Shown here piece after piece: positions 1-64,000 of a stretch of 64,000 nt of DNA. This stretch comes from an uncultured Caulobacterales bacterium. Its GTDB lineage: Bacteria; Pseudomonadota; Alphaproteobacteria; Caulobacterales; Maricaulaceae. Numbering within the stretch: the first letter of the stretch is position 1; each line of letters begins with the position of its first letter. The notes under the pieces were generated by a model. It searched no databases and had not been told where the DNA came from. It worked only from the letters and a program-made list of their open reading frames with translations. The position numbers and the translations under genes were made by a program. The stretch is from NCBI GenBank assembly GCA_937929915.1, contig CALFUN010000017.1, positions 62,001 to 126,000 on the forward strand. The letters are read 5' to 3'.

Positions 1-456
1 GTGGAAATGAAAGGCGCTGTCGAGCTTGGGCCTTCAATCGGTATCGCAGAGAGCATTTGCGACCTCGTATCATCGGGAGCAACACTAGAAGCGAACGGCC
101 TTGTCGCATTTGAAACGATTTTGGAAAGCGAAGCTGTCCTCATCCAATCAGGCCGGGCTTTATCGCCTACTAAAATGGATCTGCTCAATAAATTGATGAA
201 CCGTATTGACGGCGTGATTAAATCTGCAGAGACAAAATACATCATGCTCAACGCGCCAAAAACTCAAGTTGCGGCCATCACAGAATTGCTACCCGGCTCG
301 GATGCGCCCACGATCATTCCGCTCGCAGGCAGTGATGAGCTTGTGGCTCTCCAAGCTGTCTGTACAGAAAATATTTTCTGGGAAACATTGGAAGACCTCA
401 AAGCTCTTGGTGCGCGCGCCATTCTTGTTCTCCCTATTGAAAAAATGATGAGTTAG
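1..456 (+). CDS. hisG: ATP phosphoribosyltransferase, C-terminal part (window edge)
   Basis: This is the C-terminal part of the enzyme that starts histidine synthesis by joining ATP and PRPP. About 151 codons are visible; the gene begins before base 1, so the GTG at position 1 is an internal codon. The visible part holds the end of the catalytic domain (GIAESICDLVSSGATLEANG, residues 14-33 of the fragment) and a C-terminal regulatory region, from about residue 75, of the kind found only in the long HisG form. The long form binds histidine itself and needs no HisZ partner. The stop lies 2 bp before hisD, so the gene is part of the his operon. Long HisG is usual in enteric-type operons, whereas many alphaproteobacteria use short HisG with HisZ. 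Confidence 0.93.
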   Translation: MEMKGAVELGPSIGIAESICDLVSSGATLEANGLVAFETILESEAVLIQSGRALSPTKMDLLNKLMNRIDGVIKSAETKYIMLNAPKTQVAAITELLPGSDAPTIIPLAGSDELVALQAVCTENIFWETLEDLKALGARAILVLPIEKMMS

Positions 457-458
457 TC

Positions 459-1769
459 ATGCGTAGTTTTCAATGGTCAGATTTAGACAAAAGCGCCCGG
501 CAAGATGCGCTGGCTCGTCCTGCGGCGATTTCCGATGACAGCCTCATTACTCAGGTTCGCGAAATTATGGCGACTGTGCGCGAAGCTGGCGATATAGCGT
601 TACTAGATTACACCGAGCGTTTTGACGGCGTGCGGCCTGCGGCATTACGCGTAAAACCAGATGCCATGAAAGCTGCATGGGATGCCCTGCCCGCCGCCGA
701 TAAAGCTGCGATTGACCGCGCCAAATTCAATATTGAAGCCTTTCACAGCGCACAGCGCCCAGAGGTAATCAGCGTGGAAACCGAAACAGGTGTATTTTGC
801 CGCCGCGAAGCCCGCGCCATAGAAACCGCAGGTCTTTATGTACCTGGCGGCACAGCCCCGCTTGTTTCAACATTATTGATGCTCGCCGTGCCCGCCAAAG
901 TCGCAGGCGTGACGCGCCGCATTGTCACAACTCCGCCCGCAAAAAACGGCCAAGTCAATGCCACCATCCTTGCAGCCGCTTACCGCTGTGATGTTAGCGA
1001 GGTATTTGTTTGCGGCGGTGCACAAGCTATTGCGGCTCTGGCTTACGGAACTGAGACCATTCCAAAATGTGACAAAATATTTGGCCCAGGTAATGCATGG
1101 GTCGCAGCCGCAAAATCCCTTGCTGCGCAAGAAGCAGGCGGCCCCGCCATCGATATGCCCGCAGGCCCGTCAGAAGCCATGGTTTTATGCGACGATAAGG
1201 CTAATCCCGACTTCGTTGCCTCTGACCTCCTAAGCCAAGCTGAACATGATACAGTAGCCCAAGTCATCTGTGTCGCAACATCCGAAACTATCGCGGCGAA
1301 AGTCAAGCACGCGATAGCGCAGCAACTTGCCACATTGCCGCGCAAAGATATTGCAACAGCCTCACTTGAATTTGGCCGCATGTTCATCGCGACGCGCGAA
1401 GACATGATAGACATCATCAACCAATATGCGCCAGAGCACTTAATTGTACAAATGGACGATGCCGAAGCGCTTGTTCCCAATATCCGCAATGCAGGCTCTA
1501 TCTTTCTGGGACAATGGACACCCGAATCTGTTGGGGATTATGCGAGCGGTACAAATCATACATTACCAACTTACGGCGCAGCGCGCGCTTATTCGGGTGT
1601 GACATTAGACAGCTTTATCAAATATATCAGTGTGCAGCGCTTAACAGAAAATGGCTTGCGTAATTTAGGGCCTACCGTAGAACGTCTCGCGCAGATGGAA
1701 GGTTTGGCGGCGCATGAACGCGCTGTAAGCCTACGTCTTAAGAGTTTAGAATTGAAAGATGCGTCATGA
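459..1769 (+). CDS. hisD: Histidinol dehydrogenase
   Basis: The protein (436 aa, normal family length) catalyses the last two steps of histidine synthesis, oxidising L-histidinol to L-histidine with two NAD+ and a zinc ion. Family signatures are clear: GLYVPGGTAPLVSTLLMLA in the N-terminal third, FGPGNAWVAAAK, then IDMPAGPSEAMVLCDD, the zinc-ligand stretch LLSQAEHDT, and the C-terminal YAPEHL and GDYASGTNHTLPT. The start codon is 2 bp after the hisG stop, and the end overlaps the next gene by 4 bp (ATGA), which points to translational coupling. Sizeable reverse-strand frames inside this gene are shadows. Confidence 0.97.
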   Translation: MRSFQWSDLDKSARQDALARPAAISDDSLITQVREIMATVREAGDIALLDYTERFDGVRPAALRVKPDAMKAAWDALPAADKAAIDRAKFNIEAFHSAQRPEVISVETETGVFCRREARAIETAGLYVPGGTAPLVSTLLMLAVPAKVAGVTRRIVTTPPAKNGQVNATILAAAYRCDVSEVFVCGGAQAIAALAYGTETIPKCDKIFGPGNAWVAAAKSLAAQEAGGPAIDMPAGPSEAMVLCDDKANPDFVASDLLSQAEHDTVAQVICVATSETIAAKVKHAIAQQLATLPRKDIATASLEFGRMFIATREDMIDIINQYAPEHLIVQMDDAEALVPNIRNAGSIFLGQWTPESVGDYASGTNHTLPTYGAARAYSGVTLDSFIKYISVQRLTENGLRNLGPTVERLAQMEGLAAHERAVSLRLKSLELKDAS

Positions 1770-3406
1770 AAAATTGGCCAGAAAATATCACGCGCCAAGC
1801 GATTTCAGACATGAGCGCCTATTCAGCTCGCGGCGGCTCTACCGATGCGTTGCATTTGGATGCTAATGAAAACCCTTATGCTCCGCCGCCTGTAAGCAAC
1901 ACCAAAGATTTTAATCGCTATCCAGAGCAACAACCCGCTGCCTTGCGCGCGCGCCTTGCCGCCTTATATGGCGCGCGGCCAGAGCAAGTTATGCTAGGCC
2001 GCGGCGCTGACGAAGCCATTGAAGTCTTACTGCGCACATTCTGCGAAGCAGGCCAAGACAATATCCTGATTTGTCCGCCGACATTTGGATATTATAAAAC
2101 CTGCGCCGAAATACAGGGATGCGGTATAATTGAAGCGCCGCTCAATGATGATTTCACATGGAACCCAGCGTTAGTTCTCAAGACAGCGAAAGCAGCAAAA
2201 AATCTCAAAGCCATCTTTATCTGCTCGCCTAATAATCCAACCGGCAACGAAATTGCGCAAGATTTTGTTGAGCGGCTTTGTACCGATTTTCCAAACACAC
2301 TCATTGTGCTTGATGAAGCTTATATCGAGTTTTCAAATGCGCTGAGTTTTGCAGGGCGTATTGATGAATTTCCTAATCTATTCGTCATGCGTACATTGTC
2401 CAAAGCCTATGCCCTAGCTGGTGTGCGAGGCGGGGCCGCGATTGCAGATCCGCGTGTGATTGAGATGATGCTCAAAGTCCTGCCGCCCTACCCGATTGCG
2501 CGGCCTGTAGAAATTGCCATTATGAAGGCTTTATCGCCGTCTGCTATGTCTGTTCACGCAGACCGTATCGCCGAAACAATAGAGCAGCGCGCATATATGC
2601 GCGATGAACTTACAAACTCACCTTTTGTGAAAACCGTCTATCCATCTGCCGCCAATTTTTTGATGCTAGATGTGACTGACGCTGAGATACTATTTGCGCA
2701 ACTTGCGAAGCGGAATGTCAAAATCCGTGATTACCGCAGCACGATGGGTAAGGTGCGTATATCTATCGGCTCGCCCGAAGACAACACAATCGCCCTAAAA
2801 GCCTTTGGCGTATCTGTGCGCAATGAACGCAAAGACCGTATTGGCGAAGAGTTTCGTAAAACCAATGAAACCGATATTGCTGTGCGCGTAAATCTGGATG
2901 ATACGCGCATAGTTAAAATTCACACAGGCATTGGGTTTTACGACCACATGTTAGAGCAAATCGCCAAACATGGTGGTATGGGGCTAACTTTATCTTGCGA
3001 AGGTGATCTGCACATTGATGGTCATCACACAATCGAAGACACCGCGCTGGCCTTTGGGACAGCTCTCAAAAAAGCTCTTGGCGATAAGGCAGGTATTGGC
3101 CGTTATGGGTTTACTATGCCGATGGATGAAACACAGGCGCGCGTTGCGGTCGATTTATCAGGCCGCCCATCCGCTGTGTTTAAAGGAACGTTTCCAACAG
3201 ACCATGTCGGAGATTTCCCTGTTGAAATGTGTCCGCATTTCTTTGAAAGCCTTGCCCAAACCTTAGGCGCAGCAATTCATATTGATGTTGAAGGTGAAAA
3301 TTCTCACCATATGATTGAAGCCTGCTTTAAAGGTGTAGGCCGTGCGTTACGTCCAGCTTTTGCGATTATTGGCGGGGATATTCCGTCAACAAAGGGCACG
3401 CTTTAA
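1766..3406 (+). CDS. hisCB: Fused histidinol-phosphate aminotransferase / imidazoleglycerol-phosphate dehydratase
   Basis: One uninterrupted frame of 546 codons carries two enzymes. Residues 1 to about 349 are HisC, a fold-type I PLP aminotransferase: HLDANENPYAPPP near the N terminus, CSPNNPTGN, VLDEAYIEF and the PLP lysine K213 in SKAYALAGVRGG. After a short charged linker (about 350-363), residues 364-546 are the HisB dehydratase, with the manganese-binding histidine clusters FYDHMLEQIAKHGG, DGHHTIEDTALAFG and NSHHMIEACFKG. No phosphatase domain is present, so this is not the enteric HisNB fusion; histidinol phosphatase must be encoded elsewhere. No stop or frameshift lies at the junction. 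It overlaps hisD by 4 bp and hisH by 1 bp. Confidence 0.95.
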   Translation: MKNWPENITRQAISDMSAYSARGGSTDALHLDANENPYAPPPVSNTKDFNRYPEQQPAALRARLAALYGARPEQVMLGRGADEAIEVLLRTFCEAGQDNILICPPTFGYYKTCAEIQGCGIIEAPLNDDFTWNPALVLKTAKAAKNLKAIFICSPNNPTGNEIAQDFVERLCTDFPNTLIVLDEAYIEFSNALSFAGRIDEFPNLFVMRTLSKAYALAGVRGGAAIADPRVIEMMLKVLPPYPIARPVEIAIMKALSPSAMSVHADRIAETIEQRAYMRDELTNSPFVKTVYPSAANFLMLDVTDAEILFAQLAKRNVKIRDYRSTMGKVRISIGSPEDNTIALKAFGVSVRNERKDRIGEEFRKTNETDIAVRVNLDDTRIVKIHTGIGFYDHMLEQIAKHGGMGLTLSCEGDLHIDGHHTIEDTALAFGTALKKALGDKAGIGRYGFTMPMDETQARVAVDLSGRPSAVFKGTFPTDHVGDFPVEMCPHFFESLAQTLGAAIHIDVEGENSHHMIEACFKGVGRALRPAFAIIGGDIPSTKGTL

Positions 3407-4005
3407 TGCGCCTGATTATTGTAGATACAGGCTGCGCAAACCTAGCCTCTGTGCAATATGCTTTCACCCGTCTTGGTGTAGATACGCATATAAGCGATGA
3501 TGCCGCGCAGATAAATTCGGCTGAGAGAATCGTTTTGCCAGGTGTCGGCTCTGCGCCTTACGCTATGGAGAAAATTCGTGGGAAAGGCTTGGAAGATACG
3601 CTGCAGAACCTGAGCCAGCCCGTATTAGGTATTTGCCTTGGCATGCAGTTAATTTTTGAAACACTTGATGAAGGCAGCATGCCGTCGCAAGGCTTGGGCC
3701 TCGTCCCTGGCCGTATAGGTTTACTGGACACAAAAGGCGCGCCCTCACCGCATATGGGATGGAACACGCTTGGTGATCTGAAAGACGACCCCATTTTAGA
3801 AAGTGTAAAGTCTGGCAGCTATGCCTATTTCGTCCATTCCTTCGCAGCCCCTATCAGTAACAACACGCTTGCCAGTTCAGAATATGGCATGAAATTTTCA
3901 GCGATTGTGCGGCATAAAAATATCTGGGGCTGTCAATTTCATCCCGAACGTAGCAGCCACATTGGCGCGCAAATTCTCAAAAATTTTTCAAAGGTAACAC
4001 TATGA
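3406..4005 (+). CDS. hisH: Imidazole glycerol phosphate synthase, glutaminase subunit
   Basis: This 199-aa class I glutamine amidotransferase produces ammonia for HisF in the step that makes IGP and AICAR. The nucleophile is C77 in VLGICLGMQLIFE, and the other two triad residues are H179 and E181 in CQFHPERSS. The oxyanion strand is in LPGVGSAPYAM. Length is normal. The start overlaps the stop of the hisCB fusion (TAATG), and the end overlaps hisA (ATGA). HisF, its partner, is two genes downstream, as in the enteric operon order. Confidence 0.96.
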   Translation: MRLIIVDTGCANLASVQYAFTRLGVDTHISDDAAQINSAERIVLPGVGSAPYAMEKIRGKGLEDTLQNLSQPVLGICLGMQLIFETLDEGSMPSQGLGLVPGRIGLLDTKGAPSPHMGWNTLGDLKDDPILESVKSGSYAYFVHSFAAPISNNTLASSEYGMKFSAIVRHKNIWGCQFHPERSSHIGAQILKNFSKVTL

Positions 4006-4727
4006 TTTTCCCAGCCATAGACCTCATGGATGGCGGATGTGTACGTCTACATAAGGGCGACTTTGCTCAGAGAACCAATTATGATGTCGACCCGGTGCGC
4101 GTGGCCAAAAGCTATGAGGCCGCTGGCGCCGAATGGATTCATATCGTTGATTTGGACGGAGCCAAACATGGCAAAGCCGAGCAATCTGAGCTTATTATCA
4201 ATATTGCTAAAAGCACAACTCTCAAAGTTCAAACGGGCGGCGGCTTGCGTGATCTTGAGCAAATTAAACGCCTATTAGATGGCGGCGTTGAACGTGTCGT
4301 CATCGGATCGTTAGCCATTACCAACCCCGTCATGGTTAAATTTTGGCTCTCTGAATTAGGCCCAAAGCGCGTTGTCTTAGCCCTTGATGTCAACATAAAT
4401 GATGACGGCGTGCCATATCCTGCCACACGCGGCTGGACGGAAGCGGCTAAAAAGTCACTATGGGACGTACTTGGTGATTATTCAGGCTCTGGCCTTAAGA
4501 CGGTATTGGTCACAGATATTGGCCGCGACGGGGTCATGATTGGCTCCAATGTTGAGCTTTATAAAGACATAGCCATGCAATTTCCCACGCTTGACATTAT
4601 CACCTCTGGCGGTGTTGGAAAACTCGCCCACGTCAAGGCACTCAAGGCTCTTAACCCTCACGGCATTATAATTGGCAAAGCTTTATATGAGGGCGCATTT
4701 ACGGTTGAAGACGCTATAAAATGCTAG
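4002..4727 (+). CDS. hisA: ProFAR isomerase (phosphoribosylformimino-AICAR ribotide isomerase)
   Basis: This 241-aa TIM barrel isomerises the aminoaldose ProFAR to PRFAR, an Amadori rearrangement. The catalytic aspartate of the first strand is in [19 protein letters not shown] and the second one in [15 protein letters not shown]; phosphate-binding loops are [10 protein letters not shown] and [13 protein letters not shown]. It overlaps hisH by 4 bp and hisF by 7 bp. HisA and HisF are homologous barrels; this one is HisA because of the N-terminal ...RLHKGDF and its place after hisH. Confidence 0.96.
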
Positions 4728-5488
4728 CGCGCCGTATCATACCTTGCCTTGATGTGCGCGATGGCCGCGTTGTCAAAGGCGTCCAATTTCGTAACCACGA
4801 AGATGTCGGAGACATTATCGACTTGGCTATGCGCTATCGTGATGAAGGCGCAGATGAGCTTGTATTTTACGACATTACCGCCAGTGTTGATGATCGCACA
4901 GTAAGTCCCGATTGGGTTGGCCGTGTATCTCGAGCCATAGATATTCCCTTTTGCGTCGCAGGCGGCATTAAAACCGTTGAAGCCGCAGGCGCGCGTCTTG
5001 CCGCTGGCGCAGATAAAATTAGCATCAACTCCCCAGCTCTGGCACGCCCTGACTTGATTAATGAGCTACATGATGCCTTTGGCAAACAATGCGTTGTTGT
5101 TGGCATTGATACATTTGAAGAGAACGGGACTTACCGCGTGAAATCACATACGGGCGATCCTGACAAAACCCGTGAAACAGGCCGCATGACCCTCGATTGG
5201 GTTATAGAGGCTTGCAAGCGCGGCGCGGGAGAAATTGTCCTAAATTGCATGAACCAAGACGGCGTGCGTAAGGGCTATGACATAATGCAGTTAAAAGCTG
5301 TGCGCGCGGTTTGCAGTGTTCCGCTTATCGCCTCTGGCGGCGCTGGCGCAGCAGAGCATTTCGAAGATGTGTTTAAACAAGCCAATGTTGACGGCGCACT
5401 TGCCGCGAGCGTCTTTCATAAATCGGTTATTGCTATCCCTGACTTAAAAGCCGCCTTAAAAGCTGCCAATATTGAGATGAGATTATAA
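4721..5488 (+). CDS. hisF: Imidazole glycerol phosphate synthase, cyclase subunit
   Basis: This 255-aa TIM barrel takes PRFAR and the ammonia from HisH to make imidazole glycerol phosphate and AICAR. HisF hallmarks are [18 protein letters not shown] at the N terminus, [42 protein letters not shown] with the second catalytic aspartate, and [14 protein letters not shown]. The length is normal. It lies in the operon with a 7-bp overlap with hisA and a 3-bp gap to hisIE. Confidence 0.97.
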
Positions 5489-5491
5489 GTT

Positions 5492-6100
5492 ATGAGCCCG
5501 CTAAACTCTAAAATAGATTTCGCCAAAAGCGGCGGCCTTATTCCTGCAATCATACAAGATGCCGATACGCTACAAGTCCTTATGCTCGGTTATATGAACG
5601 CTCAATCTGTCGAAAAAACTCAAGCTAGCGGCCTTGTAACATTTTATAGCCGTTCACGCAAAACGCTTTGGACGAAAGGCGAAACAAGTGGCCATACGCT
5701 CTCACTCGTATCATTAGAACTTGATTGCGATAATGATACGCTTTTAGTCAAAGCACGCCCCGCTGGCCCGACATGTCATGAAGGCACTGTGTCTTGCTTT
5801 GGCGAAAACGGCGCGGGGGGTGTTGGGTTTTTATCTTATCTGGAGAGCTTAATTGACGCGCGCAAAAGCGCGGACTCTGAAAGCTCCTATACGGCGCAAT
5901 TACTACAAGGGCCATTACGCCGCGCGGCACAGAAAGTTGGCGAAGAAGGCGTGGAAACAGCCCTTGCTGCCGTTGCTGAAACGGATGATAAATTAACGAG
6001 CGAAGCCGCTGACCTTATCTATCACTTGCTTGTTTTATTAGCCGCTAAGGACGTGAAATTTGACAGCGTTATAACCGAGCTACAACGCCGCCATAAATAG
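5492..6100 (+). CDS. hisIE: Bifunctional phosphoribosyl-AMP cyclohydrolase / phosphoribosyl-ATP pyrophosphatase
   Basis: One 202-aa chain carries both early hydrolytic steps. The HisI cyclohydrolase domain (about 1-110) shows MLGYMNAQSVEKT, FYSRSRKTLWTKGETSGH, the metal-binding ELDCDNDTLLV and GPTCHEG. The HisE domain (about 115-202) shows LRRAAQKVGEEGVETALAA and EAADLIYHLLVLLA. Fused hisIE is normal in enterics and Bacteroidetes, while many alphaproteobacteria keep hisI and hisE apart. This is the last gene of the operon; a convergent gene ends 7 bp beyond its stop, leaving no room for a conventional terminator. Confidence 0.95.
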   Translation: MSPLNSKIDFAKSGGLIPAIIQDADTLQVLMLGYMNAQSVEKTQASGLVTFYSRSRKTLWTKGETSGHTLSLVSLELDCDNDTLLVKARPAGPTCHEGTVSCFGENGAGGVGFLSYLESLIDARKSADSESSYTAQLLQGPLRRAAQKVGEEGVETALAAVAETDDKLTSEAADLIYHLLVLLAAKDVKFDSVITELQRRHK

Positions 6101-6107
6101 ACTTGTC

Positions 6108-7646
6108 TTATTCGGCGGCGGCTGCGCGGCCACGTGTAACCGAATCCCAAAACTCATCTGCCGTGGCATTCGTACCATGAACTGGAATAAATGTTTCAAT
6201 ATCTAAATCTAATTTTTCAAGCTTATCGGCAAAACCTAACTGATTGGCATTCGCTGGCGGGAGTGTATCGCCGCGCTTGCTGAAAATATCGGCAACAAAT
6301 ACGGATTTAATTGCAGGCATATAAGCGATTACAATTTCATCAGCATGTGGATTTGGCCCGACATTTATAAGTTCAACCGCCGCGGCGCCGCTGCCTAATG
6401 TTGTGCGGCCGTCAAAGCTATTGACTTTGGGGGACTTGATTGCGCCTTTGCTTATCCCAATATTTCGCGCAGTCGTGCCAATTTTTGTCGCAAAATCCAC
6501 ATTACCTGGTGTTGTTAGGATTGGGATACCCGCCTCAAGATAACCGTAAATACCACCTGAATGATCAAAATGGTGATGAGTTGGCACTGCCGCTTTAATA
6601 GTTTTACTCGGGAATTTCGCTTTAATTGTGCGGATAACATCGCGCGAAGCTTGGATGGATTGCGGCGTCTCTAACACAAGAATTCCGTCATCATGATCTG
6701 CAAAAATCACATTATATCCCTGCGCCGCATTGGCAATGTAATATAAGCCGCCGCCAAGGTCTTCGATCGTTAAATTACGCGCGCTCGGCGTAGAGGCGGT
6801 AAATGGATCGTTGACAGTTGCGTCTTTAGGTTTTTCAAAAATATCTTCAGAGACAGATACAGCCTCATAGCTTTCAAGTGTTACAACCGAGGCTGTAATA
6901 TCGGCTTGTTGAGTCGTCATCATATGGGCGACTTGCACGCCGTTAACGGCTTTATAATTGCTAAATTTGCGCGTAATCGCAATATCGCCCCATTGTGCGT
7001 GCGCCGCCAAGCTTTGCACAGAATCGAGCTGTCCTGAATTTTTATCAAAAAAGGCTGTTTGCATTTGCCCAAGATTATTCACGAAGGACACGGCCTCTTG
7101 ATTATTTGCCAAGCCTGCATAACGCGCATCTTCTGACGCCGCGCTCATGGCTAATAATATATGGGCCGAGGTTTGAGCTTGATTAATGATGCCGCCAGCT
7201 AAGACAGGTTCTACATCTGCAACAGAGTTTTGGCCTACAAAGAAAATCCAATCAACAAGTCCGCCATGCACATAGCGCGACCCAAGATTATCACCATTAA
7301 ACCGATCAATCGCGACAAGGCCATTTGCGTGCTGTGCTACAGTCTTGGAAGGATCACCCAAATCACCATTAGCCTGAGGTGTTGCGGCTTGGCCAATCCG
7401 CGCCGCGCGTGCGGAAAATGTCATCTTTCCGCTTGTGAGCGCGCCCAATGCGTCCATACCGCCCGCTGCATCAATCGCGCGGTTGATAATCTCTTGCGCT
7501 TTTTCTTGTTGAGCAAAGCTGGAGTAATCTGAGTTTATGACGGGTGCAGGGACTGCCGCCGTGAGTGTATCGGCTGTCTCTGATGCAGGCGTGCAAGCGC
7601 TCAAAAGGGCCGTCAAAGCAATAAGGTTAATATGTGTGTGTTTCAT
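6108..7646 (-). CDS. Metallo-beta-lactamase-fold lipoprotein hydrolase
   Basis: The 512-aa product begins with a lipoprotein signal (lipobox LLSAC, mature cysteine at residue 18), so it should be anchored at the cell surface or periplasmic face. The N-terminal half (about 40-290) is an uncharacterised beta-rich region; the C-terminal half is a metallo-beta-lactamase fold with the zinc motif HHHFDHSGG, a later aspartate in FVADIFSKRG and a last histidine in FIPVHGTNAT. The substrate is unknown; this architecture is common in marine proteobacteria and is not evidence of antibiotic resistance. The start is supported by GGAG six bases upstream of the ATG. It runs convergent to the his operon. Confidence 0.8.
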   Translation of the reverse strand: MKHTHINLIALTALLSACTPASETADTLTAAVPAPVINSDYSSFAQQEKAQEIINRAIDAAGGMDALGALTSGKMTFSARAARIGQAATPQANGDLGDPSKTVAQHANGLVAIDRFNGDNLGSRYVHGGLVDWIFFVGQNSVADVEPVLAGGIINQAQTSAHILLAMSAASEDARYAGLANNQEAVSFVNNLGQMQTAFFDKNSGQLDSVQSLAAHAQWGDIAITRKFSNYKAVNGVQVAHMMTTQQADITASVVTLESYEAVSVSEDIFEKPKDATVNDPFTASTPSARNLTIEDLGGGLYYIANAAQGYNVIFADHDDGILVLETPQSIQASRDVIRTIKAKFPSKTIKAAVPTHHHFDHSGGIYGYLEAGIPILTTPGNVDFATKIGTTARNIGISKGAIKSPKVNSFDGRTTLGSGAAAVELINVGPNPHADEIVIAYMPAIKSVFVADIFSKRGDTLPPANANQLGFADKLEKLDLDIETFIPVHGTNATADEFWDSVTRGRAAAAE

Positions 7647-7790
7647 GATAGACTCCGATTTAATATATATGACGAAGATATTTGCCCTGTGCCTGTCCCA
7701 TGTCAGCGCTTAAGCCGCAAGTTCAATACGAGTTTGGCTCATCACATTCATGTTAAGCATATGGCTGAGGAATGGCTTACAAAGGCTATT

Positions 7791-8972
7791 TTAAAAAACT
7801 TCGTGCGTTTTTTTCTCTGGGATTGGCACCCATTTTCCATCAATGTAATGAATACCGCATTCCGATTTATCAAAATTTCTCCAGCGGCCAGCCCGCGGAT
7901 CTTCATTCTCTGCCACCCGAGTCGTGCAAGGCTGACACCCAATAGATAAATACCCCAATGACCACATCGGGTGCGGCGGCAAGTCATAATGCTTGATGTA
8001 ATTGGTAACGTCTTTGGCCGTCCAATAAGCAAGTGGGTTGATCTTTGCTTGGCGTCCACCAAGCTCTAAGATTGGCATATCTTTACGGTCTGGCGTTTGG
8101 TAACGTTTACGGCCCGTAATCCGCGCATCATATGGCCCAATAATACGGTCAAGAGGGCGAACTTTGCGCAGGTTACAGCATAAATCTGGGTTATTTTTAT
8201 ATAATTCCCCATCCGCATCTTCGGCTTTGACTTCATTGGTGCTGGGGTTGACGTTATGAAAATTGGTAAGCCCAAGGCGCTCAACTAATTGATCCCGATA
8301 AGCAAGTGTTTCGCGAAAATGTTTCTCTGTATCTAAGAAAATTATAGGCAGGTTTTTATCAACTCTTGCCGCCATATGAAGCAGCACGGCCGAGTCAACG
8401 CCCATAGACGACACTAATGCAATTTTGCCGCTATACGCCTCAATCGCTTTGCGTAGCGCATGTTCCGCAGAATAGCCGAAATATGGGTCATCTTTTTTGC
8501 GCGAATCAAGCGCTGTGAAACGTGCATCAAACACAGATAGCGCTGGCCCGATTTTAACAGCGTAACCGCGTTGATAGGTCAAACCAAAATCTTCAAGACT
8601 ATTGCGCCAATCCTCTTCGGTTTGAATAGAAAATGTGTCTTGGCTCACTCGCACAGCATCAAAACCACACTGCATAGCAAAGGCATATTGATCAGGAATA
8701 AGCTCCCCATCAGCAATCAAAAGACCTTTGTAATTGTAACGGTCACGCAAAAGCTTAGCGACCGAAAATCCGCGCCCATCGGCAAAGGATGGAAACTCAA
8801 TTAAGAGCGTATCAATACGGTCAAGTACCAATGTAATTTGTGATAAATCCACATCATTAGGCAGGCGCATAACATTAACGTCTCTATTGCTCGTTAACCC
8901 CTCAAGGCCTGCAACATCGTCATAATCAGCACCGCTTGTGACACGTGCATTTTGAATAAGAAAGCTAGACAT
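7791..8972 (-). CDS. cysH: DUF934 protein fused to adenylyl-sulfate reductase (CysH)
   Basis: The 393-aa protein joins two parts that are usually separate genes. Residues 1 to about 145 are DUF934 (FADGRGFSVAKLLRDR at 64-79, then QCGFDAVRV), found next to sulfite reductase in many proteobacteria. Residues about 155-393 are CysH: the PP-loop-like SSMGVDS (188-194), the cysteine pairs C265-C266 and C346-C349, and the catalytic C372 in ECGIH. The four extra cysteines are the [4Fe-4S] ligands of the APS-using type, so APS rather than PAPS is the likely substrate. I chose the ATG at 8972 because the DUF934 homology begins there; it overlaps cysI by 8 bp. The open frame continues upstream of that, inside cysI. 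Confidence 0.9.
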   Translation of the reverse strand: MSSFLIQNARVTSGADYDDVAGLEGLTSNRDVNVMRLPNDVDLSQITLVLDRIDTLLIEFPSFADGRGFSVAKLLRDRYNYKGLLIADGELIPDQYAFAMQCGFDAVRVSQDTFSIQTEEDWRNSLEDFGLTYQRGYAVKIGPALSVFDARFTALDSRKKDDPYFGYSAEHALRKAIEAYSGKIALVSSMGVDSAVLLHMAARVDKNLPIIFLDTEKHFRETLAYRDQLVERLGLTNFHNVNPSTNEVKAEDADGELYKNNPDLCCNLRKVRPLDRIIGPYDARITGRKRYQTPDRKDMPILELGGRQAKINPLAYWTAKDVTNYIKHYDLPPHPMWSLGYLSIGCQPCTTRVAENEDPRAGRWRNFDKSECGIHYIDGKWVPIPEKKTHEVF

Positions 8973-10614
8973 AAAGTACCTCTTTAAAGGCTGGCACACC
9001 CAAACGATTAACGGCGTCGACAAAACGTTCGCCAGCCTTTCGTTTTTCAATATAAAAATCGACCATACGTTCAATCCCGTCGACAAGCTCATCTTGCGAG
9101 AAACCCGGCCCCGTAACTGTGCCGATGGCCGCATTTTCAGATGAATCACCGCCGAGTTTTACTTGGTAAAATTCAACGCCTGCTTTTTCGAGGCCAAGAA
9201 TACCGATATTGCCGACATGATGATGTCCGCAAGCATTAATGCAGCCCGAAATTTTAATCGACATTTCACCAATAATGCGCTGACGTTCTGGATCTTCGAA
9301 CCGTTTGGAAATTGCTTGACTGACAGGAATAGAGCGCGCTGTTGCAAGTGCGCAGAAATCCATACCCGGACAGCAAATAATATCTGTTATCAAGCCAATA
9401 TTATCCGCAGCCAATCCTGCATCTTGCAACCGTTTGAACAAAGCTGGTAGGTCAGATTTTTTGACATGTGGCAAGATAATATTTTGCTGATGTGTCGTGC
9501 GCAGCTGACTGAAACTAAAATCATCGGCAAGGTCTGCAACAATCCGCATTTGCTCAGAGGTAATATCACCCGGAGCTTTTTGTTGCGGTTTTAGCGATAT
9601 ATTCGCGATGACATACCCATCTTGCTTATGCGGGGCGGCATTGTTTTCATACCAAAGTGAAAAGGCCCGATTGCCCAGTAGCTCTTTTCGGAACGTCTCA
9701 TCATCCCCTGCGGTTTCATCAAAATCTGGATTAGAAAAATAGGCTGTGATACGTTCAATTTCCTCTTGCGAAACCGTTATATCCAGCGGTTTAAGCTGCT
9801 TATATTCCTGCGCAACTTGCTCACGAAATTCATCGATGCCTGTTTCTTGGACAAGGATTTTAATCCGCGCTTTATATTTATTATCCCGGCGACCATAGCG
9901 GTTATAAACCCGCAATGTGGCTTCGAGATATGGCAGTAGTTCAATACGCGGTAGAAACTCCCGCAATGTCTGGCCAAGAATAGGCGTTCGCCCCAAACCG
10001 CCGCCGACAAGAATATGATAGCCTATATCACCCTTATCATTTTTAACAATTTCAATCCCAATATCATGCGCTCGAATCAATGCGCGATCTGTCTTTGACC
10101 CAGTGACAGCAATTTTAAACTTCCGCGGCAAAAACGCAAATTCAGGATGCAATGTAGACCATTGTCGCAGCAATTCAGCCGTAGGCCGTGGGTCTTCAAT
10201 CTCATCGGCTGTCGCGCCAGCATAAGGATCAGAGGTTACATTGCGAATACAATTTCCCGAAGTCTGGAAACCGTGCATTTCAACTTCGGCCAATTCTTCA
10301 AGAATATCTGGCACATCGGTTAGCTCTGGCCAGTTAAACTGCATATTTTGCCGTGTTGTGATATGTCCATAACCACGATCATATTTATCTGCAATATGAG
10401 CAAGCTTGCGCATTTGATCAGAATTCATGGTTCCGTAAGGCACAGCCACGCGCAACATGTAAGCATGAAGCTGCAAATATAAGCCATTCATTAATCGTAA
10501 AGGCTTGAACTGATTTTCGCTTAAGCGGCCATCAAGGCGGCGCTCGACCTGTGTACGAAACTGGTCCACGCGCTCTTTAACAACCTGCGTATCAAATTCA
10601 TCATAGCGATACAT
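8965..10614 (-). CDS. cysI: Sulfite reductase hemoprotein subunit
   Basis: This 549-aa siroheme/[4Fe-4S] enzyme reduces sulfite to sulfide. The cluster and siroheme cysteines are C415 and C421 (CPGMDFC, C-x5-C) and C458 and C462 (GCINACGHHHVGN, C-x3-C). The usual tandem layout is visible: ferredoxin-like repeat, catalytic domain, repeat (TTRQNMQF and TTHQQNI mark the two arms). No CysJ flavoprotein gene is nearby, so electrons probably come from ferredoxin or from an unknown donor; DUF934 and DUF2849 neighbours are candidates for helper roles, but that is inference. It starts 2 bp after DUF2849 ends. Confidence 0.95.
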   Translation of the reverse strand: MYRYDEFDTQVVKERVDQFRTQVERRLDGRLSENQFKPLRLMNGLYLQLHAYMLRVAVPYGTMNSDQMRKLAHIADKYDRGYGHITTRQNMQFNWPELTDVPDILEELAEVEMHGFQTSGNCIRNVTSDPYAGATADEIEDPRPTAELLRQWSTLHPEFAFLPRKFKIAVTGSKTDRALIRAHDIGIEIVKNDKGDIGYHILVGGGLGRTPILGQTLREFLPRIELLPYLEATLRVYNRYGRRDNKYKARIKILVQETGIDEFREQVAQEYKQLKPLDITVSQEEIERITAYFSNPDFDETAGDDETFRKELLGNRAFSLWYENNAAPHKQDGYVIANISLKPQQKAPGDITSEQMRIVADLADDFSFSQLRTTHQQNIILPHVKKSDLPALFKRLQDAGLAADNIGLITDIICCPGMDFCALATARSIPVSQAISKRFEDPERQRIIGEMSIKISGCINACGHHHVGNIGILGLEKAGVEFYQVKLGGDSSENAAIGTVTGPGFSQDELVDGIERMVDFYIEKRKAGERFVDAVNRLGVPAFKEVLYV

Positions 10615-10616
10615 AA

Positions 10617-10967
10617 TTAGTCCTTCTTGGCTGTGGCGGATTGTTTAGCAGTTGGATCTTTAGCAATCACATCAGCTGCCGTATCCCAACTTGGGCCGTT
10701 CATACGGAATGTCTCGCGGTAACGCGCAGGCTGGCCGCTCTTCGCATCAATATCTATGAAGTAAACTCCGACAACCAGATTGGCTTTGTCATCCTTTGCA
10801 CCTTGCGCTTGCATTGCATCAATTTGGTCTTGATCTTCAGTAATCAAGGCATCTTTAAAATCGCGTGACCATGTCATATCTTGCGTTAGCCACACACTAT
10901 AGCCCTCGCGCAATTCATTAGCCGTCAAAGCTTGCGGGCCTTTACCTTTATGTTTCAATGTACTCAT
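10617..10967 (-). CDS. DUF2849 family protein
   Basis: This 116-aa protein of unknown function has the DUF2849 pattern: a short core around residues 15-90 with ANELREGYSVWLTQDMTW and VVGVYFIDID. In alphaproteobacteria DUF2849 sits between cysG and cysI, as it does here: it overlaps cysG by 4 bp and ends 2 bp before cysI. No catalytic motif or membrane segment is visible. Its conserved position suggests an accessory role in siroheme insertion or sulfite reduction; that is only inferred from context. Confidence 0.85.
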   Translation of the reverse strand: MSTLKHKGKGPQALTANELREGYSVWLTQDMTWSRDFKDALITEDQDQIDAMQAQGAKDDKANLVVGVYFIDIDAKSGQPARYRETFRMNGPSWDTAADVIAKDPTAKQSATAKKD

Positions 10968-12367
10968 TTTGCAGCTCTTTTCAGAAGAGTATTGGCGGCA
11001 AAGCCGCGGGCGTTATAGCCGATCAATAAAATCGCAGGGCCTTTAATGCCTTTGGCAATCAAAGCATCAGGCAGGTTTTCTAGCGTTGTTGAGAGAATAA
11101 TCTGGTTCGGGCGAGAGGCATTTTCAATGACACAAACAGGCCGCCCACGTTCCGCGCCATGTAAAAGCAAACGTCCTTGAATAAATCGCGAGGCACCGAC
11201 TCCCATATAAACCGCCGCACGCGCACCTTTAGCCGATAAGTTTTTCCAATCTTGTTCAGCAAAGCCTTTCGCGTCATGCCCTGTCATGAGAGCAATCGCT
11301 TTATTCTTGCCCCGCGTTGTCAGCGATGCGCCAATTTCTGCGGCCGCAGACGCGGCAGAGGTAATCCCCGGAATAATAGACGTTTCAATCTTTGCAGCTT
11401 CGAGCGCATCCAATTCTTCGTCAGCGCGGCCAAAAATAAGCGGATCTCCGCTTTTCAAGCGCACGACCATATGGCCTTGATTGGCTTTTTCAATCAAAAT
11501 GGCATTAATATCCGATTGCGGTGTTGATACCCCGCCTGGTTCTTTGCCGACATATATATATTCAGCCTCGCGGCGTGATAGCTCCATCACCTTATCACTA
11601 ACAAGACGATCATAAACAATCACATCTGCTGCGTGGAGCGCTTGGCGCGCAGCAATAGTGAGAAGATCAGGGTTACCCGGCCCTGCCCCAACAAGAATAA
11701 CCTTACCGCCCATATCTTTTTCAGGCATATTTAAGGCGCGTTCAACTCGAGCCGATAGTTCCGCATCATTTAAACGTAAATGACTATCCAGATTTTTATT
11801 GTCAAAAATTCGTGCCCAAAAACGCTGCCTATCTGACAAAGCGGGCATTAATGTTTTGACTTTGGCGCGCAAGTCTTGCGTTTTAAGCGCCAGACGGCCC
11901 AATGTTATTGGCAAGCGTGTTTCCAAATCAGATTTAAGCGCTCGCGATAAACCCGGGCTTGTGCCTTCACTGCCAATGGAGATCACAACTGGAGCGCGGT
12001 CAACAAGTGCTGGCGTAATAAAGCTACATGCCGCTTTCTGGTCAGCCGCATTGACGGGGATATTTTGTGCAGAGGCTAAAGCTGCGATTTGCGCATTTAG
12101 CGCATCATCTTCGGTAGCGGCATAAATAAGCGCCGCCCCGTTTAGGTCTGCGGGTGTAAACCCGCGCGCTTCATGCGTTATCTTGGCGTCATTAACATGG
12201 GCCGCATCAATCCAGCGCTGCACTTCTGGGTTTACATCAACGGCCAGAATGAGGATATGCGCTTCAGTTTTAATGAGCGTGCGCAATTTAGCTTCTGCCG
12301 CCTCGCCAGCGCCAACCACTAAGATTTTGGCCTCACGTGTATTTATATGAATAGGTAAATATTGCAT
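10964..12367 (-). CDS. cysG: Siroheme synthase (trifunctional CysG)
   Basis: The 467-aa protein makes siroheme for CysI. The N-terminal part (about 1-150) is the precorrin-2 dehydrogenase/ferrochelatase domain with a Rossmann start (ILVVGAGEAAEAKLRTLI), a dimerisation segment to about 215, then the uroporphyrinogen-III C-methyltransferase domain from about residue 220: VILVGAGPGNPDLLTIAA, VVRLKSGDPLIFGR and IIPGITSAASAAAE. It is the first gene of the four-gene minus-strand operon and is divergent from the XRE-cupin regulator, with a palindrome in the intergenic space. Confidence 0.95.
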   Translation of the reverse strand: MQYLPIHINTREAKILVVGAGEAAEAKLRTLIKTEAHILILAVDVNPEVQRWIDAAHVNDAKITHEARGFTPADLNGAALIYAATEDDALNAQIAALASAQNIPVNAADQKAACSFITPALVDRAPVVISIGSEGTSPGLSRALKSDLETRLPITLGRLALKTQDLRAKVKTLMPALSDRQRFWARIFDNKNLDSHLRLNDAELSARVERALNMPEKDMGGKVILVGAGPGNPDLLTIAARQALHAADVIVYDRLVSDKVMELSRREAEYIYVGKEPGGVSTPQSDINAILIEKANQGHMVVRLKSGDPLIFGRADEELDALEAAKIETSIIPGITSAASAAAEIGASLTTRGKNKAIALMTGHDAKGFAEQDWKNLSAKGARAAVYMGVGASRFIQGRLLLHGAERGRPVCVIENASRPNQIILSTTLENLPDALIAKGIKGPAILLIGYNARGFAANTLLKRAAK

Positions 12368-12406
12368 AATTAAGCCAAATGCGGTGTTCTCTTGATTAAA
12401 TTCAGC

Positions 12407-12422
12407 GTTCTATATATAGAAC
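12407..12422. promoter_or_regulatory. Perfect 16-bp palindrome, candidate operator
   Basis: GTTCTATATATAGAAC is a perfect inverted repeat in the 111 bp between the start of cysG (12367, minus strand) and the preferred start of the XRE-cupin regulator (12479, plus strand). Its place and symmetry fit an operator for a dimeric helix-turn-helix protein, most simply the adjacent regulator acting on both itself and the cys operon. Its AT core also resembles a -10 region, so it could overlap a promoter. The assignment is inference. Confidence 0.5.
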
Positions 12423-12478
12423 AATCTGAAAAATCAAATCCAAACTGGGGTTATGCTGCAGCATATCACATAAACGTC

Positions 12479-13093
12479 ATGGCTAGACAAAAAAGACAAC
12501 CTTGCGCGCAAACTGACGCGCTCACCGAAAAACTCGGGCAGACTATATTACGCCTGCGCACCGCAGATAAGATGTCGCTAGGAGATTTATCTGACCTATC
12601 AGGCGTAGCAAAATCTATGATTTCCCAGATTGAAAAAAACGAGACGAACCCGACATTGGCCACTTTGTCGCGTTTATCACAAGCTCTGGGCACCAGCGTA
12701 GAAGCCATTGTCTCGCAAGATGATGACACGCCTGCCTTCTTGGCCAAAGCCGAAGTTAAAGACACACCTGTATTATTCAGTGAAGATGGTTTGTGCAAAC
12801 TTCGCATCATTGGCTCTATTGATACTGTACAATTCGTACAGTGGTATGATTTTACAGCTAAAGCGGGCGGGCAGCTTATCAGTTCCCCTCACCCGATAGG
12901 TTCCATTGAAAATCTGAGTATTCTACACGGCAAGGTGCGTGTTACGGCGGGCACAGAAAGCTGGACAGCAAAGGCGGGAGAAACGCTACGTTACCGCGCT
13001 GATCGCCCGCATAAAATTGAAAATATCGGCGATACAGAGGCGCATGCTACAATGGTCAACATACTGGCTCATGCTGTTAGAACAATAAATTAA
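12479..13093 (+). CDS. XRE-family regulator with C-terminal cupin domain
   Basis: The preferred product is 204 aa. Residues about 18-78 form an XRE helix-turn-helix (LRTADKMSLGDLSDLSGV, then SMISQIEKNETNPTLATL), and residues about 115-200 a small cupin barrel (ENLSILHGKVRV and AGETLRYRADRPHKIEN). This pairing is typical of one-domain sensors that bind a small ligand through the cupin. I chose the ATG at 12479 over an upstream one at 12392 because the upstream extension is unlike the family and would run over the 12407-12422 palindrome. The gene is divergent from the cysG operon, so control of sulfite reduction is a reasonable guess. The ligand is not known. Confidence 0.82.
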   Translation: MARQKRQPCAQTDALTEKLGQTILRLRTADKMSLGDLSDLSGVAKSMISQIEKNETNPTLATLSRLSQALGTSVEAIVSQDDDTPAFLAKAEVKDTPVLFSEDGLCKLRIIGSIDTVQFVQWYDFTAKAGGQLISSPHPIGSIENLSILHGKVRVTAGTESWTAKAGETLRYRADRPHKIENIGDTEAHATMVNILAHAVRTIN

Positions 13094-13156
13094 GTTTTCT
13101 GCCATCTTTTTTAGCAAAGCCTTGCGATTATACGCCATTAGGCTAAATACGCGGGC

Positions 13157-14509
13157 ATGAATTACCACTCTCATAGCAACCCAAAAGTAAAAGCTCGCTT
13201 TGGGGACGCCCTGCTCGCTAGCCTTGCAACAGATGGCGGGTTATGGATGCCCGATAGCCTTCCATATTTCAATCCAGAGCAAACCGCAGAGATGGGCGCG
13301 ATGAGTTTTGCCGATTGCGCAACCTTTCTTTCGCGGAAATTTGTTGATGAGCGGTATTTTACAGATGATTTGAAAACCATCTGCCAAGATGCTTATGATT
13401 TTGATGTGCCAATCGTGACACTTGACGGCAAACCTCTCGATACGGCCATGCCTGAGCGCGATAATGATTATATCTTAGAGCTATTTCATGGCCCGACATT
13501 GGCTTTTAAAGATTTTGCAGCCCGTTTCATGGCCCGTGCTGCGAGTCATTTGATGCAGGCAAGCGGAGAAACGCGCACAATTCTTGTAGCAACATCAGGC
13601 GATACAGGCGGCGCGATAGGAGATGCCTTTCTAGATCAAGACGGTATCAATGTCTTCATCCTCTTTCCGCAAGGCGGGGTGAGTGCAACCCAAGAACAAC
13701 AGCTTTGTACAATGGGACGTAGAGGCTGTAATGTGCGCGCCATAGCGATTGACGGCACATTTGATGATTGCCAACAACTTGTCAAAGATGCCTTTGGGAA
13801 CAAAGATTTAAGTCAAAAACATAACCTTATGTCGGCCAATTCCATCAATGTTGGCCGCGTCATTCCGCAAAGTTTTTATTATTTTTGGACTAGTCTGCAG
13901 CTCAAAGCAGCGCATGGCGATCGCCCCCTCGTTTATTCTATTCCTTCAGGAAATTTAGGGAATTTAACGGGCGGGTTAATTGCCAAGAAAATGGGCGCGC
14001 CCATTGACCGTTTTGTTATTGGCAATAATAGCAATGACCCTTTTGTAGATTACCTCAACACAGGCACTTATCGCCCGCGTCCAAGTGTTCCAACGCTCTC
14101 CAATGCTATGGATATTGGCCGGCCAAATAATTTCCCGCGTATTCTAAATCTCTATGAGGGAAATTATGAGGCGATTAAGAATATTTGCTGGGGGGCTTCT
14201 TTTACAGATGCAGAAACAGAACGGCATATGCGTAAAGTTTACAATGCAACCAATTACATCATGTGCCCTCATACGGCTGTCGGGCATTTAGCCATGGAAG
14301 CTTTCTGTGATGGTGTTGAAACTGACTTTACCAAAGTCACAGTCGGCACAGCTCATCCTGCGAAATTTTCAGGTAGCGTAGAACGTATTTTACACACGGA
14401 TCTGCCTGTGCCGGCCCCGTTAGTTAGGGCTATGCGCAAACAAAAACGCGTTCATATTATGCAGCCTGCTCTTGATAGTCTGGCTGATTATCTCGCTATA
14501 CACGCCTAA
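13157..14509 (+). CDS. thrC: Threonine synthase
   Basis: The 450-aa PLP enzyme converts O-phospho-L-homoserine to L-threonine. The PLP lysine is K118 in HGPTLAFKDFAARF, followed by VATSGDTGGA and, later, YSIPSGNLGNLTGGL, the phosphate-binding region. The N-terminal YHSHSNPKVKARFGDALLASL is typical of the long (class I) bacterial form. The stop overlaps the next start by one base (TAATG), so the two genes are probably coupled. In alphaproteobacteria thrC often lies among housekeeping genes, as here. Confidence 0.95.
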   Translation: MNYHSHSNPKVKARFGDALLASLATDGGLWMPDSLPYFNPEQTAEMGAMSFADCATFLSRKFVDERYFTDDLKTICQDAYDFDVPIVTLDGKPLDTAMPERDNDYILELFHGPTLAFKDFAARFMARAASHLMQASGETRTILVATSGDTGGAIGDAFLDQDGINVFILFPQGGVSATQEQQLCTMGRRGCNVRAIAIDGTFDDCQQLVKDAFGNKDLSQKHNLMSANSINVGRVIPQSFYYFWTSLQLKAAHGDRPLVYSIPSGNLGNLTGGLIAKKMGAPIDRFVIGNNSNDPFVDYLNTGTYRPRPSVPTLSNAMDIGRPNNFPRILNLYEGNYEAIKNICWGASFTDAETERHMRKVYNATNYIMCPHTAVGHLAMEAFCDGVETDFTKVTVGTAHPAKFSGSVERILHTDLPVPAPLVRAMRKQKRVHIMQPALDSLADYLAIHA

Positions 14510-15153
14510 TGCAGCTCTCCCGCGCAGAATTTGAGGCCCGTTATACGGCTGGAACGCTGCGCATCGCCCTTATCGGCATGTCCAATATCGGGAAAAGCTA
14601 CACAGCCATGCGCCTTGCAACACATTATGATATGTCCTTGATAGAAGTGGACAAATTAATCTGGGAAGACCTTGGCCAAAGCAGTATGGATGATTTTGCG
14701 GCATGGCAAGGTCATCCTTATTCGAAAGGTTATAATGAACGCGAGGCGCAATCTATTGCCCTTGAAACGAAAGCCACCACTAAAGCCCTACGCACCCAAT
14801 CACATAACCCTTTATTGGATACAACAGGCAGCGTGATTTACACGAGCCAAGCGGTTTTAGACAGATTAAAAACGCAATATTACACCATACATATACGGGC
14901 TTCAGAAAATGCCGTTAATCGTTTGAAAATACAGTATTTTAAACAACCTAAACCGCTAATTTGGGCAGGTTATTATAAAGACATTGATGGCAAAACGCCC
15001 AGTGAATCCATTTTGGACTGTTATCCGAAACTCCTCGCAGCCAGAGCCAAAGCATATAGCGCGATTGCGGATCACACGCTCGAATCCAGTTTTATCCTCA
15101 ATCCTGACATTGGTATTGCCGATATATATGAGGCTTTAAAGCCAGCCAGTTAG
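14509..15153 (+). CDS. P-loop protein of shikimate-kinase-like fold, unknown substrate
   Basis: This 214-aa protein has a Walker A motif near residue 24 (GMSNIGKSY), at the end of a first strand IALIG, which fits the small nucleoside/shikimate kinase fold. A downstream DTTGSVIY may be the Walker B-like strand. Otherwise I do not recognise it. It is translationally coupled to thrC, and its 3' end overlaps the 3' end of the convergent hemH by 18 bp. The thrC link hints at a small-molecule kinase or a regulatory nucleotide binder, but no substrate can be assigned. Confidence 0.65.
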   Translation: MQLSRAEFEARYTAGTLRIALIGMSNIGKSYTAMRLATHYDMSLIEVDKLIWEDLGQSSMDDFAAWQGHPYSKGYNEREAQSIALETKATTKALRTQSHNPLLDTTGSVIYTSQAVLDRLKTQYYTIHIRASENAVNRLKIQYFKQPKPLIWAGYYKDIDGKTPSESILDCYPKLLAARAKAYSAIADHTLESSFILNPDIGIADIYEALKPAS

Positions 15154-16146
15154 CAACCGTTCTCTGGCAAGTTCCGCGAGTAAATCTATATGATCTTCGC
15201 GCGCATTTAAGCATGGTATCGCCGTGAATTTCTCGCCGCCCGCCTCTTCGAAGCTCTCATGCGCTTCAATGGCAATTTCTTCAAGTGTTTCAAGGCAGTC
15301 TGCTGAAAAACCTGGCATCATCACAGCGACTTTTTTCACGCCTTGGCCTGGCAGGGCTTCGAGGGTTTTATCGGTGTAAGGTTGCAGCCACGCTTTTGGG
15401 CCAAAACGCGATTGGAATGTCGCATATAGTTGCGCCTCACTCATATCCAATTCCGAACGCAGTAGCTCCGTGGTTTCCAAGCATTCACCTTGATATGGGT
15501 CGCCCTTATCAACATAGCTTTGCGGTAGGCCGTGATAGGATGTCAAAATAACATCGGGTGTCCAGTCAAGCGTTGCAAGGTGGTCTTTCACGCTTTGTCC
15601 TAGCGCCGTGATAAAGCGCGGATCATCATAATAATGCCTCATAAACCGTAATTCTGGCACATCCATACGGTCTTCGAGCGCCATAGCCACACCATCATAT
15701 ACAGAGGCCGTCGTTGCGCCAGCAAATTGAGGATACATTGGTAATATGGCAATGCGCGTACATCCGCGCGCTTTGAGGCTATCAAGAGCATCGCCTATGG
15801 ACGGATTTCCGTAACGCATGGCAATATCGACAATCACATCATCACCAAGCCGCTCTTGCACGCCCGCCGCTTGCGCGCGGGTAATCCGAATAAGCGGCGC
15901 CTCCATGCGCTCCAAATCCCCTTCCAAGCCTTCAGGTTGGTTCCAGATCGAGGCATAAGCCTGCGCGGATTTTTTAGGCCGCGTACGCAAAATAATGCCA
16001 TGCAATATAGGACACCAAATCCAGCGCGATGTATCAATGACACGGTAGTCATGCAAAAACTGCCCAAGATATTTACGAGTCGCGGCTGCATTTGGGCCGT
16101 CAGGCGACCCAAGATTTACCAATAATAGCCCCGCCTTGTCTGTCAT
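15136..16146 (-). CDS. hemH: Ferrochelatase
   Basis: The 336-aa enzyme inserts Fe2+ into protoporphyrin IX, the last step of haem synthesis. Signatures are LLLVNLGSPDGPN at the N terminus, AMRYGNPSIGDAL, ILPMYPQFAGATTASVYD, the SYHGLPQSYVDKGDPY region with the metal-binding histidine, and MMPGFSADCLETLEEI. Length matches bacterial ferrochelatases. Its 3' end overlaps the convergent P-loop gene by 18 bp. Confidence 0.95.
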   Translation of the reverse strand: MTDKAGLLLVNLGSPDGPNAAATRKYLGQFLHDYRVIDTSRWIWCPILHGIILRTRPKKSAQAYASIWNQPEGLEGDLERMEAPLIRITRAQAAGVQERLGDDVIVDIAMRYGNPSIGDALDSLKARGCTRIAILPMYPQFAGATTASVYDGVAMALEDRMDVPELRFMRHYYDDPRFITALGQSVKDHLATLDWTPDVILTSYHGLPQSYVDKGDPYQGECLETTELLRSELDMSEAQLYATFQSRFGPKAWLQPYTDKTLEALPGQGVKKVAVMMPGFSADCLETLEEIAIEAHESFEEAGGEKFTAIPCLNAREDHIDLLAELARERLLTGWL

Positions 16147-16197
16147 TCTGTGTCCTTTTCGCCGCAGTCATGCGTAAATCATTCAATCCTAAGCTCC

Positions 16198-16268
16198 ATA
16201 TAGACTTAAGACTTACTCTATGCCTTGACCGACAAAGCCATGTGCCTAGGATTGCTAAAAGTCTATAT
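16198..16268. repeat. 10-bp inverted repeat pair upstream of the M2 peptidase
   Basis: ATATAGACTT at 16198-16207 and its exact complement AAGTCTATAT at 16259-16268 flank 51 bp in the space between hemH (divergent) and the M2 peptidase gene. The right arm lies about 20 bp before the peptidase ATG, close to the GGAGG ribosome site at 16276-16280. The pair could be two half-sites looped by a regulator, or chance. No clear promoter could be assigned. Confidence 0.3.
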
Positions 16269-16287
16269 AGTTTGATGGAGGATATAT

Positions 16288-18147
16288 ATGAAACACGCAT
16301 TATTACTAGCCACTAGCTTGAGCTTATTTGCTTTAACGGCTTGCCAAAATCCAACCATAGACAGCGAGACATCACAAACCGTCAAAGACGCTGTGGAAAC
16401 AGTCACGCAAAATGATGCACCTACCCTACAAGACGCCAAAGAATTTCTGGAAACCACAGAAGCGCGGCTTGTCGAATTCAATCTACGCTCCGCAAAAACA
16501 GCTTGGGCAAAGGCGACAAATATCACCGATGCAACAAATGAAGCCGAAGCCATCGTAAATGCCGAAGGCGCGAAATTATCGACCGAATTATCAAACGCTG
16601 CCAAACGCTTTAATGATCTTAGTCTGCCTGCAGATATGCGCCGTAAAATTGACGGACTGAAACGCGGTAGTAGCTTCCCAGCGCCTGAAAAAGAGGGCGC
16701 CGCAGATGAGTTAGCCCAAATCATGACACGCCTTGATTCGCGGTACGGTACAGGTAAATTCACCTATAAGGGCGAGACACTCACTTTAGGCCAAGCCTCA
16801 GATGTCATTGCCGAATCGCGCGATCCTGCAGAGCTTCAAGCGATTTGGGAAGGCTGGCGGACAATCTCCCCTGCTATGAAGGATGATTATGCGCGCATGG
16901 TTGAAATCATTAATGAAGGCGCGCGTGAATTAGGCTATGATGATGCAGGCGCGCTATGGCGCGGCGGTTATGATATGGACGGTGATGCCTTCACCAAAGA
17001 GGCTGATCGCCTTTGGGGGCAAGTCAAGCCGCTTTACGATCAGTTGCATTGCTATGTGCGCAGTGAGCTTAATGAAAAATACGGCGATACAGTTGTTCCG
17101 CTTGATCAACCCATTCGCGCTGATATTCTGGGCAATATGTGGGGTCAAAGTTGGGGCAATGTATTTGATGAAGTTGCGCCTGCAAACGCTGTTAAAGGTG
17201 TTGATGTAACACAGCTTTTGAAAGATAAAAATTACGACCCAGTCAAAATGGTCGAGGTCGGAGAAAAATTCTTCACCTCTATGGGCTTTGCTCCGCTGCC
17301 TGAAACGTTCTGGGAGCGCTCTCAAATTGTAAAGCCCGAAGGCCGCGAGGTTGTTTGTCATGCCTCGGCTTGGAATCTTGATGACAAAGATGATGTTCGC
17401 ATAAAAATGTGTACCAAAGTTAACGCCGAAGACTTCTCAACCGTGCATCATGAACTTGGGCATAATTTCTACCAACGCGCTTATAAAGATCAGCCTGTAT
17501 TTTATCGCAGCGGCGCCAATGACGGCTTCCATGAGGCCATTGGTGATATGATTGCTTTATCTATCACGCCTGAGTATCTGGTTGAGATTGGCTTACTAGA
17601 GAAAGAGGCTGTCCCGGGCGCGGATGCAGATCTGACGCTGCTTATGCGCCAAGCTATGGACAAGGTAGCTTTTCTGCCGTTCGGCCTCATGGTCGATCAA
17701 TGGCGCTGGAAAGTTTTTTCAGGAGAATATAGCCCCGCTGACTATAATGATGGGTGGTGGGAGTTACGCGAGAAATATCAAGGCTTGCGCGCCCCGAGTG
17801 AGCGCCCTGCAGATGCTTTTGACCCAGGTGCAAAATATCATATCCCAGGTAACACGCCATATATGCGTTACTTCCTCGCCCATATTTTGCAGTTCCAATT
17901 CCACAAAGCCGCATGTGATATTGCGGGTGTGGAAGGCCCGCTTCACCGCTGTTCTGTTTATAATAATAAAGAAGTTGGCGCACGGTTTAACGCCATGATG
18001 GAAATGGGCCAATCCAAGCCTTGGCCAGATGCGCTTGAGGCGTTTACAGGTACGCGTGATATGGACGGATCTGCGATTTTGGAATATTTCGCCCCGCTCA
18101 TGACCTATCTTGAAGCAGAAAATAAAGATAAAAGCTGTGGATGGTAA
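16288..18147 (+). CDS. M2-family zinc dipeptidyl carboxypeptidase lipoprotein
   Basis: The 619-aa product is a bacterial relative of angiotensin-converting enzyme. A lipoprotein signal (LFALTAC) precedes a helical N-terminal region. The zinc site is H388-E389-x-x-H392 (HHELGH) with the third ligand E416 in GFHEAIGD, 24 residues on, as in gluzincins. The family removes C-terminal dipeptides from peptides, here probably in the periplasm. The ATG has a strong GGAGG six bases upstream. The gene stands alone; an inverted repeat lies in its upstream region. Confidence 0.88.
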   Translation: MKHALLLATSLSLFALTACQNPTIDSETSQTVKDAVETVTQNDAPTLQDAKEFLETTEARLVEFNLRSAKTAWAKATNITDATNEAEAIVNAEGAKLSTELSNAAKRFNDLSLPADMRRKIDGLKRGSSFPAPEKEGAADELAQIMTRLDSRYGTGKFTYKGETLTLGQASDVIAESRDPAELQAIWEGWRTISPAMKDDYARMVEIINEGARELGYDDAGALWRGGYDMDGDAFTKEADRLWGQVKPLYDQLHCYVRSELNEKYGDTVVPLDQPIRADILGNMWGQSWGNVFDEVAPANAVKGVDVTQLLKDKNYDPVKMVEVGEKFFTSMGFAPLPETFWERSQIVKPEGREVVCHASAWNLDDKDDVRIKMCTKVNAEDFSTVHHELGHNFYQRAYKDQPVFYRSGANDGFHEAIGDMIALSITPEYLVEIGLLEKEAVPGADADLTLLMRQAMDKVAFLPFGLMVDQWRWKVFSGEYSPADYNDGWWELREKYQGLRAPSERPADAFDPGAKYHIPGNTPYMRYFLAHILQFQFHKAACDIAGVEGPLHRCSVYNNKEVGARFNAMMEMGQSKPWPDALEAFTGTRDMDGSAILEYFAPLMTYLEAENKDKSCGW

Positions 18148-18202
18148 TCACGTTTCCAATATAGTTAATCGCTAAGTAAGGATTTCAGCATAGGAATTTT
18201 AT

Positions 18203-19597
18203 ATGACCTATGCTGATTCACCACCTGCCTTTCATAAAACACCGAAAGTTCGGGTAAGATCACCTATTAAAGTTCTGGTTATTACTGATAATACAGATGC
18301 AATCAAGGATACGATTGCCGAGCTAAGAACGCTCGACATGGATGTGCAACTTGCCTTATTTGATGGCTTGAAACTAGCCTCTATCCCTCGGCAATGCCCT
18401 GATGCGGTTTTATGCTTCTTCACAGATTATATTGAGAAGTCGGAAAGCATAGTCAAAAGCTTAAAAACGCATTTCGCACCGCGAGATGTGCCTATGATTG
18501 GAGCCGCGACACGCCCAACGAAAGTGAGCACAAGTCATTTTGATAGCATGCTTTTTGCGCCCATGCACAGCTCTCAAATCGCAAACCGTGTCCATTCAAT
18601 GATCAGACTCGGCCATATGGAAGCTGAAATCACGCGGCGCATCGACACGTTAAATGAAGATTTCGGCTATGAGACACACCTCCCTAACGCTCTAAGTCAT
18701 AGACCTTTTCAAATATTATTTGTCGGCAAGGCCACGCCAGCTTTCATGATAGTCATTAATGCCTTGCAAGAAAAAAATGTGAAAGTCATAGCCGCCTTTA
18801 CCTCATTCACAGCCTTTGACTATCTACATGAAGAACGGTTTGACGCGGTTGTCATGAACGCTTTGGATCATGCCGAACCCGCCTTATCAATTTCACAAAC
18901 AATGCGCCGTAATTCTGCGCTTTACCATATACCGACATTATTCTTAGTAAAGCCTGATAGCTTCAGAGAACAAGATAAAGCCTATGAAAGCGGCGCAAGC
19001 GATATAATTTCTATAGATGCCCCTGCGGAGGAAATTAACGGACGCGTATTAGAACTAGCAAATTATTACCGTATTCATGAGCAATTAAAATCAGAATTCA
19101 ACGCATTAGGCGGGCCAGAATGTCTGGATGAGCCGACAAAATTATTCAATGGAGCATTTTTAGCTGCCCATCTGCCGCGTATTCAACGCGCCGCAGAGCT
19201 ATCTTCTGCGGAGTTTTCTTCGATTGCCATCCGTGTTCGGCCCAACGGATTGGATGACATCAAACCTGCTTTCATGGCCATGGCATTTTCCCAACTGGGT
19301 TTAATGCTGAAAAACCTCATACGTATGCAGGATCTTGTTACGCGTATTGATGATGACTTATTTGCGATTATACTACCCAATACAACAGAATATGCCGCGC
19401 AAATTATCATAGAGCGTATTCGAAATGTGGTGGACTGCGCTGCATTTGATACAGGCGTCAAACACAATGCAGCCTTCACCATGAGCATTGAAGCTAAAAA
19501 CTTTACGCCTCATCATTATGAAAATGTTCAGGATATAAAAACCCATCTATTATCAGAATTAACTGACGACACGCCGCATTTAAAAGCTTTGGCTTAG
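18203..19597 (+). CDS. PopA-like protein: two degenerate receiver domains plus inactive GGDEF domain
   Basis: The 464-aa protein has the PleD/PopA layout. Receiver 1 (about 20-140) and receiver 2 (about 170-290) both lack the phospho-acceptor: the usual Asp position reads Phe in PDAVLCFF and Asn in FDAVVMN. The C-terminal domain (about 310-460) aligns with GGDEF, but the signature is IDDDL (382-386), so cyclase activity is unlikely. The allosteric c-di-GMP site RxxD is kept as R374-M-Q-D377 at the right spacing. In Caulobacter, PopA has this make-up and acts as a c-di-GMP effector that delivers CtrA to ClpXP. Orthology is inferred from architecture, not shown. It is not in an operon with the convergent mfd. 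Confidence 0.7.
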   Translation: MTYADSPPAFHKTPKVRVRSPIKVLVITDNTDAIKDTIAELRTLDMDVQLALFDGLKLASIPRQCPDAVLCFFTDYIEKSESIVKSLKTHFAPRDVPMIGAATRPTKVSTSHFDSMLFAPMHSSQIANRVHSMIRLGHMEAEITRRIDTLNEDFGYETHLPNALSHRPFQILFVGKATPAFMIVINALQEKNVKVIAAFTSFTAFDYLHEERFDAVVMNALDHAEPALSISQTMRRNSALYHIPTLFLVKPDSFREQDKAYESGASDIISIDAPAEEINGRVLELANYYRIHEQLKSEFNALGGPECLDEPTKLFNGAFLAAHLPRIQRAAELSSAEFSSIAIRVRPNGLDDIKPAFMAMAFSQLGLMLKNLIRMQDLVTRIDDDLFAIILPNTTEYAAQIIIERIRNVVDCAAFDTGVKHNAAFTMSIEAKNFTPHHYENVQDIKTHLLSELTDDTPHLKALA

Positions 19598-19617
19598 AAG
19601 ACTAAGACGAGTTCGCG

Positions 19618-22600
19618 CTAAACTGGCGGCACTAAGGCCAAAACAGCTTTTTCTGTACCCTTCAGGCGCGCTTTAGCCGCATCAAAATTCCCCATAACCA
19701 AAATGGTTTGATCGGGCCGCAAACGCCATCCAGAATTTTTCGTTATCGCATGCATAATCACAGACGGATCTTTTACATCTTCATGACGCATTGTGATAAC
19801 AATACCACGCGGCCCTGTATCAATCTTACTGACATGAGCCTGCCTACATAAGCGTTTGATTTTCATAACTTTCAACAACGATTCAAGTTCCGCTGGCAAA
19901 GCCCCAAAACGGTCAATCAGTTCTGCGGCCAATGCGTTACTCGCTGCATCATCTTCAATCTCGGAAATTCGGCGATAAGTCGCAAGACGTAAATTCAAAT
20001 CTTCTATGTAAGTCTCAGGGATAAGTATCGCGACACCTACATTGACTTGCGGCGACCAAGTTTGATCGGACACAACAACGTCATCGCGCAATTCCGCAAC
20101 GGCTTCTTCGAGCATATGTTGGTACAGCTCCACACCTAAATCTTTTATATGCCCTGACTGCGCCTCGCCGAGCGGATTGCCTCCGCCGCGCATGTCCAAA
20201 TCATGACTTGCGAGTGTAAACCCAGCCCCGAGTGTATCAAGTGATTGCAGTATTTTCAGACGCTGTATCGCGCCAGCAGTCGCCACATGCTCATCAGGCA
20301 TCGTCAGATAGGCATAGGCCCGCACTTTAGAGCGCCCCACCCGTCCGCGCATTTGGTAGAGCTGCGCAAGACCAAACAGATCCGCGCGGTAAACAATCAT
20401 CGTATTAGCCGACGGAATATCAATCCCGCTTTCAATGATAGATGTCGAGATAAGCACGTCATATTCACCGTCATAAAAGGCGGTCATAATATCTTCGAGA
20501 ACCCCGCCTGCCATTTGTCCATGTGCTATGACATATTTCACTTCAGGCACGGCATTGCGCAAAAACTCCTCTATGCGCGGAATATCGGCAATACGCGGAG
20601 CCACGAAATAAGACTGCCCGCCGCGGTACCGCTCGCGTAGTAACGCCTTGCGAATGCTTACCTCATCAAATGGCATCACATATGTACGCACAGCGAGGCG
20701 GTCAACAGGCGGCGTCGCGATTAAGGACAAATCCCGAATGCCAGACAGCGCCATTTGTAGTGTCCGAGGGATAGGCGTTGCTGTTAATGTCAACACATGC
20801 ACATCGGCGCGCAAAGCTTTCAAACGCTCTTTATGCTGCACGCCAAAGCGCTGTTCTTCATCAACAATGACAAGCCCTAAATCAGAAAATTTAATCGTTT
20901 TAGCCAGTAAAGCATGTGTACCGATAACAATCTCGCAGCGGCCATTCGCCAACGCCTCTTTCGTGAGTTTCGTATCTTTAGATGACACAAGACGAGAGAG
21001 CTGCCGAACTTTGACGGGCCAACCTTTAAATCGTTCCGAGAATGTTTTGAAATGCTGACGTGACAAAATTGTTGTCGGCGCAACAATGGCGACTTGTTTA
21101 CCGCTCATCGCAACTGCAAATGCCGCACGTAAGGCAACTTCTGTTTTCCCAAAACCAACATCTCCGCAAATCAATCGATCCATAGGCTTACCGCTTTTCA
21201 GATCTCCCATAATATCTTCAATAGCGCTAAGTTGATCGTCGGTTTCAGCATAAGGAAAGCGCGCGGCAAATTCATTATAGGCGCTCTCATCCATGGATAA
21301 AGGCTCAGATGTTCGCATCGCACGTTTGGCGGCGATTATAATAAGCTCTGCGGCGATCTCGCGCAATTTACCTTTGGCTTTGGCTTTACGCGATTGCCAT
21401 GCCGCCCCGCCTAACCTGTCCAGCACAGCGCCCTCACTGCCGCTGCCGTAACGCGAAAGCAGTTCGATATTTTCAACCGGCAAGAACAGTTTGGCTTCGC
21501 CTGCATATTGCAGCTCAAGACAGTCATGCGGCGCGCCGCCAACATCGAGCGTACGCAGCCCTAAATACCGCCCAAGGCCGTGGTCAATATGGATAATTAA
21601 ATCCCCGGGACTCATTGAGCCTGCTTCGGAGATAAAATTCTTGGCCTTACGCTTACGCCCGCGATTGACAAGCCTGTCGCCCAGAATATCTTGCTCTGAC
21701 AACACAGATAAATCACCAAGAGTGAATCCGTTTTCCACGGGCAAAAGCACCACGCCAGCCTGCCCCGTTTTCAGCTCATTGGCTTGTTTATCCGTTAGCT
21801 TAGGCGCTATAAAATCATGATCTTCTAAGACAGAATTTAGCCGTTCACGTGAACCTTCCGTCCAACATGCTACCCAAACTTTTTGTTTCCTCTCGCGCAG
21901 CTCTGATAAATGCGCCGTCACGGCCTCAAATACATTCATACCTTCCGTGCGCCGTTCTACGCCGAAATTACGAGCAAGCTTGCCTTCAAAATCAATCTTT
22001 TGGCCTTCGTCAGGCGCGTTAAACGGCGTATGCTTGCGCAGGCGTAATGGCGCAGTGAGATCATCCCATGCTTCATTTGATATATAAAGCTGATCGGCGG
22101 GCAAAGGCCGGTACAATCCCGCAGATTTCGCAGGATCGCCAGAGCCTGTATCTCGCGCCTCGGCATGATCTTTGCGAGAGCTATAAAAATCTTCAATCAA
22201 ATCCCAACGCTCTTGGCGGGCTTCAGATAGCAAACCATCACAGGCAATCAGAGCTTGCGGGCCGATATAATCAAATATCGTTTCTAATTGCGGATAAAAA
22301 AGCGGCATATAATGCTCAATGCCTTGCGGACGGATGCCCTCTATAATAGCTGCATAGATTGGGTCACGACTAACCCCGCCGCCAAAGGCCGCTATGTAAT
22401 TACGGCGAAAATTAGCAATATTGCTATCTGTAAGGAAAACTTCGGAGACAGGCGCAAGAGTGATATGTTCTCGCGCCTGCGTCGTGCGCTGAGTTTCAAT
22501 ATCAAAGCTACGGATTGTCTCAAGCTCGTCACCAAAAAAATCAAGCCGTACTGGTGTTTTATCTGTGGCCGGAAAAATATCAATTATCCCGCCGCGAAAC

Positions 22601-23094
22601 GCAAAATCCCCAGCCTCCATCACCGTAGAAGCGCGGCTATAGCCATTTTGTTGCAGATAACTCTCAAGCGCTTCGCGTTTGACTTCATCGCCTTGGCGCG
22701 CTGAAAACCCTGCGCCGTCTATGATGTCCCGAGACGGAACGCGCTGCATGGCTGCACTTGCTGTTGTGACGATAATTTGCGGTTGATTTGCGGGGAGCCT
22801 AAGCAGCGAATAAAGCGCCCCTGCCCGCCGAGCTGCGATTGTACGTCCTGGCGAAACACGATCATATGGCAAGCAATCCCATGCAGGCAGCGAGACACAT
22901 AAAATATCAGGCGCAAAAAAACGGCAGGCGGATATAAACGCCGCAGCACGCGTATCATCTCTTGCGATAAATAAAGCGCGCGTTCCCATGCGGCGAACGG
23001 CTTGGGTGAAAACAAGGGCATCAGCCCCTTCGGGTAAGCCCGCAGCCGTAAGGGATAACTCTGTCCCTATATAACGCGCTAATTGGATTTGCAT
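19618..23094 (-). CDS. mfd: Transcription-repair coupling factor
   Basis: The 1158-aa SF2 translocase removes RNA polymerase stalled at lesions and recruits UvrA. In order it has the UvrB-homology N-terminal region (about 1-400, with PAWDCLPYDRVSPG), the RNAP-interaction domain (about 480-570), the helicase core with Walker A GDVGFGKTEVALRA, DEEQRFGV as motif II and TATPIPRTLQ, the RIMGRVGR-like QMRGRVGRS, and a C-terminal TRCF domain. Length is normal. Its start overlaps the sdhE stop by one base, and recG is divergent, a common alphaproteobacterial arrangement. Confidence 0.97.
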   Translation of the reverse strand: MQIQLARYIGTELSLTAAGLPEGADALVFTQAVRRMGTRALFIARDDTRAAAFISACRFFAPDILCVSLPAWDCLPYDRVSPGRTIAARRAGALYSLLRLPANQPQIIVTTASAAMQRVPSRDIIDGAGFSARQGDEVKREALESYLQQNGYSRASTVMEAGDFAFRGGIIDIFPATDKTPVRLDFFGDELETIRSFDIETQRTTQAREHITLAPVSEVFLTDSNIANFRRNYIAAFGGGVSRDPIYAAIIEGIRPQGIEHYMPLFYPQLETIFDYIGPQALIACDGLLSEARQERWDLIEDFYSSRKDHAEARDTGSGDPAKSAGLYRPLPADQLYISNEAWDDLTAPLRLRKHTPFNAPDEGQKIDFEGKLARNFGVERRTEGMNVFEAVTAHLSELRERKQKVWVACWTEGSRERLNSVLEDHDFIAPKLTDKQANELKTGQAGVVLLPVENGFTLGDLSVLSEQDILGDRLVNRGRKRKAKNFISEAGSMSPGDLIIHIDHGLGRYLGLRTLDVGGAPHDCLELQYAGEAKLFLPVENIELLSRYGSGSEGAVLDRLGGAAWQSRKAKAKGKLREIAAELIIIAAKRAMRTSEPLSMDESAYNEFAARFPYAETDDQLSAIEDIMGDLKSGKPMDRLICGDVGFGKTEVALRAAFAVAMSGKQVAIVAPTTILSRQHFKTFSERFKGWPVKVRQLSRLVSSKDTKLTKEALANGRCEIVIGTHALLAKTIKFSDLGLVIVDEEQRFGVQHKERLKALRADVHVLTLTATPIPRTLQMALSGIRDLSLIATPPVDRLAVRTYVMPFDEVSIRKALLRERYRGGQSYFVAPRIADIPRIEEFLRNAVPEVKYVIAHGQMAGGVLEDIMTAFYDGEYDVLISTSIIESGIDIPSANTMIVYRADLFGLAQLYQMRGRVGRSKVRAYAYLTMPDEHVATAGAIQRLKILQSLDTLGAGFTLASHDLDMRGGGNPLGEAQSGHIKDLGVELYQHMLEEAVAELRDDVVVSDQTWSPQVNVGVAILIPETYIEDLNLRLATYRRISEIEDDAASNALAAELIDRFGALPAELESLLKVMKIKRLCRQAHVSKIDTGPRGIVITMRHEDVKDPSVIMHAITKNSGWRLRPDQTILVMGNFDAAKARLKGTEKAVLALVPPV

Positions 23095-23375
23095 TAAACG
23101 ACTTTAGGGTCAAAAGCGCATATACGCGCAAATAACGGCGTATCATAATTAGCCGGCACAGGCAGAGTGCCATTAACCCACGCATAAATATCATGATCTT
23201 TGGCGCCAAGCAGGTCTTCAAACATGGTAAGTTCAGCGTCAGATAACGCATCAATATGCGCTTTGGCAAATCCGCCTAAAATCATATCAGCCTCTTTAAA
23301 ACCGCGGTAATTCGCCCGGTACACAAGGCGTTTACGGCGAATATCTAGCTGGGTCATATCTGTGTTATCAGTCAT
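23094..23375 (-). CDS. sdhE: FAD assembly factor SdhE family
   Basis: The 93-aa protein belongs to the SdhE/Sdh5 family, which attaches FAD to the succinate dehydrogenase flavoprotein. The diagnostic RGxxE-like stretch is YRGFKEADMILGGF, followed by the acidic LSDAELTMFEDLLGAKDHDIYAWV helix region. The frame is open to a GTG at 23432, only 14 bp from the divergent recG start; I prefer the ATG at 23375 because family members are about 85-95 aa. It lies just upstream of mfd and overlaps it by one base. Confidence 0.88.
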   Translation of the reverse strand: MTDNTDMTQLDIRRKRLVYRANYRGFKEADMILGGFAKAHIDALSDAELTMFEDLLGAKDHDIYAWVNGTLPVPANYDTPLFARICAFDPKVV

Positions 23376-23446
23376 GCTCGGCGCTTTATCGAAAAATCGT
23401 GCCTCTGTCACTTGCAGATACGTAATTCTCACGGCATTTAGAACTT

Positions 23447-25540
23447 ATGTCGCGCCCTGCTGAACTTTTTCCTTATTTCGCTGATGTGCGAACCCTAAAT
23501 GGGGTTGGTGATAAGACTGGCGAAGCTTTGGGCCGCGCTATGGGGACGCGGCTGCGTGATTTGATTCTAACCCCGCCGCATAGCTTGATTGATCGCAGCT
23601 ACCGCCCAACCATAGCTGGTGCAATCGCAGGTGATATAGCCACATTTCAAGTCACAATCGGCTCGCATATTGTACCGACACATAGAAATCGTCCATATCG
23701 CGTGCGCGTATTCGATGAAACAGACAATATGATGCTAGTATATTTCAAAGCCCGCAAGCCACAAATGGAGAGCCTTTTACCCGAAGGGTCTACGCGTTTG
23801 ATTTCAGGTAAATGTGAGGTGTTTAATACAGAGATACAAATGACGCATCCTGACTATGTTCTATCCATGGACAAAGCGGATAGTTTGCCAATTTATGAAA
23901 CGCTTTACCCGCTCACAGCAGGATTATCACAAAAGGTGGCGCGCAAAGCGGTCAATGCGGCGCTTGATATTGCACTGCAATCTGAAAATTTGGGCGAATG
24001 GCTCGATCCTGCCTTTGTAAAGCAGCAAGATTGGCCAGATTTTCGCAAAGCCATTCATCTGCTACACCGCCCGCAACATCCTGTTGATATAAATAGCACA
24101 AGCCCGATCCGGCGCCGGCTAGCCTATGATGAACTTTTTGCCAAACAACTCGCTATGGCTTTGGTGCGTGAAAGCAACCGTGCCATGAAAGGGCAGACTT
24201 TAAAGTCAGATGGCACATATGTTGACGATGTTCTGCGCGGCGCGCCCTTCCCGCCAACTGGCGCGCAAATAAAAGCCTTTGAAGATATAAGATTAGATAT
24301 GTCATCACCTGATCGCATGGCGCGCTTACTGCAAGGCGATGTCGGGGCGGGAAAAACCTTTGTCGCAGCGCTGGCTTGCGCTTATGCAGCCGAAGCTGGC
24401 GTACAGGTTGCGCTTATGGCTCCAACTGAAATTCTCGCACGTCAGCATGTCGAAACGCTTAAAACCTTTCTAGATCCAGCGGGCCTAACCGTCGAAGGCG
24501 TGACGGGCCGTGATAAAGGCAAAGCGCGCACGGCACTCGCAACAGGTATGAGCGAAGGCTATATTGATGTTATTGTCGGCACGCATGCTTTGTTTCAAGA
24601 TAAGACCATCTTCAAAAACCTCGGTTTGGTTATCATTGATGAGCAACATAGATTTGGTGTGCGTGATCGGTTGCGTCTGGCTCAAAAAGGCACCGCACCT
24701 GATTTGCTTGTTATGACTGCAACGCCCATACCGCGCACATTAGCGCTGACGAGTTATGGTGATTTAGACATTTCGATTTTAGACGAAAAACCTGCGGGCC
24801 GCTTACCGATAGATACGCGTATCTTACCGCTACAAAAACTCGATAATGTCATAGACGGTATTGGCCGCGTGATTGAAAAAGGCAATCAGGTCTATTGGGT
24901 TTGCCCGCTGGTCGAAGATAGCGAGGTGATTGATTTAACCTCCGTCGAAGACCGTCACAGACAGCTTACCGCTATATTTGGTAACCGCGTCGGATTGCTA
25001 CATGGCAGATTATCCGCGCAAGAAAAAGAAGCCATGTCACTGGCTTTTAAAGCTGGGCGTTATGACATTCTGGTTGCGACAACTGTGATCGAGGTAGGCG
25101 TAGACGCTCCCAATGCGACAATTATCGTCATAGAACATGCCGAACGTTTTGGTCTTGCACAGCTTCATCAACTACGCGGACGTGTGGGGCGTTCTGACAA
25201 ACCTTCATCTTGTCTGTTGCTCTATAAGGGGCCGTTATCTGTGAGCGGCAAAGCACGGCTTGAGATTATGCGCGAAAGTGAGGACGGGTTTCTGATTGCA
25301 GAAAAAGATTGGGAGCTACGCGGGTCAGGCGATTTACTGGGCGCGGCGCAAAGCGGCCTGCCAAATTTCACATTAGCGAATTTAGATAAGCATCGCGATT
25401 TACTTGAAACGGCAACGCAAGATGCACGCTTGCTCGTGCAAAATGATCCCAGCTTGTCCTCCGCACGCGGAAAAGCAGCGCGGCAACTTTTATATTTATT
25501 CGAACAAGATTACGGCATTGCCTTGATGCGCGCAGGTTAG
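23447..25540 (+). CDS. recG: ATP-dependent DNA helicase RecG
   Basis: The 697-aa enzyme remodels stalled forks and branched DNA. An N-terminal wedge (OB-fold) domain (about 1-200) carries LNGVGDKTGEALGRAMG; the SF2 core follows with Walker A GDVGAGKTFVAALA, motif II DEQHRFGV, TATPIPRTLAL, and the C-terminal QLRGRVGRSDKPSSCLLLY, then the RecG-specific RESEDGFLIAEKDWELRGSG. Length is normal. Its end overlaps the convergent DUF502 gene by 4 bp. Confidence 0.97.
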   Translation: MSRPAELFPYFADVRTLNGVGDKTGEALGRAMGTRLRDLILTPPHSLIDRSYRPTIAGAIAGDIATFQVTIGSHIVPTHRNRPYRVRVFDETDNMMLVYFKARKPQMESLLPEGSTRLISGKCEVFNTEIQMTHPDYVLSMDKADSLPIYETLYPLTAGLSQKVARKAVNAALDIALQSENLGEWLDPAFVKQQDWPDFRKAIHLLHRPQHPVDINSTSPIRRRLAYDELFAKQLAMALVRESNRAMKGQTLKSDGTYVDDVLRGAPFPPTGAQIKAFEDIRLDMSSPDRMARLLQGDVGAGKTFVAALACAYAAEAGVQVALMAPTEILARQHVETLKTFLDPAGLTVEGVTGRDKGKARTALATGMSEGYIDVIVGTHALFQDKTIFKNLGLVIIDEQHRFGVRDRLRLAQKGTAPDLLVMTATPIPRTLALTSYGDLDISILDEKPAGRLPIDTRILPLQKLDNVIDGIGRVIEKGNQVYWVCPLVEDSEVIDLTSVEDRHRQLTAIFGNRVGLLHGRLSAQEKEAMSLAFKAGRYDILVATTVIEVGVDAPNATIIVIEHAERFGLAQLHQLRGRVGRSDKPSSCLLLYKGPLSVSGKARLEIMRESEDGFLIAEKDWELRGSGDLLGAAQSGLPNFTLANLDKHRDLLETATQDARLLVQNDPSLSSARGKAARQLLYLFEQDYGIALMRAG

Positions 25541-26253
25541 CGCGGTTTGGTCTTAGACCCATTCAAATCTACAAGGTCATCATTGGATGACACCATGCCG
25601 CCTGACACAATCATTTTTGCGCCCTCTTCTGGAGTCATATCTAAAATCTGTAAATCTGTTTCTTTGACAAACAGTAAGAACCCTGATGTCGGATTAGGGG
25701 TTGTGGGTACAAAAACACAGACAAAGCCTTCAGGTAATTTCTGCGCGGGCGCGCCGCTTAAATCTGCGGTGACAAACCCAATCGCATAAAGTCCTTTTCG
25801 CGGATATTCGAGCAAGCATACGTCCCTAAAGGCACGATCTTTTTGCGCGGCTACGGTTGTTACGATTTGCTTAATCGCATTATAAATTGGGCTAACAATC
25901 GGGACGCGCGCTAATAGCCGCTCGCCCGCTTTCAAAACGGAATTGCCGATAAAATTAGACGCCACAACGCCAATCCCAAACAGCAAGATAATTGAAATAA
26001 TCAAGCCAAGACCAGGAATATCAAAGCCAATATAAGTTTTGGGATTAAGCTGTACGGGGAGTAGCCCTAAGACATTATTATCAATTTTTTGAACAATCCA
26101 TGACACACCAGACACCGTTGCGATAATCGGCAAAGCAATTACCACACCTGTGAAGAATCGGTTGCGTATCCATCTTACCAAGCGAAATTTGGTGTTATTA
26201 ACAACATCACGCGCTTTATTAGGCTTTTCACTCTGGGAGGTTTTATCTGTCAC
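25537..26253 (-). CDS. DUF502 family inner-membrane protein
   Basis: The 238-aa protein has two transmembrane segments (about 34-56, TGVVIALPIIATVSGVSWIV, and about 80-103, GLGLIISIILLFGIGVVASN) and a soluble C-terminal domain with VPIVSPIYNAIKQIV and GFVCVFVPTTPNPTSGFLLF, typical of DUF502. The function is not known. DUF502 next to recG is a conserved arrangement in alphaproteobacteria. The N and C tails are charged and probably disordered. Confidence 0.88.
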   Translation of the reverse strand: MTDKTSQSEKPNKARDVVNNTKFRLVRWIRNRFFTGVVIALPIIATVSGVSWIVQKIDNNVLGLLPVQLNPKTYIGFDIPGLGLIISIILLFGIGVVASNFIGNSVLKAGERLLARVPIVSPIYNAIKQIVTTVAAQKDRAFRDVCLLEYPRKGLYAIGFVTADLSGAPAQKLPEGFVCVFVPTTPNPTSGFLLFVKETDLQILDMTPEEGAKMIVSGGMVSSNDDLVDLNGSKTKPR

Positions 26254-26349
26254 AAGGCCAATCCATTAAATTCACGTCACCATAGCTGAATCTGCTATAC
26301 ATGACGGTCAATTTTCGTATCCATATAACCTTAAACATATGGTAGAGAT

Positions 26350-27567
26350 ATGAAAAAAAGTATCAAATTCGCGACAATACAAAAAACCCTATTGGGATGT
26401 GTGTTGTTTTTGTCATGCCTTTTGGTTACAGCCTATTTTTTTCGCGATAATATTTTCCAAAATATCCAAGATCCTGGGCAACCATTTCAAACCTACACAC
26501 CTCCAGCTGCGCCAAATTATTCAAATATGGACGCTTGGCTTGCACAGCCTGATCTGGGCGATGATCCTTATACCCATACAGCCAAAGGTGATGTGTTTGT
26601 TGTGGTACCGAGCGTATATCGCGGCGGCGCCCATTGGAACCTGCCGAGTGACGATTTAAAACGTAAGAGCAAATTACAACGCATTGTGCGGCCAAATTAT
26701 GTGTCACCTTACGGCCAAGCGGGACGATTATTCGCACCTTATTATCGTCAAGCTTCACTTTACGCCTATATGACATCACGCGAAGATGCGATACAAGCGC
26801 AAGATTTCGCCTATCAGGATGTGAAACGAGCCTTTCAATCCTTCTTAGAGAACTCCCCGCCTGAACGGCCCATCGTACTTGTCGGGCATAATCAAGGCGC
26901 TAGTCATGTGCAGAGGCTACTGGTTGATTTTTTCCAAGGCGAGCTTAAAAACCGTCTCGCCGTGGCTTATGTGATTGACTACCCTTTGCCGCTTGAAGCC
27001 TTTGAAAGCTCTCTTTCAGCTTTAAAGCTCTGCGAAACAGAAACCGATACAGGCTGCGTTGTCGCTTTTGGAACTTTCACACCCAAAGACCGCGTAATCG
27101 CAGATCGATATACGAATCGCCTGCTTGTTCATGATGGCACAGCTTATAAAGCGATTGCAGGACGTAATATTGCTTGTATGAACCCGCTTGTCTGGCAAAG
27201 CCATGAGGATTACGTGCCGCGCCGCTTGCACAAAGGCGGAGTGGCCGCGGAAGGACTGGAGCCAGATATTGATCCCGCGCCTTTAACGAAGCAAGTCGGC
27301 GCACAGTGCCAAAACGGGCTTTTACTTGTTGATAAGCCTCGGAGCCGTTCACTGCGGCGTCCCATTCAAGTGGGCGCAAAATTTCGGACACTGCCATCTA
27401 ATCTATTTTACGAAGACCTTAAGCAAAATGCCGTCACGCGCGTCAATATGCTACTTGAAAGCGGAACATTACCCAAACGTACAGGTAAGCTAGATAACTT
27501 TGATGTCATTGACGTGATTGAAAGCCCCGTTAGTCCAGTGCAGGATGTCGAAAACTCCAAAAATTAA
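26350..27567 (+). CDS. DUF3089 alpha/beta-hydrolase-like protein with Asn at the nucleophile position
   Basis: The 405-aa protein has an N-terminal membrane anchor (about 13-29) and a DUF3089 domain of the alpha/beta hydrolase clan (about 60-370). The nucleophile elbow, usually GHSQG, reads G179-H-N181-Q-G183 here (codon AAT), so the catalytic serine seems to be replaced by asparagine. The rest of the fold is intact (RPIVLVGHNQGASHVQRLL, YVIDYPLP). It may be a pseudoenzyme with a binding role, or use another residue. Reaction and substrate are unknown. Its 3' end overlaps kdsA by 4 bp. Confidence 0.75.
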   Translation: MKKSIKFATIQKTLLGCVLFLSCLLVTAYFFRDNIFQNIQDPGQPFQTYTPPAAPNYSNMDAWLAQPDLGDDPYTHTAKGDVFVVVPSVYRGGAHWNLPSDDLKRKSKLQRIVRPNYVSPYGQAGRLFAPYYRQASLYAYMTSREDAIQAQDFAYQDVKRAFQSFLENSPPERPIVLVGHNQGASHVQRLLVDFFQGELKNRLAVAYVIDYPLPLEAFESSLSALKLCETETDTGCVVAFGTFTPKDRVIADRYTNRLLVHDGTAYKAIAGRNIACMNPLVWQSHEDYVPRRLHKGGVAAEGLEPDIDPAPLTKQVGAQCQNGLLLVDKPRSRSLRRPIQVGAKFRTLPSNLFYEDLKQNAVTRVNMLLESGTLPKRTGKLDNFDVIDVIESPVSPVQDVENSKN

Positions 27568-28409
27568 GCCTTAGCTAAGTCATCGAAGCGCTTAATATCA
27601 TTGATTAAATCTTCAAATTCATCCATTGGCACCATATTCGGGCCGTCGGACGGCGCGCTGGCGGGATCAGGATGTGTTTCCATAAATATAGCCGCCACAC
27701 CAATAGAGGCTGCTGCCCGCGCCAATACAGGCACATATTCACGTTGCCCCCCGCTTGTACCGCCTTGCCCGCCCGGTTGCTGCACAGAATGTGTAGCGTC
27801 AAACACAACGGGACAGCCAAAGCTTTTCATAACTGGCAAGCCTCGAAAATCTGTCACGAGTGTATTGTAACCAAAACTCGCTCCGCGTTCGCAAGCCATG
27901 ACGTTAGGATTACCCGCCTCAACCACTTTATTGATAACATTTTCCATGTCCCAAGGGGCTAGAAACTGCCCTTTTTTGACATTCAAAACCTTCCCTGTTT
28001 TAGCTGCGGCCACGAGTAAATCCGTCTGGCGACATAAAAAGGCGGGGATTTGGAGAATATCTACAACTTGACCAACTTCGGCGGCCTGCTCGGCTGTATG
28101 TATATCCGTCACACATGGCATATCGAGGCTTGTGCGAATCTCTGCGAAAATCGGCAAGGCCTTTGACAACCCAATTCCGCGCGCTGAATGAATAGAGGTA
28201 CGATTGGCTTTGTCATATGAGGATTTATAGACAATATTGATACCTGTCCTGTCAGAAATAGCGCGCAAACGTTCGGCTGTCATTAGCGCATGGTCGCGGC
28301 TTTCCATCGCACATGGCCCTGCAAGAACCGTTAAACGCTTATCATTGCTAATTTCATAAGTGCGGCCAGTCGGTGTTTTTAATGATATTAGAGCATTAGG
28401 CGATGTCAT
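27564..28409 (-). CDS. kdsA: 3-deoxy-D-manno-octulosonate 8-phosphate synthase
   Basis: The 281-aa aldolase condenses PEP with arabinose 5-phosphate to KDO-8-phosphate for the LPS inner core. Signatures are VLAGPCAMESRDHA, YKSSYDKANRTSIHSARG, TDIHTAEQAAEVG, LCRQTDLLVAAA, NVKKGQFLAPWDM and VFDATHSVQQPGG. Length is normal. It shows that the organism makes KDO-containing LPS as well as the sphingolipids suggested further along. The gene stands alone, convergent with the DUF3089 gene. Confidence 0.96.
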   Translation of the reverse strand: MTSPNALISLKTPTGRTYEISNDKRLTVLAGPCAMESRDHALMTAERLRAISDRTGINIVYKSSYDKANRTSIHSARGIGLSKALPIFAEIRTSLDMPCVTDIHTAEQAAEVGQVVDILQIPAFLCRQTDLLVAAAKTGKVLNVKKGQFLAPWDMENVINKVVEAGNPNVMACERGASFGYNTLVTDFRGLPVMKSFGCPVVFDATHSVQQPGGQGGTSGGQREYVPVLARAAASIGVAAIFMETHPDPASAPSDGPNMVPMDEFEDLINDIKRFDDLAKA

Positions 28410-28539
28410 TATTGGGATTTCCTAAAATCACATTTACAGTCAATCGCGCCATAACATAGACGTTACGCAAAACCTATGGATTTTCTCGGTGAGATGCGGC
28501 AAAGCACAGCTTGATAATGACTAAAGATTTGAGGATATT

Positions 28540-29538
28540 ATGAAGGCCAAAAACATATTAGACCTTATCGGCAATACGCCGCTGCTACGTCTACAAGATG
28601 CCTCGAAAATGACAGGCTGTGATATTTACGGTAAAGCCGAGTTTTTAAATCCGGGTCAATCCGTCAAAGACCGCGCGGCGATCTCTATCATACGCGCAGC
28701 CGAAGCATCTGGTGAGCTACGCCCAGGCGGCGTTGTTGTCGAAGGTACGGCAGGCAATACAGGCATTGGCCTTGCTATGGTCTGTTCTGCTCTTGGCTAT
28801 CGGTGCAAGATCGTAATCCCGCGCACGCAAAGTCAAGAAAAGAAAGATTCGATCAAATTACTCGGCGCTGAACTTATTGAAGTTGACGCTGTGCCTTATG
28901 CCAATCCAGGTAATTATATTCATGCGTCTCAGCGCCTTGCCGAAGAGCTCGCAAAGACGGAAGCTTGCGGCGCGATTTGGGCCAATCAATTTGACAATAT
29001 AGCCAACCGCCAAGCGCATCTTGACACAACCGGCCCAGAAATTTTTGACCAAACGGATGGTAAAGTTGATGGGTTTATCTGCGCTGTTGGATCTGGCGGT
29101 ACGCTGGGCGGTGTATCTATGGCACTCAAAGCCCGTAATCCAAATATTCAAATCGGTCTTGCTGATCCTTACGGCTCAAAAATGTATGCCTATTACAAAC
29201 ATGGTGAACTGGAATCCGAAGGCAATTCTGTGACAGAAGGTATCGGGCAAGGCCGCATTACTAAAAACCTACAAGATGTGATTATCGATCGTGCTTACAG
29301 AATTTCTGACACCGAAGCCTTACAAATTGTCTTTGAGCTTAATCAACTCGAAGGCATCTGCCTTGGCGGCTCATCTGGCATAAATGTTGCGGGCGCTATT
29401 CATATGGCGCGAGAAATGGGGCCAGGCCATACGATTGTGACAATCCTGTGTGATTATGGATCACGCTATCAGTCTAAAATTTATAACCCAGAATTTCTTC
29501 GCGAAAAGAACCTGCCAGTCCCATCTTGGCTGTGTTAA
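28540..29538 (+). CDS. cysK: Cysteine synthase (O-acetylserine sulfhydrylase)
   Basis: The 332-aa fold-type II PLP enzyme makes cysteine from O-acetylserine and sulfide. The PLP lysine is K43 in NPGQSVKDRAA; the substrate loop reads EGTAGNTGIG, with Ala where many CysK have Ser; the phosphate-binding glycines are in AVGSGGTLGG. The C-terminal LCDYGSRYQSKIYN is typical of the alphaproteobacterial CysK group. GAGG upstream of the ATG supports the start. It begins a likely three-gene run with metC and the CE15-like gene, and takes the sulfide made by the cysG-cysI-cysH operon. Confidence 0.93.
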   Translation: MKAKNILDLIGNTPLLRLQDASKMTGCDIYGKAEFLNPGQSVKDRAAISIIRAAEASGELRPGGVVVEGTAGNTGIGLAMVCSALGYRCKIVIPRTQSQEKKDSIKLLGAELIEVDAVPYANPGNYIHASQRLAEELAKTEACGAIWANQFDNIANRQAHLDTTGPEIFDQTDGKVDGFICAVGSGGTLGGVSMALKARNPNIQIGLADPYGSKMYAYYKHGELESEGNSVTEGIGQGRITKNLQDVIIDRAYRISDTEALQIVFELNQLEGICLGGSSGINVAGAIHMAREMGPGHTIVTILCDYGSRYQSKIYNPEFLREKNLPVPSWLC

Positions 29539-29548
29539 TGAACCCAAT

Positions 29549-30691
29549 ATGAAAAAAGCCACTAAATTTACACATTTATCGCGCCCGCCTGCTGGCCTTG
29601 GCACCGCCGTTAATTATAGCGCCGCGCGCGCCTCGACGCTGCTCTTTGAACGCGCCGAAGATTTATACCGCAATGATATTCGCGGATATGGCCGCCACGG
29701 CACACAAGTACATGACGCTTTGGCTGACATGTTCACAGAACTTGAAGGCGGCGCAGGCACAGTATTATTTCCGTCAGGATTAGCCGCCTGCACCTATCCA
29801 ATATTGGCTATGGTCAAAACGGGCGATCATGTCCTGTTAACAGATTCTAGTTACGGGCCAGTCCGAAACTTCTGCATGCGTCATCTCAAACGCATGGGCA
29901 TTGAAACGGAGATTTATAACCCTCGTATTGGCGCAAACATAGCGTCTCTTATCCGTGAGAATACAGCTGTTATTATGCTGGAAAGCCCTGGTTCACTGAC
30001 CTTTGAAATCCAAGACACGCCCGCGATTGTGAAAGCCGCACAAGCGCGCAATGTCACAACGATTATAGATAACACATGGAGCGCAGGGCTTGTCTATAAC
30101 CCGCTCGCTATGGGCGTAGACGTAAGCTGTCATGCCGCCACGAAATATTATGGCGGGCATAGCGATGTTATGTATGGCGCGGCCATTTGCCGTACAGAAG
30201 CCTTGCACAGCCAAGTCAAGAACATAGCCAAAGACTTTGGCAATGCCAGTTCCCCCGAAGATGCTTATCAAGTCCTGCGCGGGTTTCGCAGCATCCTTAC
30301 TCGGTTTGAACATCAACAAGCTAGCGCGCTAAAAATTGCGGCTTGGCTAGCAAAACACCCAAAGGTCGCGCAAGTCCTACACCCTGCTTTACCAGAGCAT
30401 CCAGACCATGCTTTATGGCAACGCGATTTCACAGGTTCCGCTTGTATTTTCAGTGTTATCTTAAATCCTACATCTGACGCTGATGTGTTGACATTTATCA
30501 ATGGATTGAAATTATTTGGGATTGGTTTTTCTTACGGAGGGTTTGAAAGCCTGGCTATTCACTGCGATCCGCAATTACGGCGCAGTCATTCGGAAAAATT
30601 AAAAGGGCCGCTTATTCGTTTTGCCTGCGGACTTGAAGATGCTGGGGATCTACAAGCTGATATTGAACAGGCGTTTCACACCATCTCATAA
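29549..30691 (+). CDS. metC: Cystathionine beta-lyase
   Basis: The 380-aa PLP enzyme of the Cys/Met metabolism family cleaves cystathionine to homocysteine, pyruvate and ammonia. The PLP lysine is K199 in HAATKYYGGHSDVM; FPSGLAACTYPILA, LLTDSSYGPVRNF and IIDNTWSAGLV are family marks. The frame is open 33 codons further upstream into cysK, but homology begins at the ATG at 29549, 10 bp after the cysK stop. Related family members (gamma-synthases) cannot be fully excluded, but the motifs fit the beta-lyase group best. Confidence 0.9.
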   Translation: MKKATKFTHLSRPPAGLGTAVNYSAARASTLLFERAEDLYRNDIRGYGRHGTQVHDALADMFTELEGGAGTVLFPSGLAACTYPILAMVKTGDHVLLTDSSYGPVRNFCMRHLKRMGIETEIYNPRIGANIASLIRENTAVIMLESPGSLTFEIQDTPAIVKAAQARNVTTIIDNTWSAGLVYNPLAMGVDVSCHAATKYYGGHSDVMYGAAICRTEALHSQVKNIAKDFGNASSPEDAYQVLRGFRSILTRFEHQQASALKIAAWLAKHPKVAQVLHPALPEHPDHALWQRDFTGSACIFSVILNPTSDADVLTFINGLKLFGIGFSYGGFESLAIHCDPQLRRSHSEKLKGPLIRFACGLEDAGDLQADIEQAFHTIS

Positions 30692-30699
30692 GAGCCCCC

Positions 30700-31944
30700 A
30701 TGCAAACCCATTTAAAAATCATGCGTTTTTTAGCCTTCATAGCTCTCATCGCGGCTATCATTGGGCTTGGATCCTGTTCGAACACACGTATATTACTGAA
30801 GCAATCCCCGAAAAATACCCCAAAAATCACCCATACACCTCTTCGCGTTAATCCTGCAAAATTAAACACATACCGCGAAAAATTACAGAACATTGTCTAT
30901 GGGAACATTCCGACATTTCAAGATGCGCAGATTACTCAGACCAACGACTTAGGCCAAGTTTTAGACGGCACAGCGACATTAGAGCAATGGAAGGTCAAAG
31001 CAGGGTTTGGCGGGGCTAACCGTATATTTCATGTGGCTATATTACGACCAACGGATGACCCCCAAGCGCCGCTTATATTATCGCAAAACTTCTGCCCAAA
31101 TCATGCCGTTATCCCGCTTGAAGGTTTAAGCACGCCAAGCGGCCCCTATATAGACTGTAGTTCTGGCGGTTTTGTCAACGGGATTTTCGGGTATTTCTTC
31201 GGGCGTTATATAACAACACCGCCCCTTAAAAATATTATGCAGCGCGGTTTTGGGTTTGCCGCTATATATCCAAGTGAGTTTGTCCCTGACAATACGCAAA
31301 ACGGCCTGAAAGTCATCGCAGAATTGTTCCCAGACACACCTGTCAATGATCGTCCTGGCGCATTGGCAATTTGGAGCGCGCAGTCAATTTGGCTAGCTGA
31401 CACACTTAAATCAACATTTGGAATAGAAAAAATTGCTACATTTGGTCATTCACGCTTTGGAAAGACAGCGCTTATTTCCGCGGCATTTTCTAATAATATT
31501 GACGCGGCGCTTGCTCATCAATCGGGCACTGGCGGGGCGTCTGTCATGAGAGATAATGTCGGTGAGAGTATAGATGATATATTGAAAAATTATCAGCAAT
31601 GGTTCTCTCCGCGCCTGAAAGCCTATGCTCACGATCCGTCAACACTGCCCGTTGATGCACAGCACTTACTTGCCCTTATCGCGCCTCGGCCAATTTTGCT
31701 TGGTAATGCGCGGCGTGATGTCTGGTCAGACCCCAATGGCGCGTTCCTTGCGGCGCAACAAGTCGACACATTATGGGAAATGGCTGGCGGGACAGGTCTT
31801 GACCAAGATCGTCTCAAAGATTTCAATCCCAAAGCTGATATTGCATTCTGGCAACGCCCCGGCACGCACGGGGTCGTTAAAGAAGATTGGCCCGCATTCC
31901 TTGAATTTCTAGATTTTCACCTAAAACCAAATATAGCCCCTTAA
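30700..31944 (+). CDS. CE15-like alpha/beta-hydrolase lipoprotein (glucuronoyl esterase type)
   Basis: The 414-aa product begins with a lipoprotein signal (lipobox LGSC, about residues 23-26). The rest resembles bacterial CE15 glucuronoyl esterases: the nucleophile S251 is in GHSRFGKTAL (family pattern G-x-SR-x-GK), the catalytic histidine is H390 in GTHG, and LIAPRPILLGNARRDVW is typical. Known members cleave ester bonds between glucuronic acid and lignin or other alcohols. Here the substrate is uncertain; algal polysaccharide is a guess. It starts 8 bp after metC, an odd partner for sulfur amino acid genes. Confidence 0.75.
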   Translation: MQTHLKIMRFLAFIALIAAIIGLGSCSNTRILLKQSPKNTPKITHTPLRVNPAKLNTYREKLQNIVYGNIPTFQDAQITQTNDLGQVLDGTATLEQWKVKAGFGGANRIFHVAILRPTDDPQAPLILSQNFCPNHAVIPLEGLSTPSGPYIDCSSGGFVNGIFGYFFGRYITTPPLKNIMQRGFGFAAIYPSEFVPDNTQNGLKVIAELFPDTPVNDRPGALAIWSAQSIWLADTLKSTFGIEKIATFGHSRFGKTALISAAFSNNIDAALAHQSGTGGASVMRDNVGESIDDILKNYQQWFSPRLKAYAHDPSTLPVDAQHLLALIAPRPILLGNARRDVWSDPNGAFLAAQQVDTLWEMAGGTGLDQDRLKDFNPKADIAFWQRPGTHGVVKEDWPAFLEFLDFHLKPNIAP

Positions 31945-31963
31945 AGTTTACACTATATAAACC

Positions 31964-31981
31964 TTATGATTACAATCATAA
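31964..31981. repeat. AT-rich inverted repeat downstream of the CE15-like gene
   Basis: TTATGATT and AATCATAA are 8-bp complementary arms separated by two bases, 20 bp after the CE15-like stop and just before a weak promoter-like pair (GTGACA at 31991, TATAGT at 32012). No T-run follows, so it is a poor terminator. An operator for the downstream transcript is possible. Confidence 0.3.
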
Positions 31982-32023
31982 AGATAGTTCGTGACAAATA
32001 ACAATCTTTGGTATAGTCAGGAA

Positions 32024-32163
32024 TCATAGCTGGTGTTCACTTCATCCCAACTCAAACTTCAGCTATAAAGTAGGCGCCAAACCCACGCGCGGCACCTTAA
32101 ATTTGGTGGGCTAGTCATTGATCTCCTCTCATCCCGGTGAGATTAGCGACTAGCCGCCTTTTT
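32024..32163 (+). ncRNA. Candidate structured small RNA with intrinsic terminator
   Basis: The 244-bp gap between the CE15-like and DoxX-like genes holds no ORF but clear secondary structure. ATAGCTG (32026-32032) pairs with CAGCTAT (32060-32066); CCCAC (32082-32086) can pair with GTGGG (32106-32110); GGCTAGTC (32109-32116) pairs with GACTAGCC (32148-32155), enclosing TCTCA/TGAGA (32127-32131 and 32138-32142), and T5 follows at 32159-32163. The last stem and T-run look like an intrinsic terminator. A CTCCTC stretch at 32123-32128 could pair with ribosome-binding sites. The start is estimated from TATAGT at 32012. It matches no 4.5S, tmRNA, 6S or RNase P motif that I know. Confidence 0.45.
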
Positions 32164-32188
32164 CATCTTTGACGTATTGCGATTTGGT

Positions 32189-32590
32189 TTATTTGATATT
32201 GAGCGAGAGCATTGTATCTTCATCACGCAGACAATACAGTAACATCATCGCGGCCAAAGCAGGCAGAGATGCCAAAAATACCATAGCTAATTTATCTGTA
32301 AAAAGGATCAATTTCGGTATCACCAATATTGTTCCAAGAAGATGGATAGACATAACCGCTGCGTAGCTAATGCGTTTTTTAAATCCAATTAAAAATGCAA
32401 TAAGACTGACGAGGCCAAACACCCCTAGCGCTAAATTTGCCCATGACGGAAAGGCCTCAGTATAATAATGTCTTGAGGCCACTGTTTGAATAAATTCTGA
32501 GTCTGTAAACCGCTTTAGAGTCCAAGCAATGAGAAAGTAAAAGACAGATAAGCGAGTCAAAAATAATGGTAATTTTAGATTATTGGACAT
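32189..32590 (-). CDS. Small four-helix membrane protein, DoxX-like
   Basis: The 133-aa product is mainly hydrophobic, with four likely transmembrane segments (about 10-25, 47-67, 73-95 and 100-120 from the chosen start), the layout of DoxX-like proteins. No catalytic residue stands out and the function is unknown. I chose the ATG at 32590, since GGGAG lies five bases upstream of it; an in-frame start seven codons earlier lacks this site. It lies upstream of nothing on its strand and may be cotranscribed behind gltX (77 bp gap). Confidence 0.65.
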   Translation of the reverse strand: MSNNLKLPLFLTRLSVFYFLIAWTLKRFTDSEFIQTVASRHYYTEAFPSWANLALGVFGLVSLIAFLIGFKKRISYAAVMSIHLLGTILVIPKLILFTDKLAMVFLASLPALAAMMLLYCLRDEDTMLSLNIK

Positions 32591-32667
32591 AATAGCTCCC
32601 TTTAATAGCAATAAATACCCCTAACAAACTTCCTATCTTAACGGCCTAACATTTACGTGATGGTATT

Positions 32668-34008
32668 TTAAGCTGTTTGACCGCGCAATCGTGCTTTGGC
32701 TTTTTCAGCGCCCAGCAGAACAAGAAACTCTCCCATTTGCGGCCCGCGGTCACGGCCTGATAAAGCTTTTCGCAACGGCATAAATAAAGTTTTCCCTTTG
32801 CGCCCATGCTCGGTCTTAAGCGTGCTTGTCCAAGCCCCCCATGTTTCGCTCGTAATAACATCAGGCAAACTATCGGCGGCAGCAGCGCAGAAGGCCTTAT
32901 CCTCATCATCAATTTGGCCCGGCATGGGTGAGTAAAGCACGGTTGACCATCCCGCAGCATCACTCACTTTAGACACGTTCCCGCGTATAAGGTTCCAAAA
33001 CGCCTCTCCGCCCCCAACATTTAGGTTTTCAAGATGCTCTTTGACCTGCGCATAAGGCCGCTCATGCAGCAATTTTCCATTAATCAATAACAGCTCACCT
33101 TCCGAGAAGCGGGCGGGCGCACGGCCAATTTTTGAGAAGGCAAACTCATCTTTCAATGCCTCCATAGATGTTCGCGCTTCAATCGGATCCGATGTCCCAA
33201 TTTTAGCCAGTAATGAACAAATCGCGAGCGGTTCGAGCCCCTGCTCTTTTAATTCATCCATAGATAGCGAGCCGAGCCGTTTAGAGAGGCTCTTACCATC
33301 ATGTCCAACCAAGAGCGGCGTATGCGCAAATTTTGGCAAATGGTCTGACAAGGCGCGAAACACTTCGATCTGCGCGCCTGAATTGGTCACATGATCTTCG
33401 CCGCGAATGACATGTGTAATTTTTTGTTCTATATCATCAACAACGCTTGGTAGCGTATATAAAAATGATCCGTCCCCGCGAATAAGAACAGGATCCGATA
33501 ATGAAGCCGTGTCAATTTTTTGCTCCCCCCGCACCATATCATTCCACGTAACAGTCTGCCCAGAGAGCTTAAATCGCCAATGCGGCTTACGGCCTTCATC
33601 TGCGTAAGCTTTCATATCCGCATCCGTTAGCTCTAAGGCCGCGCGGTTATAAACAGGCGGTTTGCTTTGCACGCGCTGTAATTTTCTTTGACGGTCAAGC
33701 TCGTCTGCCGTTTCGTAACAGGGATATAAAAGCCCGTCTTTTTTGAGTTTTTCTGCGGCCTCCTCATACATTTTGAAACGATGCGACTGATTAAATGTAC
33801 TATCCCACCCCATAGAGAGCCACATTAGGTCATCTTTGATACCTTGCTCATAGGCATGTGTGCTGCGGTCTAAATCCGTATCATCAATCCGCAGGACAAA
33901 CTCGCCGCCTTGCTCGCGCGCAAATAGCCAATTTAGCAGCGCCGTACGGACATTACCGACATGAAGTTTCCCCGTTGGCGATGGGGCGAAGCGAACTTTT
34001 ACTGACAT
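32668..34008 (-). CDS. gltX: Glutamyl-tRNA synthetase
   Basis: The 446-aa class I synthetase charges tRNA-Glu. The HIGH-type motif is PSPTGKLHVGNVRTALLNW at the N terminus and the KMSKS-type motif is GKSLSKRLGS. The C-terminal anticodon-binding part is shorter than in E. coli GltX, which is common in alphaproteobacteria, many of which carry two gltX genes; this may be one of such a pair and could then favour tRNA-Gln. It directly follows nadE with no intergenic base, so the two are cotranscribed. Confidence 0.93.
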   Translation of the reverse strand: MSVKVRFAPSPTGKLHVGNVRTALLNWLFAREQGGEFVLRIDDTDLDRSTHAYEQGIKDDLMWLSMGWDSTFNQSHRFKMYEEAAEKLKKDGLLYPCYETADELDRQRKLQRVQSKPPVYNRAALELTDADMKAYADEGRKPHWRFKLSGQTVTWNDMVRGEQKIDTASLSDPVLIRGDGSFLYTLPSVVDDIEQKITHVIRGEDHVTNSGAQIEVFRALSDHLPKFAHTPLLVGHDGKSLSKRLGSLSMDELKEQGLEPLAICSLLAKIGTSDPIEARTSMEALKDEFAFSKIGRAPARFSEGELLLINGKLLHERPYAQVKEHLENLNVGGGEAFWNLIRGNVSKVSDAAGWSTVLYSPMPGQIDDEDKAFCAAAADSLPDVITSETWGAWTSTLKTEHGRKGKTLFMPLRKALSGRDRGPQMGEFLVLLGAEKAKARLRGQTA

Positions 34009-35691
34009 CTATCTATCCTTAATAGGTAATCTATCGCGGTAGCGATTGGTTATAGGGTAGCGCCGATCACGCCCGAAATTTTTTGATCCAATTTTCACAC
34101 CAGGCGGCGCTTGGCGACGTTTATATTCGGCAATGTATAATAAATTCTGTATCCGTTTTACAGTTACTTCGCTATGCCCGCGTGCGATAATATCTTCAAG
34201 CGGCAAATCATCTTCAACTAATCCATGCAGAATATCATCAAGAACCTCATATTCAGGCAGGCTATCGCTATCCTTTTGATCATCGCGTAATTCTGCCGAT
34301 GGCGGCTTAGTCATAATATTCACAGGGATAGGCGCATCCCCGCCCAGCAGGTCAGCGGGATTATGCGCATTACGCCATTCGCACAGCTTAAAAACCTCAG
34401 TTTTGTAAACATCTTTAAGCGGGTTATACCCGCCGCACATATCCCCGTAGAGCGTGGCATAGCCAACGGCCATTTCCGACTTATTCCCCGTCGTGACAAG
34501 CATTGGTCCAAATTTATTCGACAGCGCCATAAGCGTTAAACCGCGCGCACGTGACTGGATATTTTCCTCTGCCGTGCTAGGCTCTGTGCCATCAAAAAAC
34601 GGCCCCAACATCTCACTAAAAGCATCAATCGCAGGCTTTATCGCTATCGTATCATAACGGCATCCCAGACGCTGCGCGCATTCTTCGGCATCACTTAAGC
34701 TCTCACCTGATGTATATTTTGTTGGCATCATCACACACCAAACACGCTCTGGGCCAAGTGCATCGACAGCAATCGCGGCAACAATCGCGCTATCCACCCC
34801 GCCAGACAATCCTAAAACAACCTGTTTAAAGCCGTTCTTATTCACATAATCCGACAACCCCAAACAGATGGCGCGCCAATCAGCTTCAAACCCTGTGAGT
34901 TGCTCTTCGATCTTTGCATTAACACAAACCCAACCCTTCGCGCCCTTTTCCCATGTCGCAACATCGTAATCTTCGACAAAGGACTTTAGCGCTTGAACAA
35001 TGGTGCCATCCGCCGACATAGAAAAACTAGAGCCATCAAATACAAGCTCATCCTGCCCGCCAATTTGGTTCACATAGATCAGCGGCAAGCCCTCATTATG
35101 CACTTTATCGCCCAACGCTTTGCTACGTTCAGACAAAGCCGTACGGCGCCACGGCGATCCATTTGGCGAGATAAGTATCTCTGCACCCAAATCCGCCAAA
35201 TGCGAAGCCACGCCTGGTTGCCATAAATCTTCACAAATCGGCAAACCGAGCTTAACACCCTTAAACTCAACAGGTTCAGGCAACGGCCCTCGGGTAAAAA
35301 TACGAAACTCATCAAAAACACCGTAATTGGGAAGATGATGTTTAAGACGCACATCGGTGATATGCCCGCCGCGCATAAATAAAATCGCATTATAAAGCGC
35401 CCCGTCCACTTGCCACGGCGTATTAAATACCACGGCTGGCCCGTCTTTGGTCAGTTTGGCAAAATCCTCGCAAAGCTCCCTGCAATCTGAAATCACAGAG
35501 GGCTTAAGCACGAGATCTTCGGCAGGGTAGCCAATAATGGTTTGTTCAGGCAGAACCAAAATATCAACGTCATCTGCTCTGGCGCGTGCATAAGCAGCGC
35601 TCGCTTTGGCAATATTCCCCCATAAATCCCCAACATGGGCATTGATCTGCGCAGAGGCAATTTTAAGCTGGATCGTCGCAGTACTTGTCAT
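34009..35691 (-). CDS. nadE: Glutamine-dependent NAD+ synthetase
   Basis: The 560-aa enzyme amidates deaminated NAD with ammonia drawn from glutamine. Residues about 1-260 are a nitrilase-type glutaminase, with Glu-Lys-Cys active site regions LVLPEQTIIGYPAED, LKHHLPNYG and LPICEDLWQP. Residues about 270-560 are the synthetase with the ATP pyrophosphatase loop LGLSGGVDSAIVAAIA and TTGNKSEMAVGYATLYGD. Length is normal for the short bacterial two-domain form. It is the first gene of a nadE-gltX pair. Confidence 0.96.
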   Translation of the reverse strand: MTSTATIQLKIASAQINAHVGDLWGNIAKASAAYARARADDVDILVLPEQTIIGYPAEDLVLKPSVISDCRELCEDFAKLTKDGPAVVFNTPWQVDGALYNAILFMRGGHITDVRLKHHLPNYGVFDEFRIFTRGPLPEPVEFKGVKLGLPICEDLWQPGVASHLADLGAEILISPNGSPWRRTALSERSKALGDKVHNEGLPLIYVNQIGGQDELVFDGSSFSMSADGTIVQALKSFVEDYDVATWEKGAKGWVCVNAKIEEQLTGFEADWRAICLGLSDYVNKNGFKQVVLGLSGGVDSAIVAAIAVDALGPERVWCVMMPTKYTSGESLSDAEECAQRLGCRYDTIAIKPAIDAFSEMLGPFFDGTEPSTAEENIQSRARGLTLMALSNKFGPMLVTTGNKSEMAVGYATLYGDMCGGYNPLKDVYKTEVFKLCEWRNAHNPADLLGGDAPIPVNIMTKPPSAELRDDQKDSDSLPEYEVLDDILHGLVEDDLPLEDIIARGHSEVTVKRIQNLLYIAEYKRRQAPPGVKIGSKNFGRDRRYPITNRYRDRLPIKDR

Positions 35692-35843
35692 GTCGTCGGT
35701 TTAACCGCACGCCCTATAGGGAGCAAGGTTTTAAACGCGGCTTTAAGAGTTTAAGCGTGATATTTGCGATTACCACTACGCCGTAGATATTTATATAAGA
35801 CTATCTAATTTTGTTTTCTCACAAGCAATTAAATATAAATATT

Positions 35844-36533
35844 TCAACCGCCCTCAATACGCCTAATGACCCGCTCCACCGCATTGAAAATTTGCTGCGG
35901 GAATTGCATTTCTAGGTAATGGGTTCCGCCTATTATTTCTGTGTAATTGGCATTAGCGCCAATCAGCTGGGCCAAATATTGCGCATCTTCTTTGGGCACT
36001 AATGTATCGAGTGTCCCGTGCAGCACTTCTATGGGAATATTGAGGCTCTTTACACGATCTAGCAAAGGGCCAATTTGCAGGCGCCGGCCATGAATTTCAG
36101 CGCGCATGCGTTGTAGTTTTTTCGGAGCCAGAGAGGTCAGCGCCTCTGGGATGTCCAGATCAACCAATGTCTTGGCGTAATCATGCGGCTCTCGAATTAA
36201 AGCCGCGCAGGTAATCACAGCTTCAATTTTATCCATGTAAGTTAAAGCTGAATTTAGCGCAAGCGCGCCGCCATAAGAAGACCCCAAGACAATATTACGT
36301 TTATCGTTCAAAAAAGGATCAATGATTTTAACTTGATCCTGAAAATTTAAAACGGGCTGGTTATGCGTTTTGCCATAGCCGAGCCTATTAACGACAATAA
36401 TATCTAAATTTTCAGGGGCTAATTGAAGCAAGCGTTTGAATAGAAATGTATGGCTCGGCGCGCCGGGAAAACAGATCAAGCGCCATTGCGCCTTTGAACA
36501 TGCGCGCATATAGGCGTCTCCGTCTATATCCAT
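35844..36533 (-). CDS. Alpha/beta hydrolase
   Basis: The 229-aa product has a standard alpha/beta hydrolase layout: an early FPGAPSHTFLFKRLL oxyanion region, the nucleophile elbow GSSYGGAL, a C-terminal VLHGTLDTLVPKEDA with the acid residue, and the histidine in GGTHYLEMQFP. Substrate unknown. The start is uncertain: the frame stays open for 15 codons upstream of the ATG at 36533 (to a TGA at 36579-36581), and those codons read like a first strand (KFITFPVPG), but hold no ATG, GTG or TTG. It is the last gene of a run with the serine hydrolase and the Gfo/Idh gene. Confidence 0.75.
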   Translation of the reverse strand: MDIDGDAYMRACSKAQWRLICFPGAPSHTFLFKRLLQLAPENLDIIVVNRLGYGKTHNQPVLNFQDQVKIIDPFLNDKRNIVLGSSYGGALALNSALTYMDKIEAVITCAALIREPHDYAKTLVDLDIPEALTSLAPKKLQRMRAEIHGRRLQIGPLLDRVKSLNIPIEVLHGTLDTLVPKEDAQYLAQLIGANANYTEIIGGTHYLEMQFPQQIFNAVERVIRRIEGG

Positions 36534-36615
36534 ACCGGGGACGGGAAAGGTGATAAATTTAGGGTCTGTTGAAATCGCTCACACTCTTTGTCTCAATTAT
36601 ATAATTGTGCCTGTC

Positions 36616-37851
36616 TCATTGAGCATAATGCGCGGCAAGACTTCGCATCATATCAATATTGACATTCATTGAATGACTATAACCATTGGACGCTTCTGTG
36701 AATTCACGATCTGCAGCATTTTTCGCGATAACAATGCCAAGGTTAGGATTGACGTAAATATATTGCCCATAGATACCAACAGCGAAAAAATCACCTTTAT
36801 GGGGGCCAGCATCTAGCCCGTCTTGTGGCATTGGCACCCACCATTGATACCCATAACCAACCCCGCGCCCTGATAGCTGGGGCGCGCTATGGCCCGTCGA
36901 GGCCTTCACCCAATCTTCGGGGATAACTTGTATGGTTGTCCCGTTCGCATCTTGCCATTGACCACCTTGTAGAAAAAGCTGTCCAAATTTGGCGTAATCG
37001 CGTGTGCGCAAATTAAGCCCGCCCATAGCAAAAGCAGCGTCCTTACCGTCCGTAATGTAAAATGGCGCACGGCCAAACCCGAGATTAGCGCTATAAGTTT
37101 CATTAAATAAATCATGCAAGCTCTTACCGCTCGCAGCGCTCAGCACCATCGCCAAAACATGCGTATCGACAGACACATATTGCCACTGACTGCCCGGCTC
37201 AAATGCACGAGTTTTGATCGATGCTGCGAAAGAGTCCATAGATTGTCCAAGCCCGAGCACACGCCCCATTTTATTAATATCAGATTTCGGGTCGATATAA
37301 TCTTCATTAAATTTCACCCCGCTGCTCATATTCATTACATTGCGAATAGTCGCGCCTTCATACGCCGAGCCTTTAAGCGCAGGCACATAGCTTTCAACCC
37401 TATCATCAAGGCTTTTAATTTGCCCGCTCTCTAGCGCTTTACCAAATAAGCCCGAAGCGAAGGACTTGGCCACAGACCAACTAATGCGCAAATCATCCTT
37501 GGCCGTGCCTTTATAGTAATCTTCGAAAATCAGCGCACCGTCTTTGATGATAACAAGGGCTGTGGTGTCGAGCTGTTCTAATAACGGCATAAGCGGCTTA
37601 GTTTGCCCGTTAATCACGACCGTCTCTGGCAGAGCTCGCCGAGCTTCAGGCCATGTAAATATATAGGGCGAGCTTGCAAGATCATGGTGCAAAAACGCGC
37701 TGTCCATATGTGAAAAATTATAAACAATTTTATCAGCATCAAACAGAGAGTTAACGGTTTTCAAACGCTTTATGTGATTCCAATTTAGCGCGATAAACCC
37801 GAAGGCAACGATCAGCAATAAACCGCCTATGCGTGTAGCTGTCTTACGCAT
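36616..37851 (-). CDS. Serine hydrolase of the beta-lactamase/EstB (class C-like) family
   Basis: The 411-aa protein has an N-terminal membrane anchor (about 8-25) and a periplasmic penicillin-binding-like domain. The SxxK active site is SVAK in ISWSVAKSFASGLFG, the second motif is YVS in QWQYVSVDTH, and HKGDFFAVGIYGQ occupies the KTG position. Such proteins act as esterases or amidases (NylB/EstB type); nothing points to antibiotic resistance. Its start overlaps the end of the Gfo/Idh gene by 8 bp, so the two are probably coupled. Confidence 0.85.
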   Translation of the reverse strand: MRKTATRIGGLLLIVAFGFIALNWNHIKRLKTVNSLFDADKIVYNFSHMDSAFLHHDLASSPYIFTWPEARRALPETVVINGQTKPLMPLLEQLDTTALVIIKDGALIFEDYYKGTAKDDLRISWSVAKSFASGLFGKALESGQIKSLDDRVESYVPALKGSAYEGATIRNVMNMSSGVKFNEDYIDPKSDINKMGRVLGLGQSMDSFAASIKTRAFEPGSQWQYVSVDTHVLAMVLSAASGKSLHDLFNETYSANLGFGRAPFYITDGKDAAFAMGGLNLRTRDYAKFGQLFLQGGQWQDANGTTIQVIPEDWVKASTGHSAPQLSGRGVGYGYQWWVPMPQDGLDAGPHKGDFFAVGIYGQYIYVNPNLGIVIAKNAADREFTEASNGYSHSMNVNIDMMRSLAAHYAQ

Positions 37852-38770
37852 GTTTTGCGGCTATCTCACCCGCGGCATCAATCATGAGCGCCAAACGCAG
37901 TGCATCATAACCGTCGCGAGCTGGGATTATTGGCGGCGTGCCGTTCAAGATCGACTCTACGAAACTCTCTGTTGCTGCGCCAAGGCTATCGCTGGCTTTG
38001 GGATCTGCCGTAAAATCAATATTCACATCAAAAGGCATGGTATGCTCTAATGTTTTTGCGTTGAAATCAATATGCACTGTGCCGCTTGGATATTCAATAT
38101 TCATTGTACGCGTAAACCCATCTGCCACGCGGCTCGCGATTAATTCTGCATAAGCTGAGCCAAAGCCGAGCCTTGCACGTGTCACATCCGGTGTCTTTGA
38201 ATGAATGAGCTCCGTCACACCCGTGACTTTTTTTGGAAAATCCTCCATCAGCCATAAAATCAAATCTAAATCATGGCTCATGAGGTCAAGCGAAACGGAG
38301 ACATCCGTACCGCGCGCAGAATATGGCCCCATGCGAACAGCCTTTATCGCCATTGGCGTTTCTGGAATATTTGTTAGGCCAATCGCTTGCACCACAAGTC
38401 GTTCTTGGTGTCCGACTTGTACAATCAGACCTTTATCTTCTGATAACTCCAATATCGCTTGCGCATCTTCCAATGTCGCGGCTATCGGTTTTTCAATCAA
38501 ACAGTGCCGCCCAGATTTCAAAGCCTGTATAGCCATAAGGCCATGATCCCGCGCGGCACAAGCGATAATCACGGCATCCACACAAGGCAGCATATCTGCA
38601 TAATTATCAAATGCTTTGACATTATGTTTTAAAGCTGTGTCTTGTGCGCGGCTCTTATCAATATCATACACACCTGTGAATATAATTTTTTCGTTTTCTG
38701 CGCATTTATTCGCATGATAATTGCCAAATACACCCGCCCCGACAACACCGATTCTTACGCAATTTTCCAT
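37844..38770 (-). CDS. Gfo/Idh/MocA-family NAD(P)-dependent oxidoreductase
   Basis: The 308-aa enzyme starts with a Rossmann motif (IGVVGAGVFGNYHANKC) and has the family's EKP motif in HCLIEKPIAATLEDA and a substrate-domain segment SLDLMSHDLDLILWL with the usual His-Asp. It probably oxidises or reduces a sugar or inositol. A role in amino-sugar synthesis for LPS is possible, since several such enzymes act on UDP-GlcNAc, but no neighbouring gene supports it. First gene of a three-gene run with two hydrolases. Confidence 0.85.
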   Translation of the reverse strand: MENCVRIGVVGAGVFGNYHANKCAENEKIIFTGVYDIDKSRAQDTALKHNVKAFDNYADMLPCVDAVIIACAARDHGLMAIQALKSGRHCLIEKPIAATLEDAQAILELSEDKGLIVQVGHQERLVVQAIGLTNIPETPMAIKAVRMGPYSARGTDVSVSLDLMSHDLDLILWLMEDFPKKVTGVTELIHSKTPDVTRARLGFGSAYAELIASRVADGFTRTMNIEYPSGTVHIDFNAKTLEHTMPFDVNIDFTADPKASDSLGAATESFVESILNGTPPIIPARDGYDALRLALMIDAAGEIAAKHA

Positions 38771-38998
38771 GGGGTATAAACACTATTTGGCTTTTACTTA
38801 GCAATGGAAAAAGTCGTTTCCAGCAAAAGAATCACTTTGTTCAACCTTAAAATAATGTCTCAATTTTACAGTATAGTTGCGTATAAAAGTTGTATCGAGA
38901 CTTAATTTTACAACAAATTTAACAAAAAATCGACGAAACCCCCCATAAAACCGTGTGTTTTTACCTTTCATTAAGTATTTCAGGTTGGTTTCGTGATA

Positions 38999-39022
38999 AG
39001 TTTCATCAACAGTAATGAAACT
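38999..39022. promoter_or_regulatory. 8-bp inverted repeat upstream of the HU gene
   Basis: AGTTTCAT and ATGAAACT are perfect arms separated by eight bases, 12 bp before the ribosome site (AGGGAG at 39034-39039) of the HU gene. It could be an operator or a leader hairpin near the translation start. The 275-bp upstream region (38771-39045) otherwise holds AT-rich DNA with no ORF and no promoter I can fix. Confidence 0.4.
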
Positions 39023-39045
39023 GTCATCGACTTAGGGAGATAATG

Positions 39046-39318
39046 ATGAATAAGAAAGAACTTGTTGGCGCAATCGCAGATCATTGTGGGACAACTCAGT
39101 CACAAGCTGGAGAATTTGTGAATGCTTTTTGCGAAGTCGTCACAAATGAGCTTAAGAAAGGCGACAAATCATCCGTAGCCCTTCCAGGCTTTGGCCAATT
39201 TATTGCCAAGCACCGCCCATCACGCGAGATGCGCAATCCATCAACAGGCCAAATGATGATGAGCAAAGCCAAAACATCGGCTCAGTTTAAAGCTTCAGCC
39301 AGTTTAAAAGACCTGTAG
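39046..39318 (+). CDS. hup: HU-family DNA-binding protein
   Basis: The 90-aa protein is a histone-like HU/IHF family member: MNKKELVGAIADHCG, the core LPGFGQFIAKHRPSREMRNPSTGQ that forms the DNA-binding arms, and a lysine-rich end SAQFKASASLKDL. HU dimers bend and compact DNA. Two ATGs lie in tandem at 39043 and 39046; I prefer the second, which sits six bases from AGGGAG, while the first is only three away. It is a single gene ended by a strong hairpin terminator at 39346-39375. IHF subunits are less likely given the short arm sequence. Confidence 0.9.
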   Translation: MNKKELVGAIADHCGTTQSQAGEFVNAFCEVVTNELKKGDKSSVALPGFGQFIAKHRPSREMRNPSTGQMMMSKAKTSAQFKASASLKDL

Positions 39319-39345
39319 CGAAGGTTTTACAAACACCTTTAAATC

Positions 39346-39375
39346 AAAATCGCTTTGGCTTTCCAAAGCGGTTTT
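39346..39375. terminator. Bidirectional intrinsic terminator between hup and aroG
   Basis: CGCTTTGG (39351-39358) and CCAAAGCG (39363-39370) form a perfect 8-bp stem with a CTTT loop, flanked by AAAA at 39346-39349 and TTTT at 39372-39375. The T-run serves hup on the plus strand; the A-run serves the convergent DAHP synthase gene on the minus strand. Confidence 0.8.
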
Positions 39376-39395
39376 ATGAGCTACATCGCCAATCT

Positions 39396-40775
39396 TCACC
39401 CCGCCAAACGCGCATCTTCGCTTTTGCGGTTTTTGCCGAGCTCTTCAGATACAAGAAAAGCTAGTTCTAAGGCTTGATTAGCATTCAGGCGCGGATCGCA
39501 ATGTGTTCTATAGCGTGAGGATAAATCCTCTTCTTTGACTTCATTGGCCATACCGCCCGTGCATTCAGTCACATTTTGCCCTGTCATTTCAAAATGTACA
39601 CCGCCTGGCCAGCAATTTTCAGCATGAAGAATTTGCATGAAGTCTTTGACTTCGCTGAGAATATAATCAAATGGGCGCGTTTTAAAGCCTGTAGCCGTTT
39701 TTATCGTATTACCATGCATGGGGTCGCAAGACCAAACGACTTTGCGCCCCGCCTCCTTTACTGTCCGCGCAAGGTGCGGTAGACCTTTGGCAACATTTTC
39801 ATGACCATAACGCGCGATAAGTGTGATACGACCTGCTTCATTTTCAGGGTTCAACACATCTAGGATTTTCAATAACTCATCAGCTTCAAGCCCCATACCG
39901 ACTTTCATAGCAATCGGATTTTCAATCCCGCGCATAAATTCAACATGGGCATGGTCAAGCTGACGGGTCCGATTGCCAATCCAAAGCATATGGGCAGACG
40001 TGTCATACCAACGCCCAGATGTGCTATCAATACGCGTCATGGCTTCTTCATAACCCAGTAAAAGCGCCTCATGAGATGTGTATAAATCCGTGGCAGCCAT
40101 TTGCGGCGTCGATGCAGGTGTCACACCGCAAGCTTCCATGAAATCAAGCGCTTCTGTAATTTTTGTGCAAAGCTCTTTATATTTCTGCGTTTGCTTAGAG
40201 CCATCAACAAACCCTAATGTCCATTTGTGGATATTGCGTAAATTCGCATAACCGCCCGTTGAAAAGGCCCGCAACAAGTTCAAAGTTGACGCCGATTGAC
40301 CATAAGCTTGCAAAAGACGTTTAGGGTCTGGCGTGCGGCACTCAGGCGTAAAAGCTATACCATTAATATTATCACCACGGTAGCTTGGCAGCACTATCCC
40401 GTCGCGCTCTTCAACGGCCGAGCTGCGCGGTTTGCCAAACTGTCCTGCAATACGGCCAACTTTTACAACGGGTTGCCCCGCTCCGTAAGTCAACACCACA
40501 GCCATTTGCATCATCACGCGGAACATATCGCGTAGATTATCAGGATGGAACTCCTTGAAACTCTCAGCACAATCCCCGCCTTGTAGTAAAAAGGCTTTCC
40601 CTTCCGATACATCCGCAAGGCGGGCTTTAAGGCGGCGCGCCTCACCCGCAAATACAAGCGGTGGATAACCTTTAAGCGTTGTCTCTACATCTTGCAGCGC
40701 CTTCAAGTCGGGGTAATCGTCTGGGATATGTTTGGCTGGCAGAGCGCGCCAGCTAGAGGGTGTCCATTTCGCCAT
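39396..40775 (-). CDS. aroG: Class II 3-deoxy-7-phosphoheptulonate (DAHP) synthase
   Basis: The 459-aa enzyme condenses PEP and erythrose 4-phosphate, the first step of the shikimate pathway. It is of the plant/mycobacterial class II: FLLQGGDCAESFKEF, KVGRIAGQFGKPRS, SYRGDNINGIAF, KVGMGLEADELLKILD and VWSCDPMHGNT are family marks. The frame is open to a TTG at 40787, but the ATG at 40775 has GGAA six bases upstream and gives the usual MAKWTPSSWR start. Two palindromes lie 79 and more bases upstream of the start. Confidence 0.95.
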   Translation of the reverse strand: MAKWTPSSWRALPAKHIPDDYPDLKALQDVETTLKGYPPLVFAGEARRLKARLADVSEGKAFLLQGGDCAESFKEFHPDNLRDMFRVMMQMAVVLTYGAGQPVVKVGRIAGQFGKPRSSAVEERDGIVLPSYRGDNINGIAFTPECRTPDPKRLLQAYGQSASTLNLLRAFSTGGYANLRNIHKWTLGFVDGSKQTQKYKELCTKITEALDFMEACGVTPASTPQMAATDLYTSHEALLLGYEEAMTRIDSTSGRWYDTSAHMLWIGNRTRQLDHAHVEFMRGIENPIAMKVGMGLEADELLKILDVLNPENEAGRITLIARYGHENVAKGLPHLARTVKEAGRKVVWSCDPMHGNTIKTATGFKTRPFDYILSEVKDFMQILHAENCWPGGVHFEMTGQNVTECTGGMANEVKEEDLSSRYRTHCDPRLNANQALELAFLVSEELGKNRKSEDARLAG

Positions 40776-40853
40776 GGTCATTTCCAAGCATTATTTTTCT
40801 AATTCGTCCGCCTATATAGCAAATCGTAGAAAGTTATTCCACCTCGCTATTCT

Positions 40854-40895
40854 CATCTATAACATATTATAGATGTATCCTATCAACATGATAGG
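40854..40895. promoter_or_regulatory. Two adjacent inverted repeats between gor and the DAHP synthase gene
   Basis: CATCTATAA (40854-40862) pairs with TTATAGATG (40867-40875) around CATA; then CCTATCA (40879-40885) pairs with TGATAGG (40889-40895) around ACA. Both are perfect. They lie downstream of gor and upstream of the DAHP synthase gene on the minus strand. No T-run follows either on that strand, so operator or leader-RNA function for the DAHP synthase gene seems likelier than termination. Confidence 0.45.
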
Positions 40896-40904
40896 CTCAA
40901 AATG

Positions 40905-42263
40905 TTATGTACGGGCCGTTAAAGTAACAATTTCTTCGGCCAAAGTAGGATGGACAGCACAGGTTCTATCGAAATCAGCTTTTGTTAAGCCCGCTTTGAC
41001 ACAAATTCCAAGCGCTTGGATAATCTCGGCGCTATCATCTCCGACAAGATGAATGCCGATAACACGTTCTTTTTTGCCTTCTGTGATAAGCTTCATAAAA
41101 CATTTTTGGTCCTTGCCAGCCAGTACATTTTTCATTGGCTTGAAGCTGGTTGCATAAACCGTGATATTATCGCCATAAGCTTCGCGCGCTTGCGTCTCGC
41201 TTAAACCAACAACCCCCACAGGCGGACGCGTAAAGACAGCACTGGCAATGTCGCTATGATCATAAGCCGTAGGATTATCTTTGAAGCGTGTTTCAACAAA
41301 AGCAATACCTTCGCGGATCGCAACAGGCGTAAGATTGACACGGTTCGTGACATCTCCAACCGCATATATATTTTTAACTGAGGATTGCGAATATTCATCC
41401 ACAATCACTGCGCCTGATTTATCGGTTTTCACACCCGCTTTTTCAAGTCCAAGTCCAGCTGTATGCGGATTACGCCCAGTCGCCATGAAGACTAAATCCG
41501 TACCAATTTTAGACCCATCATCAAAACTCACAATCAAGCCGCCTGTTGTTTTTTTAATCTCGGTCGGGCTGACATTAAATTTTAACTCTATGCCATTGTT
41601 TTTTTGAATAACATCAACCTGCGCTCGCACATCGTCATCAAAGCCTTTTAACAAAGATGGCCCTCGATAAGCTTGTATAGTTTCAACACCTAAGCCCGCA
41701 AAGATACCTGCAAATTCAGACGCAATATAACCGCCGCCAATAATTAAAGCCCGCTCTGGCAGAGTCTCCAACGTAAAGGCATCATCTGACGTAATCGCAT
41801 ATTCTGCGCCTTTCAAATTTGGTGCCCAAGGCCGTCCCCCAACCGCAACCAAAATTGTCTCAGCCGTGATTTCCCGGCCGCTTGTCGTTAGGCGCACAGT
41901 ATGTTTATCAACAAATTCGGCGCGTTCACGAAATAAATCTGCGCCGTTTTTGTCGAGGATATTGCTATATACACCCGAAAGCCGCGTGACTTCAGCTTGC
42001 ACCGCATCGCGTAATACAGGCCAGCTAAATGTCGCGTCTTTGACGTTCCATCCAAAGCCTTTTGCGTCTTTAATGGCCGCGCCGTAATCTGCGCCGTAAA
42101 CGAGGAATTTTTTGGGTACACAGCCGCGCACAACGCATGTGCCGCCAGGGCGGCTTTCTTCGGCCACGCCAACACGTTTCCCAAGCTGGGCCGCAACACG
42201 CGCCGAACGCACACCCCCTGACCCTGCGCCGATAACAAATAAATCATAATCATATTGTGGCAT
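40905..42263 (-). CDS. gor: Glutathione-disulfide reductase
   Basis: The 452-aa flavoprotein reduces oxidised glutathione with NADPH. The N-terminal FAD motif is IGAGSGGVRSARVA; the redox disulfide is C43-C48 in GGTCVVRGCVPKK; the NADPH region is IIGGGYIASEFAGI; the C-terminal active site is TCAVHPTLAEE, the His-Glu pair of the family. Length is normal. It lies 130 bp downstream of rpiA; the gph-rpiA-gor-glmU neighbourhood is common in alphaproteobacteria. Confidence 0.95.
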   Translation of the reverse strand: MPQYDYDLFVIGAGSGGVRSARVAAQLGKRVGVAEESRPGGTCVVRGCVPKKFLVYGADYGAAIKDAKGFGWNVKDATFSWPVLRDAVQAEVTRLSGVYSNILDKNGADLFRERAEFVDKHTVRLTTSGREITAETILVAVGGRPWAPNLKGAEYAITSDDAFTLETLPERALIIGGGYIASEFAGIFAGLGVETIQAYRGPSLLKGFDDDVRAQVDVIQKNNGIELKFNVSPTEIKKTTGGLIVSFDDGSKIGTDLVFMATGRNPHTAGLGLEKAGVKTDKSGAVIVDEYSQSSVKNIYAVGDVTNRVNLTPVAIREGIAFVETRFKDNPTAYDHSDIASAVFTRPPVGVVGLSETQAREAYGDNITVYATSFKPMKNVLAGKDQKCFMKLITEGKKERVIGIHLVGDDSAEIIQALGICVKAGLTKADFDRTCAVHPTLAEEIVTLTART

Positions 42264-42393
42264 TTGGAAATCCTGTATTATCGCCGTCTACGACGTCGTG
42301 GGTGTTGCGGGTCTTTAACTCTAGGCGTGCAGCGTAGAGCTTTATTAGATTAGGCATTACTATAGACAGCCTAACCTCCAAAGCTAAATAACT

Positions 42394-43098
42394 CTATTCA
42401 CGCGACAATTCCATGATTTTGACGTGTTCTTGTTCTCCAATAATAATCACATCTGCGAGATCAACAAAAAGACCATGTTCCATGACCCCTGGAATTTGCG
42501 AAAGCGCGAGGGCTGTATCTGCCACATTAGGGATTTTCTTACAGCGGCTATCGAGAATATAATTCCCGCCATCCGTCACAAGCGGCCCAGAGCCATCTTT
42601 CATTTGCCGCAAAACCGTTTGCGCCTCTACGCAGCCTGTAGATTTAAGTGCTGCGTATATTTGTTCGGCTGTTAATGCCATTCCAAATGGGTCAACTTCG
42701 ACAGGGAGTGGAAACGCGCCGAGATAATCAACCATTTTCGAAGGATCAACAATAACGATCATGCGTTCCGATGCATTGGCAATGATTTTTTCGCGCAACA
42801 GGCAGGCTCCGCCGCCTTTAATCAAATTCGATAATGTGTCGACCTCATCCGCGCCGTCAATCGTCAAGTGGATCGCTTTCACTTTATCGGCATCTACAAG
42901 CGGCACGCCTGCTTCAACCGCGCAGTCTGCTGTACGCCGAGATGTCGGCACGCCCGTAACTTTCAAACCGCCTGCGACCAATTCGCCGAGCTTGTCGATA
43001 AATATCTCAGCCGTCGAGCCAGAGCCAAGACCAAGCGTCATCCCATCTTCTACAAATTCAAGCGCCGCCATTGCAGCATTTTCTTTTGCGACTGTCAT
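42394..43098 (-). CDS. rpiA: Ribose-5-phosphate isomerase A
   Basis: The 234-aa enzyme interconverts ribose 5-phosphate and ribulose 5-phosphate. Family motifs are LGLGSGSTAEIFIDKL (phosphate binding), TIDGADEVD (catalytic aspartates), LIKGGGACLLREKI with the catalytic lysine, and TDGGNYILD. Length is normal. It starts 17 bp after glmU ends and is probably cotranscribed with it. A short inverted repeat (TTAGGC 42350-42355, GCCTAA 42369-42374) follows its stop. Confidence 0.96.
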   Translation of the reverse strand: MTVAKENAAMAALEFVEDGMTLGLGSGSTAEIFIDKLGELVAGGLKVTGVPTSRRTADCAVEAGVPLVDADKVKAIHLTIDGADEVDTLSNLIKGGGACLLREKIIANASERMIVIVDPSKMVDYLGAFPLPVEVDPFGMALTAEQIYAALKSTGCVEAQTVLRQMKDGSGPLVTDGGNYILDSRCKKIPNVADTALALSQIPGVMEHGLFVDLADVIIIGEQEHVKIMELSRE

Positions 43099-43115
43099 CT
43101 TATCTCTTTCTCTCG

Positions 43116-44468
43116 CTATTCATTTTTAGCTTTGCGTTTCGCTTGGGCAGCGCGGTAACGGGCCGCCCAACCTTCTTTATGACTTTGCTTAGACCGCGCT
43201 AGCGCTAAGGCATCATCAGGTACATCATCAGTGATAACGCCGCCAGACCCTAAATAAGCCCCCGCTCCAATTTTTACGGGCGCTATGAGCGAAGAATTTG
43301 TGCCGATAAAGGCTCCGTCTCCAATTTGGGTCAAATGCTTATTATACCCATCATAATTACAGGTAATCGTGCCAGCTCCAATGTTCACACCGACGCCAAT
43401 TTGCGCATCGCCAATATAAGATAGATGATTAATTTTGCTGCCCTGACCGATAACCGCTTTTTTAATTTCGACAAAATTACCTGCTTTTGAGCCGTCCTGC
43501 ATCTGTGTGCCGGGGCGAAGCCGCGCAAACGGTCCAATCTGAACGCCCTCACCTATTACCGCGCCTTCAATATGGCAAAAGGGGTGAATCACGGATTTAC
43601 GGCCAATTTCAACATGCGGGCCAATGACAGTATTGGCCCCAATCTCGGCATCCATAGCGATTTGCGTATCCCATGAAAAATAAATCGTGTCAGGATCGCG
43701 CAAGGTCACACCCGCTGCCATAAAACGGCCTCGCATACGGCTTTGAAACGCTTGCTCTGCGAGCGCTAGATCACTGCGAGAATTAACGCCCATAACTTCC
43801 GTTTCACTCGCGCGTACAACGCCTGCGCGTTTTCCATCACCATTGAGAATTTCAACAATATCTGTGAGGTAATACTCCCCTTTAGCGTTCTCATTCCTTA
43901 CGCGGTCAACCGCCGAAAATAAATCATTGGCTCCTGCGGCAATAACGCCTGAATTACAGAGTGTGACCGCCAGTTGTTCAGGAGTGGCGTCTTTGGCTTC
44001 GACAATAGCCTCAAGCCTATCGCCCTGCGTGATTAAACGCCCATATGCACCCGCATCTTCAGGCTCAAACCCCAGCACACAGACATCATCATGCTCTAAA
44101 GTGCCAAAGACACGCTCTAAAGTCTGCGGTTCAATCAAAGGCGTGTCAGCATATAAGACTGCAACATGTCCTTCAAACCCAGTGAGCGCCGCTTTGGCGC
44201 ATTGTACGGCATGCCCTGTGCCTTGTTGCGGCTCTTGCAGCGCGATCTGAAGGCCAAGGCGCTCTGCAGCAGCGCGCACGTCTTGATTGGCCTGCCCAAC
44301 CACACAAATTATCCGCTGCGCATCGACAGAGCGGGCTAAATCCGTGACCCATGACAGCATGCTACGCCCGCCCACATCATGCAGAACCTTGGAGCGCGCA
44401 GATTTCATACGGGTACTTTTCCCCGCTGCAAGAATGATGGCTGCGCGTGGTATTTTAACGGATGTCAT
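43116..44468 (-). CDS. glmU: Bifunctional N-acetylglucosamine-1-phosphate uridyltransferase / glucosamine-1-phosphate acetyltransferase
   Basis: The 450-aa protein makes UDP-GlcNAc for peptidoglycan and LPS. Residues about 1-235 are the uridyltransferase (LAAGKSTRMKSARSKVLHDVGG, QQGTGHAVQCA, VLYADTPLI). Residues about 250-450 are a left-handed beta-helix acetyltransferase with hexapeptide repeats (IGEGVQIGPFARLRPG, INHLSYIGDAQIG, ITCNYDGYNKH). Length is normal. It probably heads the glmU-rpiA unit; a CtrA-like TTAA pair lies 12 bp upstream. Confidence 0.96.
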   Translation of the reverse strand: MTSVKIPRAAIILAAGKSTRMKSARSKVLHDVGGRSMLSWVTDLARSVDAQRIICVVGQANQDVRAAAERLGLQIALQEPQQGTGHAVQCAKAALTGFEGHVAVLYADTPLIEPQTLERVFGTLEHDDVCVLGFEPEDAGAYGRLITQGDRLEAIVEAKDATPEQLAVTLCNSGVIAAGANDLFSAVDRVRNENAKGEYYLTDIVEILNGDGKRAGVVRASETEVMGVNSRSDLALAEQAFQSRMRGRFMAAGVTLRDPDTIYFSWDTQIAMDAEIGANTVIGPHVEIGRKSVIHPFCHIEGAVIGEGVQIGPFARLRPGTQMQDGSKAGNFVEIKKAVIGQGSKINHLSYIGDAQIGVGVNIGAGTITCNYDGYNKHLTQIGDGAFIGTNSSLIAPVKIGAGAYLGSGGVITDDVPDDALALARSKQSHKEGWAARYRAAQAKRKAKNE

Positions 44469-44479
44469 TGGAATAAACC

Positions 44480-44494
44480 TTAAAGCCCTTTTAA
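44480..44494. promoter_or_regulatory. TTAA-N7-TTAA, CtrA-box-like sequence
   Basis: The full CtrA consensus spacing TTAA-7-TTAA occurs in the 81-bp divergent region between glmU and gph. A match to eight fixed bases is expected about once per 65 kb by chance, so this single hit is weak. It is listed because a PopA-like protein, part of the CtrA turnover system in Caulobacter, is encoded in the same window. Confidence 0.25.
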
Positions 44495-44549
44495 CTTAAC
44501 CCATCATAGCGGATGTTACGATTAAACGCACGATTCGATTGAGGCTTAA

Positions 44550-45284
44550 ATGCACTTTTTCTCAAACAGCCGCTCGCGGTTATATCCTCGGCAAAAGCGC
44601 CATTATATTGATGGCTTAACGCTTTGCTTTGATTTGGACGGAACCATCATAGATACGGCCCCGGATTTAATCCGTGTGCTAAACCTTGTGATTGCGCAAG
44701 ACGGCCTCGCGCAAACAGATTATAAAACCTCCCGAGCGCTGATTGGCTTTGGCTCGCGGCGATTAATTACAGAGGCCTTTGCACGGGTAGGCCATAAAGC
44801 TAGCCATGCACGAATTGATGAATTACAAAATCTATTCTTAAAGCTCTATGCCGACAACATAGCGCAACTTAGCCGCCCTTTCCCGGGCGTCATTGATACC
44901 TTAAAGCATTGGCAAAATTGCGGCGTAAAGCTAACCGTTTGTACGAATAAACCAGGTTATCTCGCACGGCCCTTATTGCGAGCTTTGAATATGGATATTT
45001 ATTTTGACGATATAATTGGCGGCGATGAAGCCCCTCGGCCCAAACCTGACCCAAGACATATTTGGCGCGCTGCCCAGCACAGAGATTACCGAAGAATTGT
45101 GATGATTGGGGATGCTTATCCCGACATACGCGCCGCCCATAATGCGCGTGTTCCGTCTATTTTAATGCGCTATGGATATACCCCATTGGCACCCATAAAA
45201 TTAAAGGCTGATGTCATTTTGAACGATTTTCGTCAAATTCCATCAGCCTTATATAAACTTTCCTGCATCAACCCACCCGACTGA
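44550..45284 (+). CDS. gph: HAD-superfamily phosphoglycolate phosphatase
   Basis: The 244-aa phosphatase carries the HAD motif I with nucleophile D28 and D30 (CFDLDGTIIDTAPD), motif II in LTVCTNKPGYLA, the PKPDP segment with motif III, and motif IV in VMIGDAYPDIRAA. It resembles Gph, which removes 2-phosphoglycolate formed in DNA repair or by RuBisCO. The first 20 residues (with several Arg) are longer than in most homologues; GAGG six bases upstream of the ATG supports the start. The assignment to phosphoglycolate is by family and neighbourhood. Confidence 0.85.
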   Translation: MHFFSNSRSRLYPRQKRHYIDGLTLCFDLDGTIIDTAPDLIRVLNLVIAQDGLAQTDYKTSRALIGFGSRRLITEAFARVGHKASHARIDELQNLFLKLYADNIAQLSRPFPGVIDTLKHWQNCGVKLTVCTNKPGYLARPLLRALNMDIYFDDIIGGDEAPRPKPDPRHIWRAAQHRDYRRIVMIGDAYPDIRAAHNARVPSILMRYGYTPLAPIKLKADVILNDFRQIPSALYKLSCINPPD

Positions 45285-45290
45285 CACATG

Positions 45291-45491
45291 TTATGCAAAG
45301 TCTTCTGACGACCGAGTTGGTACGCCGTTTATTAAGTTTGAACGTACATCCGTACGTGCAGAACGCATAGACGCTAAGAATCCCCCCTGGATTAGGTTTA
45401 CACGAACATTATGTCCGCGGTCTGCCCAATAAGCTTCAATTTGTTCCTTTAATCGTTCCGCGCCTTCGCGCGTGCAATAGTCACCTTTCAT
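45291..45491 (-). CDS. Small conserved hypothetical protein
   Basis: This 66-aa protein is unusually well patterned for an ORF this short: an acidic-basic helix (CTREGAERLKEQIEAYW) followed by HNVRVNLIQGGFLASMRSAR and TDVRSNLINGVP. I recall similar small orphan proteins in other alphaproteobacteria with a GF-x-A-x-RSAR-x-DVRS-x2-x-NG-x-P pattern, but no function. There is no signal peptide or membrane segment. It ends 6 bp from the convergent gph. The 245 bp upstream (45492-45736) is AT-rich and shows nothing I can name. Confidence 0.65.
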   Translation of the reverse strand: MKGDYCTREGAERLKEQIEAYWADRGHNVRVNLIQGGFLASMRSARTDVRSNLINGVPTRSSEDFA

Positions 45492-45736
45492 ATCAAACTT
45501 TCAGTGTCATAACTTAGCACCGAGTCCCGTCAGGCTAAGTTTGTTGTTCCCCACTTACTTTGATAATAAAGATTAATTAGAATCCAATATACAATATGGT
45601 CAGATGACATAAACATATTGTTATATCTAATTTTGAACCTTTTTGGAACTTATAGATTCAAAAAATTACAGCTATATGGATTTTGAATCTCACAGAGAAT
45701 AAAGCTTTGAAATTACGCCATTAATAGGATTAAGGC

Positions 45737-46546
45737 TTAATTGGCAGGTTCGCTCATCGCTTCCATATTGGCATCAGCTTGGCGAATAGCCGCCTCAAGA
45801 CGCTCTTCTGCTGTTTGTAAGTTCTTCTTGGGATCTTGATAAAATGCGGTCAATTTCATGATTTGCAAAAACGCTTTATTTAAAAAACGGCCCCAAAACT
45901 TCATCGGACGATCAAAATCATAGAGTAAAATGACACGTTCCTCGTCCGTATCATTCCAAACTTCATGCTCAAACGTATCGTCAAAAACAAAAATCTCGCC
46001 TTCTTTCCAAGGCGTAATCGTGTCTTCCACGCGAATACGGCACTTCTCGCGGTCTTTTGGTATGATAAGACCCAGATGCGAGCGCAAAATACCCTTGGTC
46101 ACACCCTTATGGGCCGGGATATGATAACCGGGCGCAAGTATCGAAAACATCGCTGTTTGCAAGTTAGGCACTTTATCCAAAATATCCGCCGTTTTTGGCG
46201 CAAGCTTGACATTTTTTTCAAGGCGATTGCCAAAACCAAACAACACAAATGTTTTCCAATTTTGCTCCGTGGCAAGACGGTATTGATCTGGTGAAATTTC
46301 TTGAAATCCCGGGATAGCTTCGCGGAATTTTAAAACCTCGCGCGCTTCGGCCTGAATGATTTCCCAATTATCCGTAAACTCTTTGAGGAAAGGGAAATGC
46401 TCATTTGAGATTTTTGGTGTATCTGGCACCATAGATTGTTTGGCCTGAAAAGCCGCAATCTTGCGCACAAGCTTCTTGCCCGTCTTTTTCACAAAAGCGC
46501 GGCGCTTGTTTTTAAGGTGCTTTGGTTTTTCGACTGTCGTGGCCAT
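45737..46546 (-). CDS. Aspartyl/asparaginyl beta-hydroxylase-type dioxygenase (LpxO-like)
   Basis: The 269-aa protein is a 2-oxoglutarate/Fe(II) oxygenase of the family that includes LpxO, which 2-hydroxylates lipid A acyl chains. Core motifs are YHIPAHKGVTKGILRSHLGL (iron histidine and the arginine that binds 2-oxoglutarate) and VFDDTFEHEVWND with the second iron histidine. The N terminus is highly basic (KNKRRAFVKKTGKKLVRKI), which may favour a membrane surface. It lies 12 bp after cfa at the end of the sphingolipid region. Hydroxylation of a lipid acyl chain, in lipid A or ceramide, is likely; which one is open. Confidence 0.8.
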   Translation of the reverse strand: MATTVEKPKHLKNKRRAFVKKTGKKLVRKIAAFQAKQSMVPDTPKISNEHFPFLKEFTDNWEIIQAEAREVLKFREAIPGFQEISPDQYRLATEQNWKTFVLFGFGNRLEKNVKLAPKTADILDKVPNLQTAMFSILAPGYHIPAHKGVTKGILRSHLGLIIPKDREKCRIRVEDTITPWKEGEIFVFDDTFEHEVWNDTDEERVILLYDFDRPMKFWGRFLNKAFLQIMKLTAFYQDPKKNLQTAEERLEAAIRQADANMEAMSEPAN

Positions 46547-46558
46547 AAGGCTGCCTAT

Positions 46559-47767
46559 TTATGCCTTTTCTCTCTCAAGGTCGAGCATATAATCGCGCGT
46601 TATGGGTAGAGAATCCACCTCTTTTGCCAGTTGAATCTGGAAATTCATATGTTTGCCGTAACGGAATGAGAATTCCGATATGACAAGATAGAACTCCCAC
46701 ATACGGACAAATTCTGCGCCCATCATTTTTTCAATTTCATCACGGCGCGCTTGAAAACGGTGATCCCACTCCAAAAGCGTTTCGGCGTAATGCAAACGCA
46801 AAATCTCGCAATCCGTAACCCATAAGCCCTCTTTTTCAATCTGCGCAAATGTTTCCGATAAAGCAGGTGAATATCCGCCCGGAAAAATATAGCGCCGAAT
46901 CCATTTACCGGTTGTCCCTGGGCCGCCTTTACGGCCAATAGAATGAATAAGCGCGCAGCCATCATCTGTCAGCAAATCACGAATTGTGCCGAAATACTCG
47001 CGGTAATTGGTGATACCGACATGTTCAAACATACCAACAGACACAACACGATCAAATGGCCCCTCTACATCACGGTAATCTTGCAAACGAATATCAACAA
47101 GGTCTTCAAGTCCAGCATCCTTAACCCGCTGTACGGCGAGACTATGCTGGTCATGCGATAAAGTGACGCCAACAACCTTAACGCCGTGTTCTTTGGCAAG
47201 GTGCATCGCCATACCGCCCCAGCCGCACCCAATATCCAAAACCCGCTGACCTGCTTGGAGGTTAAGCTTGGCCGCAATATGACGTTTTTTGGCGAGTTGT
47301 GCTTCTTCTAAGGTTTCAATCCCCTCGCCCCAATATGCGCAGCTATATTGCATATCTTCGTCAAGAAACATGCGGTATAAATCATTGGATAGATCATAAT
47401 GGGCTTTGATATTTTTACTCGATTCAGCTTTTGAATTTCGTTGCTGCCAACGTTTAAACGGCTTTTGCGCTTTTTTAATGGCTTGGCGAAATGGCCCTTT
47501 ACGAAGTCCATCGCGATTATTTGCAAAGACTTCAAGAAACCCGCGTATCCCGCCGTCTTCGCAGATTAAACGGCCATCCATATAGGCCTCGCCCGCTATC
47601 AATTCGGGGTTTAACACAAGGGATTTATAAAGCGCTTTATCGGTCAAGCGAATTGTCGCGCTAGGCACGCCGCCCGGGCCGTAAACATGCGGCACTCCAT
47701 CGGCATCAATCAAAGTGAGTTGCCCCACTTTGACAAAGCGTTTCATCATTGCATCCAGTAATTTCAT
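46559..47767 (-). CDS. cfa: Cyclopropane-fatty-acyl-phospholipid synthase
   Basis: The 402-aa SAM-dependent enzyme methylenates cis double bonds in membrane acyl chains. The SAM motif is VLDIGCGWGGMAMHLA, with YSCAYWGEGIETLEEAQ and SVGMFEHVGITNYREYF downstream; the N-terminal domain (about 1-110) is the lipid-binding part. Length is normal. It is 149 bp beyond the LicC-like gene and 12 bp before the LpxO-like gene, so it could form a two-gene lipid-modification unit. Bacterial ceramides often have unmodified chains, so a phospholipid substrate is the safer guess. Confidence 0.9.
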   Translation of the reverse strand: MKLLDAMMKRFVKVGQLTLIDADGVPHVYGPGGVPSATIRLTDKALYKSLVLNPELIAGEAYMDGRLICEDGGIRGFLEVFANNRDGLRKGPFRQAIKKAQKPFKRWQQRNSKAESSKNIKAHYDLSNDLYRMFLDEDMQYSCAYWGEGIETLEEAQLAKKRHIAAKLNLQAGQRVLDIGCGWGGMAMHLAKEHGVKVVGVTLSHDQHSLAVQRVKDAGLEDLVDIRLQDYRDVEGPFDRVVSVGMFEHVGITNYREYFGTIRDLLTDDGCALIHSIGRKGGPGTTGKWIRRYIFPGGYSPALSETFAQIEKEGLWVTDCEILRLHYAETLLEWDHRFQARRDEIEKMMGAEFVRMWEFYLVISEFSFRYGKHMNFQIQLAKEVDSLPITRDYMLDLEREKA

Positions 47768-47916
47768 GATCGTGCCTTATCGCATCGGTTTGCTTGCGTC
47801 ATTTTTTCGCTGTGTATCACAGACGGCCTGCTCAATGCTATAAATGATAGCCGCTAGCAACTGTCAATTTAACGACGCTCAGATTTGGTAATATGCTTAT
47901 GCTTAAAACGAAGCGT

Positions 47917-48672
47917 TTAAACGATAGAAAACCGTTTTCTGGCCATATCACTATCACCAAAGAGGCGGCGGCAAATCTCATAATCTTCGGGCGTATCAAG
48001 CTCGGCCCATGTAGAGCCTTTAATATTTGTCGTATCGATTCTTTGTCCTGACTTCGCCAAGCCATCAATCGCGGATAGATACCAACTTTTTGTTCCATCT
48101 TCGAGCTTCATCAGACGCTCAAGTTCATTTTTAAAAATATCGCGGCCACCATTCATAAAACGCAACATTCCAATAGACTCGCCTTGTGTCGCGCGCGGTG
48201 TCAATGTTTTACTAATGGATAAGAGCAGACCATCAGATAATGTCACCTTCATATCATCGCCATCATAATGGCTTTTTTGGTCAATCGTGACCGTGATGTC
48301 TTTTGCAGAGGCATTTAGAACTTCATCCAATATGGCTGGGCTAAATAATGTGTCGCCATTAATAATCAAAAAATCTTCATTCATAGACTCACGCGCCATC
48401 CAACAAGAGGCTAAATTATCGGCAACTTGGAAAAATGGATTATAAAGCACATCCACTTTTGGGCCAGTTTGGCGCTTGTCAATTTCAGCGCGAACAAGAT
48501 GTTCATTAAATCCCGTTACAACCGTTGCCTGCTTAATACCTGCTTGAAACAATGTATCCAACTGTAACCCAAGTACCGTTGTCAAGCCGACAGGCAATAG
48601 GCACTTTGGCAAATCAGTTGTTAAAGGCAATAAGCGGGAACCACGCCCAGCTGAAAGTATAATAGCACGCAT
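47917..48672 (-). CDS. Nucleotidyltransferase of LicC/sugar-phosphate type
   Basis: The 251-aa protein has a classical NTP-transferase fold: signature GRGSRLLPLTTDLPKCLL at the N terminus, then NPFFQVADNLASCWMA and INGDTLFS with the metal-binding aspartate. The pattern resembles LicC, which activates phosphocholine with CTP, and related cytidylyltransferases for phospho-alcohols. The neighbouring CDP-alcohol phosphotransferase suggests that it could make the CDP-activated headgroup. Nothing in the sequence identifies the alcohol. It starts 53 bp after the HAD gene ends. Confidence 0.8.
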   Translation of the reverse strand: MRAIILSAGRGSRLLPLTTDLPKCLLPVGLTTVLGLQLDTLFQAGIKQATVVTGFNEHLVRAEIDKRQTGPKVDVLYNPFFQVADNLASCWMARESMNEDFLIINGDTLFSPAILDEVLNASAKDITVTIDQKSHYDGDDMKVTLSDGLLLSISKTLTPRATQGESIGMLRFMNGGRDIFKNELERLMKLEDGTKSWYLSAIDGLAKSGQRIDTTNIKGSTWAELDTPEDYEICRRLFGDSDMARKRFSIV

Positions 48673-48725
48673 AATATTTTCCGAAGAAGATGAAAATTAT
48701 AAACAAGCTCGTTTATTAGATTTTA

Positions 48726-49397
48726 TTATTGATTCCAATCAACGATCTCTATTCCTAAATCTGGCGCTGCATGACGCAGCCTTGGGTTGGGATTTACCGC
48801 TATCCCTATGTCACAAAAGGTAAACATTTCAATATCAGAATGACTATCCGAGTAAAAAGTGATAATTGTGTCAGATTGTTTCAAACCTGTATTTTCGTCT
48901 AATAACGGGCCCGTACGGTTCAATTTTTCTATGCCATAGCAATTTTTAGACGAAAAATCGGCTAAAAGTCGGTCATTTTCCCATTTCATATTTGTTGCCA
49001 CCCAATGTTTAATATCTAAACGCCGCGCAATCGCTTCAACGATAATATCAACGGCCGCACTCGCAATAATAATTATATCCCCAGCGTCTTTATGTGCGTT
49101 TAATGCCCGTATAGCGCCGGGGCGCAGTTTATTTGGCACTTCATTTTGTGCAAAATTTTCTGCAAGTCGCAGCATATTTGCACGCGTTTTACCTGCCATA
49201 CTCCAGCGTATCATGGCTTGTTTGACTTCAATGCGAGCAATACGGCCCTGTTTATAGAGCCATTGATGCCATGCCGCCGATACAAGTAATGGCCCCCAAA
49301 GCCATGGTTGCCACTTGACATTTTGAAACACAAAACGACCCCATGTTCCACGCTTCGTTAATGTATAATCCAAATCAAATATTGCGATATTTGGCAT
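48726..49397 (-). CDS. HAD-IB family phosphatase
   Basis: The 223-aa product has the HAD motif I IFDLDYTLTKRGTW, motif II in IIASAAVDIIVEAI, and motif IV YSDSHSDIEMF; the helical cap after motif I is of the phosphoserine-phosphatase-like (IB) type. Related enzymes act on phospholipid or phospho-amino-acid substrates. The start at ATG 49397 follows the flippase-fusion stop by 2 bp; an upstream TTG in frame at 49415 is less likely. In this operon it might remove a phosphate from a headgroup precursor or from a lipid-phosphate intermediate. Confidence 0.8.
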   Translation of the reverse strand: MPNIAIFDLDYTLTKRGTWGRFVFQNVKWQPWLWGPLLVSAAWHQWLYKQGRIARIEVKQAMIRWSMAGKTRANMLRLAENFAQNEVPNKLRPGAIRALNAHKDAGDIIIIASAAVDIIVEAIARRLDIKHWVATNMKWENDRLLADFSSKNCYGIEKLNRTGPLLDENTGLKQSDTIITFYSDSHSDIEMFTFCDIGIAVNPNPRLRHAAPDLGIEIVDWNQ

Positions 49398-49399
49398 GA

Positions 49400-51925
49400 T
49401 TAACGATCCATCCAACTCTGTAAGGCGTGATCTCGCCTCACGATGATAGCAATAATAAGGGCTAAAACATTAATAACTATGCAAAACCACACCCAAATCG
49501 CGATAGTATAAAATGCGTAAATGGCCGATAGCGGCCAAATCACTGTTAGCATCACACCTATCATGAAAATGAACATGTTCGGGTTTCGACGCGCAATAAA
49601 GAACCGAAGCGCAGAGTTAAACTTTGTCCAAACATGGATATGGAAGCCGCTAAGATGTAAAAACATGCCTTCGACAAGGCGGTCAACCACATAGCCAATC
49701 AATATCGCTATGAGCGCAAAAGTTAAAGGCTGTGCATTTAATGGCTCGGCTGCATCAATCATGCCGCCCAGCCCTATGAACCACGCATAGTACCAAAATG
49801 GCGGGTGAATCAAATCTATCCCGTGGTCATATATATTGCCCCACCACGAATAGGTCATTGTGGTGCGCGCTAACTTACCATCCACTGTATCAAGGAATGT
49901 CATCAACCATCCCGCCGTAAACCCTAAAACCCATTGCCCATGCCAAAAATAATACATTGCAAGACATGTTAAAATCAAACCAGCCGTTGTCACCATATTG
50001 GGCGTAAGCCGCAGCGCAGCACAAAGACGCGTGACATAGAAGGCAGGCACAGGCCAAAACCATTTCGTCACAAAATCCGTGATACCTTTATAAGAACTCG
50101 CAAATTGACGTTTCTGTAGCGCCGCAATCGATGTTTCATGCACATTCACCGCATAAGGAGGCTCGGTTTTGCGCAAGGCCTTATTGTAACCAGCATCAAG
50201 CTCTTGCGGCGTTACCCCCTTTATATCCAGTCCTGTTAAAGCGGATGCAGGTTGCCCAATCACTTGCTTGGCTAACTCTACAGAGGCGCCATTGACACCT
50301 ATGATCTGCCCTGCATTGATAAGCGCGGATTTATCGCGGCCAACAAAGGCTTTGGCAAGGGCAGAAGATAGCACCCATTCAATACCTATATGCAATATTT
50401 TAGAGCCGTTTAAATCTTGCGTCACGCCCGCTTTCTTAAAAGCGCGATGTTGCCATTCACGCAGCGGTAAACCCCAAAGTTTGGCCTGGCTCTCTCCGAT
50501 AAGGTTTAATCTGGGCGCCGCCTCCAAACCGAGTTGTGCCTGAGCCATATCACTAGGTAATTGTGTTTTTTTCACCTCTTGCAGCAATGTTCGCTTTGCC
50601 ATGACAACAACAAGGATAACAGCGGTTGCGTTGCCCAAAAGTGCCGCCCAGCCTGGGGCCATCTTTCCGATCACATTGGCAAAAACAAAAAACGACACAA
50701 TGTACATAACTACGCCAGAACCTCGCGCATAAATCGCCCGCTCGGGACGGTTCGCGGCATAAAATACAGGATAAAGCGGGGCAGCCACGCCTAAGAAAGC
50801 AGCCGCAGGGACAAGTAATGACAAAAGCGGGGCCGCAGCGGAATAGTCATCAGGGAAAACAATCCCTAAAAGGTCTGAGCCAAACACCATAATAATGGCA
50901 GACATTGACAGGCCCATAGATAACAAAAGAATAGCTGCGCGCGTAACAAGACGCCAAATCTTATCCACTTGGCCAAGCGACACCATTTTAGCCAGTTCAG
51001 GGTAAATCACTTGATCGAGCAGCACATAGCCTTCGGATAGAAGCTTTGCGATTTCTTCAGCAATTTTATACACCGCCACCCACGCCGCGCCGAAGACACC
51101 AAAAACTAAAAGCGCCGGTAGGTGCAGGCTAGACGCACCCAAAGTGGAATCCAGATTTGTTTTTACAACAAACCCCCAAACACCCTGCCCGGGCCTTCGG
51201 AAGTTCACCTTGGCTCTTATAACATGCTTGAGTAATTGCCTGCGTTTTAGCTCAATAATCGCCATGATGGGTATGTATGTATAAGCGCAAAAAGAGCCTG
51301 CAAACCACGCTATCACAAAGCCTTTAAGCCCAGCCTCCATATAAACTGCGATAACAACGCCAATTAAACGCACGGTTGGCATGATTAAGGATTTTATGGC
51401 CAGCACATGAAACTTATCAAACAGGCGAAATATGCCTATAGACGCCCCTCTTTGGCTCAGAAGAATTAAGATACAATACCACCCAATAAAAGGGCGTGAT
51501 GTCTCTATATTGGCTAGAACACCTTCAGGAATTAACCCCGGGAAAACAAGCGTGATGTAAGGAAACAAATAAAAGATCGAAACTGCAAAACTATACCCAA
51601 AGACAGCCGCGATTAAATCAAGTTTAATACCAAAATTCAGGATCTTAGCTAAGCCCTGATAGTCATTATCTTTCAGATTATCTGTCCCAAAGCGAATAAT
51701 AGATTGCCAGCTTTGAAATGTGGCAACTTCGGAAAAGAACAGCATGTAAATATGCAGAAATAATACAATCCCCAAGACTAACGGATCCAATGTTTTCGCC
51801 GCTATGGTCAGGCTACCAAAGCCTAAAGCGACACCTAAAATTTTAGACCCCAGCATCAAACCTGTATTGGCTGTGACGCGTTGCTCAACAGTTTTACTGG
51901 AGTTAATCGATAGATCTGGTGTCAT
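49400..51925 (-). CDS. Fused flippase (MATE/Wzx-like) and CDP-alcohol phosphotransferase
   Basis: One 841-codon frame holds at least three parts. Residues 1 to about 450 are a polytopic membrane region of about 12 segments that resembles polysaccharide/lipid flippases. About 475-600 is a soluble region that resembles a degenerate nucleotidyltransferase core (GESQAKLWGLPLREWQHR, then AGVTQD). Residues about 620-841 are a CDP-alcohol phosphotransferase with the complete motif D679-x2-D-G-x2-A-R687-x8-G696-x3-D700-x3-D704. The phosphotransferase part would put a phospho-alcohol onto a lipid hydroxyl, and the flippase part would move the product. It overlaps the upstream NTase by 4 bp. No frameshift or stop occurs in the chain. 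Confidence 0.85.
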   Translation of the reverse strand: MTPDLSINSSKTVEQRVTANTGLMLGSKILGVALGFGSLTIAAKTLDPLVLGIVLFLHIYMLFFSEVATFQSWQSIIRFGTDNLKDNDYQGLAKILNFGIKLDLIAAVFGYSFAVSIFYLFPYITLVFPGLIPEGVLANIETSRPFIGWYCILILLSQRGASIGIFRLFDKFHVLAIKSLIMPTVRLIGVVIAVYMEAGLKGFVIAWFAGSFCAYTYIPIMAIIELKRRQLLKHVIRAKVNFRRPGQGVWGFVVKTNLDSTLGASSLHLPALLVFGVFGAAWVAVYKIAEEIAKLLSEGYVLLDQVIYPELAKMVSLGQVDKIWRLVTRAAILLLSMGLSMSAIIMVFGSDLLGIVFPDDYSAAAPLLSLLVPAAAFLGVAAPLYPVFYAANRPERAIYARGSGVVMYIVSFFVFANVIGKMAPGWAALLGNATAVILVVVMAKRTLLQEVKKTQLPSDMAQAQLGLEAAPRLNLIGESQAKLWGLPLREWQHRAFKKAGVTQDLNGSKILHIGIEWVLSSALAKAFVGRDKSALINAGQIIGVNGASVELAKQVIGQPASALTGLDIKGVTPQELDAGYNKALRKTEPPYAVNVHETSIAALQKRQFASSYKGITDFVTKWFWPVPAFYVTRLCAALRLTPNMVTTAGLILTCLAMYYFWHGQWVLGFTAGWLMTFLDTVDGKLARTTMTYSWWGNIYDHGIDLIHPPFWYYAWFIGLGGMIDAAEPLNAQPLTFALIAILIGYVVDRLVEGMFLHLSGFHIHVWTKFNSALRFFIARRNPNMFIFMIGVMLTVIWPLSAIYAFYTIAIWVWFCIVINVLALIIAIIVRRDHALQSWMDR

Positions 51926-52677
51926 GACTGACGCGCTTTTAAGATGGTTTCCACCAGCTCCAAATCGCTGGGTTTATCGACATCAATCGCGGCCTCAGCG
52001 ATTGGAATTAGAATAGGTGTAGCCTTAATACCAATACGCCGGCCTGCATAATCAAAAGCGCCTTGCAGGCTCAAACGCCCCAAAGCATATCGCAGGCCAA
52101 CACCAAAGCCTATTTTTCGCGCAAGTTTTAAAGGCTGTTTACGCAAATGCTGCGCATCCTTCCAAAACTCAATCGCCGCGCAGCCTTTATCATTGGCCAC
52201 ATAAAATAAATTACAGCCAGACACCGCCATATCTGAAAATTTTAAATATGTGCGTTTTGTTTCAGGATAACGCGGCGAAATAACGGCTCTGCTCGCCAAA
52301 CCCACGCAAAAATCAGCCCCGCTCTCTTGCGCGGCTTGAACGAAATAATTGATCATCTCTGGCGTCAGTAACGCATGGTCGCAGGTTGTCACAAGACATG
52401 GCAGCTCAACCCCACTTGCCAATGCTAATGATACACTATCAGCTGGCCCTGCCCCATTTGGCGCTTGGGTTAACCGTATATCATCGCCTGCACTGTAGCC
52501 ACTGATATGGAAAGGCTGTTTGAGGCTCGCCATCTCTAGAGCGCATAAAACATATTGGAGCATTTTCTGGCCATGAATGGGCACATCAGCTTTATGAGAG
52601 ACGCCTGCATGGGCACATAAAGGATCCACAACTCCTTCGCGCTGGCCAGCGAGTATTAAAACCGAAACATCAGGCAT
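51922..52677 (-). CDS. MobA-like nucleotidyltransferase
   Basis: The 251-aa protein resembles MobA-type NTP transferases: an N-terminal LILAGQREG where MobA has the G-loop, then SHKADVPIHGQKMLQYVL, and TTCDHALLTPEM with the metal aspartate. The C-terminal half is longer than MobA and unfamiliar. It shares one base with the stop of the ceramide-synthase-like gene and overlaps the flippase fusion by 4 bp, so all three are translated together. A headgroup-activating role for the CDP-alcohol phosphotransferase is inferred; a molybdopterin role seems unlikely here. Confidence 0.75.
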   Translation of the reverse strand: MPDVSVLILAGQREGVVDPLCAHAGVSHKADVPIHGQKMLQYVLCALEMASLKQPFHISGYSAGDDIRLTQAPNGAGPADSVSLALASGVELPCLVTTCDHALLTPEMINYFVQAAQESGADFCVGLASRAVISPRYPETKRTYLKFSDMAVSGCNLFYVANDKGCAAIEFWKDAQHLRKQPLKLARKIGFGVGLRYALGRLSLQGAFDYAGRRIGIKATPILIPIAEAAIDVDKPSDLELVETILKARQS

Positions 52678-53828
52678 TAATTTAGAGATTTCTCATACAT
52701 ACGATATGTTTTGTAATGTTTGGCTTGGGCTTGGTCGCATATGGCCTTCATACCTTCATTATCTTCCAATATCCATGATAGCTCACAATGCGTATAACCA
52801 TTATCGCGCCCGCCTGCATAGGCTAGCTCGCAAATCTTTGTCGTTAATGCCACGCCCTTACGTGTATTATGCCATTCACGGCGCAGTCCCATAAGCGGCA
52901 AGCGCAAACGTTTGATTTTACGCACCTTTAAGCGCCACAATAATTTTGCCCAATTCAATGGTAATAAACGCCCATCAAACCCTTTTGTCGCTTCATTAAT
53001 ATCAGGTATCATGCACACATATGCTACAGGCCTATCGTCTATATAACCAATCCAAAAAGCGTCATGCACTAAAATTGGTTTCATTTCTTTGGCTGTATGC
53101 AGAATTTGTTCTTGAGAAAATGGAATAAACCCCCAATTTTCAGACCACGCATCATTGAATATATCCATTGCAATTTCAATGTCTTGAACAAAATTCTTCA
53201 TATCAAGCTTGCGCCATGACAAGCTTGAGCTTTTATCTGCATATTTCACCAAAGCTTGAATAATTTTCGACCGCGGATAGCCCGCATGCAAGTCTGACAT
53301 ATAGGCATACATATCAACAACTTTGCTATACCCGCATCTTTCGATCACATTTTGATAATCTGGACGTCCATAAGGCATCATGACGGCGGGAGGTGTGTCA
53401 AAGCCGTCAATCAATAAACCACATTCCTCATTCACGCTCCATTGCGCTGGCCCGCAAATTTTACTCCGCCCTTGAGATGTCAGCCAATTTTCCGCCGCTT
53501 GCAGAAGTTCCAAAGTCACTTGCGAATCGGCTACACTATCCAAATATCCAAAAAACCCAATATTATCCTTATAATGCGCATCATGGGCGGCATTGACAAA
53601 GGCCGCAATACGGCCAGCAAGCTGCCCATCTTTATAAGCCAAAAAGAATTGATATGTGATGGGCTTGGCTGCGGGGTTTTTCTTGGGGTCAATTTGCGCC
53701 GCTCGCTCAAACCGCAATGGCGCGCGCCAATTTGGATCCGCTTGGTGAAGTCGGTAAGGTAAATCTAAAAACAGCTTGCGATGTTTACGAGATTCAACAC
53801 GCTTAATGTCAATGCGAGAATCAGCCAA
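52677..53828 (-). CDS. bcerS: YghO-type acyltransferase, probable bacterial ceramide synthase
   Basis: The 383-aa protein belongs to the YghO/GNAT-related family, to which the Caulobacter bacterial ceramide synthase (bCerS) belongs; bCerS acylates 3-ketosphinganine. Visible marks are PYRLHQADPNWRAPLRFE at the start, FFLAYKDGQLAGRIAAFVN, GPAQWSVNEECGLLIDGFD, the MMPYGRPDYQNVIERCGY segment and, in the second GNAT-like half, ALTTKICELAYAGGRDNGY. It heads the five-gene run to the HAD and LicC-like genes and shares the region with serine palmitoyltransferase. Identity as ceramide synthase is strong by family and context but not tested. Confidence 0.78.
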   Translation of the reverse strand: MADSRIDIKRVESRKHRKLFLDLPYRLHQADPNWRAPLRFERAAQIDPKKNPAAKPITYQFFLAYKDGQLAGRIAAFVNAAHDAHYKDNIGFFGYLDSVADSQVTLELLQAAENWLTSQGRSKICGPAQWSVNEECGLLIDGFDTPPAVMMPYGRPDYQNVIERCGYSKVVDMYAYMSDLHAGYPRSKIIQALVKYADKSSSLSWRKLDMKNFVQDIEIAMDIFNDAWSENWGFIPFSQEQILHTAKEMKPILVHDAFWIGYIDDRPVAYVCMIPDINEATKGFDGRLLPLNWAKLLWRLKVRKIKRLRLPLMGLRREWHNTRKGVALTTKICELAYAGGRDNGYTHCELSWILEDNEGMKAICDQAQAKHYKTYRMYEKSLN

Positions 53829-53919
53829 AACGCGTCCTTTTAACCACTTCTATAGGTAATAAAGTTTTAAAGGCCAAGAGAGCTTCAAGGCGCTGATAAA
53901 GCTTTTCCTATTGCAAAAA

Positions 53920-54531
53920 TTATAGCGTTAAATCAACAAGTGTAATGTCAATATCCACACCTTCAAGCGGGACATCAAAGCCTGTTTCTGAAAATTTGGG
54001 TAAACGCAGGGCTTTAATATCAGGATTATTCGACAACCCGTAAGGCTCTAATGGTTTGAAGTTCCATGCCTTTTTTAGCTTCCTATCAGCATTTTTATCA
54101 TGATAGCCCACAACGGCATAACGGCCTGTACTGGGCAGGTTGATACAAACGGTTTGCGGCCCGTCTTCAGCAGGGACGCGAATGCGGCGTAGCTTTCCTT
54201 TTGATTTCATAAAGTTATGCTCACCGAACAATTCAAGCTTCATGAGCCCGACAGGGGTGATATTGTGCAGCGTAACGCGTATCTGCAAAGCCCCTGGCAC
54301 GCATCTATCTGCCTTATCTTCATCATAAAGCGGCAAACCTGTTTTAATTCCAATAGCCGAGTAAGGTCGTCCGTCTTTATCCGCACGCACCACTGGCGCC
54401 TCTTTGATATTTATATTTGCGGCCACCACATCCTGACTGGCGAGTGCTTGAGCAGAAAACCCCATTGCCAAAACACTCCCTAAACTTACCAAAAGTTTGG
54501 GAAAAATAATGTTAACTGAAATTGCTTTCAC
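53920..54531 (-). CDS. DUF2141 exported protein
   Basis: The 203-aa product has a Sec signal peptide (cleavage after about residue 31, in AQALA) and a DUF2141 beta-sandwich-like region: VCINLPSTGRYAVVGYHDKNADRKL, then WNFKPLEPYGLSNN. It should be periplasmic. Function is unknown. It lies between the bCerS-like gene and the divergent lptF gene; its place within the lipid locus suggests a periplasmic role in lipid handling. The 99 bp before lptF (54532-54630) must hold the divergent promoters, but I could not fix them. Confidence 0.8.
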   Translation of the reverse strand: MKAISVNIIFPKLLVSLGSVLAMGFSAQALASQDVVAANINIKEAPVVRADKDGRPYSAIGIKTGLPLYDEDKADRCVPGALQIRVTLHNITPVGLMKLELFGEHNFMKSKGKLRRIRVPAEDGPQTVCINLPSTGRYAVVGYHDKNADRKLKKAWNFKPLEPYGLSNNPDIKALRLPKFSETGFDVPLEGVDIDITLVDLTL

Positions 54532-54630
54532 AGACTGATACCTTTACACACACATTGCGCACAAAGCGCTTTCTATCTTCATATGGATAGTTACGGGCAC
54601 TTAGTAAAGGTACGCTTACAGATATTTAAT

Positions 54631-55842
54631 ATGGGAAGACTTAACCAATATCTCTTTAAAAAAGCGGCGATTAGCATTGGCGGGTTAGTGGTTTTTGCTT
54701 GCTGCGTGCTACTTTTAGAGCGTCTGTTGCGGATTTTTGAAGTTGTTACAACTTCAACAAACCCTGCCAGTGATGCCTCCACTATGATTATTAATTTGCT
54801 GCCATATTACCTGAGTATGGCCGTTCCTATGGCACTTTTACTTGGAATCATCATCACAGTCGACCGATTTAGCCGCTCTAGCGAATTAACCGCAGCGCTC
54901 GGGGCGGGTGTGTCTTTGACCCATATGACAAAGCCCTTTGTCTATCTTGCGATTATGCTCGCCATTCTAACGGTTTTCATTGAGGGCATATTACAGCCTG
55001 TTGGCCGGTATAATTACCGCAAAGTTGAAAGCCACATCAAACAAACCGCTTTTACAGCCGCCCTGCGGGAAGGCACATTTACACAAGTCGGAAATCGGAC
55101 ATTTTTTGCAGGAACAGATTTACCCGGCGCAGGGATTGGGCCGATTTTCATCTATGAACAAGTGATGGATGAACAAAAACAAACGGGTTTTCGCATTACA
55201 ACGGCGAATGAAGGCCAGCTTATTGTGCGAGAAAAGACAAATGAACCGGTCCTGCAACTTTCCGAAGGCAGCGGATTTCAAATTATAGATAATAATAAAC
55301 TCGACGGAAATATACGCTTTGGCGGCTCGACAATCGCAGGTGTCGCGAATGTAAAATCTTTCCGTATTCGCGGAGAAGATGAGCGCGAAATGACATCGCT
55401 GGAATTACTCAACAATCGAAATGGAGATCTTTTTCCTGCTGTCGAACCTAACGTCAATAATGCAATGTTACATTTACGCATCGCTAAATCGGTTGTCTTA
55501 TTGATCTTACCATTTATCGCTGTACCTTTTGGCTTAAATTACGGACGAAATCCGTCATCGGCGGGTATATTTGTAGGGGTTGTCTTTTTGGTGTCCCTAC
55601 AAAAAGCTTTGGAATTTGCACAGTCTTTAGGAGCCGCAGGTAAAATCCCGCCTTGGTCTGGCATATGGGGCATTGTTCTCGCTATTGCAATTTTTGCGCT
55701 TTATATTTTCCGTAAAAGCGCCTTTAAAATGGGCCAACCTCCTTTAACATCCATTTCGCATTGGATGACCCATATCGCTGGCAAATTTAGAGCTTTTCTG
55801 GCGAAATTAAGACCGCAGCCAGAAAGGATCGAGAATGTTTAA
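54631..55842 (+). CDS. lptF: LptF/YjgP-type permease subunit
   Basis: The 403-aa membrane protein belongs to the LptF/LptG (YjgP/YjgQ) family, whose known members form the transmembrane part of the ABC extractor that pulls LPS from the inner membrane. Three helices at the N terminus, a periplasmic beta-jellyroll (about 125-260) and three C-terminal helices are seen; the family motif LIKRYIF-like NQYLFKKAAISI and PMALLLGI are present. I chose the ATG at 54631 by homology; the frame is open to 54583. The gene lies in a sphingolipid locus, with no lptD, surA, pdxA or rsmA nearby, so it may be a paralogue for another lipid. Confidence 0.82.
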   Translation: MGRLNQYLFKKAAISIGGLVVFACCVLLLERLLRIFEVVTTSTNPASDASTMIINLLPYYLSMAVPMALLLGIIITVDRFSRSSELTAALGAGVSLTHMTKPFVYLAIMLAILTVFIEGILQPVGRYNYRKVESHIKQTAFTAALREGTFTQVGNRTFFAGTDLPGAGIGPIFIYEQVMDEQKQTGFRITTANEGQLIVREKTNEPVLQLSEGSGFQIIDNNKLDGNIRFGGSTIAGVANVKSFRIRGEDEREMTSLELLNNRNGDLFPAVEPNVNNAMLHLRIAKSVVLLILPFIAVPFGLNYGRNPSSAGIFVGVVFLVSLQKALEFAQSLGAAGKIPPWSGIWGIVLAIAIFALYIFRKSAFKMGQPPLTSISHWMTHIAGKFRAFLAKLRPQPERIENV

Positions 55843-56914
55843 ATTCGCGACTTATCTGTCTAAGATGTTCATATCTACATGGCTCATTGTCGTGTTTGGC
55901 TTTCTTATCTTGATTGGGCTGCTCGATAGCCTGGCCAATGGCGGAGACATTGTAGCTAGCGGCGAAGGTTTCCCAGGCACATTTAAATATATGTATCTAC
56001 GCGCCCCTGTTATTTTTGATAGAATTTTTGTTTTCACCCTCGTGGTCGCGATTTTATTGACCTATGTGAAGCTTATACGCCAGCATGAACTTGTCGCCCT
56101 GCTTGGCCTTGGCATTTCTGTACCTAAGCAAATCATGCTCCTAACCCCATCCGTTGTCGGGGCAGCCTTTCTATCTGTAACCTTTATCGACATCGCTATG
56201 GCGCCGGCCGTACGCTCATTACAAACTTGGGGTATTGGTGAGTATAAGATAAAAAATATTACGGCTGAAAACCCGCTTTGGCTCGAAGATAATGGACGTA
56301 TTATCAAAGCCAACACACGTTATAATTATAACACATTGGGGAATATCGAAATTTTCGAACGCAATAACACAGGTGAAGTCAAAAGTGTCATTTGGGCCGC
56401 TCGCGCGACATATATGAATGAGAATTGGCGGCTGGACGGCGTACGCACCATCACTGTCGAAGGGTCAAATGGGGAAAGCCGCAATGTTGAAGACCCTGTT
56501 GAATCTTATATGTGGATCACGCAACAAACGCCAAAATCCATTGCTCGCCTTGCCGCCGAACCTCGCGACTTATCTCTGGCGGAGATGCGTACATTTAGCC
56601 AGCGCGGTAATTCAGGCTCCAAGCCTCGCTTTGCCTATAGTTTCTGGCACGCCCACCGTATGACAAGACCCTTAGCGGCTTTAATATTGCTCCTATGCTG
56701 TGCAGGATTGATGCAGCGCACAGGCCGCGAGGACACAGGCGACAAAGCCCTCATTTTGGGCATTACACTTGGGTTTATTTTTCTGATTATTGACGGGGCT
56801 ATGGCGACATTTGCCGCTTCTGGCGGATTATCTGTCCTGCCCGCCATTGCCATGCCGCTCTTTGTCTTTGCGCTTCTGGGAAGCTTTCTGGTTATACGTA
56901 CAGAAAGCCTGTAG
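55835..56914 (+). CDS. lptG: LptG/YjgQ-type permease subunit
   Basis: The 359-aa protein pairs with the preceding gene, which it overlaps by 8 bp. It starts with FKFATYLSKMFISTWLIVVFG, the family pattern, and has six transmembrane segments with a periplasmic domain (about 120-265). With LptF it would form a channel that LptB energises; no lptB lies in the window. It is followed 5 bp later by the lipid kinase gene, which ties it to sphingolipid rather than LPS genes. Confidence 0.82.
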   Translation: MFKFATYLSKMFISTWLIVVFGFLILIGLLDSLANGGDIVASGEGFPGTFKYMYLRAPVIFDRIFVFTLVVAILLTYVKLIRQHELVALLGLGISVPKQIMLLTPSVVGAAFLSVTFIDIAMAPAVRSLQTWGIGEYKIKNITAENPLWLEDNGRIIKANTRYNYNTLGNIEIFERNNTGEVKSVIWAARATYMNENWRLDGVRTITVEGSNGESRNVEDPVESYMWITQQTPKSIARLAAEPRDLSLAEMRTFSQRGNSGSKPRFAYSFWHAHRMTRPLAALILLLCCAGLMQRTGREDTGDKALILGITLGFIFLIIDGAMATFAASGGLSVLPAIAMPLFVFALLGSFLVIRTESL

Positions 56915-56919
56915 CCTTC

Positions 56920-57849
56920 ATGACGGCATTGTTTATTGTCAATAACTCCTCCCAAGGCGTCGCTCGCAAAGGGTCAGTTCTGGCCCCTATCGCAAAGCGG
57001 CACGCGATTGAAGTTTACCACATAAATGATTTCACTGCCCTACCTCAAAAAGTATCTGAAACGCTCCAAAACCGCACAAGCAAAGTCTTTATTGAAGGCG
57101 GAGACGGAACCGTTCAAGGCGTATTAAGCGAATTTCTACGCCAATCAAACATTACGGCTAATCTGCCCAAATTTGCCCTTATCGCAGGCGGCATGACCAA
57201 CCAAGTGGCCAAAAATATCGGACTTAAACCCGCTTTAATTCAAGCAGCATTAAAAGATGAGTTATCTACAATTCAAATACCGCTTTTAAACATTCAAACA
57301 CGCAGTTCAGACTCGCAAACCATGCAGACTTATTACGGATTTTTATTCTCAACAGGCGCGGTACCAATGGTAACAGAATATACGAAATCTAAATTACACA
57401 AGCGCGGCATTGGCGGCTCGCTGGCTGTTGCAGGCGGCATCCTAAAAGGTATCTCCAAAAATAATGGCGATGTTTTATACCCGACCCCGATTAAATTGCA
57501 GCTCAGTCACCCTAATGTGAGTCTCGATAAGCCCCATATCGGTACAGTTTTGACGACCTTACCGAGCCTAATTCTGGGATTTGATCCCTTTTGGGGAACA
57601 GATAACGCCCCGTTGCGCCTGACCTATGTTGATGAAGCTTATCGTGGGCTGTACCGCAATGTCGCAAGCCTTTGGGCCGGTAGAAAGCACAAAGATCGCA
57701 GCCAAGACGGGCTACAAAGCTGGAATATCGACCGTATTGACTATGAATATAATGGCCCTTGCGTTTTAGATGGCGAACCAATTAAAAGTCCGTCAGGACA
57801 TTTTACAATTACGGCCAGCCAAGCTCTCACCTTTCTGCAAGCGCGGTAA
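56920..57849 (+). CDS. cpgB: Diacylglycerol-kinase-fold lipid kinase, ceramide-kinase-like
   Basis: The 309-aa protein has the DAGK catalytic fold: VFIEGGDGTVQGVL (nucleotide-binding GGDGT at 60-64) and the GGMTN loop at 90-94, followed by C-terminal strands with CVLDGEPI. In Caulobacter a ceramide kinase (CpgB) of this distinct bacterial type lies next to serine palmitoyltransferase and phosphorylates ceramide in the path to ceramide phosphoglycerate. Position and fold make this the likely homologue. It starts 5 bp after lptG. A plain lipid kinase for diacylglycerol is the alternative. Confidence 0.7.
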   Translation: MTALFIVNNSSQGVARKGSVLAPIAKRHAIEVYHINDFTALPQKVSETLQNRTSKVFIEGGDGTVQGVLSEFLRQSNITANLPKFALIAGGMTNQVAKNIGLKPALIQAALKDELSTIQIPLLNIQTRSSDSQTMQTYYGFLFSTGAVPMVTEYTKSKLHKRGIGGSLAVAGGILKGISKNNGDVLYPTPIKLQLSHPNVSLDKPHIGTVLTTLPSLILGFDPFWGTDNAPLRLTYVDEAYRGLYRNVASLWAGRKHKDRSQDGLQSWNIDRIDYEYNGPCVLDGEPIKSPSGHFTITASQALTFLQAR

Positions 57850-57856
57850 TCACGCT

Positions 57857-58774
57857 ATGAACACCGCGATTTATGATATTATAAGTTCCGAGACATTAGA
57901 CCCGCCCGCGCGCGTCACAGCCGTCATAGACATTATAAAAACCCGCCATGCAGACCGCATAGAAGCATTTATCTATTATGGCTCCTCTTTACGAGAATTG
58001 GATAATCCAGAAAAAATGCTCGACTTTTATGTTCTGGTTGATAGCTACCGCAAAACCCATAAAAACCCGATACGAGCGGTGTTAAACAAACTCATTCCGC
58101 CTGCAGTATATTACCTTGAGCACACCAATGAAGGTAATATTGTAAGCACATGTAAATACTCTATTTTATCTCTATCTGATTTTGAAAAAAAATGCGGTAA
58201 AGCGGCATTATTATCGCAAGTTTGGGGACGATTTTCACAGCCTTGTATCTTACTAGGCGCGCGCAATACCACCGCGCGAGACCGAATTTTCAAAGCCCGT
58301 GTGAAAGCTGTTGAATATATGGCCGCGCAGACCGCCCCGCTTATCGAGGCCAAGACACGGGCCGCAGACTTTTGGGGGCGCGGGTTTTATGAGAGTTACC
58401 GCACGGAAATCCGCCCCGAAAGCTCTGTTGGCCGCGCGGCTGAAATCGTAGCTAAGTTTGAAACACGCTATAATGCCCTCACCGCAGCACTTTACGGCGC
58501 GCCTGATGAGAATGGATTTTTTGATATACCGCAAAGCAATCACGGCGCCTGCAGGCGTAAATGGTGGCTCAGGCGCTGTATCGGCAAACCTGTCGCCGCT
58601 ATCCGTATCATTAATAGCGCGGCTACATTTGATGGCGGGCTAGATTATATTCTGCGCAAGGTCAAAAACCACTCTGGCGTCAGCTTGCACCCAACCAAAT
58701 TCCAGCGCAAACACCCCGTAATCTGCTCACCCATACTAGCTTGGAAATTATGGCGGATGGGGGCATTTGGGTAG
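57857..58774 (+). CDS. Tam41-like nucleotidyltransferase, probable headgroup enzyme
   Basis: The 305-aa product has a nucleotidyltransferase core with the pattern of Tam41/CDP-diacylglycerol synthase: YYGSSLRELDNPEKMLDFYVLVD (G42-S-S, then D57 and D62), followed by TH-NPIRAVLNKLIPPAVYYLE. The ATG at 57857, 7 bp after the kinase, is preferred over an upstream in-frame one inside it. Tam41 makes CDP-DAG in mitochondria; here, following a ceramide kinase, the substrate may be ceramide phosphate, giving a CDP-activated lipid. CpgC of Caulobacter occupies a like position, but I cannot confirm homology. Confidence 0.65.
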   Translation: MNTAIYDIISSETLDPPARVTAVIDIIKTRHADRIEAFIYYGSSLRELDNPEKMLDFYVLVDSYRKTHKNPIRAVLNKLIPPAVYYLEHTNEGNIVSTCKYSILSLSDFEKKCGKAALLSQVWGRFSQPCILLGARNTTARDRIFKARVKAVEYMAAQTAPLIEAKTRAADFWGRGFYESYRTEIRPESSVGRAAEIVAKFETRYNALTAALYGAPDENGFFDIPQSNHGACRRKWWLRRCIGKPVAAIRIINSAATFDGGLDYILRKVKNHSGVSLHPTKFQRKHPVICSPILAWKLWRMGAFG

Positions 58775-58912
58775 GATACGAGCCAAGCTTACAACATAAC
58801 AACCGATGTGAGTAAATCTTAGAAAATGAACGTTAACTCAGTGCTTTACATTGAGGTGTCGGTTTAACGGGTCAATGCCATAGCAGATTAAAGCACGCCA
58901 GACCAATCGGCC

Positions 58913-60145
58913 CTACTCTGCCGCTTGCATCTTTGCGGCCATGGCCTGCATCATGCTGCCTTGATTATCTTTCAAACCTTGGAAGGCAGACAGGATGGCA
59001 TTGATGTCCGTTTCGCTATGGGCCGCGGAGAGGCTAATCCGTAACAGGCTAGAACTTTGCGGGGTACCAGGCGGAACAGCAAGGTTCACATAAACGCCAT
59101 TCTCCATCAGCCAATTCCACTCCATAGCCGCAACAGCCTCATTCGGACGGCGCACGGCAATCACAGGGCTAGCTGCTGCGCAAAGATCATAGCCCATCTC
59201 TGACAGGCCTTTATGGAGCTGTTCGGCACGGCTTGTGAGGTTGTCTCGCAAATAACCGCCTTGTTTAATCTTACTGACCGCAGCCAGAGCCGCAGACACA
59301 TTGGACGGCGTTGGCGAGGCCGTAAACATATAGGGGCGCATAACTTTGCGTGTGATTTCAAATTCAGGGTGAATAGAGGCACAAAATCCGCCAATCGAAG
59401 CTAAGGATTTTGAAAATGTGCTTGAGATAAAATCGACTTTATCAAGAACGCCCTGTGCCTCGGCAATCCCGCAGCCCGTTGGGCCAAACACGCCATAGCT
59501 ATGGGCTTCGTCAATATAGAGATAGCCGCCATGACGGTGCGTTACATCTAAAAATTCATCAATCGGGGCAATATCGCCAAACATGGAATACATGCCTTCA
59601 ATGACAACCAAGGCGTTACCGCCTTCAATCTCGCCTTGGCGGCGTAATCGCTTGTCCAAATCTTCGGGTGAATTATGACGGAAACGAATTGTCGAAGCGT
59701 TTGTTAATCGTGTACCGTCAATAATGCAGGCATGGGCATCGGCGTCCATAAAGATGACATCCTTATCGCCTGCAAGACCTGAAATCGCTGCAAGATTTGT
59801 TTGATACCCCGTTGAAAACACAATGCAGCTTGGCATACCCAAATGCTCGGAAATCGCTTTTTCAAGATCGACATGCTCCGTATATGTACCATTGGCAATC
59901 CGCGAACCTGTTGTACCTGTACCGTGATTATCAATCGCGGTTTTGGCCGCTTCAACACAATCTGCATCAAAAGTTAGGCCTAGGTAATTATTTGTCCCCG
60001 CCAGCAAGATTTCACGATTGCCAATCCGTCCGCGTGTCGCGCTGATAATATCATCAAATTTCACCCCTAGCGCATCTTGGCCGATTTTCATCATCATATC
60101 GACGCGCGCCTGTAGCGGGGCATATTTATCAAAAAGCTGTGTCAC
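58913..60145 (-). CDS. spt: Serine palmitoyltransferase
   Basis: The 410-aa alpha-oxoamine synthase condenses serine with an acyl thioester to 3-ketosphinganine, the first step of sphingolipid synthesis. The PLP lysine is K246 in STFSKSLASIGGF; LAGTNNYLGLTFD, HGTGTTGSRIANG, FMDADAHACIIDG and IDEAHSYGVFGPTG are family marks. The ACP gene 12 bp upstream distinguishes this from KBL or BioF, as do the ceramide genes around it. Bacterial SPT is a soluble homodimer with no membrane helix, which agrees with this sequence. The 138 bp downstream (58775-58912) lie between convergent genes. Confidence 0.9.
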   Translation of the reverse strand: MTQLFDKYAPLQARVDMMMKIGQDALGVKFDDIISATRGRIGNREILLAGTNNYLGLTFDADCVEAAKTAIDNHGTGTTGSRIANGTYTEHVDLEKAISEHLGMPSCIVFSTGYQTNLAAISGLAGDKDVIFMDADAHACIIDGTRLTNASTIRFRHNSPEDLDKRLRRQGEIEGGNALVVIEGMYSMFGDIAPIDEFLDVTHRHGGYLYIDEAHSYGVFGPTGCGIAEAQGVLDKVDFISSTFSKSLASIGGFCASIHPEFEITRKVMRPYMFTASPTPSNVSAALAAVSKIKQGGYLRDNLTSRAEQLHKGLSEMGYDLCAAASPVIAVRRPNEAVAAMEWNWLMENGVYVNLAVPPGTPQSSSLLRISLSAAHSETDINAILSAFQGLKDNQGSMMQAMAAKMQAAE

Positions 60146-60157
60146 GCAATGAGTTCC

Positions 60158-60412
60158 TTAATTTTCAGCAGTCAATTCTTTAATTGCATTGCCAAGTTCC
60201 CCAACCGTTTTAATGTCAGACACCATCTCCATTGGAATAGAAATATCATAATGGTCTTCTAGTCCCATAATAATATCAAATACAGCCGTACTGTCGACCT
60301 CAAGGTCAGACATAATACCGCTAGAGCGGTTAATTGGATGATTTTTCGGATTATATGGTTTTAGCAATTCACAAATCTTATTGTAAATTTCATCATCGCT
60401 AGGGTGGGACAT
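60158..60412 (-). CDS. Acyl carrier protein for sphingolipid synthesis
   Basis: The 84-aa protein has the phosphopantetheine site S41 in LEVDSTAVFDIIMGLED, with helices typical of ACPs. It lies between spt and the SDR gene, 12 and 6 bp away, and corresponds to the dedicated ACP of the Caulobacter locus that feeds acyl chains to SPT. It is distinct from general fatty-acid AcpP, whose motif is usually DSLD/E. Confidence 0.88.
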   Translation of the reverse strand: MSHPSDDEIYNKICELLKPYNPKNHPINRSSGIMSDLEVDSTAVFDIIMGLEDHYDISIPMEMVSDIKTVGELGNAIKELTAEN

Positions 60413-60418
60413 GACGGC

Positions 60419-61345
60419 TTAATCTTTCTTATAAGAGGCGGCGGTAATGCGCAAAGCCTCTATCATTGGCGTGGGATTATCAATTTCATCGGCGCTTGTC
60501 CAATCAGGATAACGAAATTCCCGCAATTTCCCGAGGGTTAAATGCCCAACCCCAAAGGCTCTTGAGCTAACAGACGTTATCGCGGCAACGGGCTTCATAA
60601 TAAATATCGGTATAGGCAATATGCGCACAGGGCGCTCTAGGGCTTGCGAAGCAAAGGCCGCAAAGTCTTCCCACGACATTTTAGAAATCGTGGACGGGGA
60701 AACTATCCTGTCATCATAGGCCCCATTCACAGCATTTCCAACAATATCTCGTGTGAGATCATTCACATAAGTCATTGATAGATTGATATTTTTCCACTCA
60801 CCCCCCGCGACAGGCAATAGACCTTTTTTCAACATAGAAAATATTGGCCTAGTTGCCATATCATTCGGGCCAAATATAGCGGGCGCGCGAATAATGGCGA
60901 GCTTCCCGTAAGTATAGGCTTGCTTAACCGCAAGCTCGCCCGCATATTTTGACGCAGAATAGCCGCTTAATTCTGGTTGCCGCGCAGCGATTGAGGACAA
61001 TAAAATAAAGCGCGAGACTTTGGCAGTCTGCGCAGCTTGCGCGATTTGCCTCGCTCCCTCCGCATTAATAGCCATAAACTCAGCAAGCGTGCGGGCTTTG
61101 ATAAGCCCTGCCAGATGAATGACGCAATCAGTATCTTTGGCCCAGCCTGATAGCGCATTATGAAAATCACTTTGCAAATCACCTTGAAATAGCGTCAGGG
61201 CAGGATGCGCGCGCAGCTCAGGCGGTAGCTTATTGGGTGAACGGATAAGGGCATTCACTTTATGCCCTTTACCGAGCAGTGCTTTGAGTAAATGCTGACC
61301 TAAAAACCCTGTTGCACCTGTAAGAGCAATTTTCACCTTAGCCAA
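60419..61345 (-). CDS. cerR: Extended SDR, probable ceramide reductase
   Basis: The 308-aa NAD(P)-dependent epimerase/dehydratase-type enzyme has the Rossmann motif ALTGATGFLGQHLL and the Tyr-x3-Lys pair in GYSASKYAGELAV. In Caulobacter the corresponding gene, in the same order after the ACP, encodes CerR, which reduces the keto group of the ceramide (3-ketoceramide to dihydroceramide). Length fits. The order ligase-SDR-ACP-SPT on one strand, with gaps of 6-12 bp, supports one transcript. Confidence 0.82.
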   Translation of the reverse strand: MAKVKIALTGATGFLGQHLLKALLGKGHKVNALIRSPNKLPPELRAHPALTLFQGDLQSDFHNALSGWAKDTDCVIHLAGLIKARTLAEFMAINAEGARQIAQAAQTAKVSRFILLSSIAARQPELSGYSASKYAGELAVKQAYTYGKLAIIRAPAIFGPNDMATRPIFSMLKKGLLPVAGGEWKNINLSMTYVNDLTRDIVGNAVNGAYDDRIVSPSTISKMSWEDFAAFASQALERPVRILPIPIFIMKPVAAITSVSSRAFGVGHLTLGKLREFRYPDWTSADEIDNPTPMIEALRITAASYKKD

Positions 61346-61354
61346 CCAATGATG

Positions 61355-63106
61355 TTACCCTGCGCCGTGGGTGACAATTTGCAAAGGCGTTTCATTTTGC
61401 AGGTCAATGATCTCCCCTTTAAGGTATTTCGCCTTAACGCGCGCGCGGGAGAGCTTACCTGACGAAGTAATAATCATTGTGCTGCGCGGTACGAGCTGTA
61501 ATTTCACAGGCACGCCAACTTCAAGCCGGATCGCCCCCATAACAGTCTTGTAAATCTCATCAAGCAGTTTTGGATCACGTGTCCGGCATTCGAGCAACAG
61601 CATAATCTCTTTTTCATCGCCCACACCGCCCATAGCAAAAGAACAGGCTCGCCCGCAGCGATGCGGCGCGGCAGCTTGCGCGGCCCATTCAATATCTTGC
61701 GGCCAAATATTACGGCCATGCCATAAAATAAGATCTTTAAAACGGCCCGTTACGACAAGTTGATTATCGAGCCAATAACCCAAATCTCCTGTATCAAGCC
61801 AACCATCTTTACTAAATGAGGCCTCTGTTGCTTGGCTATTGCGGAAATACCCCGGCGAAACGGACGGGCCTTTCAGGCAAATGCGTCCGACTTTATTCTC
61901 TTCTAGGACATTATCATCAAAATCGCGAATTTCGATCGTATGATCGGGCAAAACCGTGCCGCAAGCCACAAATGTACGGCGGTCTTCAAGCGGCGTTATA
62001 TCTGTTGCCGTAACAGCTTCCGATGTACGCGTATAACGGCCCATATCAATCGTATGTTTTAATAAGCCCTGTCCCAAAGGCGCAAATGTCGCCGCCAATG
62101 TTGTTTCCGCCAGACCGTAACTTGGCGTAAATGCGCCTTGAGAGAAGCCCATTGTGCCAAATAACTCTTGAAACTCCGTCAAAGGCTCTGGACGCACCAT
62201 ATCACCACCAATACCGGCCGCCCGCCAGCTTGAGAGATCAAGCTCGCGGTCCTCGCGCCAGCGGCGCACACATAGCTCATATCCAAATGTCGGTGAATAA
62301 GACAAAGTCCCTTTATGATCGGAAATCAGTTGCAACCAAGAAATCGGACGACGCGTGAAATCTTGGGGATCGATATAATCAACACTAAGCTGGCACATGA
62401 GCGGTGTGAGCATAAAGCCAATCAGGCCCATATCGTGATAGAGCGGCAACCAGCTTGTCGCGCGGTCACTTTCAACTACTTTTAGGCCATGCTTGGAAAT
62501 ACCATGGCAATTTGCGGATACAGAAGCTTGTGTACCGATAATGCCTTTGGGCGAACTTGAGCTACCTGATGAATATTGAATATAGCACAGATCATCTGCG
62601 CCAAATGGGCGAATCGATGACCCCATTGGCAAATTATCCAGCTCATCAAATGTCATGACGGGAATCGCTTGATCGTTTAGCGCAGAACTCATAATCGGTT
62701 CCATTGTCGCTGGGCAAAATAGCGCGTGGAAATCTCCCGTATCGGCCATACGCTGTAATTGGCGCTCATATGATCCGCGCCCGCCAAGCGTTACAGGCAG
62801 CGGCAACGGCGCAGGTACAAGCCCCGCATATTGGCAGGCAAAAAATACAATAGCAAAATCAGGTGTAGAGACAGCCGCAAGGCCTATACGGGCGTTTTTA
62901 GGAGCAAATTTGACCAAACGCTTGGCTAAAACCAACGCCTTTTCACGCAAATCTTTATAGGTCAGAACCGTTTTAAGCTCGGCCTTGCCTGTAAAATAAT
63001 TCAGACCTGTTTCACACGTCGCAGCGTAATCTAAGGCATCACATAAGGTTGGAAAATCGCCATATCGAATAGCTTTGCCGCGCGCAATAGGTGTTGGCTC
63101 GATCAT
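61355..63106 (-). CDS. Acyl-activating enzyme (ANL superfamily, fatty-acyl-AMP/ACP ligase)
   Basis: The 583-aa enzyme is an adenylate-forming ligase: P-loop YIQYSSGSSSSPKGIIG (175-191), then YGLAETTLA, the LDTGDLGYW signature and the hinge GRFKDLILWHGRN. The overall length and the insertion before the hinge are like fatty-acyl-AMP ligases, which load acyl-AMP onto ACP without CoA. It is first in the minus-strand operon before cerR, ACP and spt, so it probably activates the acyl chain for the dedicated ACP, or for ceramide synthase. Confidence 0.85.
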   Translation of the reverse strand: MIEPTPIARGKAIRYGDFPTLCDALDYAATCETGLNYFTGKAELKTVLTYKDLREKALVLAKRLVKFAPKNARIGLAAVSTPDFAIVFFACQYAGLVPAPLPLPVTLGGRGSYERQLQRMADTGDFHALFCPATMEPIMSSALNDQAIPVMTFDELDNLPMGSSIRPFGADDLCYIQYSSGSSSSPKGIIGTQASVSANCHGISKHGLKVVESDRATSWLPLYHDMGLIGFMLTPLMCQLSVDYIDPQDFTRRPISWLQLISDHKGTLSYSPTFGYELCVRRWREDRELDLSSWRAAGIGGDMVRPEPLTEFQELFGTMGFSQGAFTPSYGLAETTLAATFAPLGQGLLKHTIDMGRYTRTSEAVTATDITPLEDRRTFVACGTVLPDHTIEIRDFDDNVLEENKVGRICLKGPSVSPGYFRNSQATEASFSKDGWLDTGDLGYWLDNQLVVTGRFKDLILWHGRNIWPQDIEWAAQAAAPHRCGRACSFAMGGVGDEKEIMLLLECRTRDPKLLDEIYKTVMGAIRLEVGVPVKLQLVPRSTMIITSSGKLSRARVKAKYLKGEIIDLQNETPLQIVTHGAG

Positions 63107-63222
63107 TTTTACATCCTATTTGAACGAGCGTGGGGCGCTCTGTCACAAACTGTTAACTATAAAAGGTTCCCAATTCGTAAATTATCACCTAGCATAAAAT
63201 TTACAGAGGCCATTTCACGCTA

Positions 63223-63239
63223 TGTAACACTTTGTAACA
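63223..63239. repeat. Direct repeat TGTAACA x2 in the upstream region of the spt operon
   Basis: Two copies of TGTAACA lie at 63223-63229 and 63233-63239, starts 10 bp apart (one helical turn), about 117 bp upstream of the ligase start. On the minus strand TTGTTAC read with a 17-bp spacer from TGAAAT could be a weak promoter. A small hairpin, GAGCG/CGCTC at 63126-63140, lies closer to the start. Confidence 0.3.
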
Positions 63240-63313
63240 AATTACGGTTTTATAATTAGAGGGCTTCCTATAATTTCCAAACATAAAGTCAAGAGTTTCG
63301 CCCGAATAAGGGC

Positions 63314-64000
63314 TTAAACGGATAGGCGTTCACGAGCCATTTCATCGGCCACTTCACTTGTTGCTCTGTGCGATAGCTCAGCCCTGCGGAAAATCTCTGC
63401 CAATGTATCTTCTAATTCATCAAGCTTACGCCCAACCCAAGCTCGGTCATATTTACCGCTAACTTCAGAGGCGACATTGATAATTCCGCCGCCATTAATC
63501 ACATAATCAGGGCAATATAACATGCCGCGTTCACATAATGCTTGGCCCATATCTGCTGTTGCGAGTTGATTATTTGCAGCTCCGCCAATAATTTTCGCCT
63601 TTATTTGCGGTAAAGAGCGCGCGTTAATGGCGCCGCCAAGAGCGCAAGGCGCATAAATATCGACATCTTGTTGGTGAATATCATCCGTCGACACAATGCT
63701 AGCCCCCAGTTCAGCCTCGGCACGTTTTAGCACATCTGCATTAATATCAGCGACATAAAGCTTCGCACCAGCGCCCGATAAATACCGACATAAACCGTAG
63801 CCAACATGACCAAGACCCTGCACTGCGACCCTCATACCTTTGACATCCTTTTCGCCAAATTTATGTTTCACAGCCACATTTATGCCCCGAAACACACCTT
63901 CGGCGGTCACAGGTGATGGGTCACCAGATGCGGACGCGCCTTCATCTAAGCCTGCAACATAGTCTGTTTGCGTTTTGATGACAGCCATATCGGCCGGCGA
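63314..64000 (-). CDS. Glu/Leu/Phe/Val dehydrogenase, C-terminal part (window edge)
   Basis: The frame reads through the right edge of the window (codons before the first ATG continue the homology, SPADMAVIKTQT), so the N terminus is missing. About 228 residues are seen: the NAD-binding domain with VAVQGLGHVGYGLCRYL and VADINADVLK, then INGGGIINVASE. It is closest to leucine dehydrogenase, which makes 2-oxo acids; the substrate cannot be told from this part. Its 207-bp 5'-side neighbour region (63107-63313) holds the promoter zone of the sphingolipid operon. A link to branched-chain acyl or base precursors is possible but unproven. Confidence 0.85.
   Translation of the reverse strand, partial: SPADMAVIKTQTDYVAGLDEGASASGDPSPVTAEGVFRGINVAVKHKFGEKDVKGMRVAVQGLGHVGYGLCRYLSGAGAKLYVADINADVLKRAEAELGASIVSTDDIHQQDVDIYAPCALGGAINARSLPQIKAKIIGGAANNQLATADMGQALCERGMLYCPDYVINGGGIINVASEVSGKYDRAWVGRKLDELEDTLAEIFRRAELSHRATSEVADEMARERLSV

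Follow-up and report, generated by a model that had tools for sequence, protein, structure and literature searches.

Does the block of genes at positions 45737-63106 of the window (the whole stretch of 64,000 nucleotides that was analysed) encode a complete route to an exported, headgroup-bearing ceramide, and if so, what does its flippase carry? The host is a marine relative of Hellea, represented by one MAG that is 91.7% complete, and the block consists of 16 intact genes in three runs, in which ceramide synthesis is combined with headgroup enzymes and a second LptFG pair. In Caulobacter crescentus, a 17-gene cluster, CC_1168-CC_1152, is described for ceramide (di)phosphoglycerate (available text of PMC11324152 and PMC12275187). 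The roles of Spt, CerR, CerS, CpgB, and CpgD have been shown by others in Caulobacter. In the available text, Olea-Ozuna et al. 2024 use mutants and TLC to study six headgroup genes, and they treat LptC2/F2/G2 and a flippase as presumed transport genes (PMC11324152), while CpgD has been purified and assayed, its family making CDP-glycerate (PMC12275187). With this precedent, we consider it quite likely that the block is an assembly line for an outer-membrane sphingolipid of the ceramide diphosphoglycerate (CPG2) type.

Gene content and the Caulobacter cluster

The first run (-) reads AasR-CerR-ACP-Spt, the second (+) LptF2-LptG2-CpgB-CpgC, and the third (-) DUF2141-CerS-NT2-fusion-HAD-CpgD-CFA-OlsC. 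The genes that the initial annotation had placed in three closely packed operons are confirmed as present and intact, and they lie close together, with a spacing of -16 to +149 bases inside the runs. Three further members of the block were unnamed in that annotation, namely a DUF2141 gene, a cyclopropane synthase, and an OlsC-like hydroxylase. The reference for identities is the locus L139 of C. vibrioides DSM 9893, which differs from the strain of PMC11324152; CC numbers at L139 were assigned here from gene order and the descriptions in the available text of that paper. The features are as follows.

45737..46546 (-), OlsC/LpxO-like acyl hydroxylase, 269 aa, candidate ceramide acyl hydroxylase; PF05118, 176 bits
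46559..47767 (-), cyclopropane fatty acid synthase; CMAS Pfam, 317.6 bits
47917..48672 (-), cpgD, predicted CTP:phosphoglycerate cytidylyltransferase, 251 aa; 49% to L139; GRGSR, LPK, and NGD motifs
48726..49415 (-), HAD-IB phosphatase; TIGR01490 above cut-off
49400..51925 (-), flippase::CDP-alcohol phosphotransferase fusion, 841 aa; flippase about 1-455, cpgA-like about 466-841
51922..52677 (-), NT2, CC_1153-like nucleotidyltransferase, 251 aa; NTP_transf_3; 42% to L139
52677..53828 (-), cerS, bacterial ceramide synthase, 383 aa; 38% identity and synteny to L139
53920..54531 (-), DUF2141 protein; PF09912, 69 bits; signal-peptide-like N-terminus judged by eye
54583..55842 (+), lptF2; LptF_LptG Pfam above cut-off; 26% to L139
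55835..56914 (+), lptG2; LptF_LptG Pfam above cut-off
56920..57849 (+), cpgB, ceramide-kinase-like lipid kinase, 309 aa; DAGK_cat; GGDG at residue 60; 28% to L139
57857..58774 (+), cpgC, Tam41-like nucleotidyltransferase by fold, 305 aa; start set by alignment, listed frame begins 57770
58913..60145 (-), spt, serine palmitoyltransferase, 410 aa; NF047599; TFSKS and DEAHS
60158..60412 (-), acpR, dedicated acyl carrier protein, 84 aa; PP-binding; DS site at residue 40; 44% to L139
60419..61345 (-), cerR, SDR-type ceramide reductase, 308 aa; Pfam Epimerase; GATGFLG and YSASK motifs; 34% to L139
61355..63106 (-), aasR-like fatty acyl-AMP/ACP ligase, 583 aa; NCBIfam PRK09192; 45% to L139

All five ceramide genes (aasR, cerR, acpR, spt, cerS) are present, at 34-48% identity to L139, and both the ligase (PRK09192, 670.3 bits against a cut-off of 600) and Spt (NF047599, 541.8 bits against 500) pass their NCBIfam models. 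Homologues of CpgA, CpgB, CpgC, CpgD, and CC_1153 are likewise all in the cluster (28-49%). A synteny comparison bears out the correspondence for 12 window proteins or halves, which align with L139 at 26-49% identity, and fails there for LptG2, whose tblastn matches lie at other Caulobacter loci. For CerS, CpgC, and the flippase, no Pfam model scores above cut-off; their predicted assignments hold on synteny and 29-38% identity to the C. vibrioides locus, and those of the flippase and CpgC are additionally backed by modelled folds. The AF2 model of CpgC (pLDDT 91.4) finds Tam41 6ig2/6ig4 as its best PDB matches (6ig2: E 6.7e-8, TM about 0.5, 15% identity), and the gene probably starts at 57857 rather than 57770. 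PADLOC gave no match for four cluster proteins.

LptF2 and LptG2, the second such pair in the genome, join the flippase to provide the transport genes expected of a CPG2-type cluster, although both score below the NCBIfam equivalog cut-offs for LptF/LptG (198.7 against 230 and 164.6 against 240). A second LptC was sought and rejected, as both LptC matches of the genome belong to a single frame of 382 aa whose end is LptA-like.

Compared with CC_1168-CC_1152 as given in the available text of PMC11324152, the block shares the five ceramide genes, CpgA-D-like genes, a CC_1153-like nucleotidyltransferase, LptF2/LptG2, and a flippase in one region. It differs in carrying the flippase and CpgA in one protein and in having no LptC2 or CC_1167 (no match in the genome, a MAG 91.7% complete) and no calcineurin-like CC_1158 (none in the window); furthermore, it adds the OlsC-like hydroxylase, CFA synthase, HAD phosphatase, and DUF2141 protein. 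Gene content gives good support to a complete route that starts from serine and acyl chains, leads to a headgroup-bearing ceramide, and includes an export pair. In contrast, the wider headgroup and export set is not the largely undescribed one it was first taken for, since it matches CC_1168-CC_1152 (available text of PMC11324152 and PMC12275187); nor, lacking the three genes just named, is it fuller than that of Caulobacter.

A flippase joined to a phosphotransferase

The union of a MurJ/Wzx-type flippase and a CDP-alcohol phosphotransferase in one 841-aa protein is new. In the AF2 model of the fusion (pLDDT 91.5), the flippase half matches MurJ/MATE/WzxE and the phosphotransferase half AF2299/PIPS. 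The MOP matches among the 50 listed Foldseek rows have a probability of 1.00 and a TM, normalised by target, of 0.56-0.75. As modelled, residues about 1-455 thus have the fold of the MOP flippases MurJ, WzxE, and MATE, and a transport role is predicted; unlike these, the fusion has no Pfam match for its flippase and bears a C-terminal phosphotransferase. CDP-alcohol phosphotransferases share the signature D-x2-D-G-x2-A-R-x8-G-x3-D-x3-D, which is found in full at residue 679. Motif and fold are alike in AF2299, PIPS, and IPCT-DIPPS; the window enzyme, in contrast, sits behind a flippase, and its acceptor is probably a ceramide lipid. A PDB sequence search with the fusion gave choline/ethanolamine phosphotransferases as the best matches (E about 0.001). 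The even loops of the flippase half contain 2, 3, 6, 0, and 1 K/R and every odd loop none, a pattern that favours a cytoplasmic C-terminus.

Beyond the window, at least 20 fused ORFs occur in at least 16 genomes among the best 80 loci of the phosphotransferase-locus scan, outside which other fused copies may exist; one is in the Hellea balneolensis DSM 19091 record (L094). Tethering is not required, since a flippase match occurs in 42 of these 80 loci and lies on the same strand, within 700 bases of the phosphotransferase, in 19, fused copies counted. Apparent TagL::flippase fusions in GC-rich Caulobacter loci were merely long open frames, none of which contains both domains.

The phosphotransferase keeps company with CpgD, which is present in 13 of the 14 family genomes that have the phosphotransferase and in 0 of the 10 that do not, a Fisher test for which the E cut-offs of 1e-15 and 1e-40 were set after seeing the lists and kinship is uncorrected, with six of seven genera agreeing. 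The exception (G402) has the phosphotransferase and flippase without CpgD. For the window CpgD, the motifs and the 49% identity to its Caulobacter counterpart point to the same substrate as that of the purified enzyme (available text of PMC12275187).

In the assembly line that we propose, AasR would charge the dedicated ACP with an acyl chain, which Spt would join with serine, CerS would supply the second chain, and CerR would reduce the keto group. CpgB would phosphorylate the ceramide, CpgC, modelled with the fold of the CDP-DAG synthase Tam41, would probably activate the ceramide 1-phosphate with CTP, and CpgD would make CDP-glycerate. The phosphotransferase half, at the cytoplasmic face, would attach the last headgroup unit and HAD would take off a phosphate. 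The flippase half, with the phosphotransferase tethered to its cytoplasmic C-terminus, would then move the completed lipid to the other side of the inner membrane, from where LptFG2, together with the one LptC/LptA/LptB set identified in the genome, would raise it to the outer membrane. An acyl chain is probably hydroxylated by the OlsC-like enzyme. The Caulobacter phosphotransferase is needed for CPG2 and not for CPG, and consequently this enzyme leaves the first glycerate joining unaccounted for.

Proposed headgroup cassettes within the genus

In 18 same-genus genomes, the flippase has one of three partners, types that were named from gene content before trees were built: a phosphotransferase and CpgD in 11, a TagF-like transferase (TagL) in five, and an ATP-grasp ligase with a nucleotidyltransferase in two. 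Four of the five TagL-type genomes entered the trees (G395, with a contig of just 7.2 kb, was omitted; the Spt row of L070 and the CerS row of L067 are missing). These four form one clade in the flippase tree (100/99) and in the HAD tree (97/99), whereas such a clade is rejected for CpgC, LptG2, LptF2, DUF2141, CerS, NT2, OlsC, and Spt (p-AU 0.0136 to <1e-80, the rejection by NT2, at 0.0136, being weak) and by unlinked markers (p 2.3e-5). On the marker tree, the fused type as one clade is neither shown nor rejected (p 0.063). Given the conflict with eight neighbouring genes and the unlinked markers, the flippase seemingly travels with its headgroup enzyme. Flippase, HAD, and terminal transferase appear to be a cassette exchanged between lineages of the genus, and the flippase is thus probably matched to the headgroup.

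Another possibility is that the flippase serves ceramide itself, either by delivering ketoceramide to a periplasmic CerR or by returning ceramide to be phosphorylated, and that it is linked to the transferase for convenience alone. Some lipid must cross before the kinase step, as CerR is periplasmic and Spt and CerS are cytoplasmic in Caulobacter (available text of PMC11087976), and 17 of 42 loci (among the best 80) have the flippase and AasR on one strand, less than 700 bases apart. However, 14 of the 18 same-genus genomes have no CerR orthologue (best matches 24-28%, E 5e-16 or weaker, or none) and retain the flippase, whose tree tracks transferase type rather than the ceramide genes. We therefore regard this alternative as improbable, if still deserving attention.

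It is less probable again that the conflict arose through tree error, or because the TagL-type lipid imposed a shared selection on the flippase and HAD. The HAD alignment is short (223 columns), 12 of 22 inner branches of its tree are open, and the eight-gene and unlinked-marker trees come from quick searches; yet two adjacent unrelated proteins concur, with bootstraps of 97-100, and nine other tests, unlinked markers included, disagree with them.

Taken together, these results lead us to favour, by a modest degree, a model in which headgroups in the genus are set by a swappable cassette: flippase, HAD, and a terminal transferase (CDP-alcohol phosphotransferase with CpgD, TagF-like, or ATP-grasp with a second nucleotidyltransferase). 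The cassette would be inherited as a matched unit, fused in one version, on a constant backbone of ceramide synthesis and Lpt-type export, and two of its three versions could make undescribed headgroups. ATP-grasp homologues occur in 70 of 385 class genomes at E <=0.001, three of them at <1e-30. The available text of PMC11324152 leaves CPG2 transport uninvestigated, and the literature matches listed include no test of it. Both the fusion and the flippase trees, which track the headgroup enzyme and not the ceramide genes, suggest that it is the finished lipid that the flippase carries, and this can be tested in a cultured strain.

The headgroup and its neighbours

A headgroup of inositol phosphate, with phosphotransferase and HAD acting as phosphatidylinositol-phosphate synthase and phosphatase, as for the inositol phosphoceramide of Bacteroides, could explain why PIPS and IPCT-DIPPS are among the fusion's fold matches, and why, in NCBIfam, the fusion matches PIPS (1.7e-9) and CpgD matches inositol-1-phosphate cytidylyltransferase (2.2e-14), both below cut-off. 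We think this very unlikely, because myo-inositol-1-phosphate synthase (PF01658) is absent from the window's genome (MAG 91.7% complete) and from 22 of 23 relatives, the sole match being in a genome (G407) without the fusion or a CpgD-like gene (best 31-34% partial matches), and because CpgD belongs with the CDP-glycerate family by its identity to the Caulobacter locus (available text of PMC12275187). That the fusion is an assembly artefact is hardly credible: fused copies come mostly from MAGs, with an in-frame stop at the junction in G402 and two separate genes in G406, but both halves share a single frame in the at least 16 other genomes, the DSM 19091 record among them.

CC_1167, called "probably unrelated" in print, is related to the TagF-like transferase of the sister genomes. 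Two same-genus TagL members tested exceed the PF04464 cut-off of 22.1 bits (L068, 24.5; L073, 33.8), Pfam finds nothing at E 0.01 in the members from Caulobacter L139 and Hyphomonas L116, and a PDB profile match to TagF-like Cps3D is weak (E 0.06). This kinship brings CC_1167 back into consideration for a pathway that still has unassigned transferase steps. Beyond the genus, phosphotransferase and TagL do not exclude each other: 18 of the best 80 phosphotransferase loci have TagL as well.

The HAD gene is not an orthologue of CC_1158, since at L139 the corresponding position is taken by a calcineurin-like phosphoesterase. Across 81 records (the best 80 loci and the window, which has HAD), HAD occurs in 31, a CC_1158-like gene in 42, both in none, and neither in eight. 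HAD thus offers a phosphatase for some clusters without a CC_1158-like gene; CC_1158 itself is not essential for CPG2 in Caulobacter (available text of PMC11324152).

The OlsC-like hydroxylase resembles OlsC and LpxO in PF05118; it differs in lying far below both equivalog cut-offs (226.5 bits against 450 and 135.7 against 500) and in sitting in a sphingolipid cluster. It is part of the cluster in 18 of 18 same-genus genomes, located elsewhere in G402, and absent beside the cluster in the fused loci L099 and L101. No title among the OlsC and ceramide literature matches listed names a bacterial ceramide hydroxylase.

CPG2 supports the survival of Caulobacter without LPS (available text of PMC12275187). 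Outright replacement of LPS was considered here and rejected, because all 12 genomes searched have LpxC and the window's genome carries another LptFG pair outside the block. An equation of the DUF2141 gene with CC_1157 was considered and dropped, because the L139 gene in that place carries a HIT domain; in 38 of 64 testable loci (among the best 80), a DUF2141 gene is found upstream of LptF2, no more than 2.5 kb away.

Gene content and the described Caulobacter cluster

The sphingolipid gene set that the initial annotation placed at 45737-63106 is indeed present, as 16 genes arranged in three runs. Pfam and NCBIfam calls within it comprise Spt, ACP, SDR, acyl-AMP ligase, lipid kinase, LptF/LptG, and two nucleotidyltransferases, together with an HAD-IB phosphatase, CDP-alcohol phosphotransferase, DUF2141, CFA synthase, and an Asp/Asn-hydroxylase-family protein (OlsC-like; below, OlsC). 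The source genome (2.49 Mb, 39 contigs, 91.7% complete; window on contig C17) has as its closest named kin, among the matches listed, Hellea (Robiginitomaculaceae), including Hellea balneolensis DSM 19091, which matches the window's flippase-phosphotransferase fusion protein at 62% over the best segment.

It was further postulated that the wider headgroup and export set is largely undescribed and fuller than that of Caulobacter. The set corresponds, however, to the published CC_1168-CC_1152, which in the available text of Olea-Ozuna et al. 2024 (PMC11324152) holds the ceramide genes, six headgroup genes, LptC2/F2/G2, and a flippase. Nor is it fuller: the window's genome, at 91.7% completeness, yielded no match to TagL, the TagF-like transferase related to CC_1167, and has one LptC gene, and the window contains no calcineurin-like CC_1158 gene. 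Against the Caulobacter vibrioides DSM 9893 locus, twelve window proteins or halves show 26-49% identity, whereas LptG2, HAD, DUF2141, CFA, and OlsC are without a match at that locus. By content, the cluster is an ordinary member of the described pathway; what is new here is the fusion architecture, which is real, and the pattern of exchange. Which lipids the window cluster makes, in which direction they are moved, and which enzyme takes which step are predictions.

The HAD phosphatase and the CC_1158-like gene do not co-occur in the records examined. In 80 named loci plus the window, HAD is found in 31, a CC_1158-like gene in 42, both in 0, and neither in 8. PMC11324152 describes Hyphomonas neptunium as having no CC_1158, and HAD is present in a Hyphomonas polymorpha locus.

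In the same paper, as far as its text is available, CC_1167 is termed probably unrelated, yet it has a cofitness of 0.57 with spt. At the C. vibrioides locus, there is a 4-base overlap between the flippase gene and the gene at the CC_1167 position, whose protein is 38% identical to same-genus TagL and has no Pfam match of its own. The link to PF04464 is indirect, via two proteins from the genus that score 24.5 and 33.8 bits against a cut-off of 22.1, and the PDB profile match to a TagF-like polymerase lies below significance (E 0.06). Of the 385 class genomes, 10 have a strong TagL match, and 9 of these 10 belong to the 30 genomes other than the window's own that strongly match the flippase or the phosphotransferase (Fisher 3e-10 in 384 genomes, uncorrected for kinship; 6 of 7 genera). 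PMC11324152 was the sole relevant paper among the matches listed for four locus tags.

An ELFV-family dehydrogenase gene at 63314-64000, directly upstream of aasR, is truncated by the window end; its nearest model, tryptophan dehydrogenase ScyB, scores far below the cut-off (232.6 versus 600).

The flippase-phosphotransferase fusion

Among 385 class genomes, the window's own included, a match across residues 1-841 of the fusion was found only in the own genome, the others carrying one half per frame. Within the genus, the phosphotransferase is present in 11 of 18 genomes and shares a single frame with the flippase in 10 of the 11; the one-frame fusion of G388 covers residue 70 onwards, and each half in G396 stops at a contig end. 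Elsewhere in the family, the halves are two adjacent genes in G406, and an in-frame stop splits the pair in G402. In the best 80 loci, at least 20 ORFs from 16 genomes besides the window (four pairs counted as single genomes) contain both halves; by title or kinship, all of them belong to Hellea, to the genus of the window, or to uncultured Caulobacterales. A literature search for such a fusion gave one paper, which by its title is on another subject.

The structure model of the fusion (pLDDT 91.5, pTM 0.77) retrieved MurJ, MATE, and WzxE and, separately, AF2299, PIPS, and IPCT-DIPPS in Foldseek, whose table gives no residue ranges, so that matches were assigned to halves by aligned length and Pfam. 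The catalytic motif of the phosphotransferase half is complete. In the flippase half, the even loops between the model's helices carry 2, 3, 6, 0, and 1 K/R, with 0 in every odd loop, a distribution that favours a cytoplasmic C-terminus for this half in the model.

A variable headgroup slot and its probable exchange

From the CC_1153-like nucleotidyltransferase gene (NT2) to the CFA/OlsC genes, the clusters of the 18 same-genus genomes contain flippase and HAD besides variable content. This content is phosphotransferase plus the cytidylyltransferase CpgD in 11 genomes, a TagF-like transferase of ~400-440 aa in 5 (G386, G389, G390, G395, G399), with PF04464 found in both such proteins tested, and an ATP-grasp protein (PF07478) plus a second NT2-like nucleotidyltransferase in 2 (G398, G401; L066 12234-14050 and L067 11460-13348). 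The last type suggests an undescribed headgroup. CDP-glycerate is the product shown for CpgD in the available text of PMC12275187. CpgD (at least 49% identity) occurs in 13 of 24 family genomes, that is, in 13 of 14 with the phosphotransferase, the sole exception being G402, and in 0 of 10 without it. Outside the genus, phosphotransferase and TagL are not alternatives, with TagL also in 18 of 80 phosphotransferase loci. A GMC-type oxidoreductase gene directly follows CpgD at L063 1893-3494 and at L110-L113.

Four TagL-type genomes (G386, G389, G390, G399) were placed on trees. They are united by the flippase tree (bootstrap/SH-aLRT 100/99) and the HAD tree (97/99). A single TagL-type clade is rejected for CpgC (p-AU 6.7e-10), LptG2 (0.0024), LptF2 (1.8e-83), DUF2141 (3.3e-4), CerS (4.0e-5), NT2 (0.0136), OlsC (1.9e-4), and Spt (5.9e-104, with three TagL rows). 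Five marker proteins encoded at the lptCAB locus reject it as well (p 2.3e-5). On quick trees of both the joined cluster and the markers, G386 pairs with G399, and G389 and G390 group with the two ATP-grasp genomes. We infer that flippase, HAD, and transferase have been exchanged as one unit. In G391, G394, G396, and G400, a TagL paralogue and a second flippase are encoded tail to tail; the second flippases of G391, G393, and G394 fall beside the TagL-type ones, a placement that is not firm (78/72).

Ceramide reductase, hydroxylase, and export genes

In the available text of PMC11087976, Spt and CerS of Caulobacter are cytoplasmic, whereas CerR is periplasmic. Of the 18 same-genus genomes, 4 (G000, the window's own, G386, G387, G399) have a CerR orthologue (at least 54% identity); none is present in the other 14 (G385, G388-G398, G400, G401), among them the near-complete G389, G393, G397, G398, and G401. 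The best match in the 14 reaches 24-28% identity, at E 5e-16 or weaker, with short pieces up to 35%, and G392 has none. Where the operon was read (L055-L061, L066, L067, L071), spt, ACP, and cerS are retained and cerR is missing. These lineages may make keto-ceramide or use another reductase.

Full-length PF05118, the domain of OlsC, lies inside the cluster in all 18 same-genus genomes and was found neither in Caulobacter vibrioides nor in the other 13 control genomes. It recurs at two Roseovarius loci (L114, L115), adjoins no fused cluster at L099 and L101, and is encoded elsewhere in G402, outside the cluster. For acyl hydroxylation in Caulobacter, the DesA-type CC_0202 is reported in the available text of PMC11324152, so the OlsC-like protein, whose substrate is presumed, may be an unrelated replacement.

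The predicted fold of CpgC resembles Tam41, in agreement with the InterPro domain, CDP-DAG-synthase, that PMC11324152 gives. LpxC was found in 12 of 12 genomes searched. The LptC encoded on contig C7 of the window's genome (L178 5788-6936) is 382 aa long and its C-terminal part is LptA-like; lptA and lptB follow as genes of their own. In the genus, LptC frames measuring ~384-434 aa are seen repeatedly. LptF2 and LptG2 matches share one open frame at L126 6025-8313 and L158 5894-9364 and are possibly fused, but the L158 frame extends into CerS, so both may be chance long frames.

One further gene is a common neighbour:

53920-54531, DUF2141 protein, signal-peptide-like start

Of 64 loci, 38 have it upstream of LptF2. 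DUF2141 is apparently outside the printed Caulobacter 17-gene set, yet it is present at the Caulobacter loci L130, L141, and L142, and its protein is a candidate periplasmic partner.
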